A stretch of 64,000 bases of DNA from the NCBI RefSeq assembly GCF_011758655.1, contig NZ_JAAMPA010000002.1, forward strand, positions 1 to 64,000, in the 5' to 3' direction. Under the pieces are notes generated by a model. It worked only from the letters and a program-made list of their open reading frames with translations, did no database searches and was not told the origin of the DNA. The number at the start of each line of letters is the position of its first letter. The stretch's first letter is position 1. Made by a program: the position numbers and the translations under genes. This stretch comes from Modestobacter marinus (GTDB lineage Bacteria > Actinomycetota > Actinomycetes > Mycobacteriales > Geodermatophilaceae). Shown here in pieces: positions 1 to 64,000 of the stretch.

Positions 1-18
1 CCCCGACCACCCCGCCGG

Positions 19-291
19 TCACGAGTCGCTCCCGGGCGAGGCGAAGGCGCGCTGGACGTCGGCCACCGAGATCCAGTCGGCGGGCAGCGGGACGGTCCGG
101 CTCAGCCGGTCGCCCGGGCGCAGGACGGCGAGGACGGTCTCGACCGGCGCGCAGCCGGCGTCCCGGCAGCGGAGCTGGGAGACCAGCACGGTCTCGTCCG
201 CGCCGAGCCCCAGGGTCGTGCGCACCCACCGGCGCAGCCGGTCGAGGACGTCGGGGGGCACGGGGGCGGGACGCGCGGCGAGGGGTTGCAT
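19..291 (-). CDS. Small conserved-type protein with CRDAGC motif, behind a Fur-type box
   Basis: This is a 90-residue protein of unknown function starting at an ATG. It has a charged N-terminal helix-like part (VLDRLRRWVRTTLG), then LVSQLRCRDAGCAPVETVLA, where two cysteines five residues apart precede an acidic position and could hold a metal. There is no signal peptide or membrane segment. It lies downstream of the CtpC-like ATPase on the same strand and has a Fur/Zur-type palindrome 20 bp upstream of its start, which suggests metal-controlled expression. The next gene to the left lies outside the window. I do not recognise a characterised family; a small metal-handling accessory protein is the best guess. 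Confidence 0.6.
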   Translation of the reverse strand: MQPLAARPAPVPPDVLDRLRRWVRTTLGLGADETVLVSQLRCRDAGCAPVETVLAVLRPGDRLSRTVPLPADWISVADVQRAFASPGSDS

Positions 292-310
292 GGCCGGAGA
301 CTAGCCATGA

Positions 311-325
311 TGACAATCATTCTCA
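311..325. promoter_or_regulatory. Fur/Zur-type operator (7-1-7 palindrome)
   Basis: TGACAATCATTCTCA is an inverted repeat of the form TGAxAATxATTxTCA, the classic 7-1-7 core of Fur-family boxes and very close to actinobacterial Zur boxes. It sits just upstream of the 90-residue gene and in the gap after the CtpC-like gene. A Fur-family regulator gene lies about 4.5 kb away and is the natural candidate to bind it. Confidence 0.65.
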
Positions 326-404
326 ACAAGAGGCCGACCGGAGGGGTGGCCGGGTGGCGCCGTCCGGCCACCACCCGACCGTCCCCGTGCAGCGGCGCTG
401 CCGG

Positions 405-2603
405 CTACCGGGCGGGCTCCGGTCGTCCGGCGCCCCGGTGCCGGACGAGCCGGGCCGAGTTGACCGCGACGGCGACCGACGAGGCGTTGTGCAGCACGGC
501 AGCGAGCACGGGGGACAGCGCCCCGCCGCCGGCGACGGCCAGCCCGACCCCGTTGACCGCGATCGACATGCCGTAGTTCTGCCGCACCACGCCCAGCGTC
601 TGCCGGCCCAGCTCACGCAGGTCCAGCAGGTGCCGCAGGTCGTCGCCGACCAGCGCCACGTCGGCGGTCTCCACCGCCACGTCGGTGCCGGAGACCCCCA
701 TCGCGATGCCGATGTCGGCCGCGGCGAGGGCCGGGGCGTCGTTGGTGCCGTCGCCGACCATCGCGACGGTGTGCCCCTCGGCCTGCAGTGCCGCGACGAC
801 GTCCTGCTTGTGCTCGGGCAGCACCTCGGCCCGCCACTCGGTCACCCCGAGCTCGGCGGCGACGGCGGCAGCGGTGCTCTCGTGGTCGCCGGTGAGCATC
901 ACGATCCGCTGCACCCCGGTGGCCCGCAGCGTCTCCAGCACCTCCCGGGACTCCGGCCGCACCTCGTCGCGGAGGCTGACCAGCCCGACCAGCTCGCCGT
1001 CGACGGCCAGCAGCAGCGGGGTCTCCGCCGCGGCCCGCAGCCGGTCGAGCCAGCCCTGGGCCGCGTCGCCCACGGCCACGCCCTCGCTGGCCATCAGCGG
1101 CTCGCTGCCCAGCAGCAGCACGCGGCCGTCGGCCTGGGTGCGCATGCCCAACCCGAGCAGCACCTCGCACTCCTCGTGCGGCGGGATGAACACGTGCCGC
1201 TCCTCGGTGGAGCGGATCACCGCCTGGGCCAGCGGGTGGCGGGAGTGCACCTCGGAGCTGGCGGCGTAGCCGAGCACCCGCTCGGGCGTCCAGTCGTCGG
1301 AGAAGGAGACGACGTTGGTGACCACCGGACGGCCGATGGTCAGCGTGCCGGTCTTGTCGAAGACGACGGCGTCCACCCGGCCGGCGGCCTCCAGGTGCGC
1401 GCCGCCCTTGATCAGCAGGCCGCGGGAGGCGCCGTTGCCGATCGCGGCGCTGACCGCGGTCGGCGTGGCCAGCCCGACCGCACACGGGCAGGCGATCAGC
1501 AGCATGGTCATCGCCCGCCGCACGTCCCGGGTGACCAGCCAGGTCAGCCCGGCGAGGGCGAAGGAAGCGGGCACGAAGCGGCGGGAGAAGTTCTCGCCCA
1601 CGGTCTGGATCGGCGCCCGGTCGTCGGTGGCCTGCTCGACCCGGGCGATGATCCGGCCGATCGCGGTGTCCGAGCCGGTGGCCGAGGCGCGCACCACCAG
1701 CCGGCCGCGCAGGTTGACCGACCCGGCGTGCACCGTCGCCCCCGGGGTGACCTGCACCGGCAGCGGCTCGCCGGTGATCGCGGCCTGGTCGACCACGCCG
1801 GTGCCCTCGACGACCACGCCGTCGACCGGCAGCGTCGTCTGGTCGTGCACCACGACGAGGTCGCCGACCCGCAGCCGGGCCAGGTCGACCTGCCGTTCGA
1901 CGTCGGGCTCGCCCGCCTCCCCGGGCAGGATCACCCAGGCGGTGGTCTCGGTGCCGGCCAGCAAGGCGGAGATCGCGCGGCGGGTGCGGCGCAGGGTGAC
2001 CGACTGCAGCCACTCGCCGATGTTCAGCAGCCACAGCACGGTCAGCGCCACGACGTTCTCCCGCAGCAGCAGGCTGGCGATGGTCGCGGCGGTGACCAGC
2101 GCGTCGGTGCCCGCGCTGCGCCTGCCGGCCAGCGCGCCGGCGGCGCCCTTCACGAACGGGTAGCCGGTGAAGATCGTCAGCGCCGTCGCCACCAGCCGGC
2201 TGCGCCCGGTGAGGACCGGCGGCCGGCCGAACCCGTACCGGCGCACGCCCAGCAGGGCCAGGGCGGCACCGCCGACGGCGATCCGCACCAGCTCCCCGTT
2301 GGCCACGTCCGCCGACCGCGGCGCCCGCGCCACCTCGGCGGCCGCAGGCAGCGCAACGGCCGAGGCCGCCACCCGCAGCACGTCGGCCCGGACGTCGTCC
2401 TCGGCGTCGGCGTCGGCGTCCAGCCAGACCAGCACCTGACCGGTCACCGGGTAGGCGTGCGCGGTGCGGACGCCGGGCACCGCGTCCAGCAGGTCCTCCA
2501 GCGCCACCGCCCGCGCGGGTGCACCGGTCAGCGCCGGGACGGCGAGCCGCAGCCGGCCAGCGGCGTCACTGACCAGCCGGGCGGTGCCGGTCGCCGTCTC
2601 CAC
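405..2603 (-). CDS. ctpC: CtpC-like P1B-type metal-transporting ATPase
   Basis: This 732-residue integral membrane ATPase exports a divalent metal across the cytoplasmic membrane. It carries the P1B signature: the membrane CPC motif (ACPCAVGLATPT, about residues 371-382), the phosphorylation motif DKTGT at about 416-420, TGEP in the actuator domain, and TGDH plus GDGTNDAPAL in the hinge and ATP-binding domain. Long stretches (for example SSEVHSRHPLAQAVIRSTEE and NYGMSIAVN) match what I know of Mycobacterium tuberculosis CtpC, which acts in zinc resistance and has also been proposed to move manganese. The N-terminal heavy-metal-associated fold lacks a CxxC pair, as in CtpC. It starts at GTG two bases after the PacL-like gene, so the two are probably co-translated. 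Zinc is the likelier substrate given the PacL-like partner and the Zur-like gene nearby. Confidence 0.9.
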   Translation of the reverse strand: METATGTARLVSDAAGRLRLAVPALTGAPARAVALEDLLDAVPGVRTAHAYPVTGQVLVWLDADADAEDDVRADVLRVAASAVALPAAAEVARAPRSADVANGELVRIAVGGAALALLGVRRYGFGRPPVLTGRSRLVATALTIFTGYPFVKGAAGALAGRRSAGTDALVTAATIASLLLRENVVALTVLWLLNIGEWLQSVTLRRTRRAISALLAGTETTAWVILPGEAGEPDVERQVDLARLRVGDLVVVHDQTTLPVDGVVVEGTGVVDQAAITGEPLPVQVTPGATVHAGSVNLRGRLVVRASATGSDTAIGRIIARVEQATDDRAPIQTVGENFSRRFVPASFALAGLTWLVTRDVRRAMTMLLIACPCAVGLATPTAVSAAIGNGASRGLLIKGGAHLEAAGRVDAVVFDKTGTLTIGRPVVTNVVSFSDDWTPERVLGYAASSEVHSRHPLAQAVIRSTEERHVFIPPHEECEVLLGLGMRTQADGRVLLLGSEPLMASEGVAVGDAAQGWLDRLRAAAETPLLLAVDGELVGLVSLRDEVRPESREVLETLRATGVQRIVMLTGDHESTAAAVAAELGVTEWRAEVLPEHKQDVVAALQAEGHTVAMVGDGTNDAPALAAADIGIAMGVSGTDVAVETADVALVGDDLRHLLDLRELGRQTLGVVRQNYGMSIAVNGVGLAVAGGGALSPVLAAVLHNASSVAVAVNSARLVRHRGAGRPEPAR

Positions 2604-2605
2604 GG

Positions 2606-2917
2606 TCAGTGCTGGTGGTCGTGGCCGCCGGAGCGGTCGGCCGGCGGGGGCACCTGCTCACCCAGGTCGGCGTAGGCCTGGGCACGGACGTCCCCCGCGG
2701 CGAGCCGGGCACGCTCCACGCCGACCTCGGCGCGGCGGGCCCCGCGGATGCCCCACTTCGTCGCCCCGACCGCCAGGCGGCGGGGCAGGCTGCCGGTCTC
2801 GCCGCGCTCGGCAGCGCGGACGACGGCCACGCCGACGACCCCGGTCGCCACCGTCCCGGCCGCCTTGCGCAGCACCCGGCCGGCGGTCGCGCCGCGGTTC
2901 TTCTTCGTCTCGCTCAT
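2606..2917 (-). CDS. PacL-like (DUF1490-type) partner of the metal ATPase
   Basis: This 103-residue protein begins MSETKKNRG; the ATG at 2915-2917 is preceded by GAGGAG, which favours it over an upstream in-frame ATG at 2998. It has a hydrophobic glycine/valine segment (TVATGVVGVAVVRAAE), a basic helix with KWGIRGARRAE and VGVERARLAAGDV, and ends in the histidine-rich tail GGHDHQH. This architecture, and its place immediately upstream of ctpC, match PacL1 (Rv3269) of M. tuberculosis, a membrane-associated metal-binding chaperone that supports CtpC; PacL proteins end in a similar DLHDHDHDH tail. Here the tail is shorter and contains Gln in place of one acidic position. The call rests on context and motif order rather than strong identity. 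Confidence 0.75.
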   Translation of the reverse strand: MSETKKNRGATAGRVLRKAAGTVATGVVGVAVVRAAERGETGSLPRRLAVGATKWGIRGARRAEVGVERARLAAGDVRAQAYADLGEQVPPPADRSGGHDHQH

Positions 2918-2949
2918 CGACGTGCTCCTCGATCGGTCCGTCTGGGGGG

Positions 2950-2961
2950 TCTCACATGAGA
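2950..2961. promoter_or_regulatory. Inverted repeat TCTCA-N2-TGAGA upstream of the PacL/CtpC operon
   Basis: TCTCACATGAGA is a short palindrome with two central mismatches, 33 bp upstream of the chosen PacL-like start, where an operator would be expected. The first nine bases (TCTCACATG) recur in the promoter of the Fur-family regulator at 4754-4762. It does not resemble the Fur box at 311, so a different metal sensor may be involved. Confidence 0.35.
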
Positions 2962-3123
2962 TCGTGGGTCCGCCCACGGTAACGGGACTCATCGTCAACG
3001 CGCGGAGGGGAGCCGGTCATCGCCGAGGTCCGGGTCGACGGTAGCCGGGTCGGGGACGGGCGGGCGCCCACCCGGGCCGGTGGGCGCAGCACCGACCTGC
3101 TGGGTGGGCTGGTCGCCGTCCTG

Positions 3124-4026
3124 GTGCTGCTGCACTTCCTCGCCCCCGCCTCCCTGCAGCAGCCGGTGGTGCTGGCCTGGAGCACCGTCTTCGTCGCCGT
3201 CTGCCTGCAGGCGCTGCCCTTCCTGGTGCTGGGCGTGGCGCTGTCGGCAGCGATCAGCACGCTGGTGCCGCCGTCCTTCTTCACCCGGGCGCTGCCCCGC
3301 CGGCCTGCGCTGGCCGTGCCGGTGGCCGGGGTGGCCGGGGTGGTGCTGCCCGGCTGCGAGTGCGCCTCGGTGCCGGTCGCCGGCAGCCTGGTGCGGCGCG
3401 GGGTGACCCCGGCGGCGGCGCTGGCCTTCCTGCTCGCAGCCCCGGCGATCAACCCGGTGGTGCTCGTCGCCACGGCCGTGGCCTTCCCCGGCCAGCCGGA
3501 GATGGTGGCCGCCCGCTTCCTGGCCTCGCTGGGGGTGGCGCTGGTGATGGGCTGGCTGTGGACCCTGCTGGGCCGCAGTGAGTGGCTGCAGCTCGCCCGG
3601 CTGCCCGCCGCGGCGCCGGGGCTGAGCCGGCTCGCCGGCTTCCGCGAGGCGATGGCGCACGACCTGGTGCACGCCGGCGGCTTCCTGGTCGTCGGCGGTG
3701 CGGCCGCGGCGACGTTGGGGGTGCTGGTGCCGCGGAGCTGGCTGGAGCAGGTCGCGGCGTCCCCGGTGCTCGCGGTGCTGGTGCTGGCGGCCCTCGCGGT
3801 GCTGCTGGCGATCTGCTCGGAGGCCGACGCCTTCGTGGCGGCGAGCCTCACGTCCTTCTCGCTCACCGCCCGGCTGGCGTTCCTCGTCGTGGGTCCCGCC
3901 GTCGACGTGAAGCTGATCGCGCTCCAGGCGGGCACCTTCGGCCGCGGCTTCGCGCTCCGGTTCGCGCCGGTCACCTTCGGCGTCGCGGTGCTGCTGGCGG
4001 TCGGGGTGGGGGCGGTCCTGCTGTGA
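3124..4026 (+). CDS. UPF0718/YraQ-type membrane permease
   Basis: At least 300 residues with about eight hydrophobic membrane segments. Conserved features include CLQALPFLVLGVALSAAIS in the first helices, LPGCECASVPVAGSLVRRG, and FLLAAPAINPVV, all typical of the permease family once called DUF318 (UPF0718, YraQ). The substrate is not established; these permeases usually occur with a TIGR03943-type partner, as here, in metal-linked loci. The start is uncertain: the frame stays open upstream and a strong GGAGGGGAG lies at 3004-3012, but no ATG/GTG/TTG follows it in frame, so GTG 3124 is the first standard start. That would cut into the first helix, so a non-standard start near 3019 is possible. 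It overlaps the next gene by GTGA. Confidence 0.8.
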   Translation: MLLHFLAPASLQQPVVLAWSTVFVAVCLQALPFLVLGVALSAAISTLVPPSFFTRALPRRPALAVPVAGVAGVVLPGCECASVPVAGSLVRRGVTPAAALAFLLAAPAINPVVLVATAVAFPGQPEMVAARFLASLGVALVMGWLWTLLGRSEWLQLARLPAAAPGLSRLAGFREAMAHDLVHAGGFLVVGGAAAATLGVLVPRSWLEQVAASPVLAVLVLAALAVLLAICSEADAFVAASLTSFSLTARLAFLVVGPAVDVKLIALQAGTFGRGFALRFAPVTFGVAVLLAVGVGAVLL

Positions 4027-4733
4027 GCAGCCGCCCGGACCGGACCACCCAGCACGTGCTCCTCCTGCTGCTCGGCGTCGTCGTCCTGTTCGTGGCCGGC
4101 AGCGACCGGTACCTGGACTACGTGCGGGCCGGCTTCCGGCCGCTGCTGCTCGGCGCCGGGGTGGTGGTCGTGCTGCTCGCGGTCGCCGGGCTGCGTCGAC
4201 CTCGGGGCGGGGTGGAGCACGACCACCCGGGCCCGGCGGTCGGGTGGCTGCTGGCCGCGCCGGTGGCGGTGGTCCTGGTCGTCGCTCCGCCCGCGCTCGG
4301 CTCGTACTCCGCCGGCCGGCAGTCCGCAGCCCCGGTCGCGGTGCCCGCCCAGCCGTCGTCGGCGGGCATCGGGGCGGACGATCCCGGCAGCGACCACCGG
4401 ACGATGACGCTGTTCAGCTACCACGTCTGGTCACTGGCCCCGGACACCAGCGCGCTGGAGGGGCGCCGGGTCCGGCTGGTCGGCTTCGTCTCGCCCCGGG
4501 CGGCCGGCGGCTGGTACGTCACCCGCTTCGACATCAACTGCTGCGCCGCCGACGCCACCGCCCTCCGGGTGGCCGTGCCGGACGGGCCGGCGGCGTTCGA
4601 GCCCGACCAGTGGGTGGAGGTGGTCGGCACGCACGTCCCGCCGCAGGTGGACCCGGCGGTCGGGTACCCGGAGCCGACGATCGACGCGACCTCGGTGGCC
4701 GCGGTGGAGGCGCCGGCCGAGCCCTACGAGTGA
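4023..4733 (+). CDS. TIGR03943-family protein, partner of the permease
   Basis: 236 residues starting at a GTG that overlaps the permease stop by four bases. The N-terminal half has three hydrophobic segments (HVLLLLLGVVVLFVAG, LLLGAGVVVVLLAVAG, WLLAAPVAVVLVVAPPALG). The C-terminal domain contains ALEGRRVRLVGFVSPRAAGG, a Cys pair in RFDINCCAADATALRV and WVEVVGTHV, the pattern of the TIGR03943 family, which has an OB-fold-like outer domain. Families of this pair are known as two-component permeases of unknown cargo. The translation coupling and position next to a Fur-family gene suggest a role in metal or metallophore homeostasis; this is inference. Confidence 0.78.
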   Translation: MSSRPDRTTQHVLLLLLGVVVLFVAGSDRYLDYVRAGFRPLLLGAGVVVVLLAVAGLRRPRGGVEHDHPGPAVGWLLAAPVAVVLVVAPPALGSYSAGRQSAAPVAVPAQPSSAGIGADDPGSDHRTMTLFSYHVWSLAPDTSALEGRRVRLVGFVSPRAAGGWYVTRFDINCCAADATALRVAVPDGPAAFEPDQWVEVVGTHVPPQVDPAVGYPEPTIDATSVAAVEAPAEPYE

Positions 4734-4742
4734 GCCCCGCAG

Positions 4743-4772
4743 TCGACAACAGTTCTCACATGCTCCTATCCT
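4743..4772 (+). promoter_or_regulatory. Probable promoter of the Fur-family gene
   Basis: TCGACA at 4743-4748 and TATCCT at 4767-4772 are separated by 18 bp and resemble a housekeeping sigma promoter. The sequence TCTCACATG (4754-4762) lies in the spacer and is shared with the PacL-like promoter, so it may be an operator. It stands about 65 bp upstream of the gene start. Confidence 0.4.
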
Positions 4773-4836
4773 CATGCGAAGACCGCCGGGCTCTTCCGCA
4801 CCACCACGCGGGCCGCCTCGACGAGGAGACGACCAG

Positions 4837-5259
4837 ATGATCCGCAACACCCGCCAGCGCACCGCCGTCAACGCCGTCTTCGACGAGCTCGAGGGCTTCC
4901 ACAGCGCGCAGGAGGTGCACGCCCGGATGCGCGCCGCCGGCGACTCGATCGGGCTGTCGACGGTCTACCGGGCCGTCCAGGCCCTCGTCGACGACGGCGA
5001 GCTCGACTCGATCCGCACCGACGCCGGTGAGGCGATCTACCGCCGGTGCAGCACCCGGCACCACCACCACCTGGTGTGCCGGGTCTGCGGCCGGACCGAG
5101 GAGGTCGAGGGCCCGACCGTCGAGCGCTGGGCCGACCGGGTGGCCGGCGAGCACGGCTTCGTCGACGTCACGCACACGCTGGAGATCTTCGGCACCTGCG
5201 CCGCCTGCCACCGCGCCGCGGCGGCCGCCGAGGCGCCGTCGGCCGACCGGCCGGGCTGA
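4837..5259 (+). CDS. zur: Fur-family metalloregulator, Zur-like
   Basis: 140-residue transcription factor. The N-terminal winged helix includes TRQRTAVNAVFDELEGFHSAQEVH and the recognition segment IGLSTVYRAVQALVDDGEL. The dimerisation and metal domain has HHHHLVCRVCGRTEEV and ends with CAACH, giving the two CxxC pairs of the structural zinc site; H and E ligands for a regulatory site are also present. Actinobacterial Zur (FurB) has this organisation, and metal-transport genes flank it, so Zur is preferred over Fur or Nur. The ATG at 4837 follows GAGGAGA; an upstream in-frame ATG at 4774 lies too close to the predicted promoter. A Fur-type box occurs at 311-325; none is obvious directly in front of this gene. 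Confidence 0.8.
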   Translation: MIRNTRQRTAVNAVFDELEGFHSAQEVHARMRAAGDSIGLSTVYRAVQALVDDGELDSIRTDAGEAIYRRCSTRHHHHLVCRVCGRTEEVEGPTVERWADRVAGEHGFVDVTHTLEIFGTCAACHRAAAAAEAPSADRPG

Positions 5260-5274
5260 GACATCCGGCCGGCC

Positions 5275-5298
5275 GCCTCGGCGACCTCAGGCCGAGGC
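5275..5298. terminator. Hairpin between convergent genes
   Basis: GCCTCGGC (5275-5282) pairs with GCCGAGGC (5291-5298) around an 8-base loop. It lies at the end of the Fur-family gene and overlaps the last codons of the converging aldo/keto reductase gene, so it could stop transcription in both directions. Confidence 0.45.
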
Positions 5299-6324
5299 CT
5301 CCCGGGCGGCCTGCCAGAGGTCGATGCCGGCGTCGACGGCGTGCTGGTCGATCGCGGCCAGCTCCTCGGAGCTGAACTCCAGGTTCTCCAGCGCGGCGAC
5401 GTTCTGCTCCAGCTGCCGCACGCTGCTCGCCCCGATCAGCACCGAGGTGACCCGCGGGTCGCGCAGCGCCCAGGACAGCGCCAGCTGCGGCAGGCTCTGG
5501 CCGCGGGCCTGGGCCAGCTCGTTCAGCGCCCGCACGTGCGTGACGTACTCGGGGGTGATCATCCCCGGGTCCAGCGACTTGCCCTGGTCGGCCCGCGAGC
5601 CCGCCGGGACGCCGTCGAGGTACTTGTCGGTGAGCATGCCCTGGGCCAGCGGGGAGAAGGCGATGCAGCCGGCGCCCACGTCGGCGAGGGTGTCCAGCAG
5701 CCCCTGCGTCTCGATCCAGCGGTTCAGCATCGAGTACGAGGGCTGGTGGATCAGCAGTGGCGTCCCCAGGTCGGCCAGGATCGCCGCCGCCTCCGCGGTC
5801 ATCTCCGGGGAGTAGCTGGAGATGCCGGCGTAGAGGGCCTTGCCCGACTGGACGGCCGTGTGCAGCGCGCCCATCGTCTCCACCAGCGGCGTCGTCGGGT
5901 CGGGTCGGTGGCTGTAGAAGACGTCGACGTACTCGACACCCATCCGTTGCAGTGACTGGTCCAAGCTGGACAGCACGTACTTGCGGGAGCCGCCGCCCTG
6001 CCCGTACGGGCCCGGCCACATGTCGTAGCCGGCCTTGGTGGAGAGGACCAGCTCGTCGCGGTACGGGCGGAAGTCGTCGGCCAGGTGCCGGCCGAAGTTG
6101 GTCTCCGCGCTGCCGTAGGGCGGGCCGTAGTTGTTGGCCAGGTCGAAGTGGGTGATCCCCAGGTCGAAGGCGCGCCGCAGGACGTCCCGCTGCCGGTCGA
6201 AGGGGACGTCGTCCCCGAAGTTGTGCCAGAGCCCGAGGCTCACGGCCGGCAGGTCCAGGCCGCTCCTGCCGGTGCGCCGGTAGGTCATCGAGTCGTAGCG
6301 GGTGCTCTCCGCGCTGTAGGCCAT
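5287..6324 (-). CDS. Aldo/keto reductase of the YghZ type
   Basis: 345-residue NADPH-dependent aldo/keto reductase. It is nearly collinear with Escherichia coli YghZ (L-glyceraldehyde 3-phosphate reductase): SLGLWHNFGDD, GITHFDLANNYGPPYGSAE with the catalytic Asp and Tyr, LSTKAGYDMWPGPYG with the catalytic Lys, VFYSHRPD with the His, LLIHQPSYSMLNRW, and the cofactor segment LIGASSVRQLEQNV. YghZ detoxifies methylglyoxal and reduces L-glyceraldehyde 3-phosphate; the physiological substrate here is not shown. It stands alone, convergent with the Fur-family gene, and its ATG start gives the usual YghZ length. Confidence 0.92.
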   Translation of the reverse strand: MAYSAESTRYDSMTYRRTGRSGLDLPAVSLGLWHNFGDDVPFDRQRDVLRRAFDLGITHFDLANNYGPPYGSAETNFGRHLADDFRPYRDELVLSTKAGYDMWPGPYGQGGGSRKYVLSSLDQSLQRMGVEYVDVFYSHRPDPTTPLVETMGALHTAVQSGKALYAGISSYSPEMTAEAAAILADLGTPLLIHQPSYSMLNRWIETQGLLDTLADVGAGCIAFSPLAQGMLTDKYLDGVPAGSRADQGKSLDPGMITPEYVTHVRALNELAQARGQSLPQLALSWALRDPRVTSVLIGASSVRQLEQNVAALENLEFSSEELAAIDQHAVDAGIDLWQAAREASA

Positions 6325-6352
6325 GGGCAGATCGTGCCCGGCGGGCCGCCGG

Positions 6353-7243
6353 TCAGCGACGACGGGGGCGGCGGCCGCGGCTCGGGGGTGCGGCTGACCT
6401 GGAAGTCGACCAGTGCGCGGGCCGGGTCAGCCACTCCGGCAGCGTCGTGCCGCCGTCCCCGAGGGCGGCGGTCAGCTGCGGCTGGGTGAGGAACAGCGCA
6501 CCGGTGAGGTCGGCGCCCCGCAGGTCGGCAGCGCGCAGGTCGGCACCCAGCAGGTCGGCGTGGCGCAGATCGGCACCGCGCAGGTCCGCCCCGATCAGGT
6601 ACGCGCCCCGCAGGCTGGCCCCGTGCAGGTCCGCACCGCGCAGCGCCGCGCCCATCAGGTCGGCGCCGCGGCGGTCCCGGGCCCGGCCGGGCACGTCGGC
6701 CCGGACGGCGTCGCTGACCCGGCCGAGCAGCTCCCCGACCTCGCTGCGGTACGCGGCGGCGTCCAGCGCGGCCAGCTCGTCGGCGCCGGTGCCGGTCAGC
6801 TGCTCGGTGCGGGTGCGGGCCGCGGTCACCTCGGTGTGCAGCGGCCCGGCGGGCAGCAGTGCGGTCGCCTCGGTGAGGTACCAGAGCAGCTCGGTCAGCT
6901 GCCGCATGACCGGGAAGACGGCGGCGGTCGCCGCCCGGGTGGCGGCGTCGGTGCGCCAGTCCGCGCCGCCGAACACGTCCTGGGTGACCCGCTGGCCGGC
7001 CCCGAAGCAGTCGAACACCGTGCAGCCGGGGAACCCGCGGTCGCGCAGCCGGTCGTGGATGCCGCACCGCGAGTCCGGCTGCAGGTTCGGGCAGGGCGTG
7101 CCGGCCGGCTTGTCGATGGCGAAGTCCGCCGAGGCGGCGAACGCCGGGAGGACGCAGCACAGCCCGTTACAGCGACTGCAGTCAGCGGTCAGGTCCCGCC
7201 GGGCGTCGGCCAGCAGCGGCAGGAGAGGACGCGGGTCGGGCAC
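6353..7243 (-). CDS. Cys-rich N-terminus plus pentapeptide-repeat protein
   Basis: 296 residues in two parts. The first 90 residues contain many cysteines ([32 protein letters not shown]), a spacing like YkgJ/UPF0153-type zinc- or iron-chelating domains. The last third (about 195-260) is a run of about twelve pentapeptide repeats of the A(D/N)LxG kind ([17 protein letters not shown] and so on), which form a square beta helix. Some pentapeptide proteins mimic DNA and protect gyrase (Qnr, MfpA), but this combination has no function known to me. It starts at GTG eight bases after the UPF0303 gene, so it is the last gene of a pdxY-led operon. Confidence 0.8.
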
Positions 7244-7250
7244 GGTGCGG

Positions 7251-7727
7251 TCAGGCGCCCTGCTGGGACACGAGCGCGCGCAGCGCGGCGACGACCATCG
7301 CGTGGTCCTCGACCTGCGGCAGTCCGGAGACCACCACCACGCCCACCGGGCCCACGCCGCGCACCAGCAGCGGGAAGCCCCCGCCGTGCGCCACGTACTG
7401 CTGCGGGTCCAGCCCGAACTGCTCCTCGAACGTCGTCCCGGCCTCGCGGGAGCGCTGGCCGACGAAGAGGGAGCTGTGCCCGAACCGGTGCACGGTGGCG
7501 GCCTTGCGCGCGATCCAGGCGTCGTTGTCCGGCGTCGCCCCGGTCATCGCGGCGTGGAAGAGCTGGTGGGAGTGCCGGGAGACCTCGATCGCCACGGGCA
7601 GCCCGCCGTCCCGGGCGCGGGCCACCAGGTCGGTGCCGAGGGTCCAGGCGTCGTCGTTGGTGAAGCTGAGCAGCTGCAGCTCCTCCTCCTGGGCGGCGAG
7701 CTCGGCGAGGGGCGGGAAGTCGCTCAT
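7251..7727 (-). CDS. UPF0303 / heme-degrading-domain family protein
   Basis: 158-residue cytoplasmic protein of the UPF0303 (YBR137W-like) family, with the GlcG/HbpS-type fold often labelled heme-degrading domain. Typical pieces are [46 protein letters not shown] and the C-terminal [20 protein letters not shown]. Bacterial members have no firmly established role; heme binding is known for some relatives. The ATG lies three bases after the pdxY stop, indicating one operon with pyridoxal kinase and the pentapeptide protein. Confidence 0.82.
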
Positions 7728-7730
7728 GGG

Positions 7731-8582
7731 TCAGACCTCGGTGACGTCGAAGGTGCGGGTGGGGGTGACGTACTCGTCCTGCGCGGCGACCAGCAGGATC
7801 TCCCGGGAGCCCGCCTCCGCGGTCAGCCGCAGCAGGCCGAACACCGACGCAGCGGCCCGGGCCAGCGCGTCGCCGGCCGACCGGGTCCTCAGCCAGTGCG
7901 CCAGGAAGAGCGCGGCGATCGCGTCGCCGGCCCCGTTGACCGACAGGTCCAGGCGCGGGGTGCGCACCCGGAAGTGCCGGCCGCCCTCCGACGCCAGCAG
8001 GTCGACGGCGTCGTCCGGGGTGTCCTCGGCGACCAGCGAGGTGGTCAGCACCACGCGCGGGCCCAGCGCCTGGACGGCGGACACGGCGTCCTTGACCGAC
8101 GCCAGCGACCGGGTCTCGGACTGGGAGAGCAGGTCCAGCTCGTAGTGGTTCGGGGTGACGATGTCGGCGGCCGGGACGGCGACCTCCCGCATGAACTCCG
8201 GGATGCCGGGCCGGACGAAGACCCCGCGCCCGACGTCGCCGATCACCGGGTCGCAGCACCAGACGGCCGCCGGGTTGGCGCTGCGCACCTTGGCCACCGA
8301 CCCGAGCACGGCGTGGCCGATGTCGGCCGACCCCAGGTAGCCGGAGAGCACGGCGTCGCAGCGGGCGAGCGCGCCGCGGTCCTCGATGCCCTGCACGACC
8401 TCGTCGACGGCCTGCCCGTCGAACACCCGGCCGGTCCAGGCGCCGTAGCCGGTGTGGTTGGAGAACTGGACGGTGTGCACCGGCCAGACCTCCACGCCCA
8501 GCCGCTGCAGCGGGAACACCGCCGAGGCGTTGCCGGCGTGCCCGTAGGCGACGTGGGACTGGATCGACAGGACGTTGACCAT
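7731..8582 (-). CDS. pdxY: Pyridoxal kinase
   Basis: 283-residue kinase that phosphorylates pyridoxal to pyridoxal 5'-phosphate in the vitamin B6 salvage pathway. Family marks are [21 protein letters not shown] at the N-terminus, [14 protein letters not shown], the YLGSADIG and CDPVIGD segments of the substrate site, [10 protein letters not shown], and the catalytic anion-hole motif [11 protein letters not shown] near the C-terminus (GTGD variant). The ATG at 8580-8582 gives the normal family N-terminus; an in-frame ATG four codons earlier is also possible. It is the first gene of the three-gene operon running left. Confidence 0.92.
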
Positions 8583-8617
8583 GCGCCAGAACATCGCACA
8601 CCGGCCGCCCGGTCCGG

Positions 8618-8947
8618 TCAGCCGCGGGGCTGGACCTCGCCCATCGGGCCCCAGCCGGCCAGGTCGGGGGAGTCGACGAACATGATCGACGGCGTCGCCG
8701 ACACCCAGTCGGGCATCTCCGAGATCGCCTTCTGGAAGTGGTCGGAGGCGGTGTGCACCGCACCGGCCTCGGCGTCGCGGAAGCCCTCCACGAGCACCCA
8801 GGTGTGCGGCTCCTCCACGCTGCGGGACCACTCGAAGAAGACGTTGCCCGGCTCGGCGCGCACGGCCTCGGTGAACTCCCGGACGAGCTCGGACCAACGC
8901 TCGTCGAACTCCGGACGGACCGGCCACTTCACCACGATGAGGATCAC
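8618..8947 (-). CDS. Antibiotic-biosynthesis-monooxygenase (ABM) fold protein
   Basis: 109 residues with the dimeric alpha/beta-barrel ABM pattern: ILIVVKWPVRPE at the start, the strand FFEWSRSVEEPHTWVLVEGFRDAEA, then ASDHFQKAISEM. Members include quinol monooxygenases (YgiN) and many stress-linked small oxygenases or binding proteins. It starts at GTG, lies 35 bp before the pdxY operon on the same strand and could be co-transcribed with it. The specific substrate cannot be inferred. Confidence 0.78.
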   Translation of the reverse strand: MILIVVKWPVRPEFDERWSELVREFTEAVRAEPGNVFFEWSRSVEEPHTWVLVEGFRDAEAGAVHTASDHFQKAISEMPDWVSATPSIMFVDSPDLAGWGPMGEVQPRG

Positions 8948-9040
8948 GGGTGCAGCCTAGGTCGCTCCCGCCGTCCGGTCGCGTCCCACCGGATGGGACG
9001 TCGTTGACCACCCCCGGTGTGGTGAGGTTCACTCTCTCGG

Positions 9041-9068
9041 GCCAGTACCGGAAGTTCTCGGAACTGGC
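9041..9068. promoter_or_regulatory. Operator-like inverted repeat upstream of the xylanase
   Basis: GCCAGTACCG (9041-9050) and CGGAACTGGC (9059-9068) form 10-bp arms with one mismatch and an 8-bp centre; a smaller palindrome AGTTC-TCG-GAACT sits inside. The element lies about 50 bp upstream of the xylanase ATG, so it may be a repressor site for xylan-dependent control, or a hairpin in the leader. Confidence 0.4.
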
Positions 9069-9119
9069 CAGGTCACGCAGCAGCGCTGCTCGCGCACCGA
9101 CCCGAGGAGAACGGGACAC

Positions 9120-11867
9120 ATGGGACGACGACGTCTGGGAGCCGGGGCAGCGATGCTCGGCATGGTCGCCACGGCGGGGGTGGTCGCGGCTCCGGCAGCC
9201 GGTGCCGCGCCGGCGACCGTGCACACGGCCGACTTCGAGCAGGACACCGGCGGCTGGTCCGGCCGGGGGACGGCGCAGGTCGCCCTCAGCACCGACCAGG
9301 CGCGCAGTGGTGCGCAGAGCCTGGCGGTCACCGGGCGCACCGACACCTGGCACGGTCCGGCGCTGGACGCCGCCGCGCTGCTGCCGGCCGGCAGCTGGGA
9401 GGTCGAGGCGTGGGTCCGGCTCGCCGACACCACGCCGGAGCCGGAGACCGACGTCGTGACGATGAGCGCGGCGCGCACGCCCACCGGGGGCGCGACCGCC
9501 TACGACACCGTGGCCTGGCAGGTCGCCGTCTCCGACAGCGCCTGGACCCGGGTCAGCGGCACCTACGAGTTCGGCACGAGCAACAGCGGCCTCGAGCTGT
9601 ACCTGGAGAGCCCCGACGCGACCCAGGCCTTCTTCGTCGACGACGTGACGATCACCGGCGAGGCCGCCGGCCCGGTCCAGCCGGGCACCCGCACCGACCT
9701 GGCCACCGACTTCGAGAGCGGCGCCGGCGGCTGGGGCCCCCGCGGCGACGCGCAGGTCGCCACCACCACCACCGACGCGCACGCCGGTTCCACCAGCCTG
9801 CTGGTCACCAACCGGCTGCAGGCCTGGCAGGGCCCGGCGCTGGACGTCACCGACGGGCTGGCCGTCGGCGAGACCGTGCAGGTCTCGGTCTGGGCGAAGC
9901 TCGCGCCGGGACAGGCGCCGGCGTCGCTCAAGGTCTCGGTCCAGCGTGACCGGGCCGGTGCGTCGACCGCCTACGAGGGCGTCTCCGGCGCCGCCGCGGT
10001 GGTCACCGCCGACGAGTGGACCGAGCTGCGCGGCACCTACACGCTGGGCGCGGCGATCGACACGGCGCAGGTCTACGTCGAGGGCGACGTCGGCGTCGAC
10101 TTCCTGATCGACGACTTCGCCCTGACCGGCTTCACCGAGACCCCCCTGCAGGACGTCCCCGGGCTCGCCGACGTGCTCGGCGAGGACGGCTTCGAGCACG
10201 TCGGTGTCGCGGTCGACCAGCGGGAGACCGTGGGCCGGCCCGCCCAGCTGGTGCAGCGCCACTTCGACGCGATCACCCCGGAGAACGACGGCAAGCCGGC
10301 CGAGATCCAGCCGGTCGAGGGCACCTTCACCTTCGGCGACCTGGACGCGCTGCTCGACTTCGCCGACGCCACCGGCACCGACGTCTACGGGCACGTGCTG
10401 GTCTGGCACAGCCAGACCCCGGACTGGTTCTTCCTCGACGGCGACCGCCCGCTGACGAACAGTCCGGCCGACCAGGCCCTGCTGCGCGCCCGGATGGAGG
10501 CGCACATCAAGGCGATCGCCGACCACGTCGACGCCCGCTACCCCGACGGCGACAGCCCGATCTGGGCCATGGACGTCGTCAACGAGGTCATCGCCGACGG
10601 CGACAACGCCAACCCGCACGACATGCGGGACAGCCGCTGGTTCCAGGTGCTCGGTGAGGGCTTCGTCGACGAGGCCTTCCGGCTCGCCGACCGGTACTTC
10701 CCGGACACCGCGCTGTTCATCAACGACTACAACACCGAGATGCCGACCAAGCGGGCCGACTACCTCGACCTGGTCGCCGGCCTGGTCGAGCGGGGCGTCC
10801 CGATCGACGGGGTGGGCCACCAGGCGCACGTCGACTTCGCCCGTCCGGTCTCGTGGCTGGACGACTCGCTGACCGCCGTCGAGCAGCTCAGCGCCCGCAC
10901 CGGGACGCCGCTGCTGCAGGCGATCACCGAGCTGGACGTCAGCGACTCGAAGGAGAACAACGGCGCCGACGTCAGCAACGGCACCGTGCCGCAGCACTCG
11001 CCGGCGATGACCGACCAGGACGCCGCCGAGACCGAGCTCGGGTACTACTACCGGGACCTGTTCGACATGCTGCGGGGCCACGCGGACTCGATCGAGTCGG
11101 TGACCTTCTGGGGGATCAGCACGGGCCGCAGCTGGCTGCGCACCTGGCCGGCGGCCCGGCCGTGGGAGTCACCGCTGCCCTTCGACGACGACCTGCAGGT
11201 GCTGCCCGCCTACTGGGGCATCGTCGACCCGGCGCAGCTGGCACCGCGTCCGGCAGACCAGCTCCCGCCGCGGATCGCCGGCACCGACGACGTGGCCGCC
11301 GACTCCACCAGCCCCGCCGGTGCCCGGGTGCAGTACCGGCTGCCGGAGGCCGCCGACACCCGGGACGGCGCCGTGACGCCGGACTGCGCGCCCGCGCCGG
11401 GCACGCTGTTCCCGATCGGCACGACCGAGGTGAGCTGCACGGCCACCGACAGCGCGGGCAACACGTCGAACCCGAGCACCTTCGACGTGGTGGTCACCCC
11501 GCCGGCGACGGAGACCGAGCTGTACCAGCAGATCAACAACGGGCCGGTCGTCCGGGCGAACGCCAGGCAGACCGTCCAGCTGGTCGTGCAGTTCGGCAAC
11601 CGGGGCCGGGGCGTGCTGCTGGGCGACTCGTTCGAGTACTCCTGCACCCAGACGGCGGGCCCGGCGCTGGCGCTGGACCTGGCGCCCGGGTCGGCCCGGC
11701 AGGTGGCCAACCGGGACTACCCGGCCGGCCAGAACGGCAACGTCACCCTGCGGGCCCGGCCCACGCAGGTCGGCCAGGCGACCTTCGACTGCACGATGTC
11801 GATGACCGACAGCAAGGGTGCCCCGGTGAGCAGCACGACGACGGTCACGATCGACGTCCGACGCTGA
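9120..11867 (+). CDS. Secreted multidomain GH10 endo-1,4-beta-xylanase
   Basis: 915-residue exported xylan-degrading enzyme. An N-terminal signal peptide (MGRRRLGAG followed by a hydrophobic run, cleavage near residue 30) is followed by two homologous carbohydrate-binding beta-sandwiches (about 35-175 and 190-335; each starts with DFEQDTGGWS or DFESGAGGWG and ends with FFVDDVTITG or FLIDDFALTG, CBM22 or CBM4/9-like). The GH10 barrel spans about 345-710, with YGHVLVWHSQTPDWF, acid/base Glu489 in DVVNE and nucleophile Glu604 in ITELDVSD. A HYR-like Ig domain (IGTTEVSCTATDSAGNTS) and a further beta-rich C-terminal domain of unknown role follow. The ATG has GAGGAG nine bases upstream. It is monocistronic, closed by a strong terminator. 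Confidence 0.93.
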   Translation: MGRRRLGAGAAMLGMVATAGVVAAPAAGAAPATVHTADFEQDTGGWSGRGTAQVALSTDQARSGAQSLAVTGRTDTWHGPALDAAALLPAGSWEVEAWVRLADTTPEPETDVVTMSAARTPTGGATAYDTVAWQVAVSDSAWTRVSGTYEFGTSNSGLELYLESPDATQAFFVDDVTITGEAAGPVQPGTRTDLATDFESGAGGWGPRGDAQVATTTTDAHAGSTSLLVTNRLQAWQGPALDVTDGLAVGETVQVSVWAKLAPGQAPASLKVSVQRDRAGASTAYEGVSGAAAVVTADEWTELRGTYTLGAAIDTAQVYVEGDVGVDFLIDDFALTGFTETPLQDVPGLADVLGEDGFEHVGVAVDQRETVGRPAQLVQRHFDAITPENDGKPAEIQPVEGTFTFGDLDALLDFADATGTDVYGHVLVWHSQTPDWFFLDGDRPLTNSPADQALLRARMEAHIKAIADHVDARYPDGDSPIWAMDVVNEVIADGDNANPHDMRDSRWFQVLGEGFVDEAFRLADRYFPDTALFINDYNTEMPTKRADYLDLVAGLVERGVPIDGVGHQAHVDFARPVSWLDDSLTAVEQLSARTGTPLLQAITELDVSDSKENNGADVSNGTVPQHSPAMTDQDAAETELGYYYRDLFDMLRGHADSIESVTFWGISTGRSWLRTWPAARPWESPLPFDDDLQVLPAYWGIVDPAQLAPRPADQLPPRIAGTDDVAADSTSPAGARVQYRLPEAADTRDGAVTPDCAPAPGTLFPIGTTEVSCTATDSAGNTSNPSTFDVVVTPPATETELYQQINNGPVVRANARQTVQLVVQFGNRGRGVLLGDSFEYSCTQTAGPALALDLAPGSARQVANRDYPAGQNGNVTLRARPTQVGQATFDCTMSMTDSKGAPVSSTTTVTIDVRR

Positions 11868-11884
11868 CCACCGGCTGACCGCAC

Positions 11885-11936
11885 GGACGCACAGAGCCCC
11901 CGCCCACCGATCGGTGGGCGGGGGCTCTGTGCGTCC
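11885..11936. terminator. Perfect 26-bp inverted repeat, bidirectional terminator
   Basis: Bases 11885-11910 pair perfectly with 11911-11936, with no designed loop beyond the central turn; the core is GAGCCCCCGCCCACCGA and its complement. It stands between the converging xylanase and sugar kinase genes, where a two-way terminator is expected. Confidence 0.85.
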
Positions 11937-12899
11937 TCAGCGCCGCGCGGCCGTCAGCTCGGCGAGGGTCGGCGGGTCGGCCCCGGGGCGGGTGCAGGCG
12001 AGGGCGGCGACCAGCGCAGCGTCGTCCAGCAGGGCGATCAGCTCGGGTTCGGGCAGGTCGCGCAGCTGCGCGGAGGTGAGCACGCCGGTGCGGGCCAGCC
12101 CGGCGAACAGCCCGGCGGCCAGGCTGTCGCCGGCGCCCACGGTGTCGACCACGGTCACCGACGGCGGCTGCACCCGCAGCACCGCGCCGCCGGGGCGGGC
12201 CGCCCGCAGCGCGTCCCCGCCGTCGGTGACGACCACCAGGGACGGCCCCTCGGCGGCCCAGCGGACGGCGGCCTCGTCCAGGTCCGCACCGGGCTCCAGC
12301 CACGCGAGGTCCTCGGCGCTCACCTTGACCACGTCGGCGACCCGGCGCAGCTCGGTCACCTGGGCGCGGACCGCGTCGGCGTCGGTCACGAGGCTCGGGC
12401 GCACGTTCGGGTCGAAGCTGACCAGCGCGGTGCCCTCGGCCCGCACCCGGCGCACCAGGTCGGCGATGGCCAGCGAGCCCGGCGGGGTCCAGCTGGAGAT
12501 CGACCCGATGTGCACGATCCTGGTGTCGGCCGGCCAGGCCGCGGCCAGCTCCGCCGCCGTCCACTGCCAGTCGGCGGCACCCACGGTGTGGAAGGAGTAG
12601 CTGGCCGACCCGTGCTCGGCCAGCTCGACCACGGCCAGGCTGACCGGTTCGGGGGCCGGCAGCATCGCCTCGGTCGCGACGCCGTTGCCGGCGGCGTGCT
12701 CGCGCAGCAGCGCCCCGAACGGACCGGGGCCGACCCGGGACATCAGGTGCGTGGCCGCGCCGAGTCGGGCGGCCGCCACCGCGACGTTGAGTGCGTTGCC
12801 GCCGGGGAAGGCGGTGTACTGCGGCGGTGCGCCCGGCGTCGGGTCCCCGGAGGGGATCAGGTCGATGACGAGCTCGCCGCAGACGGTGATCACGGCCAC
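11937..12899 (-). CDS. PfkB-family carbohydrate kinase
   Basis: 320-residue ribokinase-type sugar kinase, probably a fructokinase or similar hexose/pentose kinase. The N-terminal signature FPGGNALNVAVAAARLGA binds sugar, SFDPNVRPSLV is the middle motif, and DTVGAGDSLAAGLFAGL is the PfkB C-terminal signature with the catalytic Asp and the anion hole. It starts at GTG and is divergent from the GGDEF/EAL gene and convergent with the xylanase, so it is not in an operon that reveals its sugar. Confidence 0.88.
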   Translation of the reverse strand: MAVITVCGELVIDLIPSGDPTPGAPPQYTAFPGGNALNVAVAAARLGAATHLMSRVGPGPFGALLREHAAGNGVATEAMLPAPEPVSLAVVELAEHGSASYSFHTVGAADWQWTAAELAAAWPADTRIVHIGSISSWTPPGSLAIADLVRRVRAEGTALVSFDPNVRPSLVTDADAVRAQVTELRRVADVVKVSAEDLAWLEPGADLDEAAVRWAAEGPSLVVVTDGGDALRAARPGGAVLRVQPPSVTVVDTVGAGDSLAAGLFAGLARTGVLTSAQLRDLPEPELIALLDDAALVAALACTRPGADPPTLAELTAARR

Positions 12900-13034
12900 A
12901 CGGTAGCCGCGGCCTCGGGGCGGTCGGCGGGCGTCCTCCCCGGATCGGGTGGTCTGCGCGGCGACCGCTCAGCAACCGGCGCGGCGCTGCCGATGCACCG
13001 GGATCGGACGGTCCGGGCAGCGGGAGGAGGGGCG

Positions 13035-14693
13035 ATGGCGCAGAGCTGGCTGACCGGGGCGGCAGCTGCCGGCCCGCTGCCGCCGACCCGCGAGGGCGTG
13101 CCCGGCGAGCTGCGTCGGGAGGTCGTCCGGGACGCCGCCGTGGTCGTCGCCCTGACACTGGGCTGCCTGGCCGCCGGCATCGCCTGGGACCTGCCGCAGC
13201 GGCTCGCCGGCTGGTCGCTGGAGACCGGCGCGCCGCTGGACCACGTGGTCTTCCTGCTGGCCGCCTCGCACCTGCTGATGATGGGGTTCGGCGCCCGCCG
13301 CGGCCGCCAGCTGAAGACCGAGGCCGCCGAGCACCGCCGGCTGGAGGCGCTGCTGCGCGAGCAGGCCGACCACGACCCGCTGACCGGGCTGGGCACCCTC
13401 ACCGCGTTCCTGGCCGCACTCGACCGGCTCGAGCGGTCCGGCGCCGCCCCGGACGACGCCGCCGTGCTGCTCCTGGACATCGACCGGTTCACCGCCGTCA
13501 ACGACACGCTCGGCCATGACGTGGGCAGCGGGCTGCTCGTCGCGGTGGCCGACCGGATCCGTGCGGTGCTGCCGCCGGCCGCGGTCGCCGCCCGGACCGG
13601 CGGCGACGTCTTCGCCCTGCTGGTCCCCGACGCCTCCGCCACCGTCGCCTCCGAGGTCGTCGCGGCGCTGCGGCGGCCCTTCTCCGTGGGGGAGCTGGAG
13701 CTGGAGGTCGACCTGAGCGCCGGACTGGCGCGCGGGCTCGGGCCCGGGGCGGCCGACCTGTTCCGCCGGGCCGACGTGGCCCGCGGCACCGCGAAGCGGC
13801 AGGCGGCCGGGCTGGTGGTCTACAGCCCGGAGCTGGACACCTTCGACCCGGGACGGCTGGCCCTGCACGGTGACCTGCGCCGCGCCCTCCGGGCCGGCGC
13901 CCTCGAGGTGCACCACCAGCCCAAGGTGGACCTCGCCGACGGGCGGGTCGTCGGGGTGGAGGCGCTGGTCCGCTGGCCGCACCCCGAGCTGGGCCTGCTG
14001 ACGCCCGACCGGTTCATCGTGCTGGCCGAGCAGACCGGCCTGATCGCCCCGCTCACCGACCTGGTGCTGCACCGGGCCCTGGCCGATGCCCGCGGGTGGC
14101 GCGAGCAGGGCCGGCGGCTGACCGTGGCGGTGAACCTCTCCGCCCGGCTGCTGCACGACCCGGAGCTACCGGCCCGGGTGGCCGCGGCGCTGCGCGCGGA
14201 ACGGGTGGCACCGGAGGACCTGGAGCTGGAGGTCACCGAGACCGCCGCCATGGAGGACCCCGAGCGCGCCATGACCGTGCTCGGGCAGCTGCGGCTGCTC
14301 GGCGTCCGGCTGTCCGTCGACGACTTCGGCACGGGGCACGCCTCGCTGGCGCACCTGTCCCGGCTGCCGGTGGACACCCTCAAGGTCGACCGCAGCTTCG
14401 TGGCCGGGCTGGGCACCGAGCCCGCCGCCCGGGCCATCGTGCGCAGCACCGTCGACCTCGGCCACGCCCTCGGCCTGAGCGTGGTCGCCGAGGGCGTGGA
14501 GACCGCCGGGCAGTGGCACCAGCTCGCGGCGTGGGGCTGCGACCTGGCCCAGGGCTGGTGGCTGGCCCGGCCGGTGCCGGCCGCCGTCGTCCTGGCGGTG
14601 GCCGCCGAGATCGAGCGCCGGTGCGCCGGGCTCGAACCGCCGGCCGCCGTCGACGTGGCCGCGGTCGTGCCGGCTCAGCGGTCGTTCGGGTAG
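13035..14693 (+). CDS. Membrane GGDEF/EAL protein with degenerate cyclase motif
   Basis: 552 residues: two membrane helices (about 33-50 and 69-87), a short linker helix, a GGDEF domain (about 112-270) and an EAL domain (about 280-545). The signature loop reads GGDVF (189-193) instead of GG(D/E)EF, so the glutamate needed for diguanylate cyclase activity is missing. The EAL domain keeps EALVRW (309-314), the Asn in VNLSARLL, the Glu in LEVTET, DDFGTG, the Lys in TLKVDRSF and VAEGVET, the set needed for cyclic-di-GMP phosphodiesterase activity. The likely role is c-di-GMP breakdown, with the GGDEF domain as a possible GTP-sensing module. ATG 13035 has GGGAGGAGGGG upstream; the frame is open further upstream but without coding character. 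Confidence 0.9.
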   Translation: MAQSWLTGAAAAGPLPPTREGVPGELRREVVRDAAVVVALTLGCLAAGIAWDLPQRLAGWSLETGAPLDHVVFLLAASHLLMMGFGARRGRQLKTEAAEHRRLEALLREQADHDPLTGLGTLTAFLAALDRLERSGAAPDDAAVLLLDIDRFTAVNDTLGHDVGSGLLVAVADRIRAVLPPAAVAARTGGDVFALLVPDASATVASEVVAALRRPFSVGELELEVDLSAGLARGLGPGAADLFRRADVARGTAKRQAAGLVVYSPELDTFDPGRLALHGDLRRALRAGALEVHHQPKVDLADGRVVGVEALVRWPHPELGLLTPDRFIVLAEQTGLIAPLTDLVLHRALADARGWREQGRRLTVAVNLSARLLHDPELPARVAAALRAERVAPEDLELEVTETAAMEDPERAMTVLGQLRLLGVRLSVDDFGTGHASLAHLSRLPVDTLKVDRSFVAGLGTEPAARAIVRSTVDLGHALGLSVVAEGVETAGQWHQLAAWGCDLAQGWWLARPVPAAVVLAVAAEIERRCAGLEPPAAVDVAAVVPAQRSFG

Positions 14694-15742
14694 TCCACCC
14701 CGAGCTGCGCGCGGACCCCGTCGAGCAGCTCCATCGTGGCCAGCGAGTGCTCCAGCGGCATCACCGGGCTCTCCGTGAGGCCCTGCTGCAGGCAGCGGGT
14801 GACCTCCCGCAGCTCGTGCACGTAGCCCGAGCCGATCAGCGGGAACTCCTCGGTGCGGACCGCGCCGTCACCCACCTGCACGTCGAGCCGGGTGGGCCGG
14901 TAGACCGCGTGCTCGCCGTCGGTGCGGATCCAGCCGTCGCTGCCGCAGACCAGGGCGGTGTGCGGTGAGCGGGCCAGCAGGGAGGTGGTCAGCTGGGCCT
15001 GGGCGCCGGAGGCGTAGCTGAGGGTGAGCGCGTTCTGCGCGTCGACGCCCTCGGGCGTGACGGTGCCCGCGGCGTGCACCGCGTCGGGCAGCCCGAGCGT
15101 GCCCCAGGCCCACAGCAGCGGGTAGACGGCCAGGTCCAGCAGTGCGCCGCCGCCGTCGGCGAGGGCCCAGATCCGGGCGGTGAGGTCCTGCGGGGCGGGG
15201 AACCCGACCTCCGCGCTGACCCACTGCACCGTGCCGATCTCCCCGGACGCGGCGATCTGCAGCGCGCGCTGGTACGCCGGCAGGAACCGGGTCCAGACCG
15301 CCTCCATCAGGAACAGCCCGCGCTCCCGGGCCAGGTCGACGAGCTCCCGGGCCTCCCGCGCGTTGATCGTGACCGGCTTCTCGCACAGCACGGACTTGCC
15401 GGCGGTGAGCGCCGCCCGGACCACCGCGGCGTGCTGGGCGTGCGGGGTGGCGACGTAGACGACCTCCACGGCCGGGTCGGCCAGCAGGGCGTCCAGCCCG
15501 GTCCGGGTGTCGTCGTCGGCGTACCAGGAGGCGAAGCCCAGCTGCTCGGCGAAGGCCCGGGCCCGCTCGGCGTGCCGGGAGCTGACCGCCTGCAGGACGG
15601 CGTCGGGCAGCAGCGCCAGGTCGGCGGTGACGGTGGCGGCGATGGCGCCGGTGGCAACCACGCCCCAGCGGACCGGGCGGCCGGTGGCGGCCAGCGGGTC
15701 GGCGTCGAGCAGGTCGGGGCGGGGGATGGCGGGCGAGGTCAC
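14675..15742 (-). CDS. Gfo/Idh/MocA-family oxidoreductase
   Basis: 355-residue NAD(P)-dependent dehydrogenase acting on a sugar or cyclitol-type substrate. The N-terminal Rossmann part has RWGVVATGAIAATVTADL, and the family motif VLCEKPVTINAREARELV carries the conserved EKP lysine. The C-terminal domain includes AEVGFPAPQDL and DLAVYPLLWAWG, with the Asp and Tyr of the active-site region (usually D/H). Its 3' end overlaps the converging GGDEF/EAL gene by 19 bases. It precedes the catabolic island on the same strand as the FAD monooxygenase, 23 bases downstream of it, so it may be the last gene of that unit. Confidence 0.87.
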   Translation of the reverse strand: MTSPAIPRPDLLDADPLAATGRPVRWGVVATGAIAATVTADLALLPDAVLQAVSSRHAERARAFAEQLGFASWYADDDTRTGLDALLADPAVEVVYVATPHAQHAAVVRAALTAGKSVLCEKPVTINAREARELVDLARERGLFLMEAVWTRFLPAYQRALQIAASGEIGTVQWVSAEVGFPAPQDLTARIWALADGGGALLDLAVYPLLWAWGTLGLPDAVHAAGTVTPEGVDAQNALTLSYASGAQAQLTTSLLARSPHTALVCGSDGWIRTDGEHAVYRPTRLDVQVGDGAVRTEEFPLIGSGYVHELREVTRCLQQGLTESPVMPLEHSLATMELLDGVRAQLGVDYPNDR

Positions 15743-15765
15743 GGCTCCACGCTAGGGGAGCGCTC

Positions 15766-17403
15766 TCAGGCCCCGGACACCGACGCCGCCGACGCCACCT
15801 GCGCCCCGAGGACGCCGGCGAGGACGGCCTCGGCGTCCACCGGCAGCGAGCCGCGCCAGGCGACGTGCTGGTCCGGGCGGACGAGGACCAGGTCGGCCCC
15901 GCAGGACTCCCGGAGGCCGGGGACGTGGTCGAGGTCCAGCACCCGCAGCGGGACGTCGTGCCGGGCGGCCGCCGTCGTGAACGCCTCGGCGGACACCGCG
16001 CGCCCCAGCCGCAGCAGGGTCAGCTCCTCGCCGAGCAGGTCGTAGAGCGAGCGCCCGTCCGGCAGCCAGGCGTGCGGCAGCCGGGCACCCGGGTGCGCCG
16101 AGGGGCGGAAGGCGACCAGCTCAGGCTCCGGCACGGGCAGGCCGTCGGGGACGACGACCGGGGAGTCGGGGTAGTCGTAGCCGAGCACCAGGCCGAGGCT
16201 GTGGAACTCCGGGTCCTTGACCTGCAGCGCCCGGGCCAGCGCGGCGCGCAGGGCGGCGCCCTCGGCGGTCTCGGCGTCCAGGTCGCCGGTGGCGAAGGAC
16301 GGCGCCAGGAAGGCCTCCTGTGCCCCGGCCGCGTCGATGGTCCGTTCCGCCACCGGCCGGCGCTCGGCCTCGTAGCTGTCCAGCAGGCACTCCGGTGCCC
16401 AGCCGTGCAGCACCGCGGCGAGCTTCCAGCCCAGGTTGACCGCGTCGCCCACGCAGGTGTTGAAGCCGTGCCCGCCCCACGGGGGGTTGAGGTGGGCGGC
16501 GTCCCCGACCAGGAACACCCGCTGGCCCCGGTACCGGTCGACCAGCAGCATCCGGGCCGACCAGGGGTCGGTGGCGAGCACCTCCACGTCGATCTCCGCG
16601 CCGGCCAGGCTCTGCACCAGCCGCACCGGGTCGACCTGCTCGGTCTCCGCGTCGACGCCCTGGACGATCGCCCACCACGTGCCGTCGAGGTCCAGCCGCC
16701 CCATCAGCCCGCCGCGCTCGGCGCCGATCACCCAGTAGTGCACGCCGAGGGCGCACAGCTCCCGTTCCTCCAGCTGGGGGGAGCGGAAGGTGATGCTCAC
16801 GTTCGGCAGGGTGCCGGAGGAGCCGGCGTACCGGGCCCCGATCGCCCGGCGGGTGACCCCGCTGCTGCCGTCGCAGCCCAGCAGCCAGTCCGCGGTGACC
16901 TCGTGCTGGCCGCCGTCCGGGTCCGCGAGCACCGCCCGCGCCTCGGTGGGCCCGTCGGTGACCTCGACGGCGCGCCAGCCGGTGAGGACGGTGACCGAGG
17001 CCAGCTCGGCGACGGCGTCCCGCAGGAGCTGCTCGACCAGTGGCTGCGGGGCCTGCTGGCCCGGCTCGGCGAACTCGTCCCGGCGCTCGGTGGTGAGCCC
17101 GAAGGCCTCCCGGAAGCGGGTGATCTCGTGCCCGAACAGGCCGGTGCAGAAGACGACGTCCTGCGCGTGCTCGACCGGCAGCGGGGCCAGCGCGCGCAGC
17201 CGGTCGGCCAGGCCCCAGCGGCGCAGGTGCTCCATGGTGCGCACGCTGGTGGTCTTGGCGCGGGGGCGGAGCGGGTCGAGCGAGGTGCGCGGTTCGACGA
17301 CGAGCACCTCGATGCCCCGCCGGCCGAGCTCCAGTGCGGCAGCCAGGCCGCTGGGCCCCCCGCCGGCGATCAACACCGGGACGCGGGCTGGCACGGCGGT
17401 CAT
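15766..17403 (-). CDS. FAD-dependent aromatic monooxygenase (PheA/TfdB type)
   Basis: 545-residue flavoprotein of the phenol/PHBH hydroxylase class, which uses NAD(P)H and oxygen to hydroxylate an aromatic ring. It has the FAD-binding VLIAGGGPSGLAAALELGRRG, the DG-type motif LLGCDGSSGVTR, and the GD motif FLVGDAAHLNPPWGGHGFN, followed by a thioredoxin-like C-terminal domain as in phenol and pentachlorophenol monooxygenases. The ATG at 17401-17403 follows AGGAG; the frame remains open upstream but without family similarity. A copy of the 17-bp island operator lies about 125 bp upstream. It probably acts on a phenolic released by the upstream enzymes, for example a phloroglucinol- or benzoate-type product; that assignment is inferred. 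Confidence 0.85.
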   Translation of the reverse strand: MTAVPARVPVLIAGGGPSGLAAALELGRRGIEVLVVEPRTSLDPLRPRAKTTSVRTMEHLRRWGLADRLRALAPLPVEHAQDVVFCTGLFGHEITRFREAFGLTTERRDEFAEPGQQAPQPLVEQLLRDAVAELASVTVLTGWRAVEVTDGPTEARAVLADPDGGQHEVTADWLLGCDGSSGVTRRAIGARYAGSSGTLPNVSITFRSPQLEERELCALGVHYWVIGAERGGLMGRLDLDGTWWAIVQGVDAETEQVDPVRLVQSLAGAEIDVEVLATDPWSARMLLVDRYRGQRVFLVGDAAHLNPPWGGHGFNTCVGDAVNLGWKLAAVLHGWAPECLLDSYEAERRPVAERTIDAAGAQEAFLAPSFATGDLDAETAEGAALRAALARALQVKDPEFHSLGLVLGYDYPDSPVVVPDGLPVPEPELVAFRPSAHPGARLPHAWLPDGRSLYDLLGEELTLLRLGRAVSAEAFTTAAARHDVPLRVLDLDHVPGLRESCGADLVLVRPDQHVAWRGSLPVDAEAVLAGVLGAQVASAASVSGA

Positions 17404-17525
17404 CGGGGTCTCCTGTCCTGGGCAGCAGCGCCCAGTGGGTGGGAAGAGGGGGGGAGGGCGTCGGTCGTGCGGGCCGCTCGACGCCGGTCCAGCATCGGTG
17501 GCGGCCGTCACGTCCCCGTAGCCCG

Positions 17526-17542
17526 ATGTCATTGAGCGGCAG
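17526..17542. promoter_or_regulatory. Island operator copy A (IclR-type site)
   Basis: ATGTCATTGAGCGGCAG matches CTGCCATTGRGCGGCAG at 15 of 17 positions. It lies between the DUF3500 gene and the FAD monooxygenase start, so the monooxygenase probably has its own regulated promoter as well as read-through from upstream. Confidence 0.6.
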
Positions 17543-17560
17543 AGCGAGACGGGATCGTCT

Positions 17561-18811
17561 TCAGGACCCGTGCGCCGCCTGCCACTGCCGGACCCAGGCC
17601 CGGCCGTAGTCGTTGCCGTGCGGGGTGCGCAGCACCGTGTGCACGTGGAAGGGCTGCGGGGTGGAGTAGTCGAGGAAGACGCCGCAGTGGTGGTCCAGCT
17701 CGGCGATCAGCACCGGGGACTGGACCCGGTAGTAGAAGACGTCGCCGGGGGAGTGGCCGCCGATCCAGCTGAACCAGGTCTCGTCCAGGTGCTCGGCCAC
17801 CTCGCGCAGGCGGGCCCGGCGGGGGCCCTCGGGGAGCAGGCCGACGAACTGCTCGACGATCCTCAGCACCTCGTGCTGCGCCTCCGGCGGCATCCCCGCG
17901 ACCGGGACGCCCTCCAGCGGGATGACCCGGTTGTCCTGGAAGGCGCCGGCCAGGTGGCGCTCGTCGCCGGGGTGCACCCGGCCCGGCGGCATCGCCGGGT
18001 CGACCATCTCGCGGTAGGTGGTGGCCGCGGCCCGCTGCTCGGGGGGCAGGGCGGCCATCACCGCCAGGCCCGCGGCGATCCGCTCGCCGAACGGCGACGC
18101 GGTGCCGGCGTGCGGGCCCTCGTCGATCTCGTCGGGTTCGGCGCCGAGGAAGACCGGGGACAGCGACATCCGGCCCTCGACGACCAGGCAGTTGACCGCG
18201 GCGTGGTGGCCGAACAGCTGCCACCCCCACGGCGCACGCAGGTCCGGGTCGCCGTAGAGGGCGATGTTGTAGCTCCACTCGCCCAGCACCGTCGGCAGGT
18301 CGACGACCTCGCCCAGGAAGCCGTTGATCAGCATCATGGCGTGGACGAGGTCGGCGCCCTCCGGTGACAGCGAGGCCCGCACCAGGGCCAGTGCCTTCGC
18401 CCGCACCTGGGCCGGCTGGAACTCCAGCCGCAGGCCGGTGTCGAACTGCATGAACTCCGGGTTCGCCCAGGTCTGCCACTCGACGGCGTCGACCGGGGAG
18501 CTGATCCGCGCCCGCCCGTCGTCGTCCAGCGCGGCCAGGAGGTCGGCGGCGGCGGCGACCATCGCGGCGACCGGCGCCTCCTCGCCCGGCTCGGCGGGGG
18601 TCAGCGGGTACAGCCCCTCGCGCAGGACGCCGTCCTCGGTGACCCCGCGGAAGTCGGCGAGGTACAGCGGCGTCCAGCCCTCGACCAGCCCGCCGGTGAA
18701 GGTGCCCGGCGTCCGGGCGTGCTCCCGGTAGGCGTAGGCGTCCAGCCCGCGGACGCCGGCCAGCCGCGGGTGGTCGTGCGGGAAGAGGTACCGGCGGAAC
18801 TCACCGGACAC
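17561..18811 (-). CDS. DUF3500-domain protein
   Basis: 416-residue cytoplasmic protein that I place in the uncharacterised DUF3500 family from its motifs: LYLADFRGVTEDG, LINGFLGEVVDLP, GEWSYNIALYGDPD, WGWQLFGHHAAVNCLVV, GRMSLSPVFLGAEP, and the C-terminal WIGGHSPGDVFYYRVQSPVLIAELDHH. It is rich in His, Glu and Asp clusters that could hold a metal, but no catalytic motif is established. It overlaps the FAH-family gene by 11 bases, which ties it to the same pathway, and it lacks a signal peptide. It may carry an unassigned step of flavonol or phloroglucinol-type breakdown. Confidence 0.8.
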   Translation of the reverse strand: MSGEFRRYLFPHDHPRLAGVRGLDAYAYREHARTPGTFTGGLVEGWTPLYLADFRGVTEDGVLREGLYPLTPAEPGEEAPVAAMVAAAADLLAALDDDGRARISSPVDAVEWQTWANPEFMQFDTGLRLEFQPAQVRAKALALVRASLSPEGADLVHAMMLINGFLGEVVDLPTVLGEWSYNIALYGDPDLRAPWGWQLFGHHAAVNCLVVEGRMSLSPVFLGAEPDEIDEGPHAGTASPFGERIAAGLAVMAALPPEQRAAATTYREMVDPAMPPGRVHPGDERHLAGAFQDNRVIPLEGVPVAGMPPEAQHEVLRIVEQFVGLLPEGPRRARLREVAEHLDETWFSWIGGHSPGDVFYYRVQSPVLIAELDHHCGVFLDYSTPQPFHVHTVLRTPHGNDYGRAWVRQWQAAHGS

Positions 18812-19667
18812 CGCGGGCAGCCTCTCCCCGTGCGGAGTTCCCGACGACGGTGTTCCGCAGCACGCCCAGGTGGTCCACCTCGACCTCGACGACGTCGCCG
18901 GGTTGCAGCAGCCACGGCGGCGTCCGGGCGTAGCCGACCCCCGACGGCGTGCCGGTGGCCAGCAGGTCGCCGGGGCGCAGCGTGAACGTCCGGGAGATCA
19001 GGGAGAGGGTGTCGCCGACGGTGTAGACCATCTCGTCGGTGCGCCCGTCCTGGACGGTCTCGCCGTTGACCCGGGTCTGCACCCGCAGGCCCTCGCGCAG
19101 GTCGCCGACCTCGGCGGCCGGCACGAGCGGCCCGAGCGGGCCGGAGCGGTCGCCGTTCTTGCCGAGGATCCACTGGCTGGTCAGCTTCTGCGCCCGCCGC
19201 GAGGTGAGGTCGTTGAAGGTGGAGTAGCCGACGACGGCGGCCAGTGCGTCCTCGGGGGTGGCGTCGACCAGGGTGCTGCCCACGTAGGCCACCACCTCGC
19301 CCTCCCAGTCCAGCCCGTCCTCCTCGGCCGGCACCGGCACCTCGGCGCCGTCCACGGTGAGCGAGGCGGTCCAGCGGGCGAACAGCGTCGGGTAGGGCGG
19401 GATCTCCTGGCCGGCGAAGCTGCCCTCGGCGACGTGCTTGAGGTAGTTCAGCCCGATGCAGACCACCCGGGCGCCGGGCAGCACCGGCGGCACGAACTCG
19501 ACGTCGGCCGCAGCGAGCGTCTCCCCGCCGGGCTCGCGGGACAGGTGCCCGGCGGCGTCGGTCCAGAAGTCCTCCAGTCCGGCCACGACGGTGACCGAGG
19601 CGCCGTCGTCGGAGAGCGCGGCGACCTGCACCCCGCCGCCGTCCCGGCGGATGCCGACTGTCCTCAT
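18801..19667 (-). CDS. Fumarylacetoacetate-hydrolase-family enzyme
   Basis: 288 residues with the FAH catalytic fold, which uses a divalent metal to cleave C-C bonds in beta-diketo or acylpyruvate compounds, or to decarboxylate or isomerise ring-cleavage products. The core shows CIGLNYLKHVAE, PTLFARWTASL, the metal-ligand segment GLDWEGEVVAYVG, GYSTFNDLTSRRAQ, LGKNGDRSGPLGP and ATGTPSGVGYARTPPWLLQPGD. ATG 19665-19667 has AAGGAGA upstream. It overlaps the preceding hydrolase gene by ATGA and the DUF3500 gene by 11 bases. In this operon it may act on an open-chain product of an aromatic ring. Confidence 0.9.
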   Translation of the reverse strand: MRTVGIRRDGGGVQVAALSDDGASVTVVAGLEDFWTDAAGHLSREPGGETLAAADVEFVPPVLPGARVVCIGLNYLKHVAEGSFAGQEIPPYPTLFARWTASLTVDGAEVPVPAEEDGLDWEGEVVAYVGSTLVDATPEDALAAVVGYSTFNDLTSRRAQKLTSQWILGKNGDRSGPLGPLVPAAEVGDLREGLRVQTRVNGETVQDGRTDEMVYTVGDTLSLISRTFTLRPGDLLATGTPSGVGYARTPPWLLQPGDVVEVEVDHLGVLRNTVVGNSARGEAARGVR

Positions 19668-20575
19668 GCCCGGTCTCCTTCGTCGATCAGGTGGCGCCGC
19701 AGGAAGGCGACGGTGCGGGCCAGCGCGTCGGTGGCCGCGTCCGGGGCGCCGAGCCACATGTGGTCGGCGCCGTCGTAGGTGTGCAGCTGCACGTCGGGCA
19801 GCAGTCCGGCCAGCCGCTCGCTCTGCACGCAGGGGACGAACCGGTCGGCCCGGCCGTGCAGCAGCAGGAACGGCGGTGCGCTGGGGGAGGCGTGTGTGAG
19901 TGGGCCGGCCTGCGCGGCCAGCTCGGGGACGGTGGACACCGGCGCACCGAGCAGCTGCGCCTCGCGGCTGTCCGGGGCGGCGGGGTCGTTGCCGATGTCG
20001 GTCGCCACCGCCGCGACGTCGCTCGGTGCGTACCAGGCGGCCACGGCGGAGACCGCGGACGACGGGCCGGTGACGCCGACCTCGCCCTCGAGGGCGGGGT
20101 CGGTCACCAGGCCCAGCAGCTCGGCCAGGTGGCCGCCGGCCGACTCCCCCCAGGCGGCGACCCGGTCGGCGTCGACCCCCAGCTCGGCGGCGCGGGAGCG
20201 CAGCCACCGGACGGCGGCCTTGGCGTCGTGCAGCTGCGCCGGCCACACCGCCTCCCCCGACAGCCGGTAGTCGACGCTGGCCACGGCGACCCCGGCCTGG
20301 GCGACGGCCTCGAACGGCGTCGGGTCCGCCTCCCGGTAGGCCGGCCCCGCGCTGCGCCGGCTGCCCAGCCGCCACCCGCCGCCGTGCAGGAACACCACGA
20401 CCGGTGCCGGGCCGTCCTCGGCCGGGAGGTACAGGTCGAGCTCGAGCGGCCGGGCGCCGGGCAGTGCCGCGAAGGGCACGCCGGACAGCACCCGGACGCC
20501 GCCGGCCCCGGTGCGGGGCGGGGGCAGGGGCGCCTCGTGGGCGGGTGGTGGGAGCGGGAGGGCAGGCGTGGGCAC
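19664..20575 (-). CDS. Alpha/beta hydrolase (esterase), BD-FAE/carboxylesterase type
   Basis: 303-residue serine hydrolase. It has the oxyanion-hole HGGGWRLGS, the nucleophile elbow GESAGGHLAELLGL, VDYRLSGEAVWPAQLHDAKAAVRW, LLHGRADRFVP carrying the acidic residue and GADHMW with the His. It starts at GTG with GAGGAGACCC just upstream. It is a clear paralogue of the esterase at 32903-33829 (shared VTGPSSAV segment). Position after the quercetinase-like cupin suggests it could split the depside product of flavonol cleavage into protocatechuate- and trihydroxybenzoate-type acids; this is a hypothesis. Confidence 0.87.
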   Translation of the reverse strand: MPTPALPLPPPAHEAPLPPPRTGAGGVRVLSGVPFAALPGARPLELDLYLPAEDGPAPVVVFLHGGGWRLGSRRSAGPAYREADPTPFEAVAQAGVAVASVDYRLSGEAVWPAQLHDAKAAVRWLRSRAAELGVDADRVAAWGESAGGHLAELLGLVTDPALEGEVGVTGPSSAVSAVAAWYAPSDVAAVATDIGNDPAAPDSREAQLLGAPVSTVPELAAQAGPLTHASPSAPPFLLLHGRADRFVPCVQSERLAGLLPDVQLHTYDGADHMWLGAPDAATDALARTVAFLRRHLIDEGDRA

Positions 20576-20595
20576 GGGTCTCCTCAGGGCGCGCT

Positions 20596-20624
20596 CCCGC
20601 AGCCGAGGGGGCCTCGGCTGCGGG
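20596..20624 (-). terminator. Hairpin between the cupin and esterase genes
   Basis: CCCGCAGCCGAG (20596-20607) pairs with CTCGGCTGCGGG (20613-20624), 12 bp with one further inner pair and a 3-base loop. It sits in the only sizeable gap (72 bp) of the minus-strand operon, so it could be a partial terminator that makes the cupin mRNA more abundant than the downstream genes. Confidence 0.6.
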
Positions 20625-20647
20625 GGAGGTGCGGTGGGCGGCGCGGG

Positions 20648-21208
20648 TCAGGCGGTGGGCTCGGGCCACTCGAAGTCGCGCATGAACTGCATGTTGTGCT
20701 GCTGCGCCGCGGCCTGCATGCGCGGGAAGTCCGGGATGAACGGCGGCTGGTCCGGGGCCGTGGAGTCGGTCGGGGTGCCCATGTGCTGGAAGAACCGCTC
20801 GAAGCCGCCGGACAGCGTGCCCATCATCCGGGCGTCCTCGACGATCTGGTACGCGTGGGCGAAGCCGGCCGGCACGTAGCCGAAGTCCCCGGGGGTGAGC
20901 AGCTGCGACTGCTTGGCGCCCTCGGCGTCCTGGAAGAACAGCCGCACCTTGCCCTCGAGCACGTAGAACGTCTCGTGGGTCTCGTTGTGCGAGTGGGTGG
21001 GGATGACGTCGCCGGCGGGGGAGGCGCTGGTGATGATGCCGAACTGGTTGCCGGTCTCGTCGCCGGAGAGCAGCACGGTGAACACGTCGCCGAACAGCTT
21101 GGCGTGCTCGCCCTCGCCGCTGCGGAGCACGTAGGGCTGCGGCTTGCCGGGCAGCACGCCCTGCCACTGCGGGCCCTTCGCGGGGTCGATCAGGTACTCG
21201 AAGCTCAT
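20648..21208 (-). CDS. Quercetin 2,3-dioxygenase-like cupin
   Basis: 186-residue monocupin. The stretch PYVLRSGEGEHAKLFGD and THSHNETHETFYVLEGKV (metal ligands HxH and Glu, with a later His in GFAHAYQI) resemble the cupin domains of Bacillus subtilis QdoI and the monocupin QueD of Streptomyces. These enzymes insert dioxygen into quercetin and release CO and a depside; the length fits QueD. LLTPGDFGYVPAGFAHAY is the second cupin motif, and GGFERFFQHMGTP matches the QdoI C-terminal segment. It leads the four-gene operon to the left and has island operator copy B about 75 bp upstream. Other cupin oxygenases (acireductone or pirin type) fit less well. Confidence 0.85.
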   Translation of the reverse strand: MSFEYLIDPAKGPQWQGVLPGKPQPYVLRSGEGEHAKLFGDVFTVLLSGDETGNQFGIITSASPAGDVIPTHSHNETHETFYVLEGKVRLFFQDAEGAKQSQLLTPGDFGYVPAGFAHAYQIVEDARMMGTLSGGFERFFQHMGTPTDSTAPDQPPFIPDFPRMQAAAQQHNMQFMRDFEWPEPTA

Positions 21209-21281
21209 GGGGTGCTCCCGGTTCGGTGTCGACGTTGACGGTGCCGAGCCTCGGTGACCGGTGTCACCGCGGCCCAGCGAG

Positions 21282-21298
21282 CTGCCATTGGGCGGCAG
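21282..21298. promoter_or_regulatory. Island operator copy B (perfect consensus)
   Basis: CTGCCATTGGGCGGCAG has perfect CTGCC and GGCAG arms and is identical, in the opposite orientation, to copy E at 39709-39725. It lies between the end of the GH1 gene and the start of the cupin gene, where it would control the cupin operon. Confidence 0.68.
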
Positions 21299-21303
21299 GC
21301 GGA

Positions 21304-22478
<1,175 letters not shown>

Positions 22479-22482
<4 letters not shown>

Positions 22483-23459
22483 GCCGCCACCTCCAGGGTC
22501 TCGGGAGTGCGGGCGGTGGCGACGACGTCGGCCATCAGGGTCAGCGTGGAGTCGACCGGCTCGAGGTCCGGCCGGGTGTTGAGGAAGCCGTGCAGCATCC
22601 CGACGGCGGTGACCTGCCGGACGTCGACGCCGGCCAGGGCGAGCTGCGCGACGAACGCCTCGCCGGAGGAGCGCAGGTCGTCGTACTCGGCGTTGACCAC
22701 CAGCGTCGGGCAGAGCCCCTCCAGGACGGCGAGCGCGCCGAAGGCGTAGCCGTCGGCCGACGACAGCGGCCCGCCCAGGTAGTTGGTGTTGAAGGAGTGG
22801 GTGTCCTCCGGCAGGAAGCGCAGCAGCGCCGGGACCTCGGCCATCCGTGCGGCGAGGGCTGGCGAGGCCGGGGGCAGCACTGCGTGGGCCACCGGGTAGA
22901 TCGGCAGCAGCGCGGCCGGCGGCTCCCCGTCCTCGTCGCGCAGCTTCAGTGCCGCCCCGATGGCGAGGTTGCCACCGGCGCTGGCGCCGCCCAGGGACAG
23001 CCGCGTCGGGTCGATCCCCAGCGCGTCCGCGTTCTCGCGGGTCCACCGGAACGCGGCCACCACGTCGTCGTACGGCACCGGGTGGTGCACGCCGTCGTGG
23101 CACAGCCGGTAGTCGACGCTGACCACGACCGCGCCGGCGCGGTCGGCCATCTGCCGGGCGGTCCAGTCGGCCTCGGGCATGTCCAGGTCCCCGCTGACGA
23201 ACGCGCCCCCGTGCAGCCACACCAGGCCCGGCCGGTCGGTGGCGTCCCCCGCGGGCAGGTAGACCCGGACCGGGATCGAGCCGTGCGGGCCGTCGATCGT
23301 CTCGTCCCTGGTGCGCACCTGCGGCGGGAGGGGGGCGCCGGTGATCGACATGAACTCGTCCAGGCGGGCCCGCTGGTCCGGGTCGGCCATCGCCGTCTCG
23401 AAGGAGGTCAGTCCCTCCAGCAGAGCGAGCTTCGACGCGATGGCGGGGTGGATCGGCAC
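22479..23459 (-). CDS. HSL-family alpha/beta hydrolase (esterase)
   Basis: 326-residue esterase of the hormone-sensitive-lipase class. It has the oxyanion motif WLHGGAFVSGD, the nucleophile motif GGASAGGNLAIG, Asp in VNAEYDDLR and His in GMLHGFLNT. The start is GTG at 23459, with GAGGAG eight bases upstream; an upstream in-frame extension has no family similarity. It is the first gene of a two-gene unit with the GH1 gene and has island operator copy C 65 bp upstream. It may remove acyl groups from plant glycosides so the GH1 enzyme can act; the substrate is not shown. Confidence 0.9.
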
Positions 23460-23523
23460 AGCGCTCCTCGGTGGTCGACGGTCCGATGAGCATGCGTGAC
23501 CCGGCTCACCGTGATCAGCACCG

Positions 23524-23540
23524 CTGCCGGTCAATGGCAG
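23524..23540. promoter_or_regulatory. Island operator copy C
   Basis: CTGCCGGTCAATGGCAG is the consensus in the opposite orientation with one change (16 of 17 on the complementary strand) and perfect CTGCC/GGCAG arms. It is just after the IclR gene and 65 bp before the esterase start. Confidence 0.66.
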
Positions 23541-23550
23541 GGGAGTCGGA

Positions 23551-24357
23551 TCAGGGCGTCGCGGGGGCCCGCCAGGCGCCGAGCCCTCGGGAGATGCCCC
23601 GCGCGGCCGTGCGCACCGCCGGGCCGAGCAGTCGTGGTTCGGCGTTCTCCGCCGGGACGACGACCGACAGCGCGGCGACGACGGTGCCCTGGGCGTCGTG
23701 CACGGGGGCGGCGACGGAGACGATCGGCCCCGGGGCGGCGCGGCGGAGGGTGGACAGCCCGTCCCGCCGGATCTCGGCCAGGGTGCGGCGGAGCGCAGCG
23801 GGGGAGACCGGGACGTTCTCCGGCTGGTGCATCAGCGGCTGGGCCAGCACCTCCTCCTGGAACCCGGGTTCGGCGAACGCCAGCAGCACCAGCCCCACCC
23901 CCGTGGAGTGCAGCGGCAGCCGCCCGCCCGCCCGGTACAGGGCGGGGACGGCGCCGTGCGAGGACAGCCGCTCCACCATCACCGCCTCCTCGCCCTCCCG
24001 GACGGCGAGCAGCACGTGCTGCCGGGTCACCTCCTCCAGGTCGCCCATGAACGGCAGGGCCACCTGGCGCAGCCCGTGGCTGCGCGGGCTCAGCGACGCG
24101 ACCTCCCACAGCCGCAGCCCGATGGAGAAGCGGCCGTCGGCGCCGCGCTCGAGGGCCCCCCACTCCAGCAGCCGGCCGGCCAGGCGCAGTGCCGAGCTGG
24201 CTGGGATCCCCGTCCGCCGGCTGAGCTCGCTGAGGGTCAGGTACGGCCGGTTGCTGTCGAAGGCGCTCAGCAGGGCGAGCGCCCGGTCGACGACGGGGTC
24301 CCCGGCCGGCGGGCGGTGGCCGCGGGCGCGGGGCGGCGCACCAGGGACCCCGGTCAC
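23551..24357 (-). CDS. IclR-family transcriptional regulator
   Basis: 268-residue regulator. The winged helix spans about residues 20-85 (VVDRALALLSAFDSNRPYLTLSELSRRTGIPASSALRLAGRLL in pieces; SSALR is the recognition helix), and the effector domain follows (QHVLLAVREGEEAVMVERL, LPLHSTGVGLVLLAF, GLSTLRRAAPGPIVSVAAPV). IclR proteins often sense aromatic or sugar acids and control catabolic operons. It is divergent from the ABC transporter operon, with an operator copy in the shared promoter region, indicating both autoregulation and control of the transporter. The GTG start has no good Shine-Dalgarno sequence, so the exact N-terminus is uncertain. Confidence 0.9.
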   Translation of the reverse strand: MTGVPGAPPRARGHRPPAGDPVVDRALALLSAFDSNRPYLTLSELSRRTGIPASSALRLAGRLLEWGALERGADGRFSIGLRLWEVASLSPRSHGLRQVALPFMGDLEEVTRQHVLLAVREGEEAVMVERLSSHGAVPALYRAGGRLPLHSTGVGLVLLAFAEPGFQEEVLAQPLMHQPENVPVSPAALRRTLAEIRRDGLSTLRRAAPGPIVSVAAPVHDAQGTVVAALSVVVPAENAEPRLLGPAVRTAARGISRGLGAWRAPATP

Positions 24358-24403
24358 CGGGAGGACATCCGTTCGTCACGGTTGAGGCACAGACCACAGT
24401 TGC

Positions 24404-24420
24404 GTTCCATTGAGCGGCAT
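24404..24420. promoter_or_regulatory. Island operator copy D, divergent iclR/ABC promoter
   Basis: GTTCCATTGAGCGGCAT matches CTGCCATTGRGCGGCAG at 14 of 17 positions, including the central CCATTGAGCGGCA. It is 47 bp upstream of the IclR start and 116 bp upstream of the binding-protein start, so it can serve both. Confidence 0.62.
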
Positions 24421-24535
24421 TGTGCCTGACGTCACGGCAGAGCCCGCCGCATGGTTGCCGCCAAGCCGGATCCCCGGCGCGGCCGACCCCGGCCGACATG
24501 ACCCCTCTGCAACGAAGCGAAGGAGCCAGACCGGC

Positions 24536-26128
24536 ATGAAGCTGTTCCGGACCCCCGACCCCCGGGCGCCGCGCCGCCCGACCCTGATGCGGACCGGGGT
24601 CGCCGTCCTGGCCACCGGGGCGCTCACCTCGCTCGCCGCGTGCGGTGGCGGCGACGGTGGCGGCAGCACCAGCAGCCAGAGCGCCAGCGACACCCTGACC
24701 TTCGCCTACGACGCGGACGCCGCCCCCACCGGCTACGACCCGCTGGAGTACTCGCAGGGCCAGTTCACCTTCTTCAGCGCGCTGTACGACTCGCTGTTCG
24801 TGACCCAGCCCGACGGCACGGTCGCCCCCAGCCTGGTCACCGAGTTCAGCAACAACGAGGACGACACCCAGACGACGCTGACCCTGCGCGACGGCGTCAC
24901 CTTCGCCGACGGCACGGAGCTGACCGCGGAGGTCGTGAAGGCCAACCTGGACCGCCGCAACGACGCCGACCTCGAGGCCTACGGTGCACTGGCCACCGGC
25001 GGGGCCAGCGAGATCGTCGACGTGGCGACCCCGGACCCGCAGACCGTCGTCATCACCTGGGCCCAGCCGCAGGCCAGCCCGGAGAACGCCCTCACCGACA
25101 CCGCCGGCGTCATCGTCGGGCCCGAGGGCCTCGCCGACCCCGCCTCGCTGGAGACCAACCCCGACGGCTCCGGCGCGTACACGCTGAACGCGGGCGAGAC
25201 GACGCGGGCCAGCACCTACACGCTGGACAAGAACGCCGAGGCGTGGAACGCCGACGAGTGGGCCTACGACACCGTCGTGTTCAACGTGATCACCGACCCG
25301 CAGGCGCTGGCCAACGCGGTCGTCTCCGGGCAGGCCGACATCGCCACCATCCTCAAGCCGACCACGATCGACATGGTCGAGCAGCGTTCCAGCCTGGCGA
25401 AGGTCGGCGGCACGATCGTCGGCTTCCCGGTCATCGACAAGACCGGTGCCACCAACCCGGCCTTCGCCGACGAGCGGGTCCGGCAGGCGATCAGCCACGC
25501 CATCGACCGCGAGGCGATCGTCGAGCAGCTGCACCCCGGCGCCCAGCCGACGGCCCAGCTCTTCCCCGCCGACGCCGCGGGCTTCGACCCGGCGCTGAAC
25601 GAGGAGTTCGGCTACGACCCCGAGCGGGCCCGCGAGCTGCTCGCCGAGGCTGGCCTGGCCGACGGGTTCGCCTTCGACATCACCGTGCTCGGTCAGCCGA
25701 CCGAGGACCAGGTCGTCATCCAGAGCCAGCTGGCCGAGGTGGGCATCACGATGAACTTCGTGACGGCGACCTCCACCGACCAGGTGTTCGCGGCCGTGCG
25801 CACCGACCCGCTGATCTACGGGCCGATGGCGGTCGGCGGTCAGCCGGCCGGCTGGGTCGCCGGCGTGCTCTACGGCGGCTTCATGAACATGCAGGGTGCC
25901 GAGGAGCCGGAGATCGCCAGCGCCATGGGGGCCGCGCTCGGTTCCACCGGTGAGGCCAAGGAGCAGGCGCTGAGCGACCTGAACCGGGCGATCGCCGAGC
26001 ACGGCTGGTACATCCCGGTCTACGAGGACTACGCCTACACCGGCTACAACGCCGAGAAGGTGGCCGAGCCGCCCTACGCCGGGACGAACAACTACCTGGT
26101 CCTCTCCGAGGTCGAGCCGGCCGTCTGA
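24536..26128 (+). CDS. Peptide-type (family 5) ABC substrate-binding lipoprotein
   Basis: 530-residue solute-binding protein of the DppA/OppA family. The N-terminus is a lipoprotein signal with the lipobox LAAC (Cys36), followed by a Gly/Ser linker and the family core: ALYDSLFVTQPDGTVAPSLVT, LTLRDGVTFADGTELTAEVV, FADERVRQAISHAIDREAIV. Besides peptides, members of this family bind oligosaccharides, opines and plant glycosides. ATG 24536 follows AAGGAG. It opens the operon of the transporter and glycosidases, so a glycoside or oligosaccharide is the inferred cargo. A strong hairpin follows it, which would keep it at a higher level than the permeases. Confidence 0.9.
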   Translation: MKLFRTPDPRAPRRPTLMRTGVAVLATGALTSLAACGGGDGGGSTSSQSASDTLTFAYDADAAPTGYDPLEYSQGQFTFFSALYDSLFVTQPDGTVAPSLVTEFSNNEDDTQTTLTLRDGVTFADGTELTAEVVKANLDRRNDADLEAYGALATGGASEIVDVATPDPQTVVITWAQPQASPENALTDTAGVIVGPEGLADPASLETNPDGSGAYTLNAGETTRASTYTLDKNAEAWNADEWAYDTVVFNVITDPQALANAVVSGQADIATILKPTTIDMVEQRSSLAKVGGTIVGFPVIDKTGATNPAFADERVRQAISHAIDREAIVEQLHPGAQPTAQLFPADAAGFDPALNEEFGYDPERARELLAEAGLADGFAFDITVLGQPTEDQVVIQSQLAEVGITMNFVTATSTDQVFAAVRTDPLIYGPMAVGGQPAGWVAGVLYGGFMNMQGAEEPEIASAMGAALGSTGEAKEQALSDLNRAIAEHGWYIPVYEDYAYTGYNAEKVAEPPYAGTNNYLVLSEVEPAV

Positions 26129-26141
26129 GCCGCCGGACGTC

Positions 26142-26176
26142 GGCCGGTGACCGCGGGGCCTCCGCGGTCACCGGCC
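26142..26176 (+). terminator. Intra-operon hairpin after the binding-protein gene
   Basis: GGCCGGTGACCGCGG (26142-26156) pairs perfectly with CCGCGGTCACCGGCC (26162-26176), a 15-bp stem with a GGCCT loop. Such hairpins after binding-protein genes commonly cause partial termination or protect the upstream mRNA. Confidence 0.75.
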
Positions 26177-26225
26177 CCTCCCGCACCCTCCCCGCACGCG
26201 CACCCGAACGCCGAAGGACTCCCAG

Positions 26226-27167
26226 ATGCTCGCTTTCATCGCCCGGCGGCTGGCCATGGCCGTCGGCACGGTGCTCGCCGCGGTGGTCATCAGCTTCCTG
26301 CTGGTGCACGCCACCGACAGCTCCCCGGGCGCGGTCCGGCTGGGCACCAACGCGACCCCCGAGCGGATCGTGGCGGAGAACGAGGCGCTGGGCTGGAACC
26401 GCCCGCTGCCCACCCAGTTCCTGGACTACCTCGCCGACCTGGTGCGGGGCGACCTCGGCACCTCGCTGATCGACGGCCGCTCGATCGCCGCCGACCTGGC
26501 CGACCGGGTGCCCGTCACCGCCTCGATCGCCCTCTTCGCCACCGTCCTCTCCGGTGTCCTGGGTGTCTTCCTCGGGGTCACCGCGGCGGTCCGCGGCGGC
26601 CGGCTGGCCCGGGTCATCACCACCGGAAGCGGCATCGCGCTCTCCCTGCCGGTCTTCTGGGTCGGCATCCTGCTGGTCTACGTGCTGGCCCTGCAGCTCG
26701 GCTGGCTGCCCGCCACCGGGTACGTGCCGTTCTCCGCCGACCCGGTCGGCTGGTTCACCAGCCTGCTCGTCCCGGTGCTCACGCTGACCATCGGCGGGGC
26801 GGCGATCGTGGCGCGGACGGCGAACGCCGGCCTGCGGCAGGCGCTGGCCCAGGAGCACGTCCGCACGCTGCGCGCGATGGGCACCCCGGAGTGGCGGATC
26901 CGCTACGTGCACGCCCTGCGCTTCGCGAGCCTGCCGGTCGTCTCCGTGCTCGGCATCCAGTTCATCGCCCTGTTCGGCGGTTCGGTGATCATCGAGAACC
27001 TCTTCGCGCTGCCCGGGCTGGGGCAGGCCGGGCAGGCCGCGGCGGCCTCCAGCGACTTCCCCGCCCTGGTCGGCGTGGTCGTGGTGGCCACCGTCGTCGT
27101 CGTCGTCGTCAACCTGCTGCTCGACCTGGTCGTCGCGGCCCTGGACCCGAAGGTGCGTGCCGCATGA
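26226..27167 (+). CDS. ABC transporter permease, DppB/OppB type
   Basis: 313-residue inner-membrane subunit with about six helices. It begins MLAFIARRLAMAVGTVLAAVV and carries the EAA-type coupling loop EHVRTLRAMGTPEWRIRYVHALR, and the C-terminal LFGGSVIIENLFALPGLGQ of DppB-like permeases. It pairs with the DppC-like part of the next gene, whose ATG overlaps its stop by ATGA. Confidence 0.92.
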   Translation: MLAFIARRLAMAVGTVLAAVVISFLLVHATDSSPGAVRLGTNATPERIVAENEALGWNRPLPTQFLDYLADLVRGDLGTSLIDGRSIAADLADRVPVTASIALFATVLSGVLGVFLGVTAAVRGGRLARVITTGSGIALSLPVFWVGILLVYVLALQLGWLPATGYVPFSADPVGWFTSLLVPVLTLTIGGAAIVARTANAGLRQALAQEHVRTLRAMGTPEWRIRYVHALRFASLPVVSVLGIQFIALFGGSVIIENLFALPGLGQAGQAAAASSDFPALVGVVVVATVVVVVVNLLLDLVVAALDPKVRAA

Positions 27168-29188
27168 CCGCCCTCCCGTTGGACGCGGCCGGGGAGATCT
27201 CGCCGGACCCGAGCCCGCGCCCGGGGCGTCGGCTGCCCGAGGCCCTGCGCCGGCCCGGTGCGTTGCTGGCGACCGGCTGGCTGCTGTTCGTCGTCGTGGC
27301 GTCACTGACCGCCCCGCTGTGGCGGCCCTACGGCGTCGCCGAGCAGGACCTCGCCAGCCGGCTGGCGCTGCCCTCGGCGGACCACTGGCTCGGCACCGAC
27401 CCGCTGGGCCGCGACCTGCTCAGCCGGATCTTCACCGCCGGCACCGAGCCGCTGCTCTCCTCCGCGGTGACCGTGCTGGTCGCCTTCGGGATCGGCCTGC
27501 CGCTGGCGCTCATCGCGGCCGAGCGCGGGCCCCGCGTGGAGCGGGTGATCAGCCGGGTGACCGAGGTCTTCCTGGCGCTGCCGTCGACGATCCTGCTGCT
27601 CGCGGTGATCGGGGTGATCGGTGTCCGGACCTTCATCATCATGGCGATCCTGGGTGTGCTGATCTCCGCGGCGGTCTACCGCGTGATGCTCGGGGTCGCC
27701 CAGTCGGTCCGCACCCGGCTCTACGTCGACGCCGCCCGGGTCAACGGCCTGGGCTCGCTGCGGGTCAACGTCGTCCACGTGCTGCCGTCGATGGCCACCG
27801 TCATCGCCGTGCAGGCCGCCCAGCTGTACGGCATCGGGCTGCTGATCGTCGCCGGCCTGGCGTTCCTCGGCTTCGGACCCGCCGAGCCGGACCCCAGCTG
27901 GGGGTTCATGATCCAGGACGCGTCGTCCTACGTGTTCACCGCGCCGTGGCTCATGGTGCCGACGGGCCTCGTGCTGGCGCTCACCGTCATCGCCGCCAAC
28001 GAGCTGGCCGATGCCCTCGCCGGCAAGGCCTCGGGGGAGACCGCGCCGGTCCGCCGGACGCGCCGGCCGGCCGCGCGGACCGCTCCCGTCGAGACCGCCG
28101 CGGCCGACCCGGCCGCCGTCTTGGAGGTCGCGGACCTGACCGTCGCCGTGGACGACGGCCCGGAGCTGGTCACCGGTGTGTCGTTCGCGCTGCAGCCCGG
28201 GCGGGTGCTCGGCCTGGTCGGTGAGTCCGGGTGCGGGAAGACGATGACCGCCCGGTCGCTGCTCGGGCTGCTGCCCGACGGCGTCTCGGTGACCGGTGGC
28301 TCGATCCGGTTCGCCGGCCGCGACCTCGTCGGGCTGTCGGAGCGGGAGCTGGTCGCCCTCCGCGGCCGGGAGATCGCGATGATCTCCCAGGAGCCGATGG
28401 TGGCGCTGGACCCGATGTTCTCCGTCGCCTACCAGCTCACCGGCCCGATCCGCCGGTTCCGCGGGGTCGGCCGGCGGGAGGCGCGGACCATCGCCGCCCA
28501 GCTGCTGCGGCAGGTCGGCATCGTCGACGGCGAGCGGGTGCTGAAGAGCTACCCCCACCAGCTCTCCGGTGGCATGGCCCAGCGGGTGGCCATCGCGCTC
28601 GCCCTGACCGGGGAGCCGAGGGTGCTGGTCGCCGACGAGCCCACCACCGCGCTCGACGTGACCGTGCAGGCGGAGATCCTCACCCTGCTCCGGGCGCTGG
28701 TCCGCGACACCGACCTGTCGGTCGTCATCGTCAGCCACGACCTCGGGGTCGTCGCCGACCTCTGCGACGACGTCGCCGTCATGTACGCCGGGACGGTCGT
28801 CGAGTCCGGCACCGCGGCGGCCGTGCTGGACGAGCCGGCGCACCCGTACGCGCAGGCCCTGCTGGCGGCCAACCCGCACGTGCCCGACGGCGTGCCCGTG
28901 CCGGTGCGGCTGGCGTCCATCCCCGGGACCGTGCCGCCGCCGGGCTCCTGGCCGACCGGCTGCCGGTTCGCCACCCGGTGCCAGTTCGCCCAGGACCAGT
29001 GCCGGTCGCCGTTCCCCGTCCTCCCCGCCCACGCCACCGGCTCGGTGCTGTGCGTCCGCGCTGAGGAGCTCGCCCGCGAGCACCTGAGCTGGGCCGCCGA
29101 GCCCGTCGGTGCACCGCCGGAGGCGGCCGGTTCCCCGCCGGAGCCGGCCGGTGCCACGTCCGTCCCGACCGCAGGAGCACTCCGATGA
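27164..29188 (+). CDS. Fused ABC permease (DppC type) and ATPase (DppD type)
   Basis: 674 residues combining two usual subunits. Residues 1-290 form a DppC-like permease with about six helices (WLGTDPLGRDLLSRI, EAA-type loop YVDAARVNGLGSLRVNVVHVLP, GLAFLGFG). A Pro/Arg/Ala linker leads to the ATPase at about 318-620, with Walker A GESGCGKT (353-360), signature LSGGM (467-471), Walker B LVADEP, H-loop VIVSHDLGVV and the peptide-transporter C-terminal segment TGCRFATRCQFAQDQC. Such permease-ATPase fusions are common in actinobacteria. The start overlaps the upstream permease (ATGA), and the end overlaps the next ATPase (ATGA). Confidence 0.93.
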   Translation: MTALPLDAAGEISPDPSPRPGRRLPEALRRPGALLATGWLLFVVVASLTAPLWRPYGVAEQDLASRLALPSADHWLGTDPLGRDLLSRIFTAGTEPLLSSAVTVLVAFGIGLPLALIAAERGPRVERVISRVTEVFLALPSTILLLAVIGVIGVRTFIIMAILGVLISAAVYRVMLGVAQSVRTRLYVDAARVNGLGSLRVNVVHVLPSMATVIAVQAAQLYGIGLLIVAGLAFLGFGPAEPDPSWGFMIQDASSYVFTAPWLMVPTGLVLALTVIAANELADALAGKASGETAPVRRTRRPAARTAPVETAAADPAAVLEVADLTVAVDDGPELVTGVSFALQPGRVLGLVGESGCGKTMTARSLLGLLPDGVSVTGGSIRFAGRDLVGLSERELVALRGREIAMISQEPMVALDPMFSVAYQLTGPIRRFRGVGRREARTIAAQLLRQVGIVDGERVLKSYPHQLSGGMAQRVAIALALTGEPRVLVADEPTTALDVTVQAEILTLLRALVRDTDLSVVIVSHDLGVVADLCDDVAVMYAGTVVESGTAAAVLDEPAHPYAQALLAANPHVPDGVPVPVRLASIPGTVPPPGSWPTGCRFATRCQFAQDQCRSPFPVLPAHATGSVLCVRAEELAREHLSWAAEPVGAPPEAAGSPPEPAGATSVPTAGALR

Positions 29189-30231
29189 CCGCACTCGCCC
29201 ACGCCGCCTCCGGGGCCGGCGCGGTGCAGCAGACGCCGGCGCTCCGGGTCCGCGACCTGGTCGTCCGGTACGGCTCCGGGCGCAGGGCGAAGAGCACCCC
29301 GCCGGCGGTGGACGGCGTCAGCTTCGACATCGCCCCCGGCGAGACGCTCGGTCTGGTCGGCGAGTCCGGGTCGGGCAAGTCGACGATCGGCAAGGCCGTT
29401 CTCGGCCTGCAGCGGCCGACCGCCGGCACGGTGGAGGTCGCCGGGCAGGACGTCACCGCGATGTCGCTGAAGCAGCGCAGCCGCCAGGTGGCCGACCTGC
29501 GGGTGGTCTTCCAGGACCCGTACTCCTCGCTGAACCCGGCGCGCACCATCGGCCAGACGCTGGTGGAGCCGCTGCGCCTCATGGGCGTGAAGGGCCCGGA
29601 GGCGCTGCAGCGGGCCCGGGCGGGACTGGAGTCCGTCGGCCTGCCCGCCGACGCGGCCGACCGCACCCCTGCCCAGTTCTCCGGTGGGCAGCGGCAGCGC
29701 ATCGCCATCGCCCGGGCACTGGTCTGCGACCCGAAGGTCGTCGTCCTCGACGAGCCGGTGTCCGCCCTCGACCTCTCCACGCAGGCGCAGGTGCTCAACC
29801 TGCTGGCCGACCTGCGCGACCAGCGCGGCCTGTCGTTCCTGTTCATCGCCCACGACCTCGGGGTGGTGCGGTTCCTGTCCCAGCGCACCGTCGTCCTGTA
29901 CCGCGGTCAGGTGATGGAGACCGGCCCGGCCGAGGCGGTCGCCGAGCAGCCGCGGCACCCGTACACCCTCGCGCTGACCGCAGCGGCCCCGGTGCCCCGC
30001 CCCGCCGAGCAGGCCGCCCGCCGCGCGGCCCGGGAGTCCGCCGGCTTCGGAACGGCCGGGGCGGCCTCGCCGTCGGCGACGGGCTGCCCGTTCGTGCCGC
30101 GCTGCCCGCTGTCCACCGACGTCTGCATCGAGCAGCGCCCGCCGCTGCGGCTGGTCGACACCGACCTCACCGCCTGCCACCACGCCGAGCGGTCGGCCGA
30201 CCTCGGTGCCCCGCTGCACCGCGGCCGCTGA
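29185..30231 (+). CDS. ABC transporter ATPase, DppF/OppF type
   Basis: 348-residue nucleotide-binding subunit. Walker A is GESGSGKST, the signature is FSGGQRQRIAIARAL, Walker B is VVVLDEPVSALD, and the C-terminal Oligo_HPY region reads TGCPFVPRCPLSTDVC. It completes a five-domain importer (binding protein, two permeases, two ATPases). It is coupled to the fusion gene by ATGA and followed by 32 bp before the GH78 gene. Confidence 0.93.
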   Translation: MTALAHAASGAGAVQQTPALRVRDLVVRYGSGRRAKSTPPAVDGVSFDIAPGETLGLVGESGSGKSTIGKAVLGLQRPTAGTVEVAGQDVTAMSLKQRSRQVADLRVVFQDPYSSLNPARTIGQTLVEPLRLMGVKGPEALQRARAGLESVGLPADAADRTPAQFSGGQRQRIAIARALVCDPKVVVLDEPVSALDLSTQAQVLNLLADLRDQRGLSFLFIAHDLGVVRFLSQRTVVLYRGQVMETGPAEAVAEQPRHPYTLALTAAAPVPRPAEQAARRAARESAGFGTAGAASPSATGCPFVPRCPLSTDVCIEQRPPLRLVDTDLTACHHAERSADLGAPLHRGR

Positions 30232-30263
30232 ACCGCCCGCCCACCACGTCCGACAGGAGAGGC

Positions 30264-32906
30264 ATGTCTGCGCCGCACGGCCTGCGGGTGGAGCACCTGG
30301 ACGAACCGCTGGGCCTCTGCACCACCACGCCCCGGCTGTCCTGGCAGCTGCCGGCCGGTGCCCGGGAACAGCGGGCGTCCCGGCTCACCGCGGACACCGG
30401 CTGGGACACCGGCTGGGTGGAGGGCGACCGCAGCCTGCTCGTGCCCTACGCCGGCCCGCCGCTGTCCTCCGGGCAGCGGGTGCAGTGGCAGGTGCAGGTC
30501 CGCACCGACCTGGGGGAGAGCGCGCCGTCCGCGCCCGGCTGGTTCGAGACCGGGCTGCTGTGGGCCGAGGACTGGCAGGCGGCGTGGGTGGAACCGGGGG
30601 AGCTGCCCGCCGGCCCGCCCGGGGAGCGGCCCGCCGCGCTGCTGCGGTACGAGTTCGACGTCGACCGGCCGGTGGTGGCCGCCCGGCTGCACGCCACCGC
30701 CCAGGGGCTGTACGAGGCCTTCCTCAACGGCACGCGCGCCGGTGACGCCGAGCTGACGCCCGGCTCGACCCAGTACGACGTGCGTCTGCAGGTGCACACG
30801 GCCGACGTCACGCACCTCCTCCGGCCCGGCCGCAACGCACTGGCCGTGGTGCTGGCCGACGGCTGGTTCCGCGGGCAGATCGGCATCCTCCGCGCCGCCG
30901 ACCAGTGGGGCGACCGGCTCGCGCTGCTCGCCCAGCTGCACCTGGTGCACGACGACGGGAGCGTGACCGTCCTCGGCACCGGGCCGGGCTGGCGCAGCGC
31001 GGAGGGCCACGTGGTGGCTGCCGACCTGATCGCCGGCGAGCGGGTCGACCTGCGCCGGCTGCCGCGCGGGTGGGACGTCCCGGGGTTCGACGACGCCGGC
31101 TGGGCGCCGGTGGGCGTCGTCCACCACGGGTACGCCGGCCTCGTCGACTCCCCGGCGCCGCCGGTGCGCCGGGTCCAGGAGCTCACCCCGCTGTCGGTCA
31201 CCCGGCTGCCCACCGGCGACCATCTCGTGGACCTGGGGCAGAACATCAACGGCTGGGTGCGGCTGACCGACCTGGGGCCGGCGAACACGACCCTCACGCT
31301 GACCCACGGCGAGGCGCTCGGCCCGGACGGCGACCTCACCACCGACCACCTCCGCCCCGCCGTGCCGTTCCTGCCCGCACCGCTGCCGGCCGGTCAGGTC
31401 GACCAGGTGGTGTCGGCCGGCGTGCCGGGAGAGGTGTTCGAACCCCGGCGGACGACGCACGGCTTCCGGTACGTGCGGGTCGAGGGCCACCCCGGCGACC
31501 TCACCGTCGACGACGTGCGCGGCATCGTGGTGCACACCGACCTGCGGCGCACCGGATGGTTCAGCTGCAGCGACGAGCGGCTGGACCGGCTGCACGAGGC
31601 GGCGGTGTGGAGCTTCCGGGGCAACGCCTGCGACGTCCCGACCGACTGCCCGCACCGGGAGCGGGCCGGCTGGACCGGCGACTGGCAGCTGTTCGTGCCG
31701 ACCGCCGCCTTCCTCTACGACGTGGCCGGGTTCTCCGCCAAGTGGCTGCGCGACGTGGCCGCCGACCAGTGGCCCGACGGCACGGTCGCCAACATCAGCC
31801 CGTCGTCGCGCAGCGAGGGGCGGGACAGCCCGGTCGCCGGGATGAACGGCTCGGCGGGCTGGGGCGACGCGGCGGTCATCGTGCCCTGGGAGCTCCACCG
31901 GGCCTACGGCGACGAGCAGATGCTGGCCGAGCTCTGGCCGACGATGGTCGGCTGGCTGGACCGGGCCGAGCGGATGGCCCGTGACCACCGGCACCCGCAG
32001 CGGGCCGCCCGTCGGCCCGAGCCCGCACCGCACGAGCGGTTCCTCTGGGACACCGGCTTCCACTGGGGCGAGTGGCTGGTGCCCGGTGAGGAGATCGACG
32101 ACTTCGGCGCGTTCGTCGCCGCGGACAAGGGCGAGGTGGCCACCGCCTACCTCGCGCACAGCGCCACGCTGATGAGCCGGATCGCCGCCGTCCTCGGCCG
32201 CACGACGGACGCCGACCGCTACGCCCGGCTGGCCGCCGGCGCACGGGCCGCCTGGCAGGCGGAGTACCTGGACGACGCGGGGCGGCTGACCTGCGACACC
32301 CAGGCCGACCACGTCCGGGCGCTCGCCTTCGACCTGGTGCCCGCCGAGGTGCGGCCGGCGGTCGCTGAGCGACTGGTCGAACTCGTCCGCAAGGCCGACA
32401 CCCACCTGGGCACCGGGTTCCTCGCCACCCCCTACCTGCTGCCGGTGCTCGCCGACGCCGGGCACCTGGACGTCGCCTACGAGCTGCTCCTCTCCGACAC
32501 CGAGCCGTCGTGGCTGACGATGATCGACCGCGGCGCGACGACGACGTGGGAGCGCTGGGACGGCGTGGACGCCGACGGCGTGCCGCACGAGTCGCTGAAC
32601 CACTACAGCAAGGGCGCGGTCGTCTCCTTCCTGCACCGGTACACCGCCGGGATCGAGCCGCTGGAGCCGGCGTACCGGCGGTTCCGGGTCCGCCCCCGGC
32701 CCGGTGGTGGGCTGACCTCGGCCGAGGCCGCGCACGAGTCGCCGTACGGCCGGATCGAGTCGGCCTGGCGGATCGCCGACGGCGCGTTCTCGCTCCGGGT
32801 GCTGGTCCCCGCGGGCACCGAGGCGACCGTCGTCCTGCCCGACGGCACCACCCATCCCGCCGGCCCCGGTCGGCACACGTTCACGACGACGGAGAGCGCC
32901 CGATGA
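30264..32906 (+). CDS. GH78 alpha-L-rhamnosidase (first copy)
   Basis: 880-residue cytoplasmic rhamnosidase that releases terminal alpha-L-rhamnose, for example from rutinosides and neohesperidosides. It has the N-terminal Ig-like domain (PRLSWQLPAGAREQ), the rhamnosidase-N domain (ARLHATAQGLYEAFLNGTRAGDAEL, ADGWFRGQIG), and the alpha/alpha barrel with VPTDCPHRERAGWTGDWQ, where the catalytic Glu and Asp reside, and GWGDAAVIVPWELH. It ends with a beta-sheet domain (ESPYGRIESAWR). No signal peptide is present. ATG 30264 has AGGAGAGGC; the frame is open far upstream into the ATPase gene but only in shadow sequence. The esterase follows with ATGA overlap. Confidence 0.93.
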   Translation: MSAPHGLRVEHLDEPLGLCTTTPRLSWQLPAGAREQRASRLTADTGWDTGWVEGDRSLLVPYAGPPLSSGQRVQWQVQVRTDLGESAPSAPGWFETGLLWAEDWQAAWVEPGELPAGPPGERPAALLRYEFDVDRPVVAARLHATAQGLYEAFLNGTRAGDAELTPGSTQYDVRLQVHTADVTHLLRPGRNALAVVLADGWFRGQIGILRAADQWGDRLALLAQLHLVHDDGSVTVLGTGPGWRSAEGHVVAADLIAGERVDLRRLPRGWDVPGFDDAGWAPVGVVHHGYAGLVDSPAPPVRRVQELTPLSVTRLPTGDHLVDLGQNINGWVRLTDLGPANTTLTLTHGEALGPDGDLTTDHLRPAVPFLPAPLPAGQVDQVVSAGVPGEVFEPRRTTHGFRYVRVEGHPGDLTVDDVRGIVVHTDLRRTGWFSCSDERLDRLHEAAVWSFRGNACDVPTDCPHRERAGWTGDWQLFVPTAAFLYDVAGFSAKWLRDVAADQWPDGTVANISPSSRSEGRDSPVAGMNGSAGWGDAAVIVPWELHRAYGDEQMLAELWPTMVGWLDRAERMARDHRHPQRAARRPEPAPHERFLWDTGFHWGEWLVPGEEIDDFGAFVAADKGEVATAYLAHSATLMSRIAAVLGRTTDADRYARLAAGARAAWQAEYLDDAGRLTCDTQADHVRALAFDLVPAEVRPAVAERLVELVRKADTHLGTGFLATPYLLPVLADAGHLDVAYELLLSDTEPSWLTMIDRGATTTWERWDGVDADGVPHESLNHYSKGAVVSFLHRYTAGIEPLEPAYRRFRVRPRPGGGLTSAEAAHESPYGRIESAWRIADGAFSLRVLVPAGTEATVVLPDGTTHPAGPGRHTFTTTESAR

Positions 32907-33829
32907 CCACCACCGACACCCCCGAGTGGGCAGGCCCGGCACACTTCCTGCCGCCGCACGAGCCGATCCGGCGCGCTGACGGCGCCCGGCACTTCTCCGG
33001 CCTGACCTACGCCGTCGCCTTCGGCTACCGGCCGCTGCAGCTCGACGTCTGGGTGCCCGACACCCCGGCGCCGGCACCGCTGGTGGTCTACGTGCACGGC
33101 GGCGGCTGGATGATGGGCGACCGGCGGTACCTGCCCGAGACGCTCCGGCCGGGGGCGCTGTTCGACGCCTTCCTCGAGGCCGGCCTCGCGGTCGCGACCA
33201 TCGACTACCGGCACGCCCACGAGGCCGCGTTCCCCGCCCAGCTGCACGACGCGAAGGCCGCCGTCCGCTACCTGCGCGCGCACGCCGACGTCCTCGGGGT
33301 CGACACCACCCGGATCGGGGCGATGGGCGAGTCGGCCGGTGGGCACCTGGCCGCGCTGCTCGGGCTCACCGCGCACCGCACCGACCTGGAGGGGCATCAC
33401 GGGGTCACCGGACCCTCCAGCGCGGTCGACGTGGTCGTCGACTGGTACGGCGTGGCCGACCTGGACACCATGCCGCGCCAGGCGCCGCCGCCGGAGGTCG
33501 CTGCGCTGCTGCCGGTGGAGATGCAGGTGCCGCCGGAGGACCAGCTCATCGAGGGGCTGGACGGGCAGCTCCGGGACGACGCCAGCCCGATCACCCACGT
33601 CACCGAGCAGGCCCCGCCGTTCCTGCTGGTGCACGGCACCGGGGACTGGCTGGTGCCCTACACGCAGAGCGAGCAGCTGCACGCGGCCCTGACCGGTGTG
33701 GGCGTGGACTCCCGGTTGGTGCCGGTCGAGGGCGCCGAGCACATCTTCCTGGGGCACGGCGACGTCGACGGCCTGATCGACCTCTCCGTCTCGTACCTGG
33801 CCGACTCCCTCCTGGAGCACCGGCCATGA
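32903..33829 (+). CDS. Alpha/beta hydrolase (esterase), paralogue of the 19.7-kb gene
   Basis: 308-residue cytoplasmic esterase with HGGGWMMGD (oxyanion hole), GESAGGHLAALLGL (nucleophile elbow), Asp in VHGTGDWLVPY and His in GAEHIFLG. It resembles the esterase at 19664-20575 across the whole length. It is translationally coupled to both flanking GH78 genes (ATGA at each end), so it is probably needed with rhamnosidases, for example to remove acetyl or acyl groups on rhamnose or phenolic acyl groups on glycosides. Confidence 0.88.
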   Translation: MTTTDTPEWAGPAHFLPPHEPIRRADGARHFSGLTYAVAFGYRPLQLDVWVPDTPAPAPLVVYVHGGGWMMGDRRYLPETLRPGALFDAFLEAGLAVATIDYRHAHEAAFPAQLHDAKAAVRYLRAHADVLGVDTTRIGAMGESAGGHLAALLGLTAHRTDLEGHHGVTGPSSAVDVVVDWYGVADLDTMPRQAPPPEVAALLPVEMQVPPEDQLIEGLDGQLRDDASPITHVTEQAPPFLLVHGTGDWLVPYTQSEQLHAALTGVGVDSRLVPVEGAEHIFLGHGDVDGLIDLSVSYLADSLLEHRP

Positions 33830-36462
33830 GCGACCTGACCGTCCTGCCCGTCACCGTCGAGCACCACCGGGAGCCGCTCGGCATCGGGGAGCCGGCGCCG
33901 CGGCTGTCCTGGGTCGCGCGCACCGACGTCGACGGCTGGCGGCAGACCGCCTACGAGCTGGAGATCGAGCCCGCGGACGGCCCGGCGTGGTCCTCGGGCC
34001 GGGTCGACTCCGACGGGTCGGTCCTCGTGCCCTGGGGCGCACCCCCGCTGGCCAGTCGTGAGCGGCGCGCGGTCCGGGTCCGGGTGTGGGGCGAGGGGGT
34101 GGGTGAGCCGTCGGCCTGGAGCGAGGACGTCGTCGTCGAGGCCGGGCTGCTCGACCCGGCCGACTGGACGGCGACCCTCGTCCGGCCCGTGCTCCCCGCG
34201 GACGCCGGCGACGAGCCGGCGGCGCTGCTCCGCCGTGAGTTCGTGCTCGACCGGCCGGTGGTCCGGGCCCGGTTGTACGCCACCGCGCAGGGCGTCTACG
34301 AGGCCGAGCTGAACGGTGCGGTCGTCGGCGACGAGGTGCTGGCGCCGGGCTGGACCAGCTACACCCACCGGCTGCGCTACCAGACCCACGACGTGACAGG
34401 CCTGGTGCACGAGGGCGCCAACGCGTTCGGCGTCCACCTCGCCGACGGCTGGTACACCGGCTTCCTCGGCTTCACCGGCAAGCGCGACTGGTACGGCGAC
34501 CGCACCGGCGCCTTCGCCCAGCTGGAGGTCGAGCACCCGGACGGCAGCCGCACGGTGGTCAGCACCGACGACACGTGGCGGTCGGCGCCGAGCCCGCTGA
34601 CCCGGGCGGGGCTCTACAACGGCGAGACGTTCGACGCCCGGCGGGAGCTGCCCGGGTGGTCGCAGCCGGCCTTCGACGACAGCGGCTGGACACCGGTGGA
34701 GCCCGGGACCCTGGAGGTGACCACCCTCGTCGCCCCGACCGGGCCGCCGGTGCGCCGCACCGAGATCCTGCCGGTGCGCGAGATCAGCACCTCCCCGTCG
34801 GGGAGGACGCTGGTCGACTTCGGGCAGAACCTGGTCGGCCGCCTGCGGCTCTCGCTGCCGGACGCACCGGCGGGCACCGAGGTCACCGTCCGGCACGCCG
34901 AGGTGCTCGAGCACGGCGAGCTGGGCACCCGCCCGCTGCGCGCCGCCGACGCGACCGAGGTCATCGTCCTGGACGGCGCGGGGCCCCGTACCTGGGAGCC
35001 GCGGTTCACCTTCCACGGCTTCCGGTACGCCGAGGTCAGCGGCTGGCCCGGGGAGCTGACCGCCGACTCGCTGGAGGCGGTGGTCCTGCACACCGACCTG
35101 CGCCGCACCGGCACGTTCAGCTGCTCCGACGCCGACGTCACCCGGCTGCACGAGAACGTGGTGTGGGGGATGCGCGGCAACTTCCTCGACGTCCCGACCG
35201 ACTGCCCGCAGCGCGACGAGCGGCTGGGCTGGACCGGTGACCTCCAGGTCTTCGCCCCGACCGCATCGTTCCTGTACGACACCACCGGCATGCTGCGGTC
35301 CTGGCTGGCCGACCTGGCCGCCGAGCAGCTGACCGACCACGACGGCATCGTGCCGATGTACGTGCCCTACATCCCGATGCTGCCCATCCCGCTGCAGGCC
35401 GACGTCGGCTGGGGCGACGCCGCCGTCGTCGTCCCGTGGGTGCTGTACCAGCGCACCGGGGACGCCGGACTGCTCGCCGACCAGTGGGAGTCGATGACCC
35501 GCTGGGTCGAGGTCTTCGCCGCCCGGGCCGGGGACGGGCTGGACTTCCCGGAGGGCGGGTTCTCCTTCGGCGACTGGCTGGACACCGCAGCGCCGCCGGA
35601 CAACCCGGCGGCGGCGCGCACGGCCTGGCAGTGCGTGGCCACCGCCTACCTGGCCCGCTCGGCGCGCACCCTGGCGCAGGCGGCGGAGGTGCTCGGCCGC
35701 GACGGCGCCCGCTTCGCCGACCTGGCCGAACGGGCCGCCGCCCGGTTCCGGGCCGAGTACGTGACCCCCACCGGGCGGGTGGCCTACCCGTCGCAGACGG
35801 CCTACGCCCTGGCGCTGGAGTTCGACCTGCTGCTGCCGGAGCAGCGCGAGCACACCGGCCGGTTGCTGGCCGAGCAGGTGCTGAAGGACGGCTTCCACAT
35901 CGCCAGCGGCTTCCTCGGCACGCCGCTGGTCACCGATGCGCTGACGAACGCCGGTGAGCTGGCCACCGCCTACGAGCTGCTGCTGCAGCGGGAGAACCCG
36001 TCGTGGCTGTACCCGGTGACGATGGGGGCGACGACGATCTGGGAGCGCTGGGACTCCATGCTCCCCGACGGGACCATCAACCCCGGCGACATGACGTCGT
36101 TCAACCACTACGCCCTCGGCGCCGTCGCCGACTGGCTGCACCGCACGGTCGCCGGCCTCGCCCCCGCCGCACCCGGGTACCGCCGGATCCGGGTCGCCCC
36201 ACGGCCGGGCCCGGGGATCACCTCGGCCGCCGCGACGCACGAGACGCCGTACGGGACGGCGTCGGTCTCCTGGACCGTGGACGGCGCGGCCTTCGCACTG
36301 CAGGTGGTGGTCCCGCCGAACACGACGGCGGAGATCGCGCTGCCCGACGGCAGCGAGCCGGTCGAGGTCGGCTCCGGACGGCACTCCTTCACCCGGGACG
36401 TCGTCGTGCCGCCGCCGGTGGAGAAGCCCGCGCTGTTCTTCGACGCGGAAGCCCACCAGTGA
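33826..36462 (+). CDS. GH78 alpha-L-rhamnosidase (second copy)
   Basis: 878-residue rhamnosidase with the same domain order as the copy at 30264, but diverged. Key parts are PRLSWVARTDVDGWRQ, ARLYATAQGVYEAELNGAVVGDEVLAPGWT in pieces, VPTDCPQRDERLGWTGDLQ with the catalytic acidic set, VGWGDAAVVVPWVLY and WDSMLPDGTINPGDMTSFNHYA in pieces. There is no signal peptide. Two rhamnosidases in one operon suggest different linkages (for example 1,6 versus 1,2) or different aglycones. The gene is coupled to the esterase by ATGA and to GH43 by GTGA. Confidence 0.93.
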   Translation: MSDLTVLPVTVEHHREPLGIGEPAPRLSWVARTDVDGWRQTAYELEIEPADGPAWSSGRVDSDGSVLVPWGAPPLASRERRAVRVRVWGEGVGEPSAWSEDVVVEAGLLDPADWTATLVRPVLPADAGDEPAALLRREFVLDRPVVRARLYATAQGVYEAELNGAVVGDEVLAPGWTSYTHRLRYQTHDVTGLVHEGANAFGVHLADGWYTGFLGFTGKRDWYGDRTGAFAQLEVEHPDGSRTVVSTDDTWRSAPSPLTRAGLYNGETFDARRELPGWSQPAFDDSGWTPVEPGTLEVTTLVAPTGPPVRRTEILPVREISTSPSGRTLVDFGQNLVGRLRLSLPDAPAGTEVTVRHAEVLEHGELGTRPLRAADATEVIVLDGAGPRTWEPRFTFHGFRYAEVSGWPGELTADSLEAVVLHTDLRRTGTFSCSDADVTRLHENVVWGMRGNFLDVPTDCPQRDERLGWTGDLQVFAPTASFLYDTTGMLRSWLADLAAEQLTDHDGIVPMYVPYIPMLPIPLQADVGWGDAAVVVPWVLYQRTGDAGLLADQWESMTRWVEVFAARAGDGLDFPEGGFSFGDWLDTAAPPDNPAAARTAWQCVATAYLARSARTLAQAAEVLGRDGARFADLAERAAARFRAEYVTPTGRVAYPSQTAYALALEFDLLLPEQREHTGRLLAEQVLKDGFHIASGFLGTPLVTDALTNAGELATAYELLLQRENPSWLYPVTMGATTIWERWDSMLPDGTINPGDMTSFNHYALGAVADWLHRTVAGLAPAAPGYRRIRVAPRPGPGITSAAATHETPYGTASVSWTVDGAAFALQVVVPPNTTAEIALPDGSEPVEVGSGRHSFTRDVVVPPPVEKPALFFDAEAHQ

Positions 36463-37949
36463 CCCCGACCCCCGTCGTCCCCGGGTTCCACCCGGACCCG
36501 AGCATCTGCCAGGTGGGCGACACCTACTGGATGGTCGTCTCCAGCTTCGAGTACGCCCCCGGCGTGCCGCTGTTCCGCTCGACCGACCTGCTCTCCTGGG
36601 AGCAGGTCGGCCACGTGCTGGCCCGCCCGTCGCAGCTGGACGTCTCCGCCGCACCCGGCTCCGGCGGCATCACGGCACCGACGCTGCGCCACCACGACGG
36701 CCGGTTCTGGATGATCACCACCAACCTCGCCGACGGCGGCTGGCAGACCCTCGTCACCGCCGAGGACCCGCTGGGGGAGTGGTCCGAGCCGGTCCGGCTG
36801 CCCGAGGTCCGCGGCATCGACCCCGACCTCGCCTGGGACGACGACGGCGCGCTGCTGGTCACCTACGCCGGCTTCGGCGCCGGCGGCCCGGCCGGGCTGG
36901 TCCAGCAGGCGGTCGACCCGGTGACCGGTGCCGCGCTCACCGAGCGGCAGCACGTGTGGCAGGGCACCGGCGGCCGGTTCCCGGAGGGCCCGCACCTGTA
37001 CCGGGTCGGCGCGCACTGGTACCTGCTGATCGCCGAGGGCGGCACCGAGCGCGGCCACGCGGTGACCATCGCACGCGGGCCGTCGCCGCAGGGGCCGTGG
37101 GAGGCCTGCCCGGACAACCCGCTGCTCACCCACCGCGGGGTCGAGCACCCGGTGCAGAACACCGGGCACGCGGACCTGGTGCAGCGGACCGACGGCAGCT
37201 GGGCGATCGTCTTCCACGGCGTCCGCCCGCGCGGCGCGAGCCCGCAGTTCCACGTGCTGGGCCGGGAGACCTTCGCCGCCGAGGTGGAGTGGGTCGACGG
37301 CTGGCCGCAGCTGGGGGAGTGGCTGACCCCGCCCGCCGGGCCGGTCGAGGTCGAGGAGCTGGCCGGCGGCGAGCTGCCGGCCTCCTGGGTCTCGCCGCGC
37401 CGTTTCCCCGGCGACGTCCTCACCCGGGGCGAGGGCGGCTGGCGGCTCACCGCCGTGGACGCCGACCCGGCCTCGGACGACGCTGGCTTCGCCGGCCGCC
37501 GGCAGGAGCACCTGTACTGCCGGGCCCGCGCGGTCGTGGCGGCGCACGGCGACGGGGTCGGGGGCCTGTCGGTGCGGATGGACCCCCGGCACCGCCTCGA
37601 GCTCCAGGCCGCCGGGGACGTGGTGCGAGCGGTCGCGCAGGTCGGCCCGCTGCGGTCGCTGCTGGGCGAGGCCGCCGTCCCGGCCGGGGACGTCGTGCTC
37701 GAGGTGCGGGCCGTCCCGTCGGAGGGCCACTTCTCCTCCACCGCGCTCAGCCCGGACCAGCTGGTCGCCGGGGTCGTGGACGCCGACGGCGGCTTCACCG
37801 AGCTCGGCCGGATCGACGGCCGCTACCTCTCCACCGAGGTCGCCGGCGGCATGACCGGCCGGATGCTCGGCGTCTGGTGCTCCAGCGGCTCGGTCGTCGT
37901 CCGCTCCTTCCACTACGCCGGCAGTGACGAGCCGGGGGAGCTGCCGTGA
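36459..37949 (+). CDS. GH43 family glycosidase (beta-xylosidase/arabinofuranosidase type)
   Basis: 496-residue intracellular glycosidase. The five-bladed propeller has catalytic base Asp13 in GFHPDPSIC, the pKa-modulating Asp in RGIDPDLAW (about 121-123), and acid Glu176 in FPEGPHLY. A C-terminal concanavalin-like domain (ELPASWVSPRR, GGLSVRMDPRHRLEL, GVVDADGGF, MTGRMLGVW) is typical of beta-xylosidase/arabinofuranosidase members. The start is GTG, overlapping the GH78 stop by GTGA. It would remove xylose or arabinose units from plant glycosides or oligosaccharides. Confidence 0.92.
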   Translation: MTPTPVVPGFHPDPSICQVGDTYWMVVSSFEYAPGVPLFRSTDLLSWEQVGHVLARPSQLDVSAAPGSGGITAPTLRHHDGRFWMITTNLADGGWQTLVTAEDPLGEWSEPVRLPEVRGIDPDLAWDDDGALLVTYAGFGAGGPAGLVQQAVDPVTGAALTERQHVWQGTGGRFPEGPHLYRVGAHWYLLIAEGGTERGHAVTIARGPSPQGPWEACPDNPLLTHRGVEHPVQNTGHADLVQRTDGSWAIVFHGVRPRGASPQFHVLGRETFAAEVEWVDGWPQLGEWLTPPAGPVEVEELAGGELPASWVSPRRFPGDVLTRGEGGWRLTAVDADPASDDAGFAGRRQEHLYCRARAVVAAHGDGVGGLSVRMDPRHRLELQAAGDVVRAVAQVGPLRSLLGEAAVPAGDVVLEVRAVPSEGHFSSTALSPDQLVAGVVDADGGFTELGRIDGRYLSTEVAGGMTGRMLGVWCSSGSVVVRSFHYAGSDEPGELP

Positions 37950-38806
37950 CCGGGTCCCTGCGCATCACCGAGCGGTGCCGCGTCGTCGTCGACAACGACT
38001 GGGCCGGTGACCCCGACGGGCTCGTCGCCCTCGCCCACCACCTGCTCAGCGCCGCCAACCGGGTGGTCGCGGTGACCAGCTCGCACCTGAGCCCGGTGTT
38101 CGGCCCGCCCGCGGGCGGGGCGGCCGCCGGGACGGCCCTCGCCCAGCAGCTGGTCGACCTGGTGGACGGGCCGCACCGGCCGGTCGTGGCCAGCGGGTGC
38201 GACGTGCCGATCGACGGCGGCGACACCCGTTCCGGGGCCGCCGACGTCATCGTGGCGGAGGCCCGGCGGGAGGACCCGCTGCCGCTGTTCCTGGTCTGCG
38301 CCGGCCCGCTGACGAACGTGGCCCAGGCGCTGCGGCAGGCGCCGGAGATCGCCCAGCGGCTCACCCTGGTCTGGGTCGGCGGGGCGCTCGACGGCGGGGC
38401 CTTCGAGTACAACCGGGAGACCGACGCGCAGGCCGCGCGCGAGGTGCTGGCCTGCCGGGACCTGGCCATCTCGCAGTTCCCGCTGGAGACCTACCGCCGC
38501 TGCACGTACTCCGTCGCCGAGCTGGAGCAGGACCTGGGCGGCTCGGGCCGGGTGGGCGCCTGGCTGTGGCAGCGCTACGTCGAGCTGCCGGTCCCCGACT
38601 TCCTCCCGCAGCCGGAGACCTGGCCGCTCGGCGACAGCCCGCCGGTCCTGGTCACCGCGCTCGACGACGCTGCCTGCTCGTGGACGGAGTCCCTCGTGGC
38701 GCCGGGTGGTGCGGTCCGCCGGGTCTGCACCGACGTGGACACCCGCCTGCTCGTCGCCGACCTGCTGGCCCGGCTCCGGCGGCACGAACGCCGGCAGGGG
38801 AGCTGA
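37946..38806 (+). CDS. Nucleoside-hydrolase-like protein
   Basis: 286-residue member of the inosine/uridine-preferring nucleoside hydrolase superfamily. The N-terminal metal/ribose motif is VVVDNDWAGDPDGLVAL, a variant of DTDxGxDD, and there are FLVCAGPLTNVAQAL and LVWVGGALDGGAFEYNRETDAQAA, which match the calcium-binding and substrate segments. In sugar-degradation clusters such proteins may act on ribosides or on other N- or O-glycosides; purine salvage is not indicated by neighbours. It is the last gene of the transporter operon, coupled by GTGA to GH43, and is followed by a terminator. Confidence 0.82.
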   Translation: MTGSLRITERCRVVVDNDWAGDPDGLVALAHHLLSAANRVVAVTSSHLSPVFGPPAGGAAAGTALAQQLVDLVDGPHRPVVASGCDVPIDGGDTRSGAADVIVAEARREDPLPLFLVCAGPLTNVAQALRQAPEIAQRLTLVWVGGALDGGAFEYNRETDAQAAREVLACRDLAISQFPLETYRRCTYSVAELEQDLGGSGRVGAWLWQRYVELPVPDFLPQPETWPLGDSPPVLVTALDDAACSWTESLVAPGGAVRRVCTDVDTRLLVADLLARLRRHERRQGS

Positions 38807-38820
38807 TCGGGCACCGAGCA

Positions 38821-38866
38821 ACGTCCCGGTGCGGTGTCTTCCACGGGTGACACCGCACCGGGACGT
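38821..38866. terminator. Bidirectional terminator
   Basis: An 18-bp stem (38821-38838 with 38849-38866; core GTCCCGGTGCGGTGTC and its complement) with a 10-base loop lies between the nucleoside-hydrolase-like gene and the converging SDR gene. Confidence 0.85.
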
Positions 38867-38887
38867 GCCTCGGCGGGCCGGTGCGGC

Positions 38888-39640
38888 TCAAAGCGTGGTC
38901 ATCCCGCCGTCGACCGCGAAGGTCGCGCCGGTGGCGAACACTGACTCGTCGCTGGCGAGGAACACCATGACGCCCTCGAGGTCGTCCGTCGTGCCGGCCC
39001 GGCCCATCGGGATCCGGCCGACGATCGCGGCCCGCGCGACGGGGTCGGCGGTGAGGGTGCTGACCAGACCCGTCTCGGTGTAGGGCGGCACGACGGTGTT
39101 CACCCGAATGCCCCGGCGGGCGTAGGCGGCGGCGACCGTGCGGCCGAGCCCGTGCATCCCGGCCTTGGACGAGGCGTAGGCGGTGAACTCCGCGCCCTCA
39201 CCGCGGACGGCGGTCGGACTCCCGGTGAGCACGATCGACCCGCCGCCGACGGTGAGCATCCCCCGAACGGCGTGCTTCACCGTCAGGAACGCGCCGGTCA
39301 GGTTCACCTCGTGGGTGCGGCGCCAGACGTCGAGGTCCAGGTCGGCGATCTCGGCGTCCTGGCCGAACAGCTGCACGCCGGCGTTGACGACCACCACGTC
39401 GGGGACCCAGCCGTCCGCTGCCAGCGCGGCGAACCCACCCGCGACGCTGTCCTCGTCGGCGACGTCCATCGGCACCGCCCGCCCGCCCGACGCCCCGGCG
39501 GCTGCCACGGCACCGTCGGCGTCCCGGTCGGCGTAGGCCACCCGCGCCCCCTCGGCGGCAAACCGGTCGGCCACTGCCCGCCCGATGCCGGCCGCGGCCC
39601 CGGTGACCAATGCCGTCTTACCTGCCAGTCGCGTGCCCAT
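38888..39640 (-). CDS. Short-chain dehydrogenase/reductase
   Basis: 250-residue SDR. The NAD(P) motif is VTGAAAGIGRAVADRF, and the active site has Ser in IVLTGSPTAV and YASSK (Tyr-x3-Lys), with NAG at VVVNAGVQLF. The C-terminal GATFAVDGGMTTL is standard. An acidic residue in AYADRD after the second strand suggests NAD. It is divergent from the GH2 gene, with operator copy E in between, so it is likely part of the regulon. A role in oxidising a released sugar (for example rhamnose or a hexose) or a phenolic product is possible but not provable from sequence. Confidence 0.88.
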   Translation of the reverse strand: MGTRLAGKTALVTGAAAGIGRAVADRFAAEGARVAYADRDADGAVAAAGASGGRAVPMDVADEDSVAGGFAALAADGWVPDVVVVNAGVQLFGQDAEIADLDLDVWRRTHEVNLTGAFLTVKHAVRGMLTVGGGSIVLTGSPTAVRGEGAEFTAYASSKAGMHGLGRTVAAAYARRGIRVNTVVPPYTETGLVSTLTADPVARAAIVGRIPMGRAGTTDDLEGVMVFLASDESVFATGATFAVDGGMTTL

Positions 39641-39681
39641 CCGGGCAGACTGCCTCGACTCCTCGCCGTCGGACAGGTCCA

Positions 39682-39698
39682 CTGCCATCCACCGGCAC
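39682..39698. promoter_or_regulatory. Weaker second operator next to copy E
   Basis: CTGCCATCCACCGGCAC matches the 17-bp consensus at 13 of 17 positions and lies 27 bp (centre to centre) from copy E, in the same divergent promoter. Tandem sites are common for IclR tetramers. Confidence 0.35.
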
Positions 39699-39708
39699 CA
39701 CCGGCGAG

Positions 39709-39725
39709 CTGCCGCCCAATGGCAG
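39709..39725. promoter_or_regulatory. Island operator copy E (perfect consensus)
   Basis: CTGCCGCCCAATGGCAG is the exact reverse complement of copy B. It is 69 bp upstream of the SDR start and 174 bp upstream of the GH2 start. Confidence 0.68.
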
Positions 39726-39898
39726 CCGGGTGGCCTCCAGTGACGACGGTCACCGAGGATCGAGCGCGTCCGGGCTCCAGCGGCGATCCAGCAGACGGCG
39801 GATCGCCCTTCGGCTGGGTCCGGGCGGCATGGGGCGCTCCAGCCAGGACGCCATCCGTCGCGTGCTGACCTTCCTCCGACGACTCGAGAGGGGCAGCC

Positions 39899-42307
39899 AT
39901 GCGCCGCACCCCGTTCACCACCGGCTGGCAGTTCCGGCCGCACGCCAACCACTTCGCCGAGATCAACGGCGCAGGCCAGTCCTGGCAGGACGTGACCCTG
40001 CCGCACGACGCGACGCTCGGTCAGCCGCGGGACGCCGCGCACGGCCCGGGCACCGCGTACTTCCCCGGTGGCGTCTACGAGTACCTCACCACGGTCGCCG
40101 CACCGGGGGAGTGGCGCGACCGGGTGGTGGCGCTGGAGTTCGAGGGCGTCTACCGCTCCGCGCAGGTGTTCGTGAACGGCAGCCTGGCCGGGCAGTGGGC
40201 GACCGGGTACACCCAGTTCACCGTCCCGCTGGACGACCACCTCCGGTACGGGCAGGACAACGAGGTGCGGGTGGTCTGCCGCAGCCACGCCGACTCCCGC
40301 TGGTACGCAGGCGCCGGCATCCACCGCCCGGTGCACCTGCTCGTCGGCCCGCTGGTGCACCTCGCCCAGGACGGCGTCACGGTCACCACCGAGCAGGTCG
40401 ACGGTGGCGTCGCCGTCGTCGGCGTGGCGGCCACGGTGGCGCACGCCGGCCGGGGCCTGGCCCACCGGGAGCTGGTCATCGAGCTGCGCGACGCCGCCGG
40501 CACGGTCGTCGGGACGGGGACCTCGCCGGTCACCGTGCTGCCCGGGGAGCCGGCGGTGGTCCGGCAGCGGTTCCTCGTCCGGGACGCCGCGCTGTGGAGC
40601 CCCGACTCGCCCGCGCTGTACACCGCCGCCGTCGTCCTGCGCGACGGTGCGGCCGAGACCGACGCCGAGGACGTCCGCTTCGGGATCCGCACCCTGTCGC
40701 TGGACCTGGAGCGGGGCCTGCGGGTCAACGGCGAGACGGTGCTGCTGCGCGGCGCGTGCGTGCACGCCGACAACGGCGTGCTCGGCGCGGCCGCGATCGA
40801 CCGGGCCGACGAGCGGCGGGTGGAGCTGCTCCAGGCCGCCGGGTTCAACGCGCTGCGCAGCTCGCACGGACCGATGCCCCGGGCGATGCTCGACGCCTGC
40901 GACCGGCTGGGCGTGCTGGTGATGGACGAGCTCACCGACATGTGGACGGAGAACAAGACCGACTTCGACGCCGCCCTCGACTTCCCGCAGTGGTGGGAAC
41001 GCGAGGTCGCGGCGATGGTCGCCAAGGACCGCAACCACCCCAGCGTGGTCATGTACTCGATCGGCAACGAGATCCCGGAGCTCGCCAAGCCGCACGGCGG
41101 GCTGTGGTCCCGGCGGCTGGCCGAGGCGGTCCGCGCACTGGACGGCACCCGGTTCGTCACCGCCGGCATCAACGCGATGCTCACCGTGCTGGGCGAGGCC
41201 CGGGGCCCCGAGGGCGTCGAGGCCGGGATCAACACCGCGCTCACCGACATGGGCGAGTTCATGGAGCACCTGTCGGTGTCGTCGATGGTCGGCGAGCGCA
41301 CCGCGGAGGCCTACGACGTCCTCGACGTGGCCGGGATGAACTACATGGAGGCCCGCTACGAGCTGGACCGGGAGCTGTTCCCGCGGCGGGTGATCGTCGG
41401 TTCGGAGACCTTCGCGCAGAAGATCGACCGGCTCTGGCGGCTGGTGCAGGACCACCCGCACGTCATCGGTGACTTCACCTGGACCGGGTGGGACTACCTC
41501 GGCGAGGTCGGCATCGGCCGGGCCTGGGACACCGCGGACCCGGCCGCGGCCGGCTTCAGCGGCGCGTTCCCGTGGCTGCTGGCCTGGTGCGGCGACATCG
41601 ACGTCACCGGGCACCGCCGCCCGGCCTCCTGGTACCGGGAGATCGTCTTCGGGCTGCGCCGCGACCCCTACCTGGCGGTGCAGCGGCCGGAGCACTCCGG
41701 CCGGACCTGGGGCTCGACCCCCTGGGGGTGGGCCGACACGGTGGGCAGCTGGAGCTGGGCCGGCGCCGAGGGCACGCCGCTGGAGGTGGAGGTCTACAGC
41801 GACGCCGAGGAGGTCGAGCTGCTGCTGGACGGGCGCTCGCTGGGCACCGCACCGGCGGGGGAGGCCCACCGGTTCCGCGCCGAGTTCGCGGTGCCCTTCG
41901 CCCCGGGTGAGCTCACCGCGGTCGCCCGCACCGGCGGCCAGGAGACGGGCCGGTTCTCCCTCCGCACGGCGACCGGGGACGTGCGCCTGGCGGCCGCCGC
42001 CGACCGGGACGTCGTCCGGGCCGACGGGACCGACCTGGCGTACGTCGACCTGTCCCTGACCGACGCCGACGGCACGGTGTTCACCGGCGTCGACCGGGTG
42101 GTGACCGTCGTCGTCGAGGGGCCGGCCGTGCTGGCCGGGTTCGGCAGCGCCGCGCCGTCCACCACCGAGTCCTACCTCGACGACGTGCACACCACCTTCG
42201 ACGGCCGGGCGCTCGCCGTCGTCCGCCCGACCGGCCCCGGGACGATCACACTGACCGCGACGGCGGAGGGCTGCGCACCCGTCGCGGTGACGGTCCAGGC
42301 GCACTGA
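39899..42307 (+). CDS. GH2 family glycosidase (beta-galactosidase-like)
   Basis: 802-residue intracellular GH2 enzyme. It has the jelly-roll and Ig domains of the family (WQDVTLPHDATLG, FEGVYRSAQVFVNGSLAGQWATGYT in pieces), the barrel with acid/base Glu in YSIGNEIPE and nucleophile Glu in IVGSETFA, and a C-terminal DUF4982-like/Ig region with TPWGWADTVGSWSWAG and GFGSAAP. The type is beta-galactosidase or beta-glucuronidase-like; the exact sugar is not certain. ATG 39899 has no strong Shine-Dalgarno sequence except GAGAGG. There is no signal peptide. Confidence 0.9.
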   Translation: MRRTPFTTGWQFRPHANHFAEINGAGQSWQDVTLPHDATLGQPRDAAHGPGTAYFPGGVYEYLTTVAAPGEWRDRVVALEFEGVYRSAQVFVNGSLAGQWATGYTQFTVPLDDHLRYGQDNEVRVVCRSHADSRWYAGAGIHRPVHLLVGPLVHLAQDGVTVTTEQVDGGVAVVGVAATVAHAGRGLAHRELVIELRDAAGTVVGTGTSPVTVLPGEPAVVRQRFLVRDAALWSPDSPALYTAAVVLRDGAAETDAEDVRFGIRTLSLDLERGLRVNGETVLLRGACVHADNGVLGAAAIDRADERRVELLQAAGFNALRSSHGPMPRAMLDACDRLGVLVMDELTDMWTENKTDFDAALDFPQWWEREVAAMVAKDRNHPSVVMYSIGNEIPELAKPHGGLWSRRLAEAVRALDGTRFVTAGINAMLTVLGEARGPEGVEAGINTALTDMGEFMEHLSVSSMVGERTAEAYDVLDVAGMNYMEARYELDRELFPRRVIVGSETFAQKIDRLWRLVQDHPHVIGDFTWTGWDYLGEVGIGRAWDTADPAAAGFSGAFPWLLAWCGDIDVTGHRRPASWYREIVFGLRRDPYLAVQRPEHSGRTWGSTPWGWADTVGSWSWAGAEGTPLEVEVYSDAEEVELLLDGRSLGTAPAGEAHRFRAEFAVPFAPGELTAVARTGGQETGRFSLRTATGDVRLAAAADRDVVRADGTDLAYVDLSLTDADGTVFTGVDRVVTVVVEGPAVLAGFGSAAPSTTESYLDDVHTTFDGRALAVVRPTGPGTITLTATAEGCAPVAVTVQAH

Positions 42308-42322
42308 CCGGTCGAGACCCGT

Positions 42323-42360
42323 CCCGCTGCGGTGTCCGCCTCGGGGGACACCGCAGCGGG
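42323..42360 (+). terminator. Terminator after the GH2 gene
   Basis: CCCGCTGCGGTGTCC (42323-42337) pairs with GGACACCGCAGCGGG (42346-42360), a 15-bp stem with an 8-base loop, flanked by further CGAGAC/GTCTCG pairing. Confidence 0.8.
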
Positions 42361-42396
42361 GCGCGTCTCGATGTGGGAGCTGGCTACGGTGCTGGC

Positions 42397-42975
42397 ATGA
42401 CGGACGTGGTGCAGCCCTGGGGCGCCGGCGAATGGACGACGCCGCCGGTCGCGGCCACCGAGGACGGCGACGACCTGCTGGTCACCGCGGTCGAGGGCAG
42501 CGACGCGTGGCGGCACACCAGCTACGGGTTCGTGCACGACGACGCGCACGCCCTGCTCGCGCCGCTCGACGGTGCGGTCGAGGTGACCTTCGACGCCGAC
42601 CTCGACCAGCAGTTCGACCAGGCGGGGCTGATGCTGCGGGCCGACGCGGAGACCTGGCTGAAGAGCGGCGTCGAGTTCTCCGACGGCGCCCCGCAGCTGG
42701 GCGCGGTGGTCACCCTCGGCCGCTCCGACTGGTCGGTGGCGCCGGTGCCGGACTGGGCCGGCCGCCGGGTGACCGTGCGGGCCAGCCGGGCAGGGGACGC
42801 CGTCACCGTCCGGGCCCGGGTGGACGACGAGCCGTTCCGGCTGGTCCGGGTGGCCTGGTTCCCGCCGGACGCCGAGGTGCACGCCGGCCCCTACTGCTGC
42901 GCGCCCACCCGGGCCGGCCTCGTCGTCCGCTTCCGTCGCTGGGCCACCGGCCCGGCCGACGCCGCCCTGCACTGA
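42397..42975 (+). CDS. DUF1349-family protein
   Basis: 192-residue concanavalin-like beta-sandwich protein of the DUF1349 family (yeast regulation of enolase 1 group). Typical motifs are DAWRHTSYGFVHDDAHALL, FDQAGLMLRADAETWLKSGVE in pieces, and AGPYCCAPTRAGLVVRF. These proteins often accompany glycoside hydrolases and may bind sugars, but a catalytic role is not established. The ATG at 42397 follows a weak ribosome site. It lies between GH2 and GH3 on the same strand. Confidence 0.8.
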   Translation: MTDVVQPWGAGEWTTPPVAATEDGDDLLVTAVEGSDAWRHTSYGFVHDDAHALLAPLDGAVEVTFDADLDQQFDQAGLMLRADAETWLKSGVEFSDGAPQLGAVVTLGRSDWSVAPVPDWAGRRVTVRASRAGDAVTVRARVDDEPFRLVRVAWFPPDAEVHAGPYCCAPTRAGLVVRFRRWATGPADAALH

Positions 42976-43026
42976 ACAGCCCCGGGCTGGACGGCCCTGC
43001 ACCGGACAGTGCTGCGCCGAGCCGTC

Positions 43027-43043
43027 CTCCCGCTGGATGGCAA
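43027..43043. promoter_or_regulatory. Possible weak island operator before GH3
   Basis: CTCCCGCTGGATGGCAA, read on the opposite strand, matches the 17-bp consensus at 13 of 17 positions and lies 42 bp upstream of the GH3 start. It is a weak but well-placed match. Confidence 0.32.
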
Positions 43044-43084
43044 GGCGGCCGACGCCGTGGTCGGGGGCTCGGCAGGATCGACGG

Positions 43085-45331
43085 GTGACCCCCACCACCC
43101 CGCTCGACCCGACCGCGCTGCCGCTCGAGCAGAAGGCGGCGCTCCTCTCCGGCCAGGACTTCTGGTCCACCCCGCCCGTCGAGGCCGCCGGCCTCCCGTC
43201 GGTGGTGCTCACCGACGGCCCGCACGGCGTCCGCCGCCAGGTGGGCGACCTGGACCAGATCGGGCTGCTGGAGAGCGTGCCGGCCACCTGCTTCCCGCCG
43301 GCGGTCGCGGTCGGCTCCAGCTGGGACCCGGAGGTGGCCGAGCGGATCGGTGCGGCGATCGGGGTCGAGGCGCGCGCGATCGGCGTCCCCGTCGTCCTCG
43401 GGCCCGGGGTGAACATCAAGCGGTCACCACTGTGCGGGCGCAACTTCGAGTACTACTCCGAGGACCCGCTGCTGGCCGGGGTGCTGGGCGCCGCGCACGT
43501 CCGCGGCCAGCAGGACGCGGGCGTCGGGGCCTCGGTGAAGCACTTCGCGGCCAACAACCAGGAGACCCAGCGCATGCAGGTCAGCGCCGACGTCGACGAG
43601 CGCACGCTGCGCGAGATCTACCTGCCGGCGTTCGAGCGGGTGGTCACCGAGGCGCAGCCGGCGACGGTGATGTGCGCCTACAACAAGGTGAACGGCGTCT
43701 ACGCCTCCCAGAACCGCTGGCTGCTCACCGAGGTGCTGCGCGAGGAGTGGGGCTTCGCCGGCGCCGTCGTCTCCGACTGGGGCGCGGTCGACGACCGGGT
43801 CGCCGCCCTGGAGGCGGGGCTGGACCTGCAGATGCCCGGTGACCACGGTGCCGGCAACGCCCTCGTCGTGGACGCCGTCCGCACCGGGCGGCTGGACGAG
43901 GCCGTCGTCGACCGCAGCGTTGCCCGGGTGGCGGCGCTGGCCGGGTACGTCACCGAGCCGGCCCATGCCGCCGACGTCGCTGCCTTCGACGCCGACGCCC
44001 ACCACGCGCTGGCCCGCGAGCTGGCGGCCGGCTGTGCGGTGCTGCTGAAGAACGACGGCGGCGCGCTGCCCCTGGCCGCCGGGCAGCGGGTCGCGGTCGT
44101 CGGCGAGTTCGCCCGGACCCCGCGTTTCCAGGGCGGCGGCAGCTCGCACGTCAACGCCACCCGGGTCGACGACGCGCTCACCGCGCTCACCGCCGCCCAC
44201 CCCGGCGTCGCCTTCGCGGCCGGGTTCACCCTCGACGGCTCCGGGGACGTCGCCGCGCTGCGGGACGAGGCGGTCGAGCTGGCCCGGGACGCCGATGTCA
44301 CCGTGGTGTTCGCCGGGCTGGCCGAGAGCGACGAGTCCGAGGGCTTCGACCGCACCCACCTGGACCTCCCGGCGGCCCAGGTGCAGCTGATCCGCGCCGT
44401 GGCCGCGGTCGCCCCGCGGACGGTCGTGGTCCTCTCCTCCGGGAGCGTGGTCTCCCTGGAGGGCTGGCACGACGACGTCGACGCGGTGCTCGCCGGGTTC
44501 CTGCTCGGCCAGGCCGGCGGCAGCGCGCTGGCCGACCTGCTCACCGGTGCTGCCGACCCGTCGGGACGGCTGGCCGAGACCATCCCCCTGCGCCTGCAGG
44601 ACACCCCCAGCTGGCTGAACTTCCCGGGGGAGCAGGGGCACGTCCGCTACGGGGAGGGCGTGATGGTCGGCTACCGGCACCACGTGACGACCGGCACCCC
44701 GGTGCGCTACCCGTTCGGTCACGGGCTGAGCTACACGACGTTCGAGACGAGCGACCTGCAGGTCACGGCCACCGGCGCGGACAGCGCGGAGGTCGCCGTC
44801 ACGGTGACCAACACCGGCGGACGCACCGGCCGGCACGTCGTCCAGGTGTACGTGGCGACCAGCGCCGGACCGGTCCGGCGGCCCGCCCGCGAGCTGCGCG
44901 CCTTCGGCAAGGTGTCGTTGGCGCCGGGGGAGTCCCGGACGGTGACGTTCGCGCTGGACCGCCGGGCGTTCGCCTACTGGGACGTGCGCGAGTCCGGCTG
45001 GGTGGTGGCGCCGGGGGAGCACACCGTCCAGGTCGGCCGCAGCGCCGCCGACGTGGTGGCCGAGGCGAGCCTGACGCTGGCCGGCGACGAGATCGTCCCG
45101 GAGCTCACCCTGCAGTCCTCGGTCGCCGAGTGGTTCGAGCACCCGGTGGCCGGGCCGCAGCTGCTCGAGGGGTTCCTGGCGACCATGCCGGAGGGCGCTG
45201 CGGAGATGCACGCCGGGATGCTGCAGATGATCGGGTCCATGCCGATGCGCCGGTTCGCGGCCGACTTCGGCGCGGCGATCCCCACCGACGAGCTGGAACG
45301 GCTCATGGCGGCCGCGCGGGCCGCCCGGTGA
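43085..45331 (+). CDS. GH3 family beta-glucosidase/xylosidase
   Basis: 748-residue GH3 enzyme. The N-terminal barrel has LTDGPHGVR, GPGVNIKRSPLCGRNFEYYSED in pieces, VKHFAANNQETQRM and nucleophile Asp in VVSDWGAV; the alpha/beta sandwich domain has VVFAGLAESDESEGFDRTH in pieces; the C-terminal fibronectin-III-like domain has RPARELRAFGKVSL. There is no signal peptide. The start is GTG. It is coupled to the SGNH hydrolase by GTGA, and a weak operator match is present upstream. It would remove terminal beta-glucose or xylose. Confidence 0.92.
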   Translation: MTPTTPLDPTALPLEQKAALLSGQDFWSTPPVEAAGLPSVVLTDGPHGVRRQVGDLDQIGLLESVPATCFPPAVAVGSSWDPEVAERIGAAIGVEARAIGVPVVLGPGVNIKRSPLCGRNFEYYSEDPLLAGVLGAAHVRGQQDAGVGASVKHFAANNQETQRMQVSADVDERTLREIYLPAFERVVTEAQPATVMCAYNKVNGVYASQNRWLLTEVLREEWGFAGAVVSDWGAVDDRVAALEAGLDLQMPGDHGAGNALVVDAVRTGRLDEAVVDRSVARVAALAGYVTEPAHAADVAAFDADAHHALARELAAGCAVLLKNDGGALPLAAGQRVAVVGEFARTPRFQGGGSSHVNATRVDDALTALTAAHPGVAFAAGFTLDGSGDVAALRDEAVELARDADVTVVFAGLAESDESEGFDRTHLDLPAAQVQLIRAVAAVAPRTVVVLSSGSVVSLEGWHDDVDAVLAGFLLGQAGGSALADLLTGAADPSGRLAETIPLRLQDTPSWLNFPGEQGHVRYGEGVMVGYRHHVTTGTPVRYPFGHGLSYTTFETSDLQVTATGADSAEVAVTVTNTGGRTGRHVVQVYVATSAGPVRRPARELRAFGKVSLAPGESRTVTFALDRRAFAYWDVRESGWVVAPGEHTVQVGRSAADVVAEASLTLAGDEIVPELTLQSSVAEWFEHPVAGPQLLEGFLATMPEGAAEMHAGMLQMIGSMPMRRFAADFGAAIPTDELERLMAAARAAR

Positions 45332-46119
45332 CCCGCTACGTCGCGCTCGGCAGCTCGTTCGCCGCCGGCCCGGGCATCGAGCCGATCCTGGACCCCGGGT
45401 GCGCCCGCTCGGGTGGCAACTACCCGCACCTGGTCGCCGAGCGCCTCGGGTACGACCTGGTCGACGTCACCTCGGGCGGGGCGACGATCGACGACGTCCT
45501 CACCCGGCCGCAGGCGCTGCTGGCCGGCGGCACCGTGCCGCCGCAGGTCGACGCGGTCGGCCCGGACGCCGACCTGGTGACCGTGACCGTCGGCGGCAAC
45601 GACGTCGAGTACCTGCTCACCCTGCTGCGCTGCTCGTCCCGGGCCGACCCGGAGGGCACCCCGCTGCCGGCCCGGGCGTTCTTCGGCACCCCGATCGACC
45701 CGGCCGCGGTGCACGCCGCGCTGGCCGTGCTGCCGGGCCGGCTGGCGGGGCTGGTCGGCGAGGTCCGCCGCCGGGCACCGCGGGCCCGGGTGGTGCTGGT
45801 CGACTACCTGACCGTGGTGCCGGACCGGGCCACCCCCGCCTTCCCGATGAGCGAGGAGCACCGCCTGCTCTGCGCCGACGTCGGCCGGCGGCTGGAGGCG
45901 GCCACCGCCGCCGCTGCGCGGGACAGCGGCGCCGAGCTGGTGGCGGCCTCGGCCGTCTCCCGGGACCACGCCGTCGGCTCGGCGGACCCGTGGGTCACCG
46001 GCTGGGTCTTCGGTGACCTGCTCGGCGGCGGGGTGGCGCCCTACCACCCGAACGCCGCCGGGATGCGCGCCGTCGCCGACCTGCTGACCGACCGGCTCAC
46101 CGCCGCACCCGTGTCCTGA
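45328..46119 (+). CDS. SGNH/GDSL hydrolase (esterase)
   Basis: 263-residue esterase. Block I is GSSFAAGPG with the Ser nucleophile, block III GGND and block V YHPNAAG (the Asp of the usual DxxH is replaced by Tyr, and His remains). It starts at GTG overlapping the GH3 stop, without a secretion signal, so it may remove acyl groups from imported oligosaccharides or phenolic glycosides. Confidence 0.87.
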   Translation: MTRYVALGSSFAAGPGIEPILDPGCARSGGNYPHLVAERLGYDLVDVTSGGATIDDVLTRPQALLAGGTVPPQVDAVGPDADLVTVTVGGNDVEYLLTLLRCSSRADPEGTPLPARAFFGTPIDPAAVHAALAVLPGRLAGLVGEVRRRAPRARVVLVDYLTVVPDRATPAFPMSEEHRLLCADVGRRLEAATAAAARDSGAELVAASAVSRDHAVGSADPWVTGWVFGDLLGGGVAPYHPNAAGMRAVADLLTDRLTAAPVS

Positions 46120-46192
46120 GGGGCGGTTCGTCTCGTCGGGGACGGGCAAGGAGGACGGGTCCCCACCCCCGTCCGAGAGGAACACCACCAGC

Positions 46193-47209
46193 ATGCGCGG
46201 AGCCGTCCTGCACGCCCCCGGCGACGTCCGCGTCGAGCAGCTCGACGACCCCCGGGTCCTCGAGCCCACCGACGCCGTCGTCCGGGCCTCCGCCACCTGC
46301 GTCTGCGGCTCGGACCTCTGGTCCTACCGGGGCATCAACGAGGTCACCGAGCCGACGCCGATCGGCCACGAGTACTGCGGGATCGTGGAGGAGGTCGGTG
46401 CCGACGTCACCGCGGTCCGGCCGGGCCAGTTCGTCATCGTCCCGTTCATCGCCTCCGACGGCACCTGTGCGAACTGCCGGGCCGGCTACCAGAGCGCCTG
46501 CGTGCACCGGGTCGGCATCGGCGGCGCCCAGGCCGAGCTGCTGCGGGTGCCGCACGCCGACGGCACCCTGGTCGCCACCCCGGAGGTCCCGGCGCCGGAG
46601 CTGCTGCCCAGCCTGCTCACCCTCTCCGACGTCATGGCCACCGGCTGGTTCGCCGCGGTGGCCGCCGGCGTGCAGCCGGGGATGACCGTCGCGGTCGTGG
46701 GGGACGGCGCCGTCGGCCTGCTCGGGGTGCTCTCCGCCCAGCAGCTGGGGGCCGAGCGGATCATCGCGATGAGCCGCCACGAGCCCCGGCAGCGGCTGGC
46801 CACCGGCTTCGGCGCCACCGACATCGTGACCGAGCGCGGGGACGAGGGCGTCGCGCGCATCCGGGACCTCACGAACGGGGTGGGCGCCGACGCCGTCCTG
46901 GAGTGCGTGGGCACCGGCGAGTCGATGGACCAGGCGATCCGCTCCACCCGCCCCGGCGGTGGGGTCGGCTTCGTCGGCGTCCCGCACGGCGTGGAGATCA
47001 CCGGCCGGCAGCTGTTCTCCACGATGGTGCGGCTGCACGGCGGCCCGGCGCCGGTGCGCCGCTTCCTGCCCGACCTCATCGACCGGGTCTGGTCCGGGGC
47101 GATCGACCCGGGCCGGGTGTTCGACCTGCAGCTGCCGCTGGACCAGGCGGCCGAGGGCTACCGCGCGATGGACGAGCGGCGCGCGGTCAAGGCGCTGCTG
47201 ACGCCCTGA
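46193..47209 (+). CDS. Zinc-dependent alcohol dehydrogenase family protein
   Basis: 338-residue medium-chain dehydrogenase. The catalytic zinc region has CVCGSDLWSYRG and GHEYCGIVEEVG; the structural-zinc loop GTCANCRAGYQSAC has three rather than four cysteines. The NAD(P) motif is VAVVGDGAVGLLGVLSAQQLG. It has a leading AGAGG before the ATG and a strong terminator behind it. Whether it belongs to the sugar regulon is unknown; it has no clear copy of the island operator. Confidence 0.88.
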   Translation: MRGAVLHAPGDVRVEQLDDPRVLEPTDAVVRASATCVCGSDLWSYRGINEVTEPTPIGHEYCGIVEEVGADVTAVRPGQFVIVPFIASDGTCANCRAGYQSACVHRVGIGGAQAELLRVPHADGTLVATPEVPAPELLPSLLTLSDVMATGWFAAVAAGVQPGMTVAVVGDGAVGLLGVLSAQQLGAERIIAMSRHEPRQRLATGFGATDIVTERGDEGVARIRDLTNGVGADAVLECVGTGESMDQAIRSTRPGGGVGFVGVPHGVEITGRQLFSTMVRLHGGPAPVRRFLPDLIDRVWSGAIDPGRVFDLQLPLDQAAEGYRAMDERRAVKALLTP

Positions 47210-47210
47210 C

Positions 47211-47239
47211 CGGTGGGGCCCCGGGCCGGGGCCCCACCG
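47211..47239. terminator. Bidirectional terminator
   Basis: CGGTGGGGCCCC (47211-47222) pairs with GGGGCCCCACCG (47228-47239) with a 5-base loop, between the converging dehydrogenase and MFS genes. Confidence 0.85.
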
Positions 47240-47242
47240 CCG

Positions 47243-49556
<2,314 letters not shown>

Positions 49557-49578
49557 GGCGAGAGCATCGCAGAGAACA

Positions 49579-49591
49579 TGCAGAGACTGCA
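49579..49591. promoter_or_regulatory. TetR operator-like palindrome
   Basis: TGCAGAGACTGCA (5-3-5) is a perfect inverted repeat in the gap between the divergent TetR and NmrA-like genes. A wider pair, ACATGCAG (49576-49583) and CTGCATG (49604-49610), overlaps it. Confidence 0.6.
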
Positions 49592-49722
49592 AACATGCGC
49601 ACACTGCATGGCGCGCCGTTGGTCGCCCCTGCGCCTGTCCCGGCGGCGTCCCACGGCAGCCCAGCTGGTGGACGGCGGGTGCGGACCGCGCGGCACCGGC
49701 GGCCATCGGCGAGGATCGGCCG

Positions 49723-50589
49723 GTGACCGACATCGAGAGCCCGCCCATCGCCGTCACCGGGTCGACCGGGCGGCTCGGCGGCCGGGTCGCCCGGCTGCTC
49801 GCAGACGCCGGGGTGCGCCAGCGGCTGCTGGTCCGGGACCCGGCGCGCGCCCCGCAGCTGCCCGGTACGACCGTGGCGGTCGCGCCCTACGCCGACCGGC
49901 GCGCCGTCCGCGAGGCGCTGACCGGCGTCGGCACGGTGCTGATGGTCTCCGGCAGCGAGTCCGCCGACCGGGTCGAGCAGCACCGCAGCTTCCTCGACGC
50001 GGCCGCGGACGCCGGGGTCGGGCACCTGGTCTACGTCTCCTTCCTCGGCGCCGCGCCGGACGCGACGTTCCTCCTGGCCCGCGACCACTGGGCCACCGAG
50101 GAGCACGCCCGGACCCTGGGCCTGCCGGCCACGTTCCTCCGCGACGGGCTCTACGCCGACGACATGCCGGGGCTGGTCGGCGAGGACGGCGTGATCCGCG
50201 GCCCGGCCGGCGACGGCCGGGCGTCGGTGGTGGCGCTGGACGACATCGCCGCCGTCGCCGCGACCGTGCTGCGCGACCCGGCGCCCCACGCCGGGGCTGC
50301 CTACGACCTCACCGGGCCGGCGGCGCTGACCCTTCCCGAGGTCGCCGAGACGATCACCGCCGTGACCGGCCGGCCCGTGCGGTACCAGGCGGAGACGGTC
50401 GAGGAGGCGTACGCCTCCCGGGTGCAGTTCGACGCACCCGACTGGCTCGTGGCCGCCTGGGTCTCCACGTACACGGCGATCGCCGCCGGGGAGATGGCGC
50501 CGGTCAGCAGCGACGTCCCGGACCTGCTCGGCCGCCCGGCCACCCCGCTGGCCGAGGTGCTGCGGCGGGGTGGGACCACGGCAGGATGA
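49723..50589 (+). CDS. NmrA/NAD(P)H-binding atypical SDR
   Basis: 288-residue Rossmann-fold protein. The dinucleotide motif is VTGSTGRLGGRVARLL, and there are LLVRDPAR, LVYVSFLGAAPDATFLLARDHWATE in pieces and FLRDGLYADDMPGLV, all like bacterial NmrA/QOR2-type sensors or reductases. Some members reduce quinones, and others only sense NADP. The start is GTG. It is followed after four bases by the aminotransferase gene, so the three genes to 52566 may form one unit. Confidence 0.87.
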   Translation: MTDIESPPIAVTGSTGRLGGRVARLLADAGVRQRLLVRDPARAPQLPGTTVAVAPYADRRAVREALTGVGTVLMVSGSESADRVEQHRSFLDAAADAGVGHLVYVSFLGAAPDATFLLARDHWATEEHARTLGLPATFLRDGLYADDMPGLVGEDGVIRGPAGDGRASVVALDDIAAVAATVLRDPAPHAGAAYDLTGPAALTLPEVAETITAVTGRPVRYQAETVEEAYASRVQFDAPDWLVAAWVSTYTAIAAGEMAPVSSDVPDLLGRPATPLAEVLRRGGTTAG

Positions 50590-50593
50590 GCCG

Positions 50594-51796
50594 GTGACCT
50601 CCGCGCCGCACCTCGCCTCCCGGTTGCAGGGCTTCGGGACGACGGTCTTCGCCGAGATGAGCGCGCTCGCCGTCGCCACCGGCGCGATCAACCTGGGCCA
50701 GGGCTTCCCCGACGAGCCCGGCCCGGCTGAGGTGCTCGACGTGGCCCGGGCGGCGATCGGCACCGCGCACGACCAGTACCCGCCGGGCCCCGGGCAGCCC
50801 GACCTGCGGGCCGCGATCGCCGAGCACCAGCAGCGGTTCCACGGGCTGGCGTACGACCCGGCCGACGAGGTGCTGGTCACCGCCGGGGCCACCGAGGCGC
50901 TCACCGCCGCGCTGCTCGGGCTGCTGGAGCCCGGCGACGAGGTGGTGCTCTTCGAGCCGATGTACGACAGCTACGCCGCGGCGGTCGCGATGGCCGGCGG
51001 GGTGCTGCGCCCGGTCCCGCTGCGCCCGCCGCCCGCGGTCGCCGGCGAGGTCGCCACGGGCCGGTGGACCTTCGACGAGGCCGAGCTGCGCGCGGCGGTC
51101 ACCCCGCGGGCGCGGCTGCTGCTGCTCAACACCCCGCACAACCCGACCGGCAAGGTCTTCACCCGCGCCGAGTTGGCGGTGCTGGCCGAGGTGGCCGGCG
51201 CCGCGGACCTGCTGGTGCTCACCGACGAGGTCTACGAGCACCTGGTGTTCGACGGTGCCGAGCACGTCTCGATCGCCACGCTGCCCGGCATGCGCGAGCG
51301 CACCCTGGTGGTCAGCAGCGGCGGCAAGACGTTCAGCACGACCGGCTGGAAGACCGGCTGGATCTGCGGCCCGGCGTCGCTGGTGGCGGCGGCCCGCACC
51401 GCGAAGCAGTACCTCACCTTCGTCAACGGCGGGCCGTTCCAGCCCGCGATCGCCGCCGGGCTGCGGCTGCCCGACTCGTACTTCACCCGCGTCGCCGCGG
51501 ACCTGCAGCGCCGCCGCGACCTGCTGGTCGCCGGGCTGGCCGAGGCCGGGCTGCCGGTGGTGAGCCCGGAGGCCACCTACTTCGCCACCGTCGACGTCCG
51601 CCCGCGGCAGCCCGACGGCGACGGCATCGCCTTCTGCCGGACGCTGCCCGGGCGCGCCGGGGTGGTCGCCGTCCCGACCGTGGTCTTCTATGCCCCGCAG
51701 CACGCGGAGCTGGGGCGGCACCTGGTGCGCTTCGCCTTCTGCAAGCGTGACGAGGTGCTGGCCGAGGCGGCCCAGCGGTTGAGGGAGCTCACATGA
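50594..51796 (+). CDS. PLP aminotransferase, Rv0858c/glutamine-transaminase type
   Basis: 400-residue class I/II aminotransferase. It closely resembles M. tuberculosis Rv0858c (annotated DapC) in FGTTVFAEMSALAVATGAINLGQGFPDE in pieces, GATEALTAALLGLLEPGDEV in pieces, LLNTPHNPTGKV, TDEVYEHLVFDGAEH, and the PLP lysine in SSGGKTFSTTGWKTGW. DapC is a succinyl-diaminopimelate aminotransferase, but KAT/glutamine transaminase K-type enzymes look alike. An omega-amidase gene overlaps its end, which favours a glutamine- or methionine-linked 2-oxoacid transamination. GTG start; overlap by ATGA with the next gene. Confidence 0.85.
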   Translation: MTSAPHLASRLQGFGTTVFAEMSALAVATGAINLGQGFPDEPGPAEVLDVARAAIGTAHDQYPPGPGQPDLRAAIAEHQQRFHGLAYDPADEVLVTAGATEALTAALLGLLEPGDEVVLFEPMYDSYAAAVAMAGGVLRPVPLRPPPAVAGEVATGRWTFDEAELRAAVTPRARLLLLNTPHNPTGKVFTRAELAVLAEVAGAADLLVLTDEVYEHLVFDGAEHVSIATLPGMRERTLVVSSGGKTFSTTGWKTGWICGPASLVAAARTAKQYLTFVNGGPFQPAIAAGLRLPDSYFTRVAADLQRRRDLLVAGLAEAGLPVVSPEATYFATVDVRPRQPDGDGIAFCRTLPGRAGVVAVPTVVFYAPQHAELGRHLVRFAFCKRDEVLAEAAQRLRELT

Positions 51797-52566
51797 GGAT
51801 CGCGGCAGTGCAGCACGACATCGTCTGGGAGGACCGGGACGCGAACTTCGCGCGGCTGGCCCCCCAGGTGGCCCGCGCGGCCGGCGCCGGCGCGGAACTC
51901 GTGCTGCTCACCGAGACCTTCTCCACGGGGTTCTCCATGACGCCCGGGATCGGGGAGCCGGAGGGCGGTCCGTCGTCGCAGTTCCTCGCCGCCCAGGCGG
52001 CCGAGCACGGCGTCTGGGTGGCCGGCACCTGCCCGGAGACCGACGTCGAGGGCGAGCTGCCCTACAACACGTTCGTGCTCGCCGGCCCCGACGGCACCGC
52101 CCACCGCTACCGCAAGCTGCACCCCTTCGCCGACGAGCGGAACCGGTTCCGGTCCGGCACCGGCCCGGTCACCGTCGAGGTCGGCGGACTGCGGGTCACC
52201 CCGTTCATCTGCTACGACCTGCGCTTCGCGAACGTCTTCTGGGCGGCCGCACCGGACACCGACGTCTACCTGGTCCCGGCGAACTGGCCCAGCCCGCGCC
52301 GGCACCACTGGTCGGCGTTGCTGCAGGCGCGGGCGATCGAGAACCAGGCCTACGTGGTCGGCGGCAACCGGGTCGGCACGGCCGGCGACGGCACCGAGCA
52401 CGCCGGGGACAGCCGGATCGTGAGCCCGATGGGCGAGCTGCTGGCCACCGCGTCGGGGGTGGAGACGATCGTGCTGGCCGACGTCGACGCCGCCGAGGTC
52501 GCCGCCACCCGCGACCGGTTCCCCTTCCTCGGCGACCGGCGGGACCTGGCCTCCCGGCCCGGCTGA
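51793..52566 (+). CDS. Carbon-nitrogen hydrolase, omega-amidase (YafV/Nit2) type
   Basis: 257-residue nitrilase-superfamily amidase with the catalytic Glu in LLTETFSTGF, Lys in YRKLHPFA and Cys in FICYDLRF. It resembles YafV and mammalian Nit2, which hydrolyse 2-oxoglutaramate made by glutamine transaminase. The overlap with the aminotransferase (ATGA) supports that two-step glutamine or methionine salvage pathway. Confidence 0.9.
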   Translation: MRIAAVQHDIVWEDRDANFARLAPQVARAAGAGAELVLLTETFSTGFSMTPGIGEPEGGPSSQFLAAQAAEHGVWVAGTCPETDVEGELPYNTFVLAGPDGTAHRYRKLHPFADERNRFRSGTGPVTVEVGGLRVTPFICYDLRFANVFWAAAPDTDVYLVPANWPSPRRHHWSALLQARAIENQAYVVGGNRVGTAGDGTEHAGDSRIVSPMGELLATASGVETIVLADVDAAEVAATRDRFPFLGDRRDLASRPG

Positions 52567-52615
52567 CCTGCCGCTGGGCGTCGTCCGCCCGAAAGCTGGG
52601 AGGATGGGTGCCGAC

Positions 52616-52634
52616 CGGCCCCGGCATGGGGCCG
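52616..52634 (+). promoter_or_regulatory. Leader hairpin before the cold-shock gene
   Basis: CGGCCCC (52616-52622) pairs with GGGGCCG (52628-52634) with a GGCAT loop, 29 bp upstream of the ATG. It may affect translation of the leader; functional meaning is unknown. Confidence 0.3.
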
Positions 52635-52663
52635 AGGACGTCAAGATGTGCAGGAGCTGAAGG

Positions 52664-52867
52664 ATGCCGCAGGGCACGGTCAAGTGGTTCAACGCCGAGA
52701 AGGGCTTCGGGTTCATCGAGCCCGACGACGGCGGGCAGGACGTGTTCGCGCACTTCTCGGCCATCGCCGACGACGGGGGCTTCCGCAGCCTGGACGAGGG
52801 GCAGCGGGTCGAGTACACCGCCAGCTCCGGCGACCGCGGCATGCAGGCCGACTCGATCCAGCCGCTG
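52664..52867 (+). repeat. Cold-shock domain repeat unit 1
   Basis: First of four homologous segments encoding a complete domain; it differs most ([10 protein letters not shown] and [11 protein letters not shown]). Confidence 0.85.
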
Positions 52868-53752
52868 GGCGGCGGGGGTGGCCGGCCCGCCCGTGAGGAG
52901 CGCGGGCACCGGGACGACCCCCGGCAGGTGCGTGCCCCGCGGGCAGCTCGCAGCGGCAGTGGCGGGTCCGAGGGCACCGTGCGCTGGTTCAACGCCGAGA
53001 AGGGCTTCGGGTTCATCGAGCCCGACGAGGGCGGGGACGACGTGTTCGTGCACTTCTCCGCGATCGCCGACGACGGCGGCTTCCGCAGCCTCGACGAGGG
53101 GCAGCGGGTCGAGTACACCGCCAGCCCCGGCCAGCGCGGCATGCAGGCCGACTCCGTCCAGCCGCTCGGCGGCGCCCGCGCCCCCCAGCGCGAGGAGCGC
53201 GGCCGCCGGGACGACCGCGCCCCGCGCGGCGGGCGGGTCTCCGAGGGCACCGTGCGGTTCTTCAACGCCGACAAGGGCTTCGGCTTCATCGAGCCCGACG
53301 AGGGCGGCGACGACGTGTTCGTGCACTTCTCCGCCATCGAGGACGACGGCGGCTACCGCAGCCTGGACGAGGGACAGCGGGTCGCCTACACGGCCAGCCC
53401 CGGCCAGCGCGGCATGCAGGCCGACTCGGTCCGCCCGCTCGGCGGCAGCCGGCCGCCGGCCCGGTACGACGACCGGCGGGACGACCGGCCCCGCCGGGAC
53501 GACCGGCCCGCGCGTGCCCCCCGCGCACCCCGCGCCGGCGGTGGCGGTGCCCAGGGCACCGTGCGCTGGTTCAACGCCGAGAAGGGCTTCGGGTTCATCG
53601 AGCCCGACGAGGGCGGGGACGACGTGTTCGTGCACTTCTCCGCCATCGCCGACGACGGCGGCTACCGCAGCCTGGACGAGGGGCAGCGGGTCGAGTACTC
53701 CGCCAGCCCCGGCCAGCGCGGCATGCAGGCCGACTCCGTCCAGCCGCTGTGA
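52664..53752 (+). CDS. Four-domain tandem cold-shock protein
   Basis: 362-residue protein with four complete cold-shock domains (about residues 1-68, 102-168, 193-259 and 296-362). Each has [17 protein letters not shown]-type RNP1 ([12 protein letters not shown] in the third) and DVFVHFSAI-type RNP2 nucleic-acid motifs. Arg/Asp/Gly/Pro-rich linkers of about 24-36 residues separate them, for example [15 protein letters not shown]. Typical bacterial CSPs are single domains of about 70 residues. It likely binds single-stranded RNA or DNA, as an mRNA chaperone or multivalent RNA binder. The DNA of the domains is nearly repeated, suggesting recent duplication. ATG 52664 follows GGAG. Confidence 0.93.
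52967..53167 (+). repeat. Cold-shock domain repeat unit 2
   Basis: Second unit, with [13 protein letters not shown] and [10 protein letters not shown]; very close to unit 4 at the DNA level. Confidence 0.85.
53240..53440 (+). repeat. Cold-shock domain repeat unit 3
   Basis: Third unit; carries [19 protein letters not shown] and VRPL, so it is slightly diverged in the RNA-binding face. Confidence 0.85.
53549..53749 (+). repeat. Cold-shock domain repeat unit 4
   Basis: Fourth unit, ending the protein at DSVQPL; nearly the same as unit 2. Confidence 0.85.
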
Positions 53753-53758
53753 CACCCT

Positions 53759-53793
53759 CCCGCTGACCGCCGGGCACCCGGGCGGTCAGCGGG
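53759..53793 (+). terminator. Terminator after the cold-shock gene
   Basis: CCCGCTGACCGCC (53759-53771) pairs with GGCGGTCAGCGGG (53781-53793), 13 bp with a short loop, just after the stop codon. Confidence 0.8.
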
Positions 53794-53846
53794 ACGGACG
53801 GGCTCCCCGTCGACCCCGGGTGCGCACCGGTCCGATGAGGGAGCAG

Positions 53847-55547
53847 ATGGTCACCGAGGCAGACGGTGGAACGCCGGGGGAGTCCGCACCGGCCTGGACC
53901 CGGAGCTACGCCGAGGGCGTCCCGGCCGAGATCGAGGTCCCGCGGGAGACCGTCCCCGACCTGCTGGCCGCGGCGGTGCAGCGGTTCCCCGACCGGCCGG
54001 CGCTGGAGTTCTTCGGCGCGACCACCGACTACACCAAGCTCCAGGACGCCGTCGCGCGGGCGGCGACGGTGCTGCACGACCGCGGGGTGCGGCCGGGTGA
54101 CCGGGTCGCCCTGGTGCTGCCGAACTGCCCGCAGCACGTGGTCGCCTTCCAGGCCGTCCTCCGGCTGGGAGCGGTGGTCGTCGAGCACAACCCGCTCTAC
54201 ACACCCGAGGAGCTCGGTCAGCAGTTCCGCGACCACGGCGCCGGAGTCGCCGTCGTCTGGGACGTCGTCGCCCCCGTGGTCCAGCGCCTGGACGCCCCGG
54301 AGCTGCGCGAGGTGCTCGCGGTCGACCTCAGCCGGGCGCTGCCGCTGGTCAAGCGGCTGGCGCTGCGGCTGCCGGTGCCGAAGGCCCGGGCCACCCGGGC
54401 GGCGATGACCAGGCCGGCCCCCGGGGCGACGCCCTGGGACGCCGTGGTGGCCGCGGCGACCCCGCTGGCGGTGGACCACCCGGGCCCGGCGCACGAGGAC
54501 GTGGCGCTGCTGCAGTACACCGGCGGCACCACCGGCAGCCCCAAGGCCGCCGTCCTCACCCACCGGAACCTGGTCGCCAACGTCACCCAGTCCCTCGCCT
54601 GGGTGCCCCAGTTGCGGGCGGGGCAGGAGGTCTTCTACGGCGTCCTCCCGCTGTTCCACGCCTACGGCGTGCTGCTGTGCCTGGCCGCGGCGGTGCGGCT
54701 GGGGGCGGTGCTGGTGCTGTTCCCCCGCTTCGACGTCGACCAGGTGCTGGCGGCGGCCAAGCGGAGGCCGCCGACGTTCTTCCCCGGCGTCCCGCCGATG
54801 TACCAGCGGCTTGCGACCGCGGCGCAGGAGCGCGGTGTGGACCTGTCGGGCACCCGGGTGGCGATCTCCGGGGCCATGCCGCTGCCGCTGGAGACCGCGC
54901 AGCTGTGGGAGCGGGTGACCGGCGGGCTGGTCGTGGAGGGCTACGGGATGACCGAGGCCTCGCCGATCGTGATCGGCAACCCGGTGGGGCCGACCCGCCG
55001 GCCGGGCACCGTCGGGCTGCCGTTCCCGTCGACCCGGATGCGGGTGGTCGACCCGGAGGACCCGACCGTGGACCGGGCGCCGGGGGAGCGCGGGGAGCTG
55101 CTCGTCTCGGGCCCGCAGGTGTTCTCCGGCTACTGGAACCGGCCGGAGGAGACCGCCGCGGTGCTGCTGCCCGGTGGCTGGCTGCGCACCGGTGACGTGG
55201 TCGAGGTCGACGACGACGGCTTCGTCCGGATCGTCGACCGGATCAAGGAGCTGATCATCACCGGCGGCTTCAACGTCTACCCCTCCGAGGTCGAGGACGT
55301 GCTGAAGGCGGTCGACGGCATCACCGACGCCGCCGTCGTCGGCCTGCCCGGCCGGAACGGCGAGGAGGTCGTCGCCGCGGTGGTGCTGGACCGGGAGCTG
55401 GACCTGGACGCCGTCCGGGAGTCCACCCGCGGGTCGCTGGCCGCCTACAAGGTGCCGCGGCGCATCGTGGCGGTCGACGACCTGCCCCGCTCGCAGATCG
55501 GCAAGGTGCTCCGCCGCGAGGTCCGCGACCAGCTGCTCGCGGACTAG
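53847..55547 (+). CDS. Long-chain acyl-CoA synthetase (AMP-binding)
   Basis: 566-residue adenylate-forming ligase that activates a carboxylic acid to its CoA thioester. It has the P-loop-like YTGGTTGSPKAAVLTH, the A5-type VEGYGMTEASP, TGDVVEVDDDGFVRIVDRIKE in pieces, the hinge IITGGFNVYPSEVED and the C-terminal Lys motif PRSQIGKVLRREVR. The start ATG 53847 has GAGGGAG before it; an ATG 12 bases earlier is less likely. No signal peptide. The chain length is not predictable; fatty or aryl acids both fit. Confidence 0.9.
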   Translation: MVTEADGGTPGESAPAWTRSYAEGVPAEIEVPRETVPDLLAAAVQRFPDRPALEFFGATTDYTKLQDAVARAATVLHDRGVRPGDRVALVLPNCPQHVVAFQAVLRLGAVVVEHNPLYTPEELGQQFRDHGAGVAVVWDVVAPVVQRLDAPELREVLAVDLSRALPLVKRLALRLPVPKARATRAAMTRPAPGATPWDAVVAAATPLAVDHPGPAHEDVALLQYTGGTTGSPKAAVLTHRNLVANVTQSLAWVPQLRAGQEVFYGVLPLFHAYGVLLCLAAAVRLGAVLVLFPRFDVDQVLAAAKRRPPTFFPGVPPMYQRLATAAQERGVDLSGTRVAISGAMPLPLETAQLWERVTGGLVVEGYGMTEASPIVIGNPVGPTRRPGTVGLPFPSTRMRVVDPEDPTVDRAPGERGELLVSGPQVFSGYWNRPEETAAVLLPGGWLRTGDVVEVDDDGFVRIVDRIKELIITGGFNVYPSEVEDVLKAVDGITDAAVVGLPGRNGEEVVAAVVLDRELDLDAVRESTRGSLAAYKVPRRIVAVDDLPRSQIGKVLRREVRDQLLAD

Positions 55548-55569
55548 ACGACCGATCCCACGGCATCGC

Positions 55570-55620
55570 GTCCGCGGGACCGTGGTCGAGCCGGTCAGCT
55601 CGACGACCGTCCCGCGGGAC
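55570..55620. terminator. Imperfect long hairpin, bidirectional terminator
   Basis: Bases 55570-55591 and 55598-55620 form a 22-bp stem with few mismatches (GTCCGCGGGACC opposite GTCCCGCGGGAC) and a 6-base loop. It lies between the converging acyl-CoA synthetase and serine hydrolase genes. Confidence 0.75.
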
Positions 55621-55657
55621 CGCGGTCAGCAGCGCGGCGCGTCCCGGAGGGCACCGG

Positions 55658-57025
55658 TCAGCGGGTCCAGCAGGAGCGGCCTGGCCAGGTCGACGCCCCG
55701 TCGACGTACTGGCTCGAGGACCGGGACGGCTGATCGTTCTGCTGACGAGGGGCCCCTGCGCCCGAGGTGGCAGGGACCGGCTGCGGGCGGACCAGTCCGT
55801 GCGCGCGCAGCGTGTCGTGGACCGTCGTCATCAGGACGGCGCTCTGGTCGTCGTCGGTGGCGCTGTTCAGCCCGATGGCGATGATCACCCCCGAGTCCGG
55901 GAAGTAGGCGTGCAGGGCGCGGAAGCCCAGCGTCTCGCCCTCGTAGAACCAGAACGTCCCGAGCTCCTCGACCGTGAGCTGGGCGATGCCCAGTCCGAAC
56001 CCCTGGGGGTCGTCCACGGAGGTGCGCGCGATCGGCTGGCCGGTCGTGGTGGAGATGAGGCTCTCCAGCTCGGCCTGCTGCTGGGGCGGCAGCAGCCGGC
56101 CGCCGTAGAGAGCGCGTTCCCAGCGGGTCATGTCCCTGGTCGTGCTGATGATGCCGCCGGCAGCGCGCGCCCAGGACAGGGTGTCCCGGCTGACGTCCTG
56201 TCCGAACTGCGGCAACGGGAACTGCTCGTTGAACAGGTAGCCGGCGGGTTCGCGGCTGGTCACCGAGGCGGGGTAGACGTGGGGGCGGTAGTGCAGGTCG
56301 CGCAGGCACAGCGGATCGATGATGCGGTCGTAGAGCTGCTCCTGATAGCTCGCCCCGGTCACCCGTTCGATGATCATCTCGGCGAGGACGTAGTTCGTGT
56401 TCGAGTAGCTGTAGCCCGTCGTGGCCGGAGCGTCGAGCACGTAGCCGACCAGCCGTTCGGGTGAGAAGTACGTGTGCGGGTCGGCGCCGTAGTCGGCGTA
56501 CCAGGCCGGCTGGTCGTCGTAGGTCGGGATGCCGCTGGTCATGTTCAGCAGGCGGCGGATCGTCACGTCCCCCCACTGCGGGTACTGCGGCAGCCAGGTG
56601 CTGAGGGTGTCGTCGATGGACAGGCGGTGCTCGGCCTCCAGTTGCAGCAGCAGCACGGCGGTGAACGCCTTGGTGTTGCTGCCGATCTGCCAGACGCTGT
56701 CCGGTCGCACCGGCACCGAGCCGCCGAGGGTCGTCGTCCCGGCGCTGACGTCGATGGTCCACCGACGATCGGGCAGGCTCACGCTCAGACCCGCGCCCGA
56801 GACGTGCTCGGCCGCCCCGCGCTCCTGCAGGTAGGCCTCCAGGTCCGCCCGCAGCTGCGCCTCCAGGTCGCCTGCGCCTGCGGTCGCCGGACCGGCCGGC
56901 ATGGCGCGCGCGGGGACGTTCCCCCCGATCGGCGCGACGAGTCCTCCCAGCACGATCAGCGCGGCGACGAGTGCGCGGACCAGGCGTGCGCGGCTGTGCA
57001 GCAGTGGTGCTCGGTCTTCGGTCAT
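55658..57025 (-). CDS. Serine beta-lactamase-like hydrolase (class C fold), exported
   Basis: 455 residues. An N-terminal hydrophobic segment (RALVAALIVLGGLVAPIGG) suggests export or anchoring. The penicillin-binding fold is shown by SxxK in GSNTKAFTA, YxN in YSYSNTNY, and ALHAYFPDSG near the third motif. Such proteins include D-alanyl-D-alanine carboxypeptidases, esterases and AmpC-like enzymes; substrate is unknown. The last 35 residues are Ser/Arg/Gln-rich and not family-like. It stands alone, convergent with the acyl-CoA synthetase, and its codon use looks less GC-extreme than its neighbours. Confidence 0.87.
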   Translation of the reverse strand: MTEDRAPLLHSRARLVRALVAALIVLGGLVAPIGGNVPARAMPAGPATAGAGDLEAQLRADLEAYLQERGAAEHVSGAGLSVSLPDRRWTIDVSAGTTTLGGSVPVRPDSVWQIGSNTKAFTAVLLLQLEAEHRLSIDDTLSTWLPQYPQWGDVTIRRLLNMTSGIPTYDDQPAWYADYGADPHTYFSPERLVGYVLDAPATTGYSYSNTNYVLAEMIIERVTGASYQEQLYDRIIDPLCLRDLHYRPHVYPASVTSREPAGYLFNEQFPLPQFGQDVSRDTLSWARAAGGIISTTRDMTRWERALYGGRLLPPQQQAELESLISTTTGQPIARTSVDDPQGFGLGIAQLTVEELGTFWFYEGETLGFRALHAYFPDSGVIIAIGLNSATDDDQSAVLMTTVHDTLRAHGLVRPQPVPATSGAGAPRQQNDQPSRSSSQYVDGASTWPGRSCWTR

Positions 57026-57313
57026 CGCGGGCTCCGCCGGGAGGGAGATGTCGAGCAGGGCTGCCCACCGTCCCGGGGCCGAGCCGCCGATGGGAGTTCT
57101 CGATGGACGTGCGTCCGCGTCCCCGGCGTGTCCCTACGCCGCTCCACCTCCTCCCTCACCCGAGGGGCCGGCACCGCCCCCGGCGTGCGCGGGTGCCCGC
57201 AGGCTGCGACGCCCCGATGTCCGCCTGGACCGCCGCGGCCGGTCGTGGCCGTCGATGACCTGCCTGCTCGCCGACCAGCCCGGCGCACCCGTGCCCGGTC
57301 GGCGGGCGGCTGA

Positions 57314-57682
57314 TCAGGCCCGGTCGTGCAGGGTGACGTGGTACCCGTCGGGGTCGGCGAAGGTGAACGTCCGGCCGAAGGGCCCGTCGACGGGTGCGGA
57401 GACGACGGTGTGCCCGTCGGCGGCGAGCGCGTCGTGGATGGCCTGGACGTCGGTGGCGTGCAGCCAGATCGCGGCGCCGATGCCGGGCTGGGGGACGGAG
57501 ACGAGATCGGTGCCGGGGACGACGTCGCGCAGGGCGAACGCGATCGGCTTCGTCTCGAAGACGACGGCGTGCGGGGGCCCGGCCGGCGAGCGGACGAGGC
57601 CGAGGTACTGCTCGTAGAACGCCTGGGACGCGGCGAGGTCGCGCGCCTGCAGGGAGATGAAGTCGGGGCCGGTCACGGGCAT
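57314..57682 (-). CDS. VOC-family (glyoxalase/bleomycin-resistance) protein
   Basis: 122-residue vicinal-oxygen-chelate protein. ISLQARDLAASQAFYEQYLG starts the first beta-alpha-beta unit, and GRTFTFADPDGYHVTLHD ends the second, with Glu/His metal ligands. It could be a lyase, dioxygenase or binding/resistance protein. The ATG follows GGAGGAG. It is divergent from the MarR gene and shares a promoter with two MarR-type palindromes, so it is probably the repressed target. Confidence 0.88.
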   Translation of the reverse strand: MPVTGPDFISLQARDLAASQAFYEQYLGLVRSPAGPPHAVVFETKPIAFALRDVVPGTDLVSVPQPGIGAAIWLHATDVQAIHDALAADGHTVVSAPVDGPFGRTFTFADPDGYHVTLHDRA

Positions 57683-57701
57683 GGAACGCTCCTCCGAGGC
57701 A

Positions 57702-57717
57702 TGTCAGGTTCCTGACA
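57702..57717. promoter_or_regulatory. MarR operator 1
   Basis: TGTCAGGTTCCTGACA is a perfect 7-2-7 palindrome 20 bp upstream of the VOC gene. It repeats at 57730 with one change. Confidence 0.75.
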
Positions 57718-57729
57718 CGCATGACGTTA

Positions 57730-57745
57730 TGTCAGAATCCTGACA
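57730..57745. promoter_or_regulatory. MarR operator 2, touching the marR start
   Basis: TGTCAGAATCCTGACA is a near-perfect palindrome centred 28 bp from operator 1 and ends at the first base of the MarR ATG. Binding would block RNA polymerase; no Shine-Dalgarno sequence precedes the ATG, so a leaderless mRNA is likely. Confidence 0.75.
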
Positions 57746-58200
57746 TGAGTCAAGACGGCGGCATCGACCTGGAGACGTCGCTGGGCTACCTGCTCAAGGA
57801 GGCGTCGAGCGCGCTCCGCACGGCCATGGAGGAGGTGCTGCGGCCGCTCGGGATGAGCGTGACCCACTACTCCTGCCTGGAGCTGCTGGCCCAGCGACCG
57901 GGCTCGTCGAACTCCGAGCTGGCCCGGGGGGCGTTCGTGACCCGTCAGTCGATGAATGTGCTGCTCCAGGCCCTGGAGCGGGACGGCTACGTGACCCGTC
58001 CCGCCGAGGCGCCGGTCGGGAAGGCCCTGCCCACGCGGCTCACCCCGCGCGGCCGGCGCAGTCTGGATAAGGCGACCGCGGCGGTCCGGTCCGTCGAGGT
58101 CAGGATGCTGGCCGGTCTGACCGAGACGGAGCAGGCGACCGCGCTCCGGTTGCTGCGGAGCATGGTCCGTTCGCTGCGCGAGGAAGCCCCGCCCGGCTGA
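57745..58200 (+). CDS. MarR-family transcriptional regulator
   Basis: 151-residue winged-helix repressor. The wHTH has CLELLAQRPGSSNSELARGAFVTRQSMNVLLQALERDGYV in pieces, with the wing RPAEAPVGKALPTRLTPRG. Oxidative or phenolic ligands are usual for MarR. Two TGTCAG palindromes precede it, indicating autoregulation together with the divergent VOC gene. The ATG at 57745 is probably leaderless. Confidence 0.92.
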   Translation: MSQDGGIDLETSLGYLLKEASSALRTAMEEVLRPLGMSVTHYSCLELLAQRPGSSNSELARGAFVTRQSMNVLLQALERDGYVTRPAEAPVGKALPTRLTPRGRRSLDKATAAVRSVEVRMLAGLTETEQATALRLLRSMVRSLREEAPPG

Positions 58201-58213
58201 GCGATCCGGAGGC

Positions 58214-58603
58214 CTACGGCGCGACGGCCTCCGGGTCGCCCGCGAGCACCTCCACCCGACCGTTGCGCAGCCGCACCGGGTACACCGGCAGCCGCACCGC
58301 CGGGTCGTCGGGCGCGTCCAGGCAGACGCCGGTGGTCAGGTCGAAGACCTGCTTGTACATCGGCGAGGCCACCGTCGGCGCGTCGCCGCGGGTGCCCACG
58401 ATGCCCCGGGCGATCACGTGCGCACCGCTGACCGGGTCGCGGTGCCCCACGGAGTGCAGCGAGCCGTCGAAGAGCCGGAACAGCGCGATCTGCTCGTCCC
58501 CGACCAGAGCGGCCACCCCGCGCTCGGGCTGCAGGTCGGCGTACCGACAGACGGTCGTCCACCCGGTCGGGGCTGTGGTCCAGGGGGGCAGGGTCGCGGT
58601 CAT
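58214..58603 (-). CDS. nirD: Assimilatory nitrite reductase small subunit
   Basis: 129-residue NirD protein with a Rieske-like fold lacking cluster ligands. Typical parts are WTTVCRYADLQPERGVAAL, IALFRLFDGSLHSVGHRDPV and SPMYKQVFDLTTGVCLD. It partners NirB in reducing nitrite to ammonium with NADH. Its start overlaps the nirB stop by ATGA. Confidence 0.93.
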   Translation of the reverse strand: MTATLPPWTTAPTGWTTVCRYADLQPERGVAALVGDEQIALFRLFDGSLHSVGHRDPVSGAHVIARGIVGTRGDAPTVASPMYKQVFDLTTGVCLDAPDDPAVRLPVYPVRLRNGRVEVLAGDPEAVAP

Positions 58604-61272
58604 CGGGAGAACACCTCCAGTCGGGGGCCGGCCACCAGCACGGCGCCGGCGGCCTCGCCGGCCGTCCGTTCCGCCGCGGTGCTCGGCCGGGGCTGACCCC
58701 GCTCCACCACGTAGGACAGCGAGGGGTCGGGGGAGTCGGGGGCGTTGACGAAGGAGGCGAACCGGCGCAGCTTCTCCGGGTCCTCCAGGGTGGCCCGCCA
58801 CTCGTCGGTGTAGCCCTCGACGTGGTCGGCCATCGCCGCGTCCAGGTCGGCGGCGATGCCCAGGCTGTCGTCCAGGACGACGGCGCGCACGTGGTCCAGC
58901 CCGCCCTCGATCTCCTCCAGCCAGGGCGCGGTGCGCTGCAGCCGGTCGGCGGTGCGGACGTAGTAGACGAGGAAGCGGTCGATGGTGCGGACCAGCGTCT
59001 CGGTGTCCAGGTCCTCGGCCAGCAGCTTCGCGTGCCGCGGGGTGAACCCGCCGTTGCCGCCGACGTAGAGGTTCCACCCCTTGTCGGTGGCGATGACGCC
59101 GACGTCCTTGCCGCGGGCCTCGGCGCACTCCCGCGCGCAGCCGGAGACGCCCAGCTTGATCTTGTGCGGGGAGCGCAGCCCGCGGTAGCGCAGCTCCAGG
59201 GCGATCGCCAGAGCCACCGAGTCCTGCACTCCGTACCGGCACCAGGTCGACCCCACGCAGGACTTCACCGTGCGCAGCGACTTGCCGTACGCGTGCCCGG
59301 ACTCGAAACCGGCGGCCACCAGCCGCTCCCAGATCGCCGGCAGCAGCTCCATCCGGGCGCCGAACAGGTCGATCCGCTGCCCACCGGTGATCTTGGTGTA
59401 GAGCCCGAAGTCGCGGGCCACCTCACCGATCGCGATCAGCCCCTCCGGCGTCACCTCGCCGCCCGGGATGCGCGGCACCACCGAGTAGGTGCCGTCCTTC
59501 TGGATGTTGGCCATCACGTGGTCGTTGGTGTCCTGCAGCGTCGCCCGCTCGCCGTCCAGCACGTGCCCGGGGGCGAGGCTGGCCAGGATGGAGGCGACCA
59601 CCGGCTTGCAGATGTCGCAGCCCCGGCCGCGGCCGTGCCGGTCGACCAGCTCGCTGAAGCTGGTGATCCCGGTGACCCGGACGACGTCGAACAGCTGCGC
59701 CCGGCTGACGTCGAAGTGCTCGCACAGCGCCGAGCTCACCGTCGCCCCGGCGGCCGTCAGCTCGGTGGTGACCAGCTTCTTCACCAGCGGCAGGCAGGAA
59801 CCACAGCTCGTGCCGGCCTTCGTGCAGGCCTTCACCGCGCCCAGGTCGGTGCACCCGTCGCAGCGGACGGCGTCCCGGATGGCCCCGGCGGTGACGTTGT
59901 TGCAGGAGCAGACCGCGGCGTCGTCGGGCAATTCGGCCGAGGCCGGACCGCCCTCGGCACCCTCCGGCAGCAGCCAAGCGGCCGGGTCACCGCCCAGCTC
60001 GCGGCCCACCAGCGGCCGCAGCCCGGCGTAGGCGCTCGCGTCCCCGACCAGGATGCCGCCGAGCAGCGTGCGGGCGTCGTCGGAGAGCACCAGCTTCTTG
60101 TAGACCCCGGCCACCGGGTCGCCGTAGACGACCGACAGCGCCCCCGGGGAGGTGCCGAACGCGTCGCCGAAGCTGGCGACGTCCACGCCCAGCAGCTTGA
60201 GCTTGGTCGAGAGGTCGGCGCCGGGGAACTCCGCGGCTCCACCGAGCAGCTGGTCGGCGACGATCTCGGCCATCGTGTAGCCGGGGGCGACGAGGCCGTA
60301 GGTGCGCCCGTCCAGGCAGGCGACCTCGCCGATCGCCCACACGGCCGGGTCCTCGGTGCGGCAGGTCGGGTCGACCACCACCCCGCCGCGCGGGCCGACC
60401 GGCAGCTCGCAGGCCCGGGCCAGCTCGTCGCGCGGCCGCACGCCCGCGGCGAAGACGACGACGTCGACGTCCAGGTGGGTGAGGCCGGCCGCGGAGCCCT
60501 CGGCGGCGTGCATGCGCGCCACCCGGCCGTCCCGGCCCGCGGTCAGCCTGGCGGTCGCGGTGCCGGCGTGCACCTGCACGCCGAGCGCACCGACCAGCCG
60601 CTGCAACGCCTCGCCGCCGCCCTCGTCGACCTGCAGCGGCATCAGCCGGGGGGCGAACTCGACCACGTGGGTCTGCACGCCCAGCGCGGTCAGCGCGCCG
60701 GCGGCCTCCAGCCCGAGCAGCCCGCCGCCGACGACGGCGCCGGTGACCGGGCGGGGGCTGCTGCCCTCCTGCCGCCGGGTGCCGACCTCGGTCACGTACT
60801 GGCGGAGGGCCGCGACGTCGTCGATCGTCCGGTAGACGAAGCAGCCGGGGAGCTCCTTGCCCTCGACCGGGGGGACGAACGGCGCGGATCCGGTGGCCAG
60901 CACGAGCGCGTCGTAGCCGTGCTCCCGGCCGCCCGCCGTCCGCACCACCCGGGCCGCGCGGTCGACCTCGGTCACCTGCTCGCCGCGGCGCAGCTGAACC
61001 CCCAAGGTGTCCCAGAGGGCCGGGTCGCCGAGCGCCAGGTCCTGCGGGTCCCGGCCGGAGAAGTAGGAGGTGAGGGCGACCCGGTCGTAGGGTGCGCGCG
61101 GCTCCTCGGCCAGCACGGTCACCTGCCAGCCGCCCTCGGCGACCCCGCCGCGGTCGACGAGCGCCTCGACCAGCCGGTGGGCGACCATCCCGCCGCCGAC
61201 GACGACGAGCCGGCGGCCTCCGGGGGTGCGCGGGGCGGCGCCGCTCGTGGGCATCGGGTCGGCGGTGCTCAT
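58600..61272 (-). CDS. nirB: Assimilatory nitrite reductase large subunit
   Basis: 890-residue siroheme nitrite reductase. The N-terminal FAD/NAD domain has VVVGGGMVAHRLVEAL. The BFD-type cluster domain has CSCNNVTAGAIRDAV and CTKAGTSCGSCLP. The siroheme/4Fe-4S ligands are in CVGSTWCRYG and GCARECAEARGKDVG. The ATG at 61270-61272 is preceded by AAGGAG. It leads the nirBD operon; a GlnR-like box lies about 85 bp upstream. Confidence 0.95.
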   Translation of the reverse strand: MSTADPMPTSGAAPRTPGGRRLVVVGGGMVAHRLVEALVDRGGVAEGGWQVTVLAEEPRAPYDRVALTSYFSGRDPQDLALGDPALWDTLGVQLRRGEQVTEVDRAARVVRTAGGREHGYDALVLATGSAPFVPPVEGKELPGCFVYRTIDDVAALRQYVTEVGTRRQEGSSPRPVTGAVVGGGLLGLEAAGALTALGVQTHVVEFAPRLMPLQVDEGGGEALQRLVGALGVQVHAGTATARLTAGRDGRVARMHAAEGSAAGLTHLDVDVVVFAAGVRPRDELARACELPVGPRGGVVVDPTCRTEDPAVWAIGEVACLDGRTYGLVAPGYTMAEIVADQLLGGAAEFPGADLSTKLKLLGVDVASFGDAFGTSPGALSVVYGDPVAGVYKKLVLSDDARTLLGGILVGDASAYAGLRPLVGRELGGDPAAWLLPEGAEGGPASAELPDDAAVCSCNNVTAGAIRDAVRCDGCTDLGAVKACTKAGTSCGSCLPLVKKLVTTELTAAGATVSSALCEHFDVSRAQLFDVVRVTGITSFSELVDRHGRGRGCDICKPVVASILASLAPGHVLDGERATLQDTNDHVMANIQKDGTYSVVPRIPGGEVTPEGLIAIGEVARDFGLYTKITGGQRIDLFGARMELLPAIWERLVAAGFESGHAYGKSLRTVKSCVGSTWCRYGVQDSVALAIALELRYRGLRSPHKIKLGVSGCARECAEARGKDVGVIATDKGWNLYVGGNGGFTPRHAKLLAEDLDTETLVRTIDRFLVYYVRTADRLQRTAPWLEEIEGGLDHVRAVVLDDSLGIAADLDAAMADHVEGYTDEWRATLEDPEKLRRFASFVNAPDSPDPSLSYVVERGQPRPSTAAERTAGEAAGAVLVAGPRLEVFSR

Positions 61273-61356
61273 GCGCAGGGGGCTCCTTCGACGACGGCGA
61301 CGGCGGTGCTGCGGGACTCCGGTGCTGCCGACGCGGGTCCCATGCCGAGGGAAGCT

Positions 61357-61394
61357 ATGTACGGGGTGTTTCGGTCGGCGCCCCGACGCGTTAC
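61357..61394 (-). promoter_or_regulatory. GlnR-like binding region upstream of nirB
   Basis: On the minus strand GTAAC (61390-61394), GAAAC (61368-61372) and TACAT (61357-61361) are placed with the 6-5-6 spacing of GlnR a/b sites (GTnAC-n6-GaAAC repeats), though the intermediate site is poor. GlnR commonly activates nirB in actinobacteria. Confidence 0.45.
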
Positions 61395-61443
61395 GGAGCG
61401 GCAAGGTCCGGCGCACACTGCCGCCGGGCCCGGCGTGAGCCGC

Positions 61444-63390
61444 TCAGCCCTGCGGGCCGCTCCCGAAGTCGCCGAACGGCTCGCTCGCCATCGGGGCCAC
61501 GGGGGCCTGCGCGAGGAGCTGCCCCGCGGCGTCCACGGTGCGCACGGTGCGCGCGCCCTCGGGGAGGGCGACGACCGTGCCGCCCCCGGTCAGCGGGAGC
61601 TGGGCCAGCACCCGGTCGGTGGGGCCCAGCACCAGTGCGGCAGCCGCGGCCGGTGGCGCGGTGACCACGAGCCAGCTGCCGTCGCCCGGCTGTGCGCGCC
61701 CCGGCCGTTCGACCGTGCACGTCCGGACGACGGTCAGCGACGCCACCGGGGTGGGGCCGGGCGGGGTGGCGGTGCCGCAGGCAAGCGCCCCGCCGACGCC
61801 ACCGACCCAGGTCGTGACCACCAGCGCACCGCCGGGGCTGCGACCGACGACGACGGCGACGGTGCCCGGCCCCCGGCTCTGCGGCAGGGTGCCCGACCAC
61901 AGCAGCTCCGGCTGCAGCTCGGCGGGTTCCACGCCCAGCGGCACGGCCAACCCGACCAGGGCGGCCGCGACCACCCGTGCGTCGGGTTCGCCGTCGACCG
62001 GGCGCACCGGGTCGAGCTCGGGGAGCGGGGTGCTGCGGCCGGGCCGGTCCCCGGGCCAGTCGACGGCCGAGCGGTGCACCAGCCGTCCCTCCCGGGTGAC
62101 CCGGACGCTCAGCGCCGGGCCGTCCTCGGTGGTGGTCGCCGGGACGACGGCCACGCCCTCGACCGCCTCGACCGGCGTGTAGCCGCGGCCGACGGTGCCG
62201 CGCGGGCCGACCCGCAGCCGGTCGGAGACCTCGATCGTGTCGCCCGGTGCGGTGACCACCACCAGCGACGCCGCACCCGGCCCGCCCAGCAGCAGGGCGA
62301 CCGGCCGGCTGCGGCCCAGCCCCCGCGGGAATTGGGGGACGAGCGCGTCCGCGGATGCCCCGGTCGGCCCGATGAGCCAGGTGCCGCGGAAGTCCTCGTC
62401 CACCGTGCCGACGACCAGCGCCGCGCGGCCGGAGGGGGTGTCCCCGGCGAAGACCACGGTCCGGTCCGCGACCGGGGGCGCCGCCAGGCCACCCCAGTCG
62501 GCCCGCTGCACCGCGGCGAGGAACGCGGGGTCGTCGGCCAGCGACCCGCGGGCGGGACCGGTGAGGACGGGCGCGGTACGGACGGACGGCTCGTCGGCAG
62601 GGGCACCGGCCGACGGCCCGGCGCCCGACGGCCCGGCACCCGACGACGTGCCACCCGACGGCTCGGCGCCCGCCGAGGCGGCAGCCGACGGCCCGGCGGC
62701 GGGGTCGGGTCGGTCGGACGCCGGCCGGGTCAGCGCGCCGACCGCACCGGCGAGCAGCACCGCGGCCACCGTGGCCGCGGCCAGCACCCGCCGCCGCAGC
62801 CCCGTCCGCCGGTGCCCGACGTCGGCGACGGCCTGCGCGGCGTCCAGCCGCCACCCGCCCGGTGCCCCGGACAGCCGGGCCAGCCCGTCGTGCAGCCGCT
62901 GTTCCTCCGTCGCCGGCTGCGCGCGCCGGTAGGGGTCCGGCCGCACGGCCGGGCGCAGCCGCTCGGCACCCTCGGCAGCGGCCGCGTCGGCCGCCGCCGC
63001 CGGGACGCCGAGCACCGCGCCGACGGCGGCCGGGTCGAGGCCGTCGGCGACGCGGAACACCGTCGCGGCGCGGGTCCGCAGGGGGAGCTCCCGCAGCGCG
63101 CGGGCCAGCTCCTCGTCCACCGCCGGGGCGAGCGGATCGGGCAGCTCCTCGATGACCTGCTCGCTGCCCACCCCCCGGCGGCCGGCGCCGGTCACCAGCG
63201 CCCGGCGGGCCGTGGTCAGCGGGTCCGGCGCGGGCCAGGCCCGCCGGGTGCGGGTCAGGGCCCGCTGCACCAGCTCCTCGGCGGTGGCCCGGTCGCCGGT
63301 CAGCAGCAGCGCGGTGCGCAGCAGCCCGGGACGGTGGTCGGTGACGAACCGCGCGAAGCCGACGTCGTCCGGGAGTCCGTCGTCCGCCAC
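61444..63390 (-). CDS. ECF-sigma-like protein fused to a membrane segment and a large outer domain
   Basis: 648 residues. The first 170 look like a SigE-type ECF sigma factor: region 2 FARFVTDHRPGLLRTALLLTGDRATAEEL in pieces, and region 4 LPLRTRAATVFRVADGLDPAAVGAVLGV in pieces. A single membrane helix (RRRVLAAATVAAVLLAGAVGAL) follows at about 205-225, then a Pro/Ser/Gly-rich spacer and a long beta-rich outer region with no recognised family. Start GTG 63390 with GGGAGG upstream is preferred over the GTG at 63399. Sigma and extracytoplasmic domains in one chain suggest direct surface sensing, perhaps by proteolytic release. The sigma part is degenerate, so DNA-binding ability is not certain. 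Confidence 0.75.
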   Translation of the reverse strand: MADDGLPDDVGFARFVTDHRPGLLRTALLLTGDRATAEELVQRALTRTRRAWPAPDPLTTARRALVTGAGRRGVGSEQVIEELPDPLAPAVDEELARALRELPLRTRAATVFRVADGLDPAAVGAVLGVPAAAADAAAAEGAERLRPAVRPDPYRRAQPATEEQRLHDGLARLSGAPGGWRLDAAQAVADVGHRRTGLRRRVLAAATVAAVLLAGAVGALTRPASDRPDPAAGPSAAASAGAEPSGGTSSGAGPSGAGPSAGAPADEPSVRTAPVLTGPARGSLADDPAFLAAVQRADWGGLAAPPVADRTVVFAGDTPSGRAALVVGTVDEDFRGTWLIGPTGASADALVPQFPRGLGRSRPVALLLGGPGAASLVVVTAPGDTIEVSDRLRVGPRGTVGRGYTPVEAVEGVAVVPATTTEDGPALSVRVTREGRLVHRSAVDWPGDRPGRSTPLPELDPVRPVDGEPDARVVAAALVGLAVPLGVEPAELQPELLWSGTLPQSRGPGTVAVVVGRSPGGALVVTTWVGGVGGALACGTATPPGPTPVASLTVVRTCTVERPGRAQPGDGSWLVVTAPPAAAAALVLGPTDRVLAQLPLTGGGTVVALPEGARTVRTVDAAGQLLAQAPVAPMASEPFGDFGSGPQG

Positions 63391-63408
63391 GCCGCGCACC
63401 TCCCGGCC

Positions 63409-64000
63409 TCAGGCCGCAGCGTAGGCCTGGGTGAGCCGGGTGAAACCGTCGTCCAGCGACACCTGCGGCGTCCAGCGGAGCGCCTCGCGGGTGCGGCGCT
63501 GGTCGAACCAGTGCGCGGTCGCCAGCTGCTCGGCCAGGAACCGGGTCAGCGGGGGAGTGTCCCGCCGCTGGGTGACCATCCAGATCGCCTCGACGAGGCC
63601 GCCGGCGGCCCAGGCCGCCCGGTACGGCACCCGCCGGCGCGGCCCGGGGACGGCGGCGGCGCGGCACAGCCGGTCGATCACCTCGGCGACCGGGCGGGGC
63701 TCGCCGTTGGAGACCACCAGCGCCTCCCCGTGCACCCGGCCGCAGGCGTCGACCGCGGCGATCAGCGCGGCGGCGGCGTTGTCCACGTAGGTGGTGTCGA
63801 TGAGCGCGGCACCCGAGCCGATCACCGGCAGCCGCCCGGCCCGGGCCCGCTCGACGATCCGCTCGACCAGCTGGGTGTCCCCGGGACCCCAGACCAGGTG
63901 CGGGCGCACCGCGAGCACGGCGAGCGCGGCGTCGTCCGCGGCCAGTGCCTCCTGCTCGGCGACGGCCTTGGAGCGGGAGTAGTGCCCGCGGGCCCGCGCC
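63409..64000 (-). CDS. NAD-dependent epimerase/dehydratase (3-beta-HSD-like), cut by the window edge
   Basis: The C-terminal 196 residues of an extended SDR; the start lies beyond the right edge. The active-site YSRSKAVAE (Tyr-x3-Lys) is at the edge, followed by VRPHLVWGPGD, IDTTYVDNAAAALIAAVDA and the C-terminal RTREALRWTPQVSLDDGFTRL. Such enzymes epimerise or oxidise sugar nucleotides or steroids; without the N-terminal part the substrate is unknown. The sigma-like gene follows 18 bases downstream and may be co-transcribed. Confidence 0.85.
   Translation of the reverse strand, partial: ARARGHYSRSKAVAEQEALAADDAALAVLAVRPHLVWGPGDTQLVERIVERARAGRLPVIGSGAALIDTTYVDNAAAALIAAVDACGRVHGEALVVSNGEPRPVAEVIDRLCRAAAVPGPRRRVPYRAAWAAGGLVEAIWMVTQRRDTPPLTRFLAEQLATAHWFDQRRTREALRWTPQVSLDDGFTRLTQAYAAA

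Follow-up and report, generated by a model that had tools for sequence, protein, structure and literature searches.

A conserved flavonol gene set in Modestobacter marinus that probably includes a bacterial tetrahydroxybenzene pathway

Gene content and conservation of the island

The window, that is the whole stretch of DNA analysed, comprises the first 64,000 nucleotides of contig NZ_JAAMPA010000002.1 of M. marinus. A profile search of positions 15766-46119 found every gene family at its expected coordinates, with scores above the Pfam cut-offs (Table 1), and thus confirmed the whole list given by the first-pass annotation: a cupin, two GH78 proteins, GH1, GH2, GH3 and GH43 glycosidases, esterases, an importer, an FAH hydrolase, an FAD monooxygenase, a DUF3500 protein and an IclR regulator. 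The nucleoside-hydrolase-like gene, the minus-strand SDR gene and the DUF1349 gene were absent from that list. Of the 18 same-strand joints in the island, 10 overlap by 4-11 bp, and the gene set recurs, with much of its order, in Modestobacter, Geodermatophilus, Blastococcus and Klenkia, and in rearranged form in Nocardioides bruguierae. Because of these overlaps and of the recurrence of genes and order across genera, a chance pile-up is ruled out. Judged from its sequence, the island is a real, conserved flavonol gene set, and it probably includes a bacterial pathway through 1,2,3,5-tetrahydroxybenzene (THB).

Table 1. Genes and operator-like sites of the island, in window coordinates
Feature	Position	Strand	Evidence or location
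FAD aromatic hydroxylase, proposed 2,4,6-trihydroxybenzoate/phloroglucinol hydroxylase forming THB	15766..17403	-	PF01494 234 bits, PF21274
Operator-like site TGCCGCTCAATGACA	17527..17541	-	before FAD monooxygenase
DUF3500 protein, proposed THB ring-cleavage enzyme	17561..18811	-	PF12006 332 bits
FAH-family hydrolase, proposed acylpyruvase after ring cleavage	18801..19667	-	PF01557 215 bits
BD-FAE alpha/beta hydrolase, proposed depside esterase	19664..20575	-	PF20434 182 bits; GESAG serine motif
Putative QueD-type monocupin flavonol dioxygenase (quercetinase), 186 aa	20648..21208	-	PDB matches, metal ligands
Operator-like site TGCCGCCCAATGGCA	21283..21297	-	before cupin
GH1 beta-glucosidase-like, 392 aa	21304..22482	-	PF00232 215 bits; catalytic TINEP and VTENG motifs present
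Abhydrolase_3 esterase	22479..23459	-	PF07859 151 bits; own operator-like site upstream
Operator-like site TGCCGGTCAATGGCA	23525..23539	+	between IclR and Abhydrolase_3
IclR-family regulator	23551..24357	-	PF01614 96 bits (effector domain), PF09339 (HTH)
Operator-like site TGCCGCTCAATGGAA	24405..24419	-	IclR/solute-binding protein divergent promoter
Family-5 solute-binding protein, ABC importer	24536..26128	+	PF00496 197 bits
ABC permease	26226..27167	+	PF00528 112 bits
ABC permease-ATPase fusion, 674 aa	27164..29188	+	PF00528, PF00005, PF08352 in one protein
ABC ATPase	29185..30231	+	PF00005 117 bits
GH78 alpha-L-rhamnosidase a	30264..32906	+	PF17389 351 bits
BD-FAE esterase 2	32903..33829	+	PF20434 191 bits
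GH78 alpha-L-rhamnosidase b	33826..36462	+	PF17389 401 bits; PDB 6gsz 772 bits, full length
GH43 glycosidase	36459..37949	+	PF04616 257 bits
Nucleoside-hydrolase-like protein	37946..38806	+	PF01156 58 bits
SDR dehydrogenase, 250 aa	38888..39640	-	PF13561 175 bits on shorter frame (start 39574); open to 39640
Operator-like site TGCCGCCCAATGGCA	39710..39724	+	SDR/GH2 divergent promoter
GH2 glycosidase	39899..42307	+	PF02836, PF18565
DUF1349 protein	42397..42975	+	PF07081 201 bits
GH3 glycosidase	43085..45331	+	PF01915, PF00933
GDSL esterase	45328..46119	+	PF13472 85 bits

The nearest PDB entries to the cupin are QueD of Streptomyces sp. FLA (5fli/5flh, 6e-42) and Bacillus YxaG (1e-41). QueD and the Bacillus quercetinases together span 6e-42 to 3.5e-40, followed by fungal quercetinase at 4e-16 and other cupins at 5e-10 and weaker. 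Identity to QueD is 41% (67 of 164 aligned residues), and H72, H74, E79 and H118 align with the 3His/1Glu ligands H69, H71, E76 and H115 of QueD; these four ligands are kept in the window cupin and in all 29 of its named relatives. The protein described at first as quercetinase-like is thus, by homology, a QueD-type quercetinase homologue. Less than 400 bp downstream of the cupin lies a BD-FAE esterase gene in 28 of the 29 named loci, the contig of the 29th ending there, and the pair is also present on a Streptomyces plasmid (42% and 49% identity). In the window its frame is open to a GTG start at 20575, which is likelier than the shorter start at 20491. The adjoining esterase is likely a depside hydrolase, and the cupin type, its four metal ligands and the paired esterase support the original reading of the island as catabolic for flavonol glycosides.

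Both GH78 proteins have the full architecture (PF25788, PF08531, PF05592, PF17389, PF17390), and neither reached the cut-off of an NCBIfam equivalog; GH1 scored 226 bits against TIGR03356, under the cut-off of 478.5. The solute-binding protein passed no NCBIfam cut-off, its best names being glutathione, nickel and oligopeptide binders. This protein looks lipoprotein-like, and simple hydropathy testing revealed no obvious signal peptide on any glycosidase, so that import followed by cytoplasmic deglycosylation fits, in line with the earlier suggestion that the glycoside is imported. The Abhydrolase_3 esterase is a candidate deacylase of acylated glycosides or a candidate lactone hydrolase.

A pcaHGBDC set is present elsewhere in the genome, with pcaH, G, D and C above the NCBIfam cut-offs and pcaB just below. 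A form I CO dehydrogenase was considered as user of the CO that the cupin would release, and dropped: the best CoxL-like protein scored 722 bits where the cut-off is 991, and it carries the motif AYRGAGR, which is of the form II type.

The IclR gene and a shared operator-like motif

An IclR homologue was found in 27 of the 29 named loci. The 15-bp motif TGCCRNYCAATGRMA has five exact matches in the 5.1-Mb genome, all inside the island, and the reversed pattern has no match in 23 genomes. That these five promoters share the motif, as its only exact matches in the genome, supports one IclR-type regulon and agrees with the single regulator claimed by the first-pass annotation; IclR would bind at these sites. 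With up to three mismatches, the motif was found in relatives upstream of the cupin (26 of 29), in the divergent promoter (20 of 20) and before the monooxygenase (18 of 25). At two mismatches the genome holds 33 matches against 37 for the reversed pattern, and is thus no richer in the motif than in its reverse, and at three mismatches the window holds 9 against 6.3 expected, a number not significant by itself; weight was placed on exact and one-mismatch matches only. The motif was derived from the same promoters in which it was counted, and what is independent in the result is that the motif is missing elsewhere and turns up in modules that have no cupin. Only 4 of 19 loci with a close DUF3500 gene and no cupin nearby carry it, and of six such loci with an IclR homologue of at least 56%, two (L138 and L190) do not. 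It is absent from the 19 kb around the pca genes and from the Pseudonocardia kunmingensis stretch. The operator-like motif is sharp and predicts the regulon: IclR would control five promoters through TGCCRNYCAATGRMA, with relief probably by an aromatic intermediate.

The FAD monooxygenase, FAH and DUF3500 genes

To our knowledge, the fate of the phloroglucinol half after quercetinase is unsettled in aerobic bacteria. In A. terreus and A. nidulans, the cluster for the central THB pathway reportedly (Martins 2024) contains monooxygenase, FAH-like and DUF3500 genes, along with a fourth gene whose short, conserved product acts on 5-hydroxydienelactone. AN10530, the fungal protein to which ring cleavage is ascribed, and the bacterial DUF3500 proteins belong to the same Pfam family. 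At 15766-19667 the window holds FAD monooxygenase, FAH and DUF3500 genes clustered like the fungal THB set, the last two overlapping by 11 bp. The monooxygenase scored 598 bits against NF004780 (cut-off 445), a family named merely 'hypothetical protein'. The FAH protein scored 144 bits against NF053535, L-2,4-diketo-3-deoxyrhamnonate hydrolase, and did not pass its cut-off of 500.

Among named cupin loci whose stretch holds DUF3500, FAH and FAD monooxygenase genes lie near it in 20 of 20 distinct loci (L146, row 21, was left out as a duplicate of L043). At the level of whole genomes, the co-occurrence counts are 27 of 28 cupin genomes against 12 of 369 others. We defined as close a DUF3500 protein whose tblastn score to the window protein is at least 300 bits, a cut chosen after the scores were known. 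Without a cupin nearby there were 19 close loci; 15 of them have FAH (at least 100 bits) no more than 3 kb away, and 9 have a monooxygenase within 6 kb. None of the 24 loci with weaker relatives (below 300 bits) has either gene within these distances at 100 bits or more, and one function for all DUF3500 proteins was therefore rejected; a 33% FAH lies about 5 kb from one of them, L166. On plasmids, the 40% relatives of Paraburkholderia, Thioclava and Rhodococcus have FAH genes nearby, whereas those of Streptomyces chartreusis (40%) and Sphingomonas (28%) have none. In at least two Nocardioides genomes, as in Klenkia terrae and Thermocatellispora, the DUF3500 gene is apart from the cupin, Pseudonocardia nigra has distant relatives only, and Modestobacter sp. 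Leaf380 has the cupin and esterase with DUF3500 nowhere in its genome. In P. kunmingensis a hydroxyquinol-1,2-dioxygenase relative stands in place of the missing DUF3500. By its distribution, the trio is a portable module.

In 56 of 56 aligned DUF3500 proteins H202, H203, H389, H391, R395 and D401 are conserved, and E371 in 98%. No second Pfam family matched DUF3500 up to E 10, including no intradiol dioxygenase family, and a sequence search of the PDB for remote homologues gave one relative only, Amc20 (9x86), for which the literature matches listed contained nothing related.

The trio looks as if it opened the ring of the phloroglucinol half via THB: hydroxylation of either phloroglucinol or 2,4,6-trihydroxybenzoate would give THB, and in our proposal THB is the substrate of DUF3500, whose product FAH then hydrolyses. 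The first-pass annotation had named protocatechuate- and phloroglucinol-type end products. Together these are probably not where the pathway ends: protocatechuate would pass on to the pca genes, and the phloroglucinol half would be opened via THB by the trio.

Proposed pathway, alternatives and known systems

We consider the island an IclR-controlled regulon for the aerobic use of flavonol glycosides, with a probability of about two in three. Intact glycoside would enter through the ABC importer, and cytoplasmic GH78, GH1, GH2, GH3, GH43 and esterases would take off rhamnose, other sugars and acyl groups. The cupin would open the flavonol C-ring to give CO and a depside, which the adjoining BD-FAE esterase would split into protocatechuate, passing to pcaHGBDC, and 2,4,6-trihydroxybenzoate. 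THB would arise by hydroxylation of the latter by the FAD monooxygenase, with CO2 being lost, or of phloroglucinol. DUF3500 would then cleave the ring, the simplest product being 2,4-dioxoadipate or its hydroxydienelactone, and the FAH protein would hydrolyse this acylpyruvate, in the simplest case to pyruvate and malonate. Several observations count against this reading: the genomes in which DUF3500 is missing, distant or apart from the cupin, the rarity of the motif in modules that have no cupin, its absence from the P. kunmingensis stretch, its ordinary number at two mismatches, the weak match of FAH to a rhamnose-pathway enzyme, the merely proposed catalysis of DUF3500 in fungi, and the search for a form I CO dehydrogenase, in which none was recognised.

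Rhamnose breakdown offers another use for the FAH protein: flavonol glycosides would be degraded, the phloroglucinol half would leave as phloroglucinol or be handled elsewhere, FAH would hydrolyse 2,4-diketo-3-deoxyrhamnonate, and DUF3500 and the FAD monooxygenase would be unrelated tailoring enzymes. The two GH78 rhamnosidases, the weak match to the rhamnonate-pathway hydrolase, and the sugar-acid dehydratase and aldolase genes near the cupin in 8 and 9 of 29 named loci would suit this account. We nevertheless regard it as unlikely, because FAH adjoins DUF3500 in 15 of the 19 loci that have no cupin nearby, with a homologue of GH78a within 12 kb in just one of the 19, because monooxygenase and cupin share the same motif, and because the trio is the set described for fungal THB breakdown. 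Rather improbable is a plant cell-wall locus for pectin or hemicellulose side chains that lies by chance beside an aromatic cluster, its glycosidases serving oligosaccharides and not flavonol glycosides; GH43, GH2, GH3, GH78 and acetyl-esterase-like genes are generally common in such loci, and the names nearest to the solute-binding protein leave room for it. Against it, the motif spans the aromatic genes as well as the GH2 and importer promoters, and most of 13 chosen genomes preserve the order of the glycosidases; in Nocardioides, two of three loci have GH78 homologues close to the cupin, and one of three has the importer there. That the substrate of the cupin is some other 3-hydroxy aromatic heterocycle (an alkyl-hydroxyquinolone, for instance, or a different plant phenolic), with a different downstream pathway, seems very improbable: cupins in general switch substrate readily and identity to QueD is modest, but the metal ligands are kept in 30 of 30 proteins, glycosidases and the paired esterase that one would expect for a depside product lie nearby, and a trihydroxybenzoate-type module follows.

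Given the preferred reading, the island offers a complete and testable pathway, gene by gene, for flavonols, which litter and root exudates contain in abundance. Its A-ring part is likely new, with DUF3500 as ring-opener in a route hitherto described only in fungi, and would suggest what a protein family hitherto named only as a domain of unknown function probably does. A wider proposal, to which we lean slightly, is that DUF3500 forms a new class of metal-dependent aromatic ring-cleavage dioxygenases whose close bacterial subfamily, working with FAD hydroxylase and FAH acylpyruvase, supplies the aerobic route that has been missing for the flavonoid phloroglucinol ring; it would be common to fungi and bacteria, moved as a module and at times replaced by an unrelated hydroxyquinol-type dioxygenase. 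In the literature searched, which leaves out most subscription papers and so gives weak evidence of absence, we noticed no account of a THB pathway in bacteria or of a flavonol cluster in actinobacteria. The sources drawn on were PMC12388069, PMC8416521, PMC13094099 and PMC4416304. Fungal DUF3500 is proposed for THB cleavage in two papers, a review and a 2026 article; the review calls that catalysis proposed and not proven, and the 2026 article describes the THB pathway as, for now, apparently confined to fungi. Our proposal would extend it to Actinomycetota, and perhaps also to proteobacterial plasmids. The passages searched in the QueD paper (PMC4416304) contain neither 'gene cluster' nor 'esterase'.

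Among known systems, QueD of Streptomyces sp. FLA (PDB 5flh, 5fli, 5flj) is, like the window cupin, a monocupin of 186 aa with 3His/1Glu ligands, and differs in sharing only the identity given above. The protocatechuate 3,4-dioxygenase (pca) operon, expected to take the B-ring half, lies outside the window, whereas in M. muralis pcaHG adjoins the cupin cluster. Amc20 matches the DUF3500 family profile with 248 bits and keeps the GHH, E and HxH residues, but differs in length (297 aa). Hydroxyquinol and 6-chlorohydroxyquinol 1,2-dioxygenase routes resemble the proposed module in opening a polyhydroxybenzene ring, and such a relative stands in the place of the missing DUF3500 in P. kunmingensis; DUF3500, in contrast, matches no Pfam intradiol dioxygenase family. 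The fungal THB pathway likewise has a monooxygenase, an FAH-like protein and DUF3500 in one cluster, whereas the window is bacterial and joins this trio to a quercetinase, glycosidases, an importer and an IclR regulator.

Gene content of the island and its cupin

Genes were called by codon usage and assigned to families by Pfam, with NCBIfam run on ten island proteins and three more. All gene families listed in the first-pass annotation, from the FAD monooxygenase to the GDSL esterase, were present in the window (75% GC, from a 5.1-Mb genome), which confirms that observation. Overlaps of 4 or 11 bp were found at 10 of 18 same-strand gene joints. A 178-bp promoter region lies between the IclR gene and the importer, which point away from each other, and a second divergent promoter serves SDR and GH2. 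Since a simple hydropathy test gave the binding protein a lipoprotein-like N-terminus and found an N-terminal hydrophobic stretch of signal-peptide strength in none of the glycosidases, the glycosides are probably imported whole and stripped of their sugars in the cytoplasm. Among 13 chosen genomes, the right-arm genes GH78b, GH43 and GH3 were found in 12, 11 and 10, respectively, one GH3 miss being due to the stretch ending first.

One importer gene encodes a permease-ATPase fusion, and genes of similar length (662-680 aa) occupy this position in five loci from other genomes (L039, L047, L053, L062, L066). The nucleoside-hydrolase-like protein encoded within the glycosidase operon is found at the same place in several relatives. 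The two strong GC-rich inverted repeats may be attenuators or RNA-stability elements.

Coordinates of features in the window, its genome and related loci
Feature	Location	Strand	Remark
Island, FAD monooxygenase to GDSL esterase	15766-46119
Inverted repeat	20597-20623		cupin/esterase gap
QueD-type cupin	20648-21208	-
Inverted repeat	26142-26176		SBP/permease gap
Fused permease-ATPase	27164-29188		674 aa
Nucleoside-hydrolase-like gene	37946-38806
CoxL-like gene	G000:C1:1618239-1620539		window genome; between two smaller genes
pcaH and pcaG with pobA-, IclR- and pcaB-like genes	L039:15461-20332		M. muralis
IlvD/EDD sugar-acid dehydratase and DHDPS-type aldolase	L041:7308-9872		beside cupin
IlvD/EDD sugar-acid dehydratase and DHDPS-type aldolase	L047:7367-9862 and 17616-19124		beside cupin; AraA also present
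Intradiol dioxygenase	L065:5218-6075		Pseudonocardia kunmingensis
FAH-DUF3500-FAH	L211:6159-9253		Paraburkholderia sprentiae plasmid

Quercetinases yield CO and the depside 2-protocatechuoyl-phloroglucinol carboxylate. The top PDB matches of the cupin (phmmer) were Streptomyces QueD (6e-42) and Bacillus quercetinase (1e-41), and its nearest named relatives came from Modestobacter, followed by Geodermatophilus, Blastococcus and Klenkia, on which basis the genome was taken for a Modestobacter-like one within the Geodermatophilaceae. QueD and the cupin share 67 of 164 aligned residues, and the QueD metal ligands H69, H71, E76 and H115, as given in PMC4416304, align with H72, H74, E79 and H118, which are kept in the cupin and all 29 named relatives. 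In 28 of the 29 named loci, the cupin gene is followed on the same strand, after no more than 400 bp, by a BD-FAE hydrolase; in the 29th (L049) the contig ends. A Streptomyces plasmid carries an annotated quercetin 2,3-dioxygenase gene (42% identical) that is overlapped by one for an alpha/beta hydrolase (49%). Two further plasmid records, L194 and L195, have a cupin of 37-41% identity but gave no match to the esterase at E 1e-6. The age of the cupin-esterase pairing would fit a role of this esterase as depside hydrolase.

Elsewhere in the genome, pcaH, pcaG, pcaD and pcaC scored above NCBIfam cut-offs and pcaB slightly under (351 of 355.75), and a 4-hydroxybenzoate hydroxylase relative adjoins these genes. 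In M. muralis, pcaH (88%) and pcaG (79%) directly adjoin the flavonol genes and are flanked by genes with N-termini matching pobA, IclR and pcaB of the window genome. Genes near the cupin in the 29 named loci, namely a sugar-acid dehydratase (8), a DHDPS-type aldolase (9) and an arabinose isomerase (2), point to use of the released sugars, and the first two stand beside the cupin in L041 and L047. The CoxL-like gene, with motif AYRGAGR, is unlikely to encode a CO dehydrogenase of form I.

The DUF3500 module with and without the cupin

A search for the same gene set in other genomes, proposed in the first-pass annotation, found it to recur: with flanks of at most 10 kb, the 29 named loci contained FAD monooxygenase (24), FAH (21), DUF3500 (20), IclR (27), GH1 (21) and binding protein (20) genes. 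Nine stretches were without DUF3500, of which L049 reaches a contig end. In Klenkia terrae (L056), DUF3500 is found elsewhere in the genome, beside FAH (L144); the genomes of L063, L064, L066 and L067 also have a copy above 300 bits elsewhere, three of the four beside a strong FAH, with that of L067 only 47% identical and the pair of Nocardioides bruguierae (L066) on the cupin-cluster contig, about 7 kb past the stretch first fetched. P. nigra (L061) and P. kunmingensis (L065; one copy, 258 bits) have only distant DUF3500, and none was found in the genome of Modestobacter sp. Leaf380 (L060).

In 397 genomes of the order, the cupin (at least 69% identity) occurred in 28 and DUF3500 (above 300 bits to PF12006) in 39. 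The latter was present in 27 of the 28 cupin genomes, the sole exception being G164, apparently the Leaf380 strain by its contig coordinates, compared to 12 of 369 others (Fisher p 2e-31; not corrected for common descent, and the 300-bit threshold was chosen once the scores were known). Any DUF3500 at all was found in 145 of the 397, and in 26 of 396 genomes sampled phylum-wide.

We then compared 64 DUF3500 loci, counting FAH within 3 kb and monooxygenase within 6 kb. Near the cupin, both accompanied DUF3500 in 21 of 21 loci (20 of 20 without L146, a second copy of L043). Among 19 close DUF3500 loci (at least 300 tblastn bits) with no cupin nearby, at least six of them from genomes with a cupin elsewhere (L144, L145, L189-L192), FAH was retained in 15 and monooxygenase in 9 (7 at a stricter 250 bits), and L128 and L129 hold the full trio in genomes without a cupin match (G300, G202). 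Thus, the three genes form a module, which travels without the quercetinase as well. Since neither partner was found near any of 24 weaker relatives, the distant subfamily seems to work in another setting. This second subfamily (L147-L166) is widespread in the order, with FAH and monooxygenase not close by. A DUF3500 gene is present in Corynebacterium glutamicum as well.

On a plasmid of the root-nodule species Paraburkholderia sprentiae, a 40% DUF3500 relative is flanked by two FAH genes, near an FAD-dependent oxidoreductase, a maleylacetate reductase and a cupin-domain gene, possibly a proteobacterial version of the module. For Rhodococcus qingshengii RL1, PMC8416521 lists genes for a DUF3500 protein and for an FAD hydroxylase whose locus tags are close in number.

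Alignment of 56 DUF3500 proteins (55 homologues and that of the window; five rows were left out, namely the duplicate L146, L166 for its excess length and three proteins shorter than 300 aa) showed H202, H203, H389, H391, R395, D401, Y181, Y360 and W349 to be invariant and E371 98% conserved, and H374, H375 and C376 to mark the close subfamily (32 proteins, at least 60% identity); a second alignment of 20 proteins agrees. This pattern suggests a metal site. In the PDB, a single DUF3500 relative was found, Amc20 (9x86), in which the GHH, E and HxH residues are preserved.

An operator-like motif at island promoters

Promoter comparison among relatives revealed a common 15-bp motif. In one written form, TGCCGCYCAATGRMA, it matches the 5.1-Mb genome exactly at four places, every one inside the island, and with one mismatch at two, another island site and one within a reading frame; at two mismatches the genome held no excess over the reversed pattern. 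In the other, TGCCRNYCAATGRMA, five exact sites lie at the promoters of the monooxygenase, cupin, Abhydrolase_3, IclR/importer and SDR/GH2. Across 23 genomes of the genus it has 43 exact matches and the reversed pattern 0. Of these, 39 lie no farther than 20 kb from the cupin in the 10 genomes known to carry it, two on other contigs of G383 (one adjoining its DUF3500), one at the cupin-less module of G300 and one in draft G787.

When up to three mismatches were allowed, 26 of the 29 named loci had the motif ahead of the cupin and 18 of 25 had it ahead of the monooxygenase, and it was present at all 20 IclR/importer promoters tested. Four of the 19 close DUF3500 loci without a cupin nearby have an exact site (L128, L129, L145, L191); six of the 19 have an IclR homologue of at least 56%, four with the motif and two (L138, L190) without. 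Even at one mismatch, none was found in the 24 distant DUF3500 loci or in 19 kb around the pca genes. The earlier proposal of a single regulator gains a motif shared by five island promoters, and we infer that the IclR protein binds it.

A proposed tetrahydroxybenzene route

The island is likely to serve flavonol-glycoside catabolism, and this earlier interpretation is supported and can be extended by a route through 1,2,3,5-tetrahydroxybenzene (THB). Hydroxylation of phloroglucinol, or of 2,4,6-trihydroxybenzoate with loss of CO2, would give THB, whose cleavage between adjacent hydroxyls would yield 2,4-dihydroxymuconate. The tautomer of this compound, 2,4-dioxoadipate, is an acylpyruvate, the substrate type for FAH-family hydrolases. 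A bacterial THB route with DUF3500 as the putative ring-opener is our best reading of several lines of evidence, which are indirect but converge.

The P. kunmingensis cluster (L065) runs IclR, intradiol dioxygenase, FAH, FAD monooxygenase, transporter, cupin and esterase. The nearest PDB matches of the dioxygenase are 6-chlorohydroxyquinol and hydroxyquinol 1,2-dioxygenases, with NCBIfam scores below every cut-off. Because of this likeness, and because THB is 6-hydroxy-hydroxyquinol, a known ring-cleaving type would occupy the spot that lacks DUF3500, and the enzyme is possibly its natural replacement in this one genome. Its presence would also be accounted for by a hydroxyquinol route that starts at protocatechuate.

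The THB route with DUF3500 as ring-opener has a fungal parallel. A fungal cluster described by Martins in 2024 reportedly combines monooxygenase, FAH-like and DUF3500 genes with one for a short protein, with 2,4,6-trihydroxybenzoate named as a related substrate. The A. nidulans DUF3500 protein AN10530 is proposed to convert THB to 5-hydroxydienelactone, according to a 2025 review (PMC12388069).
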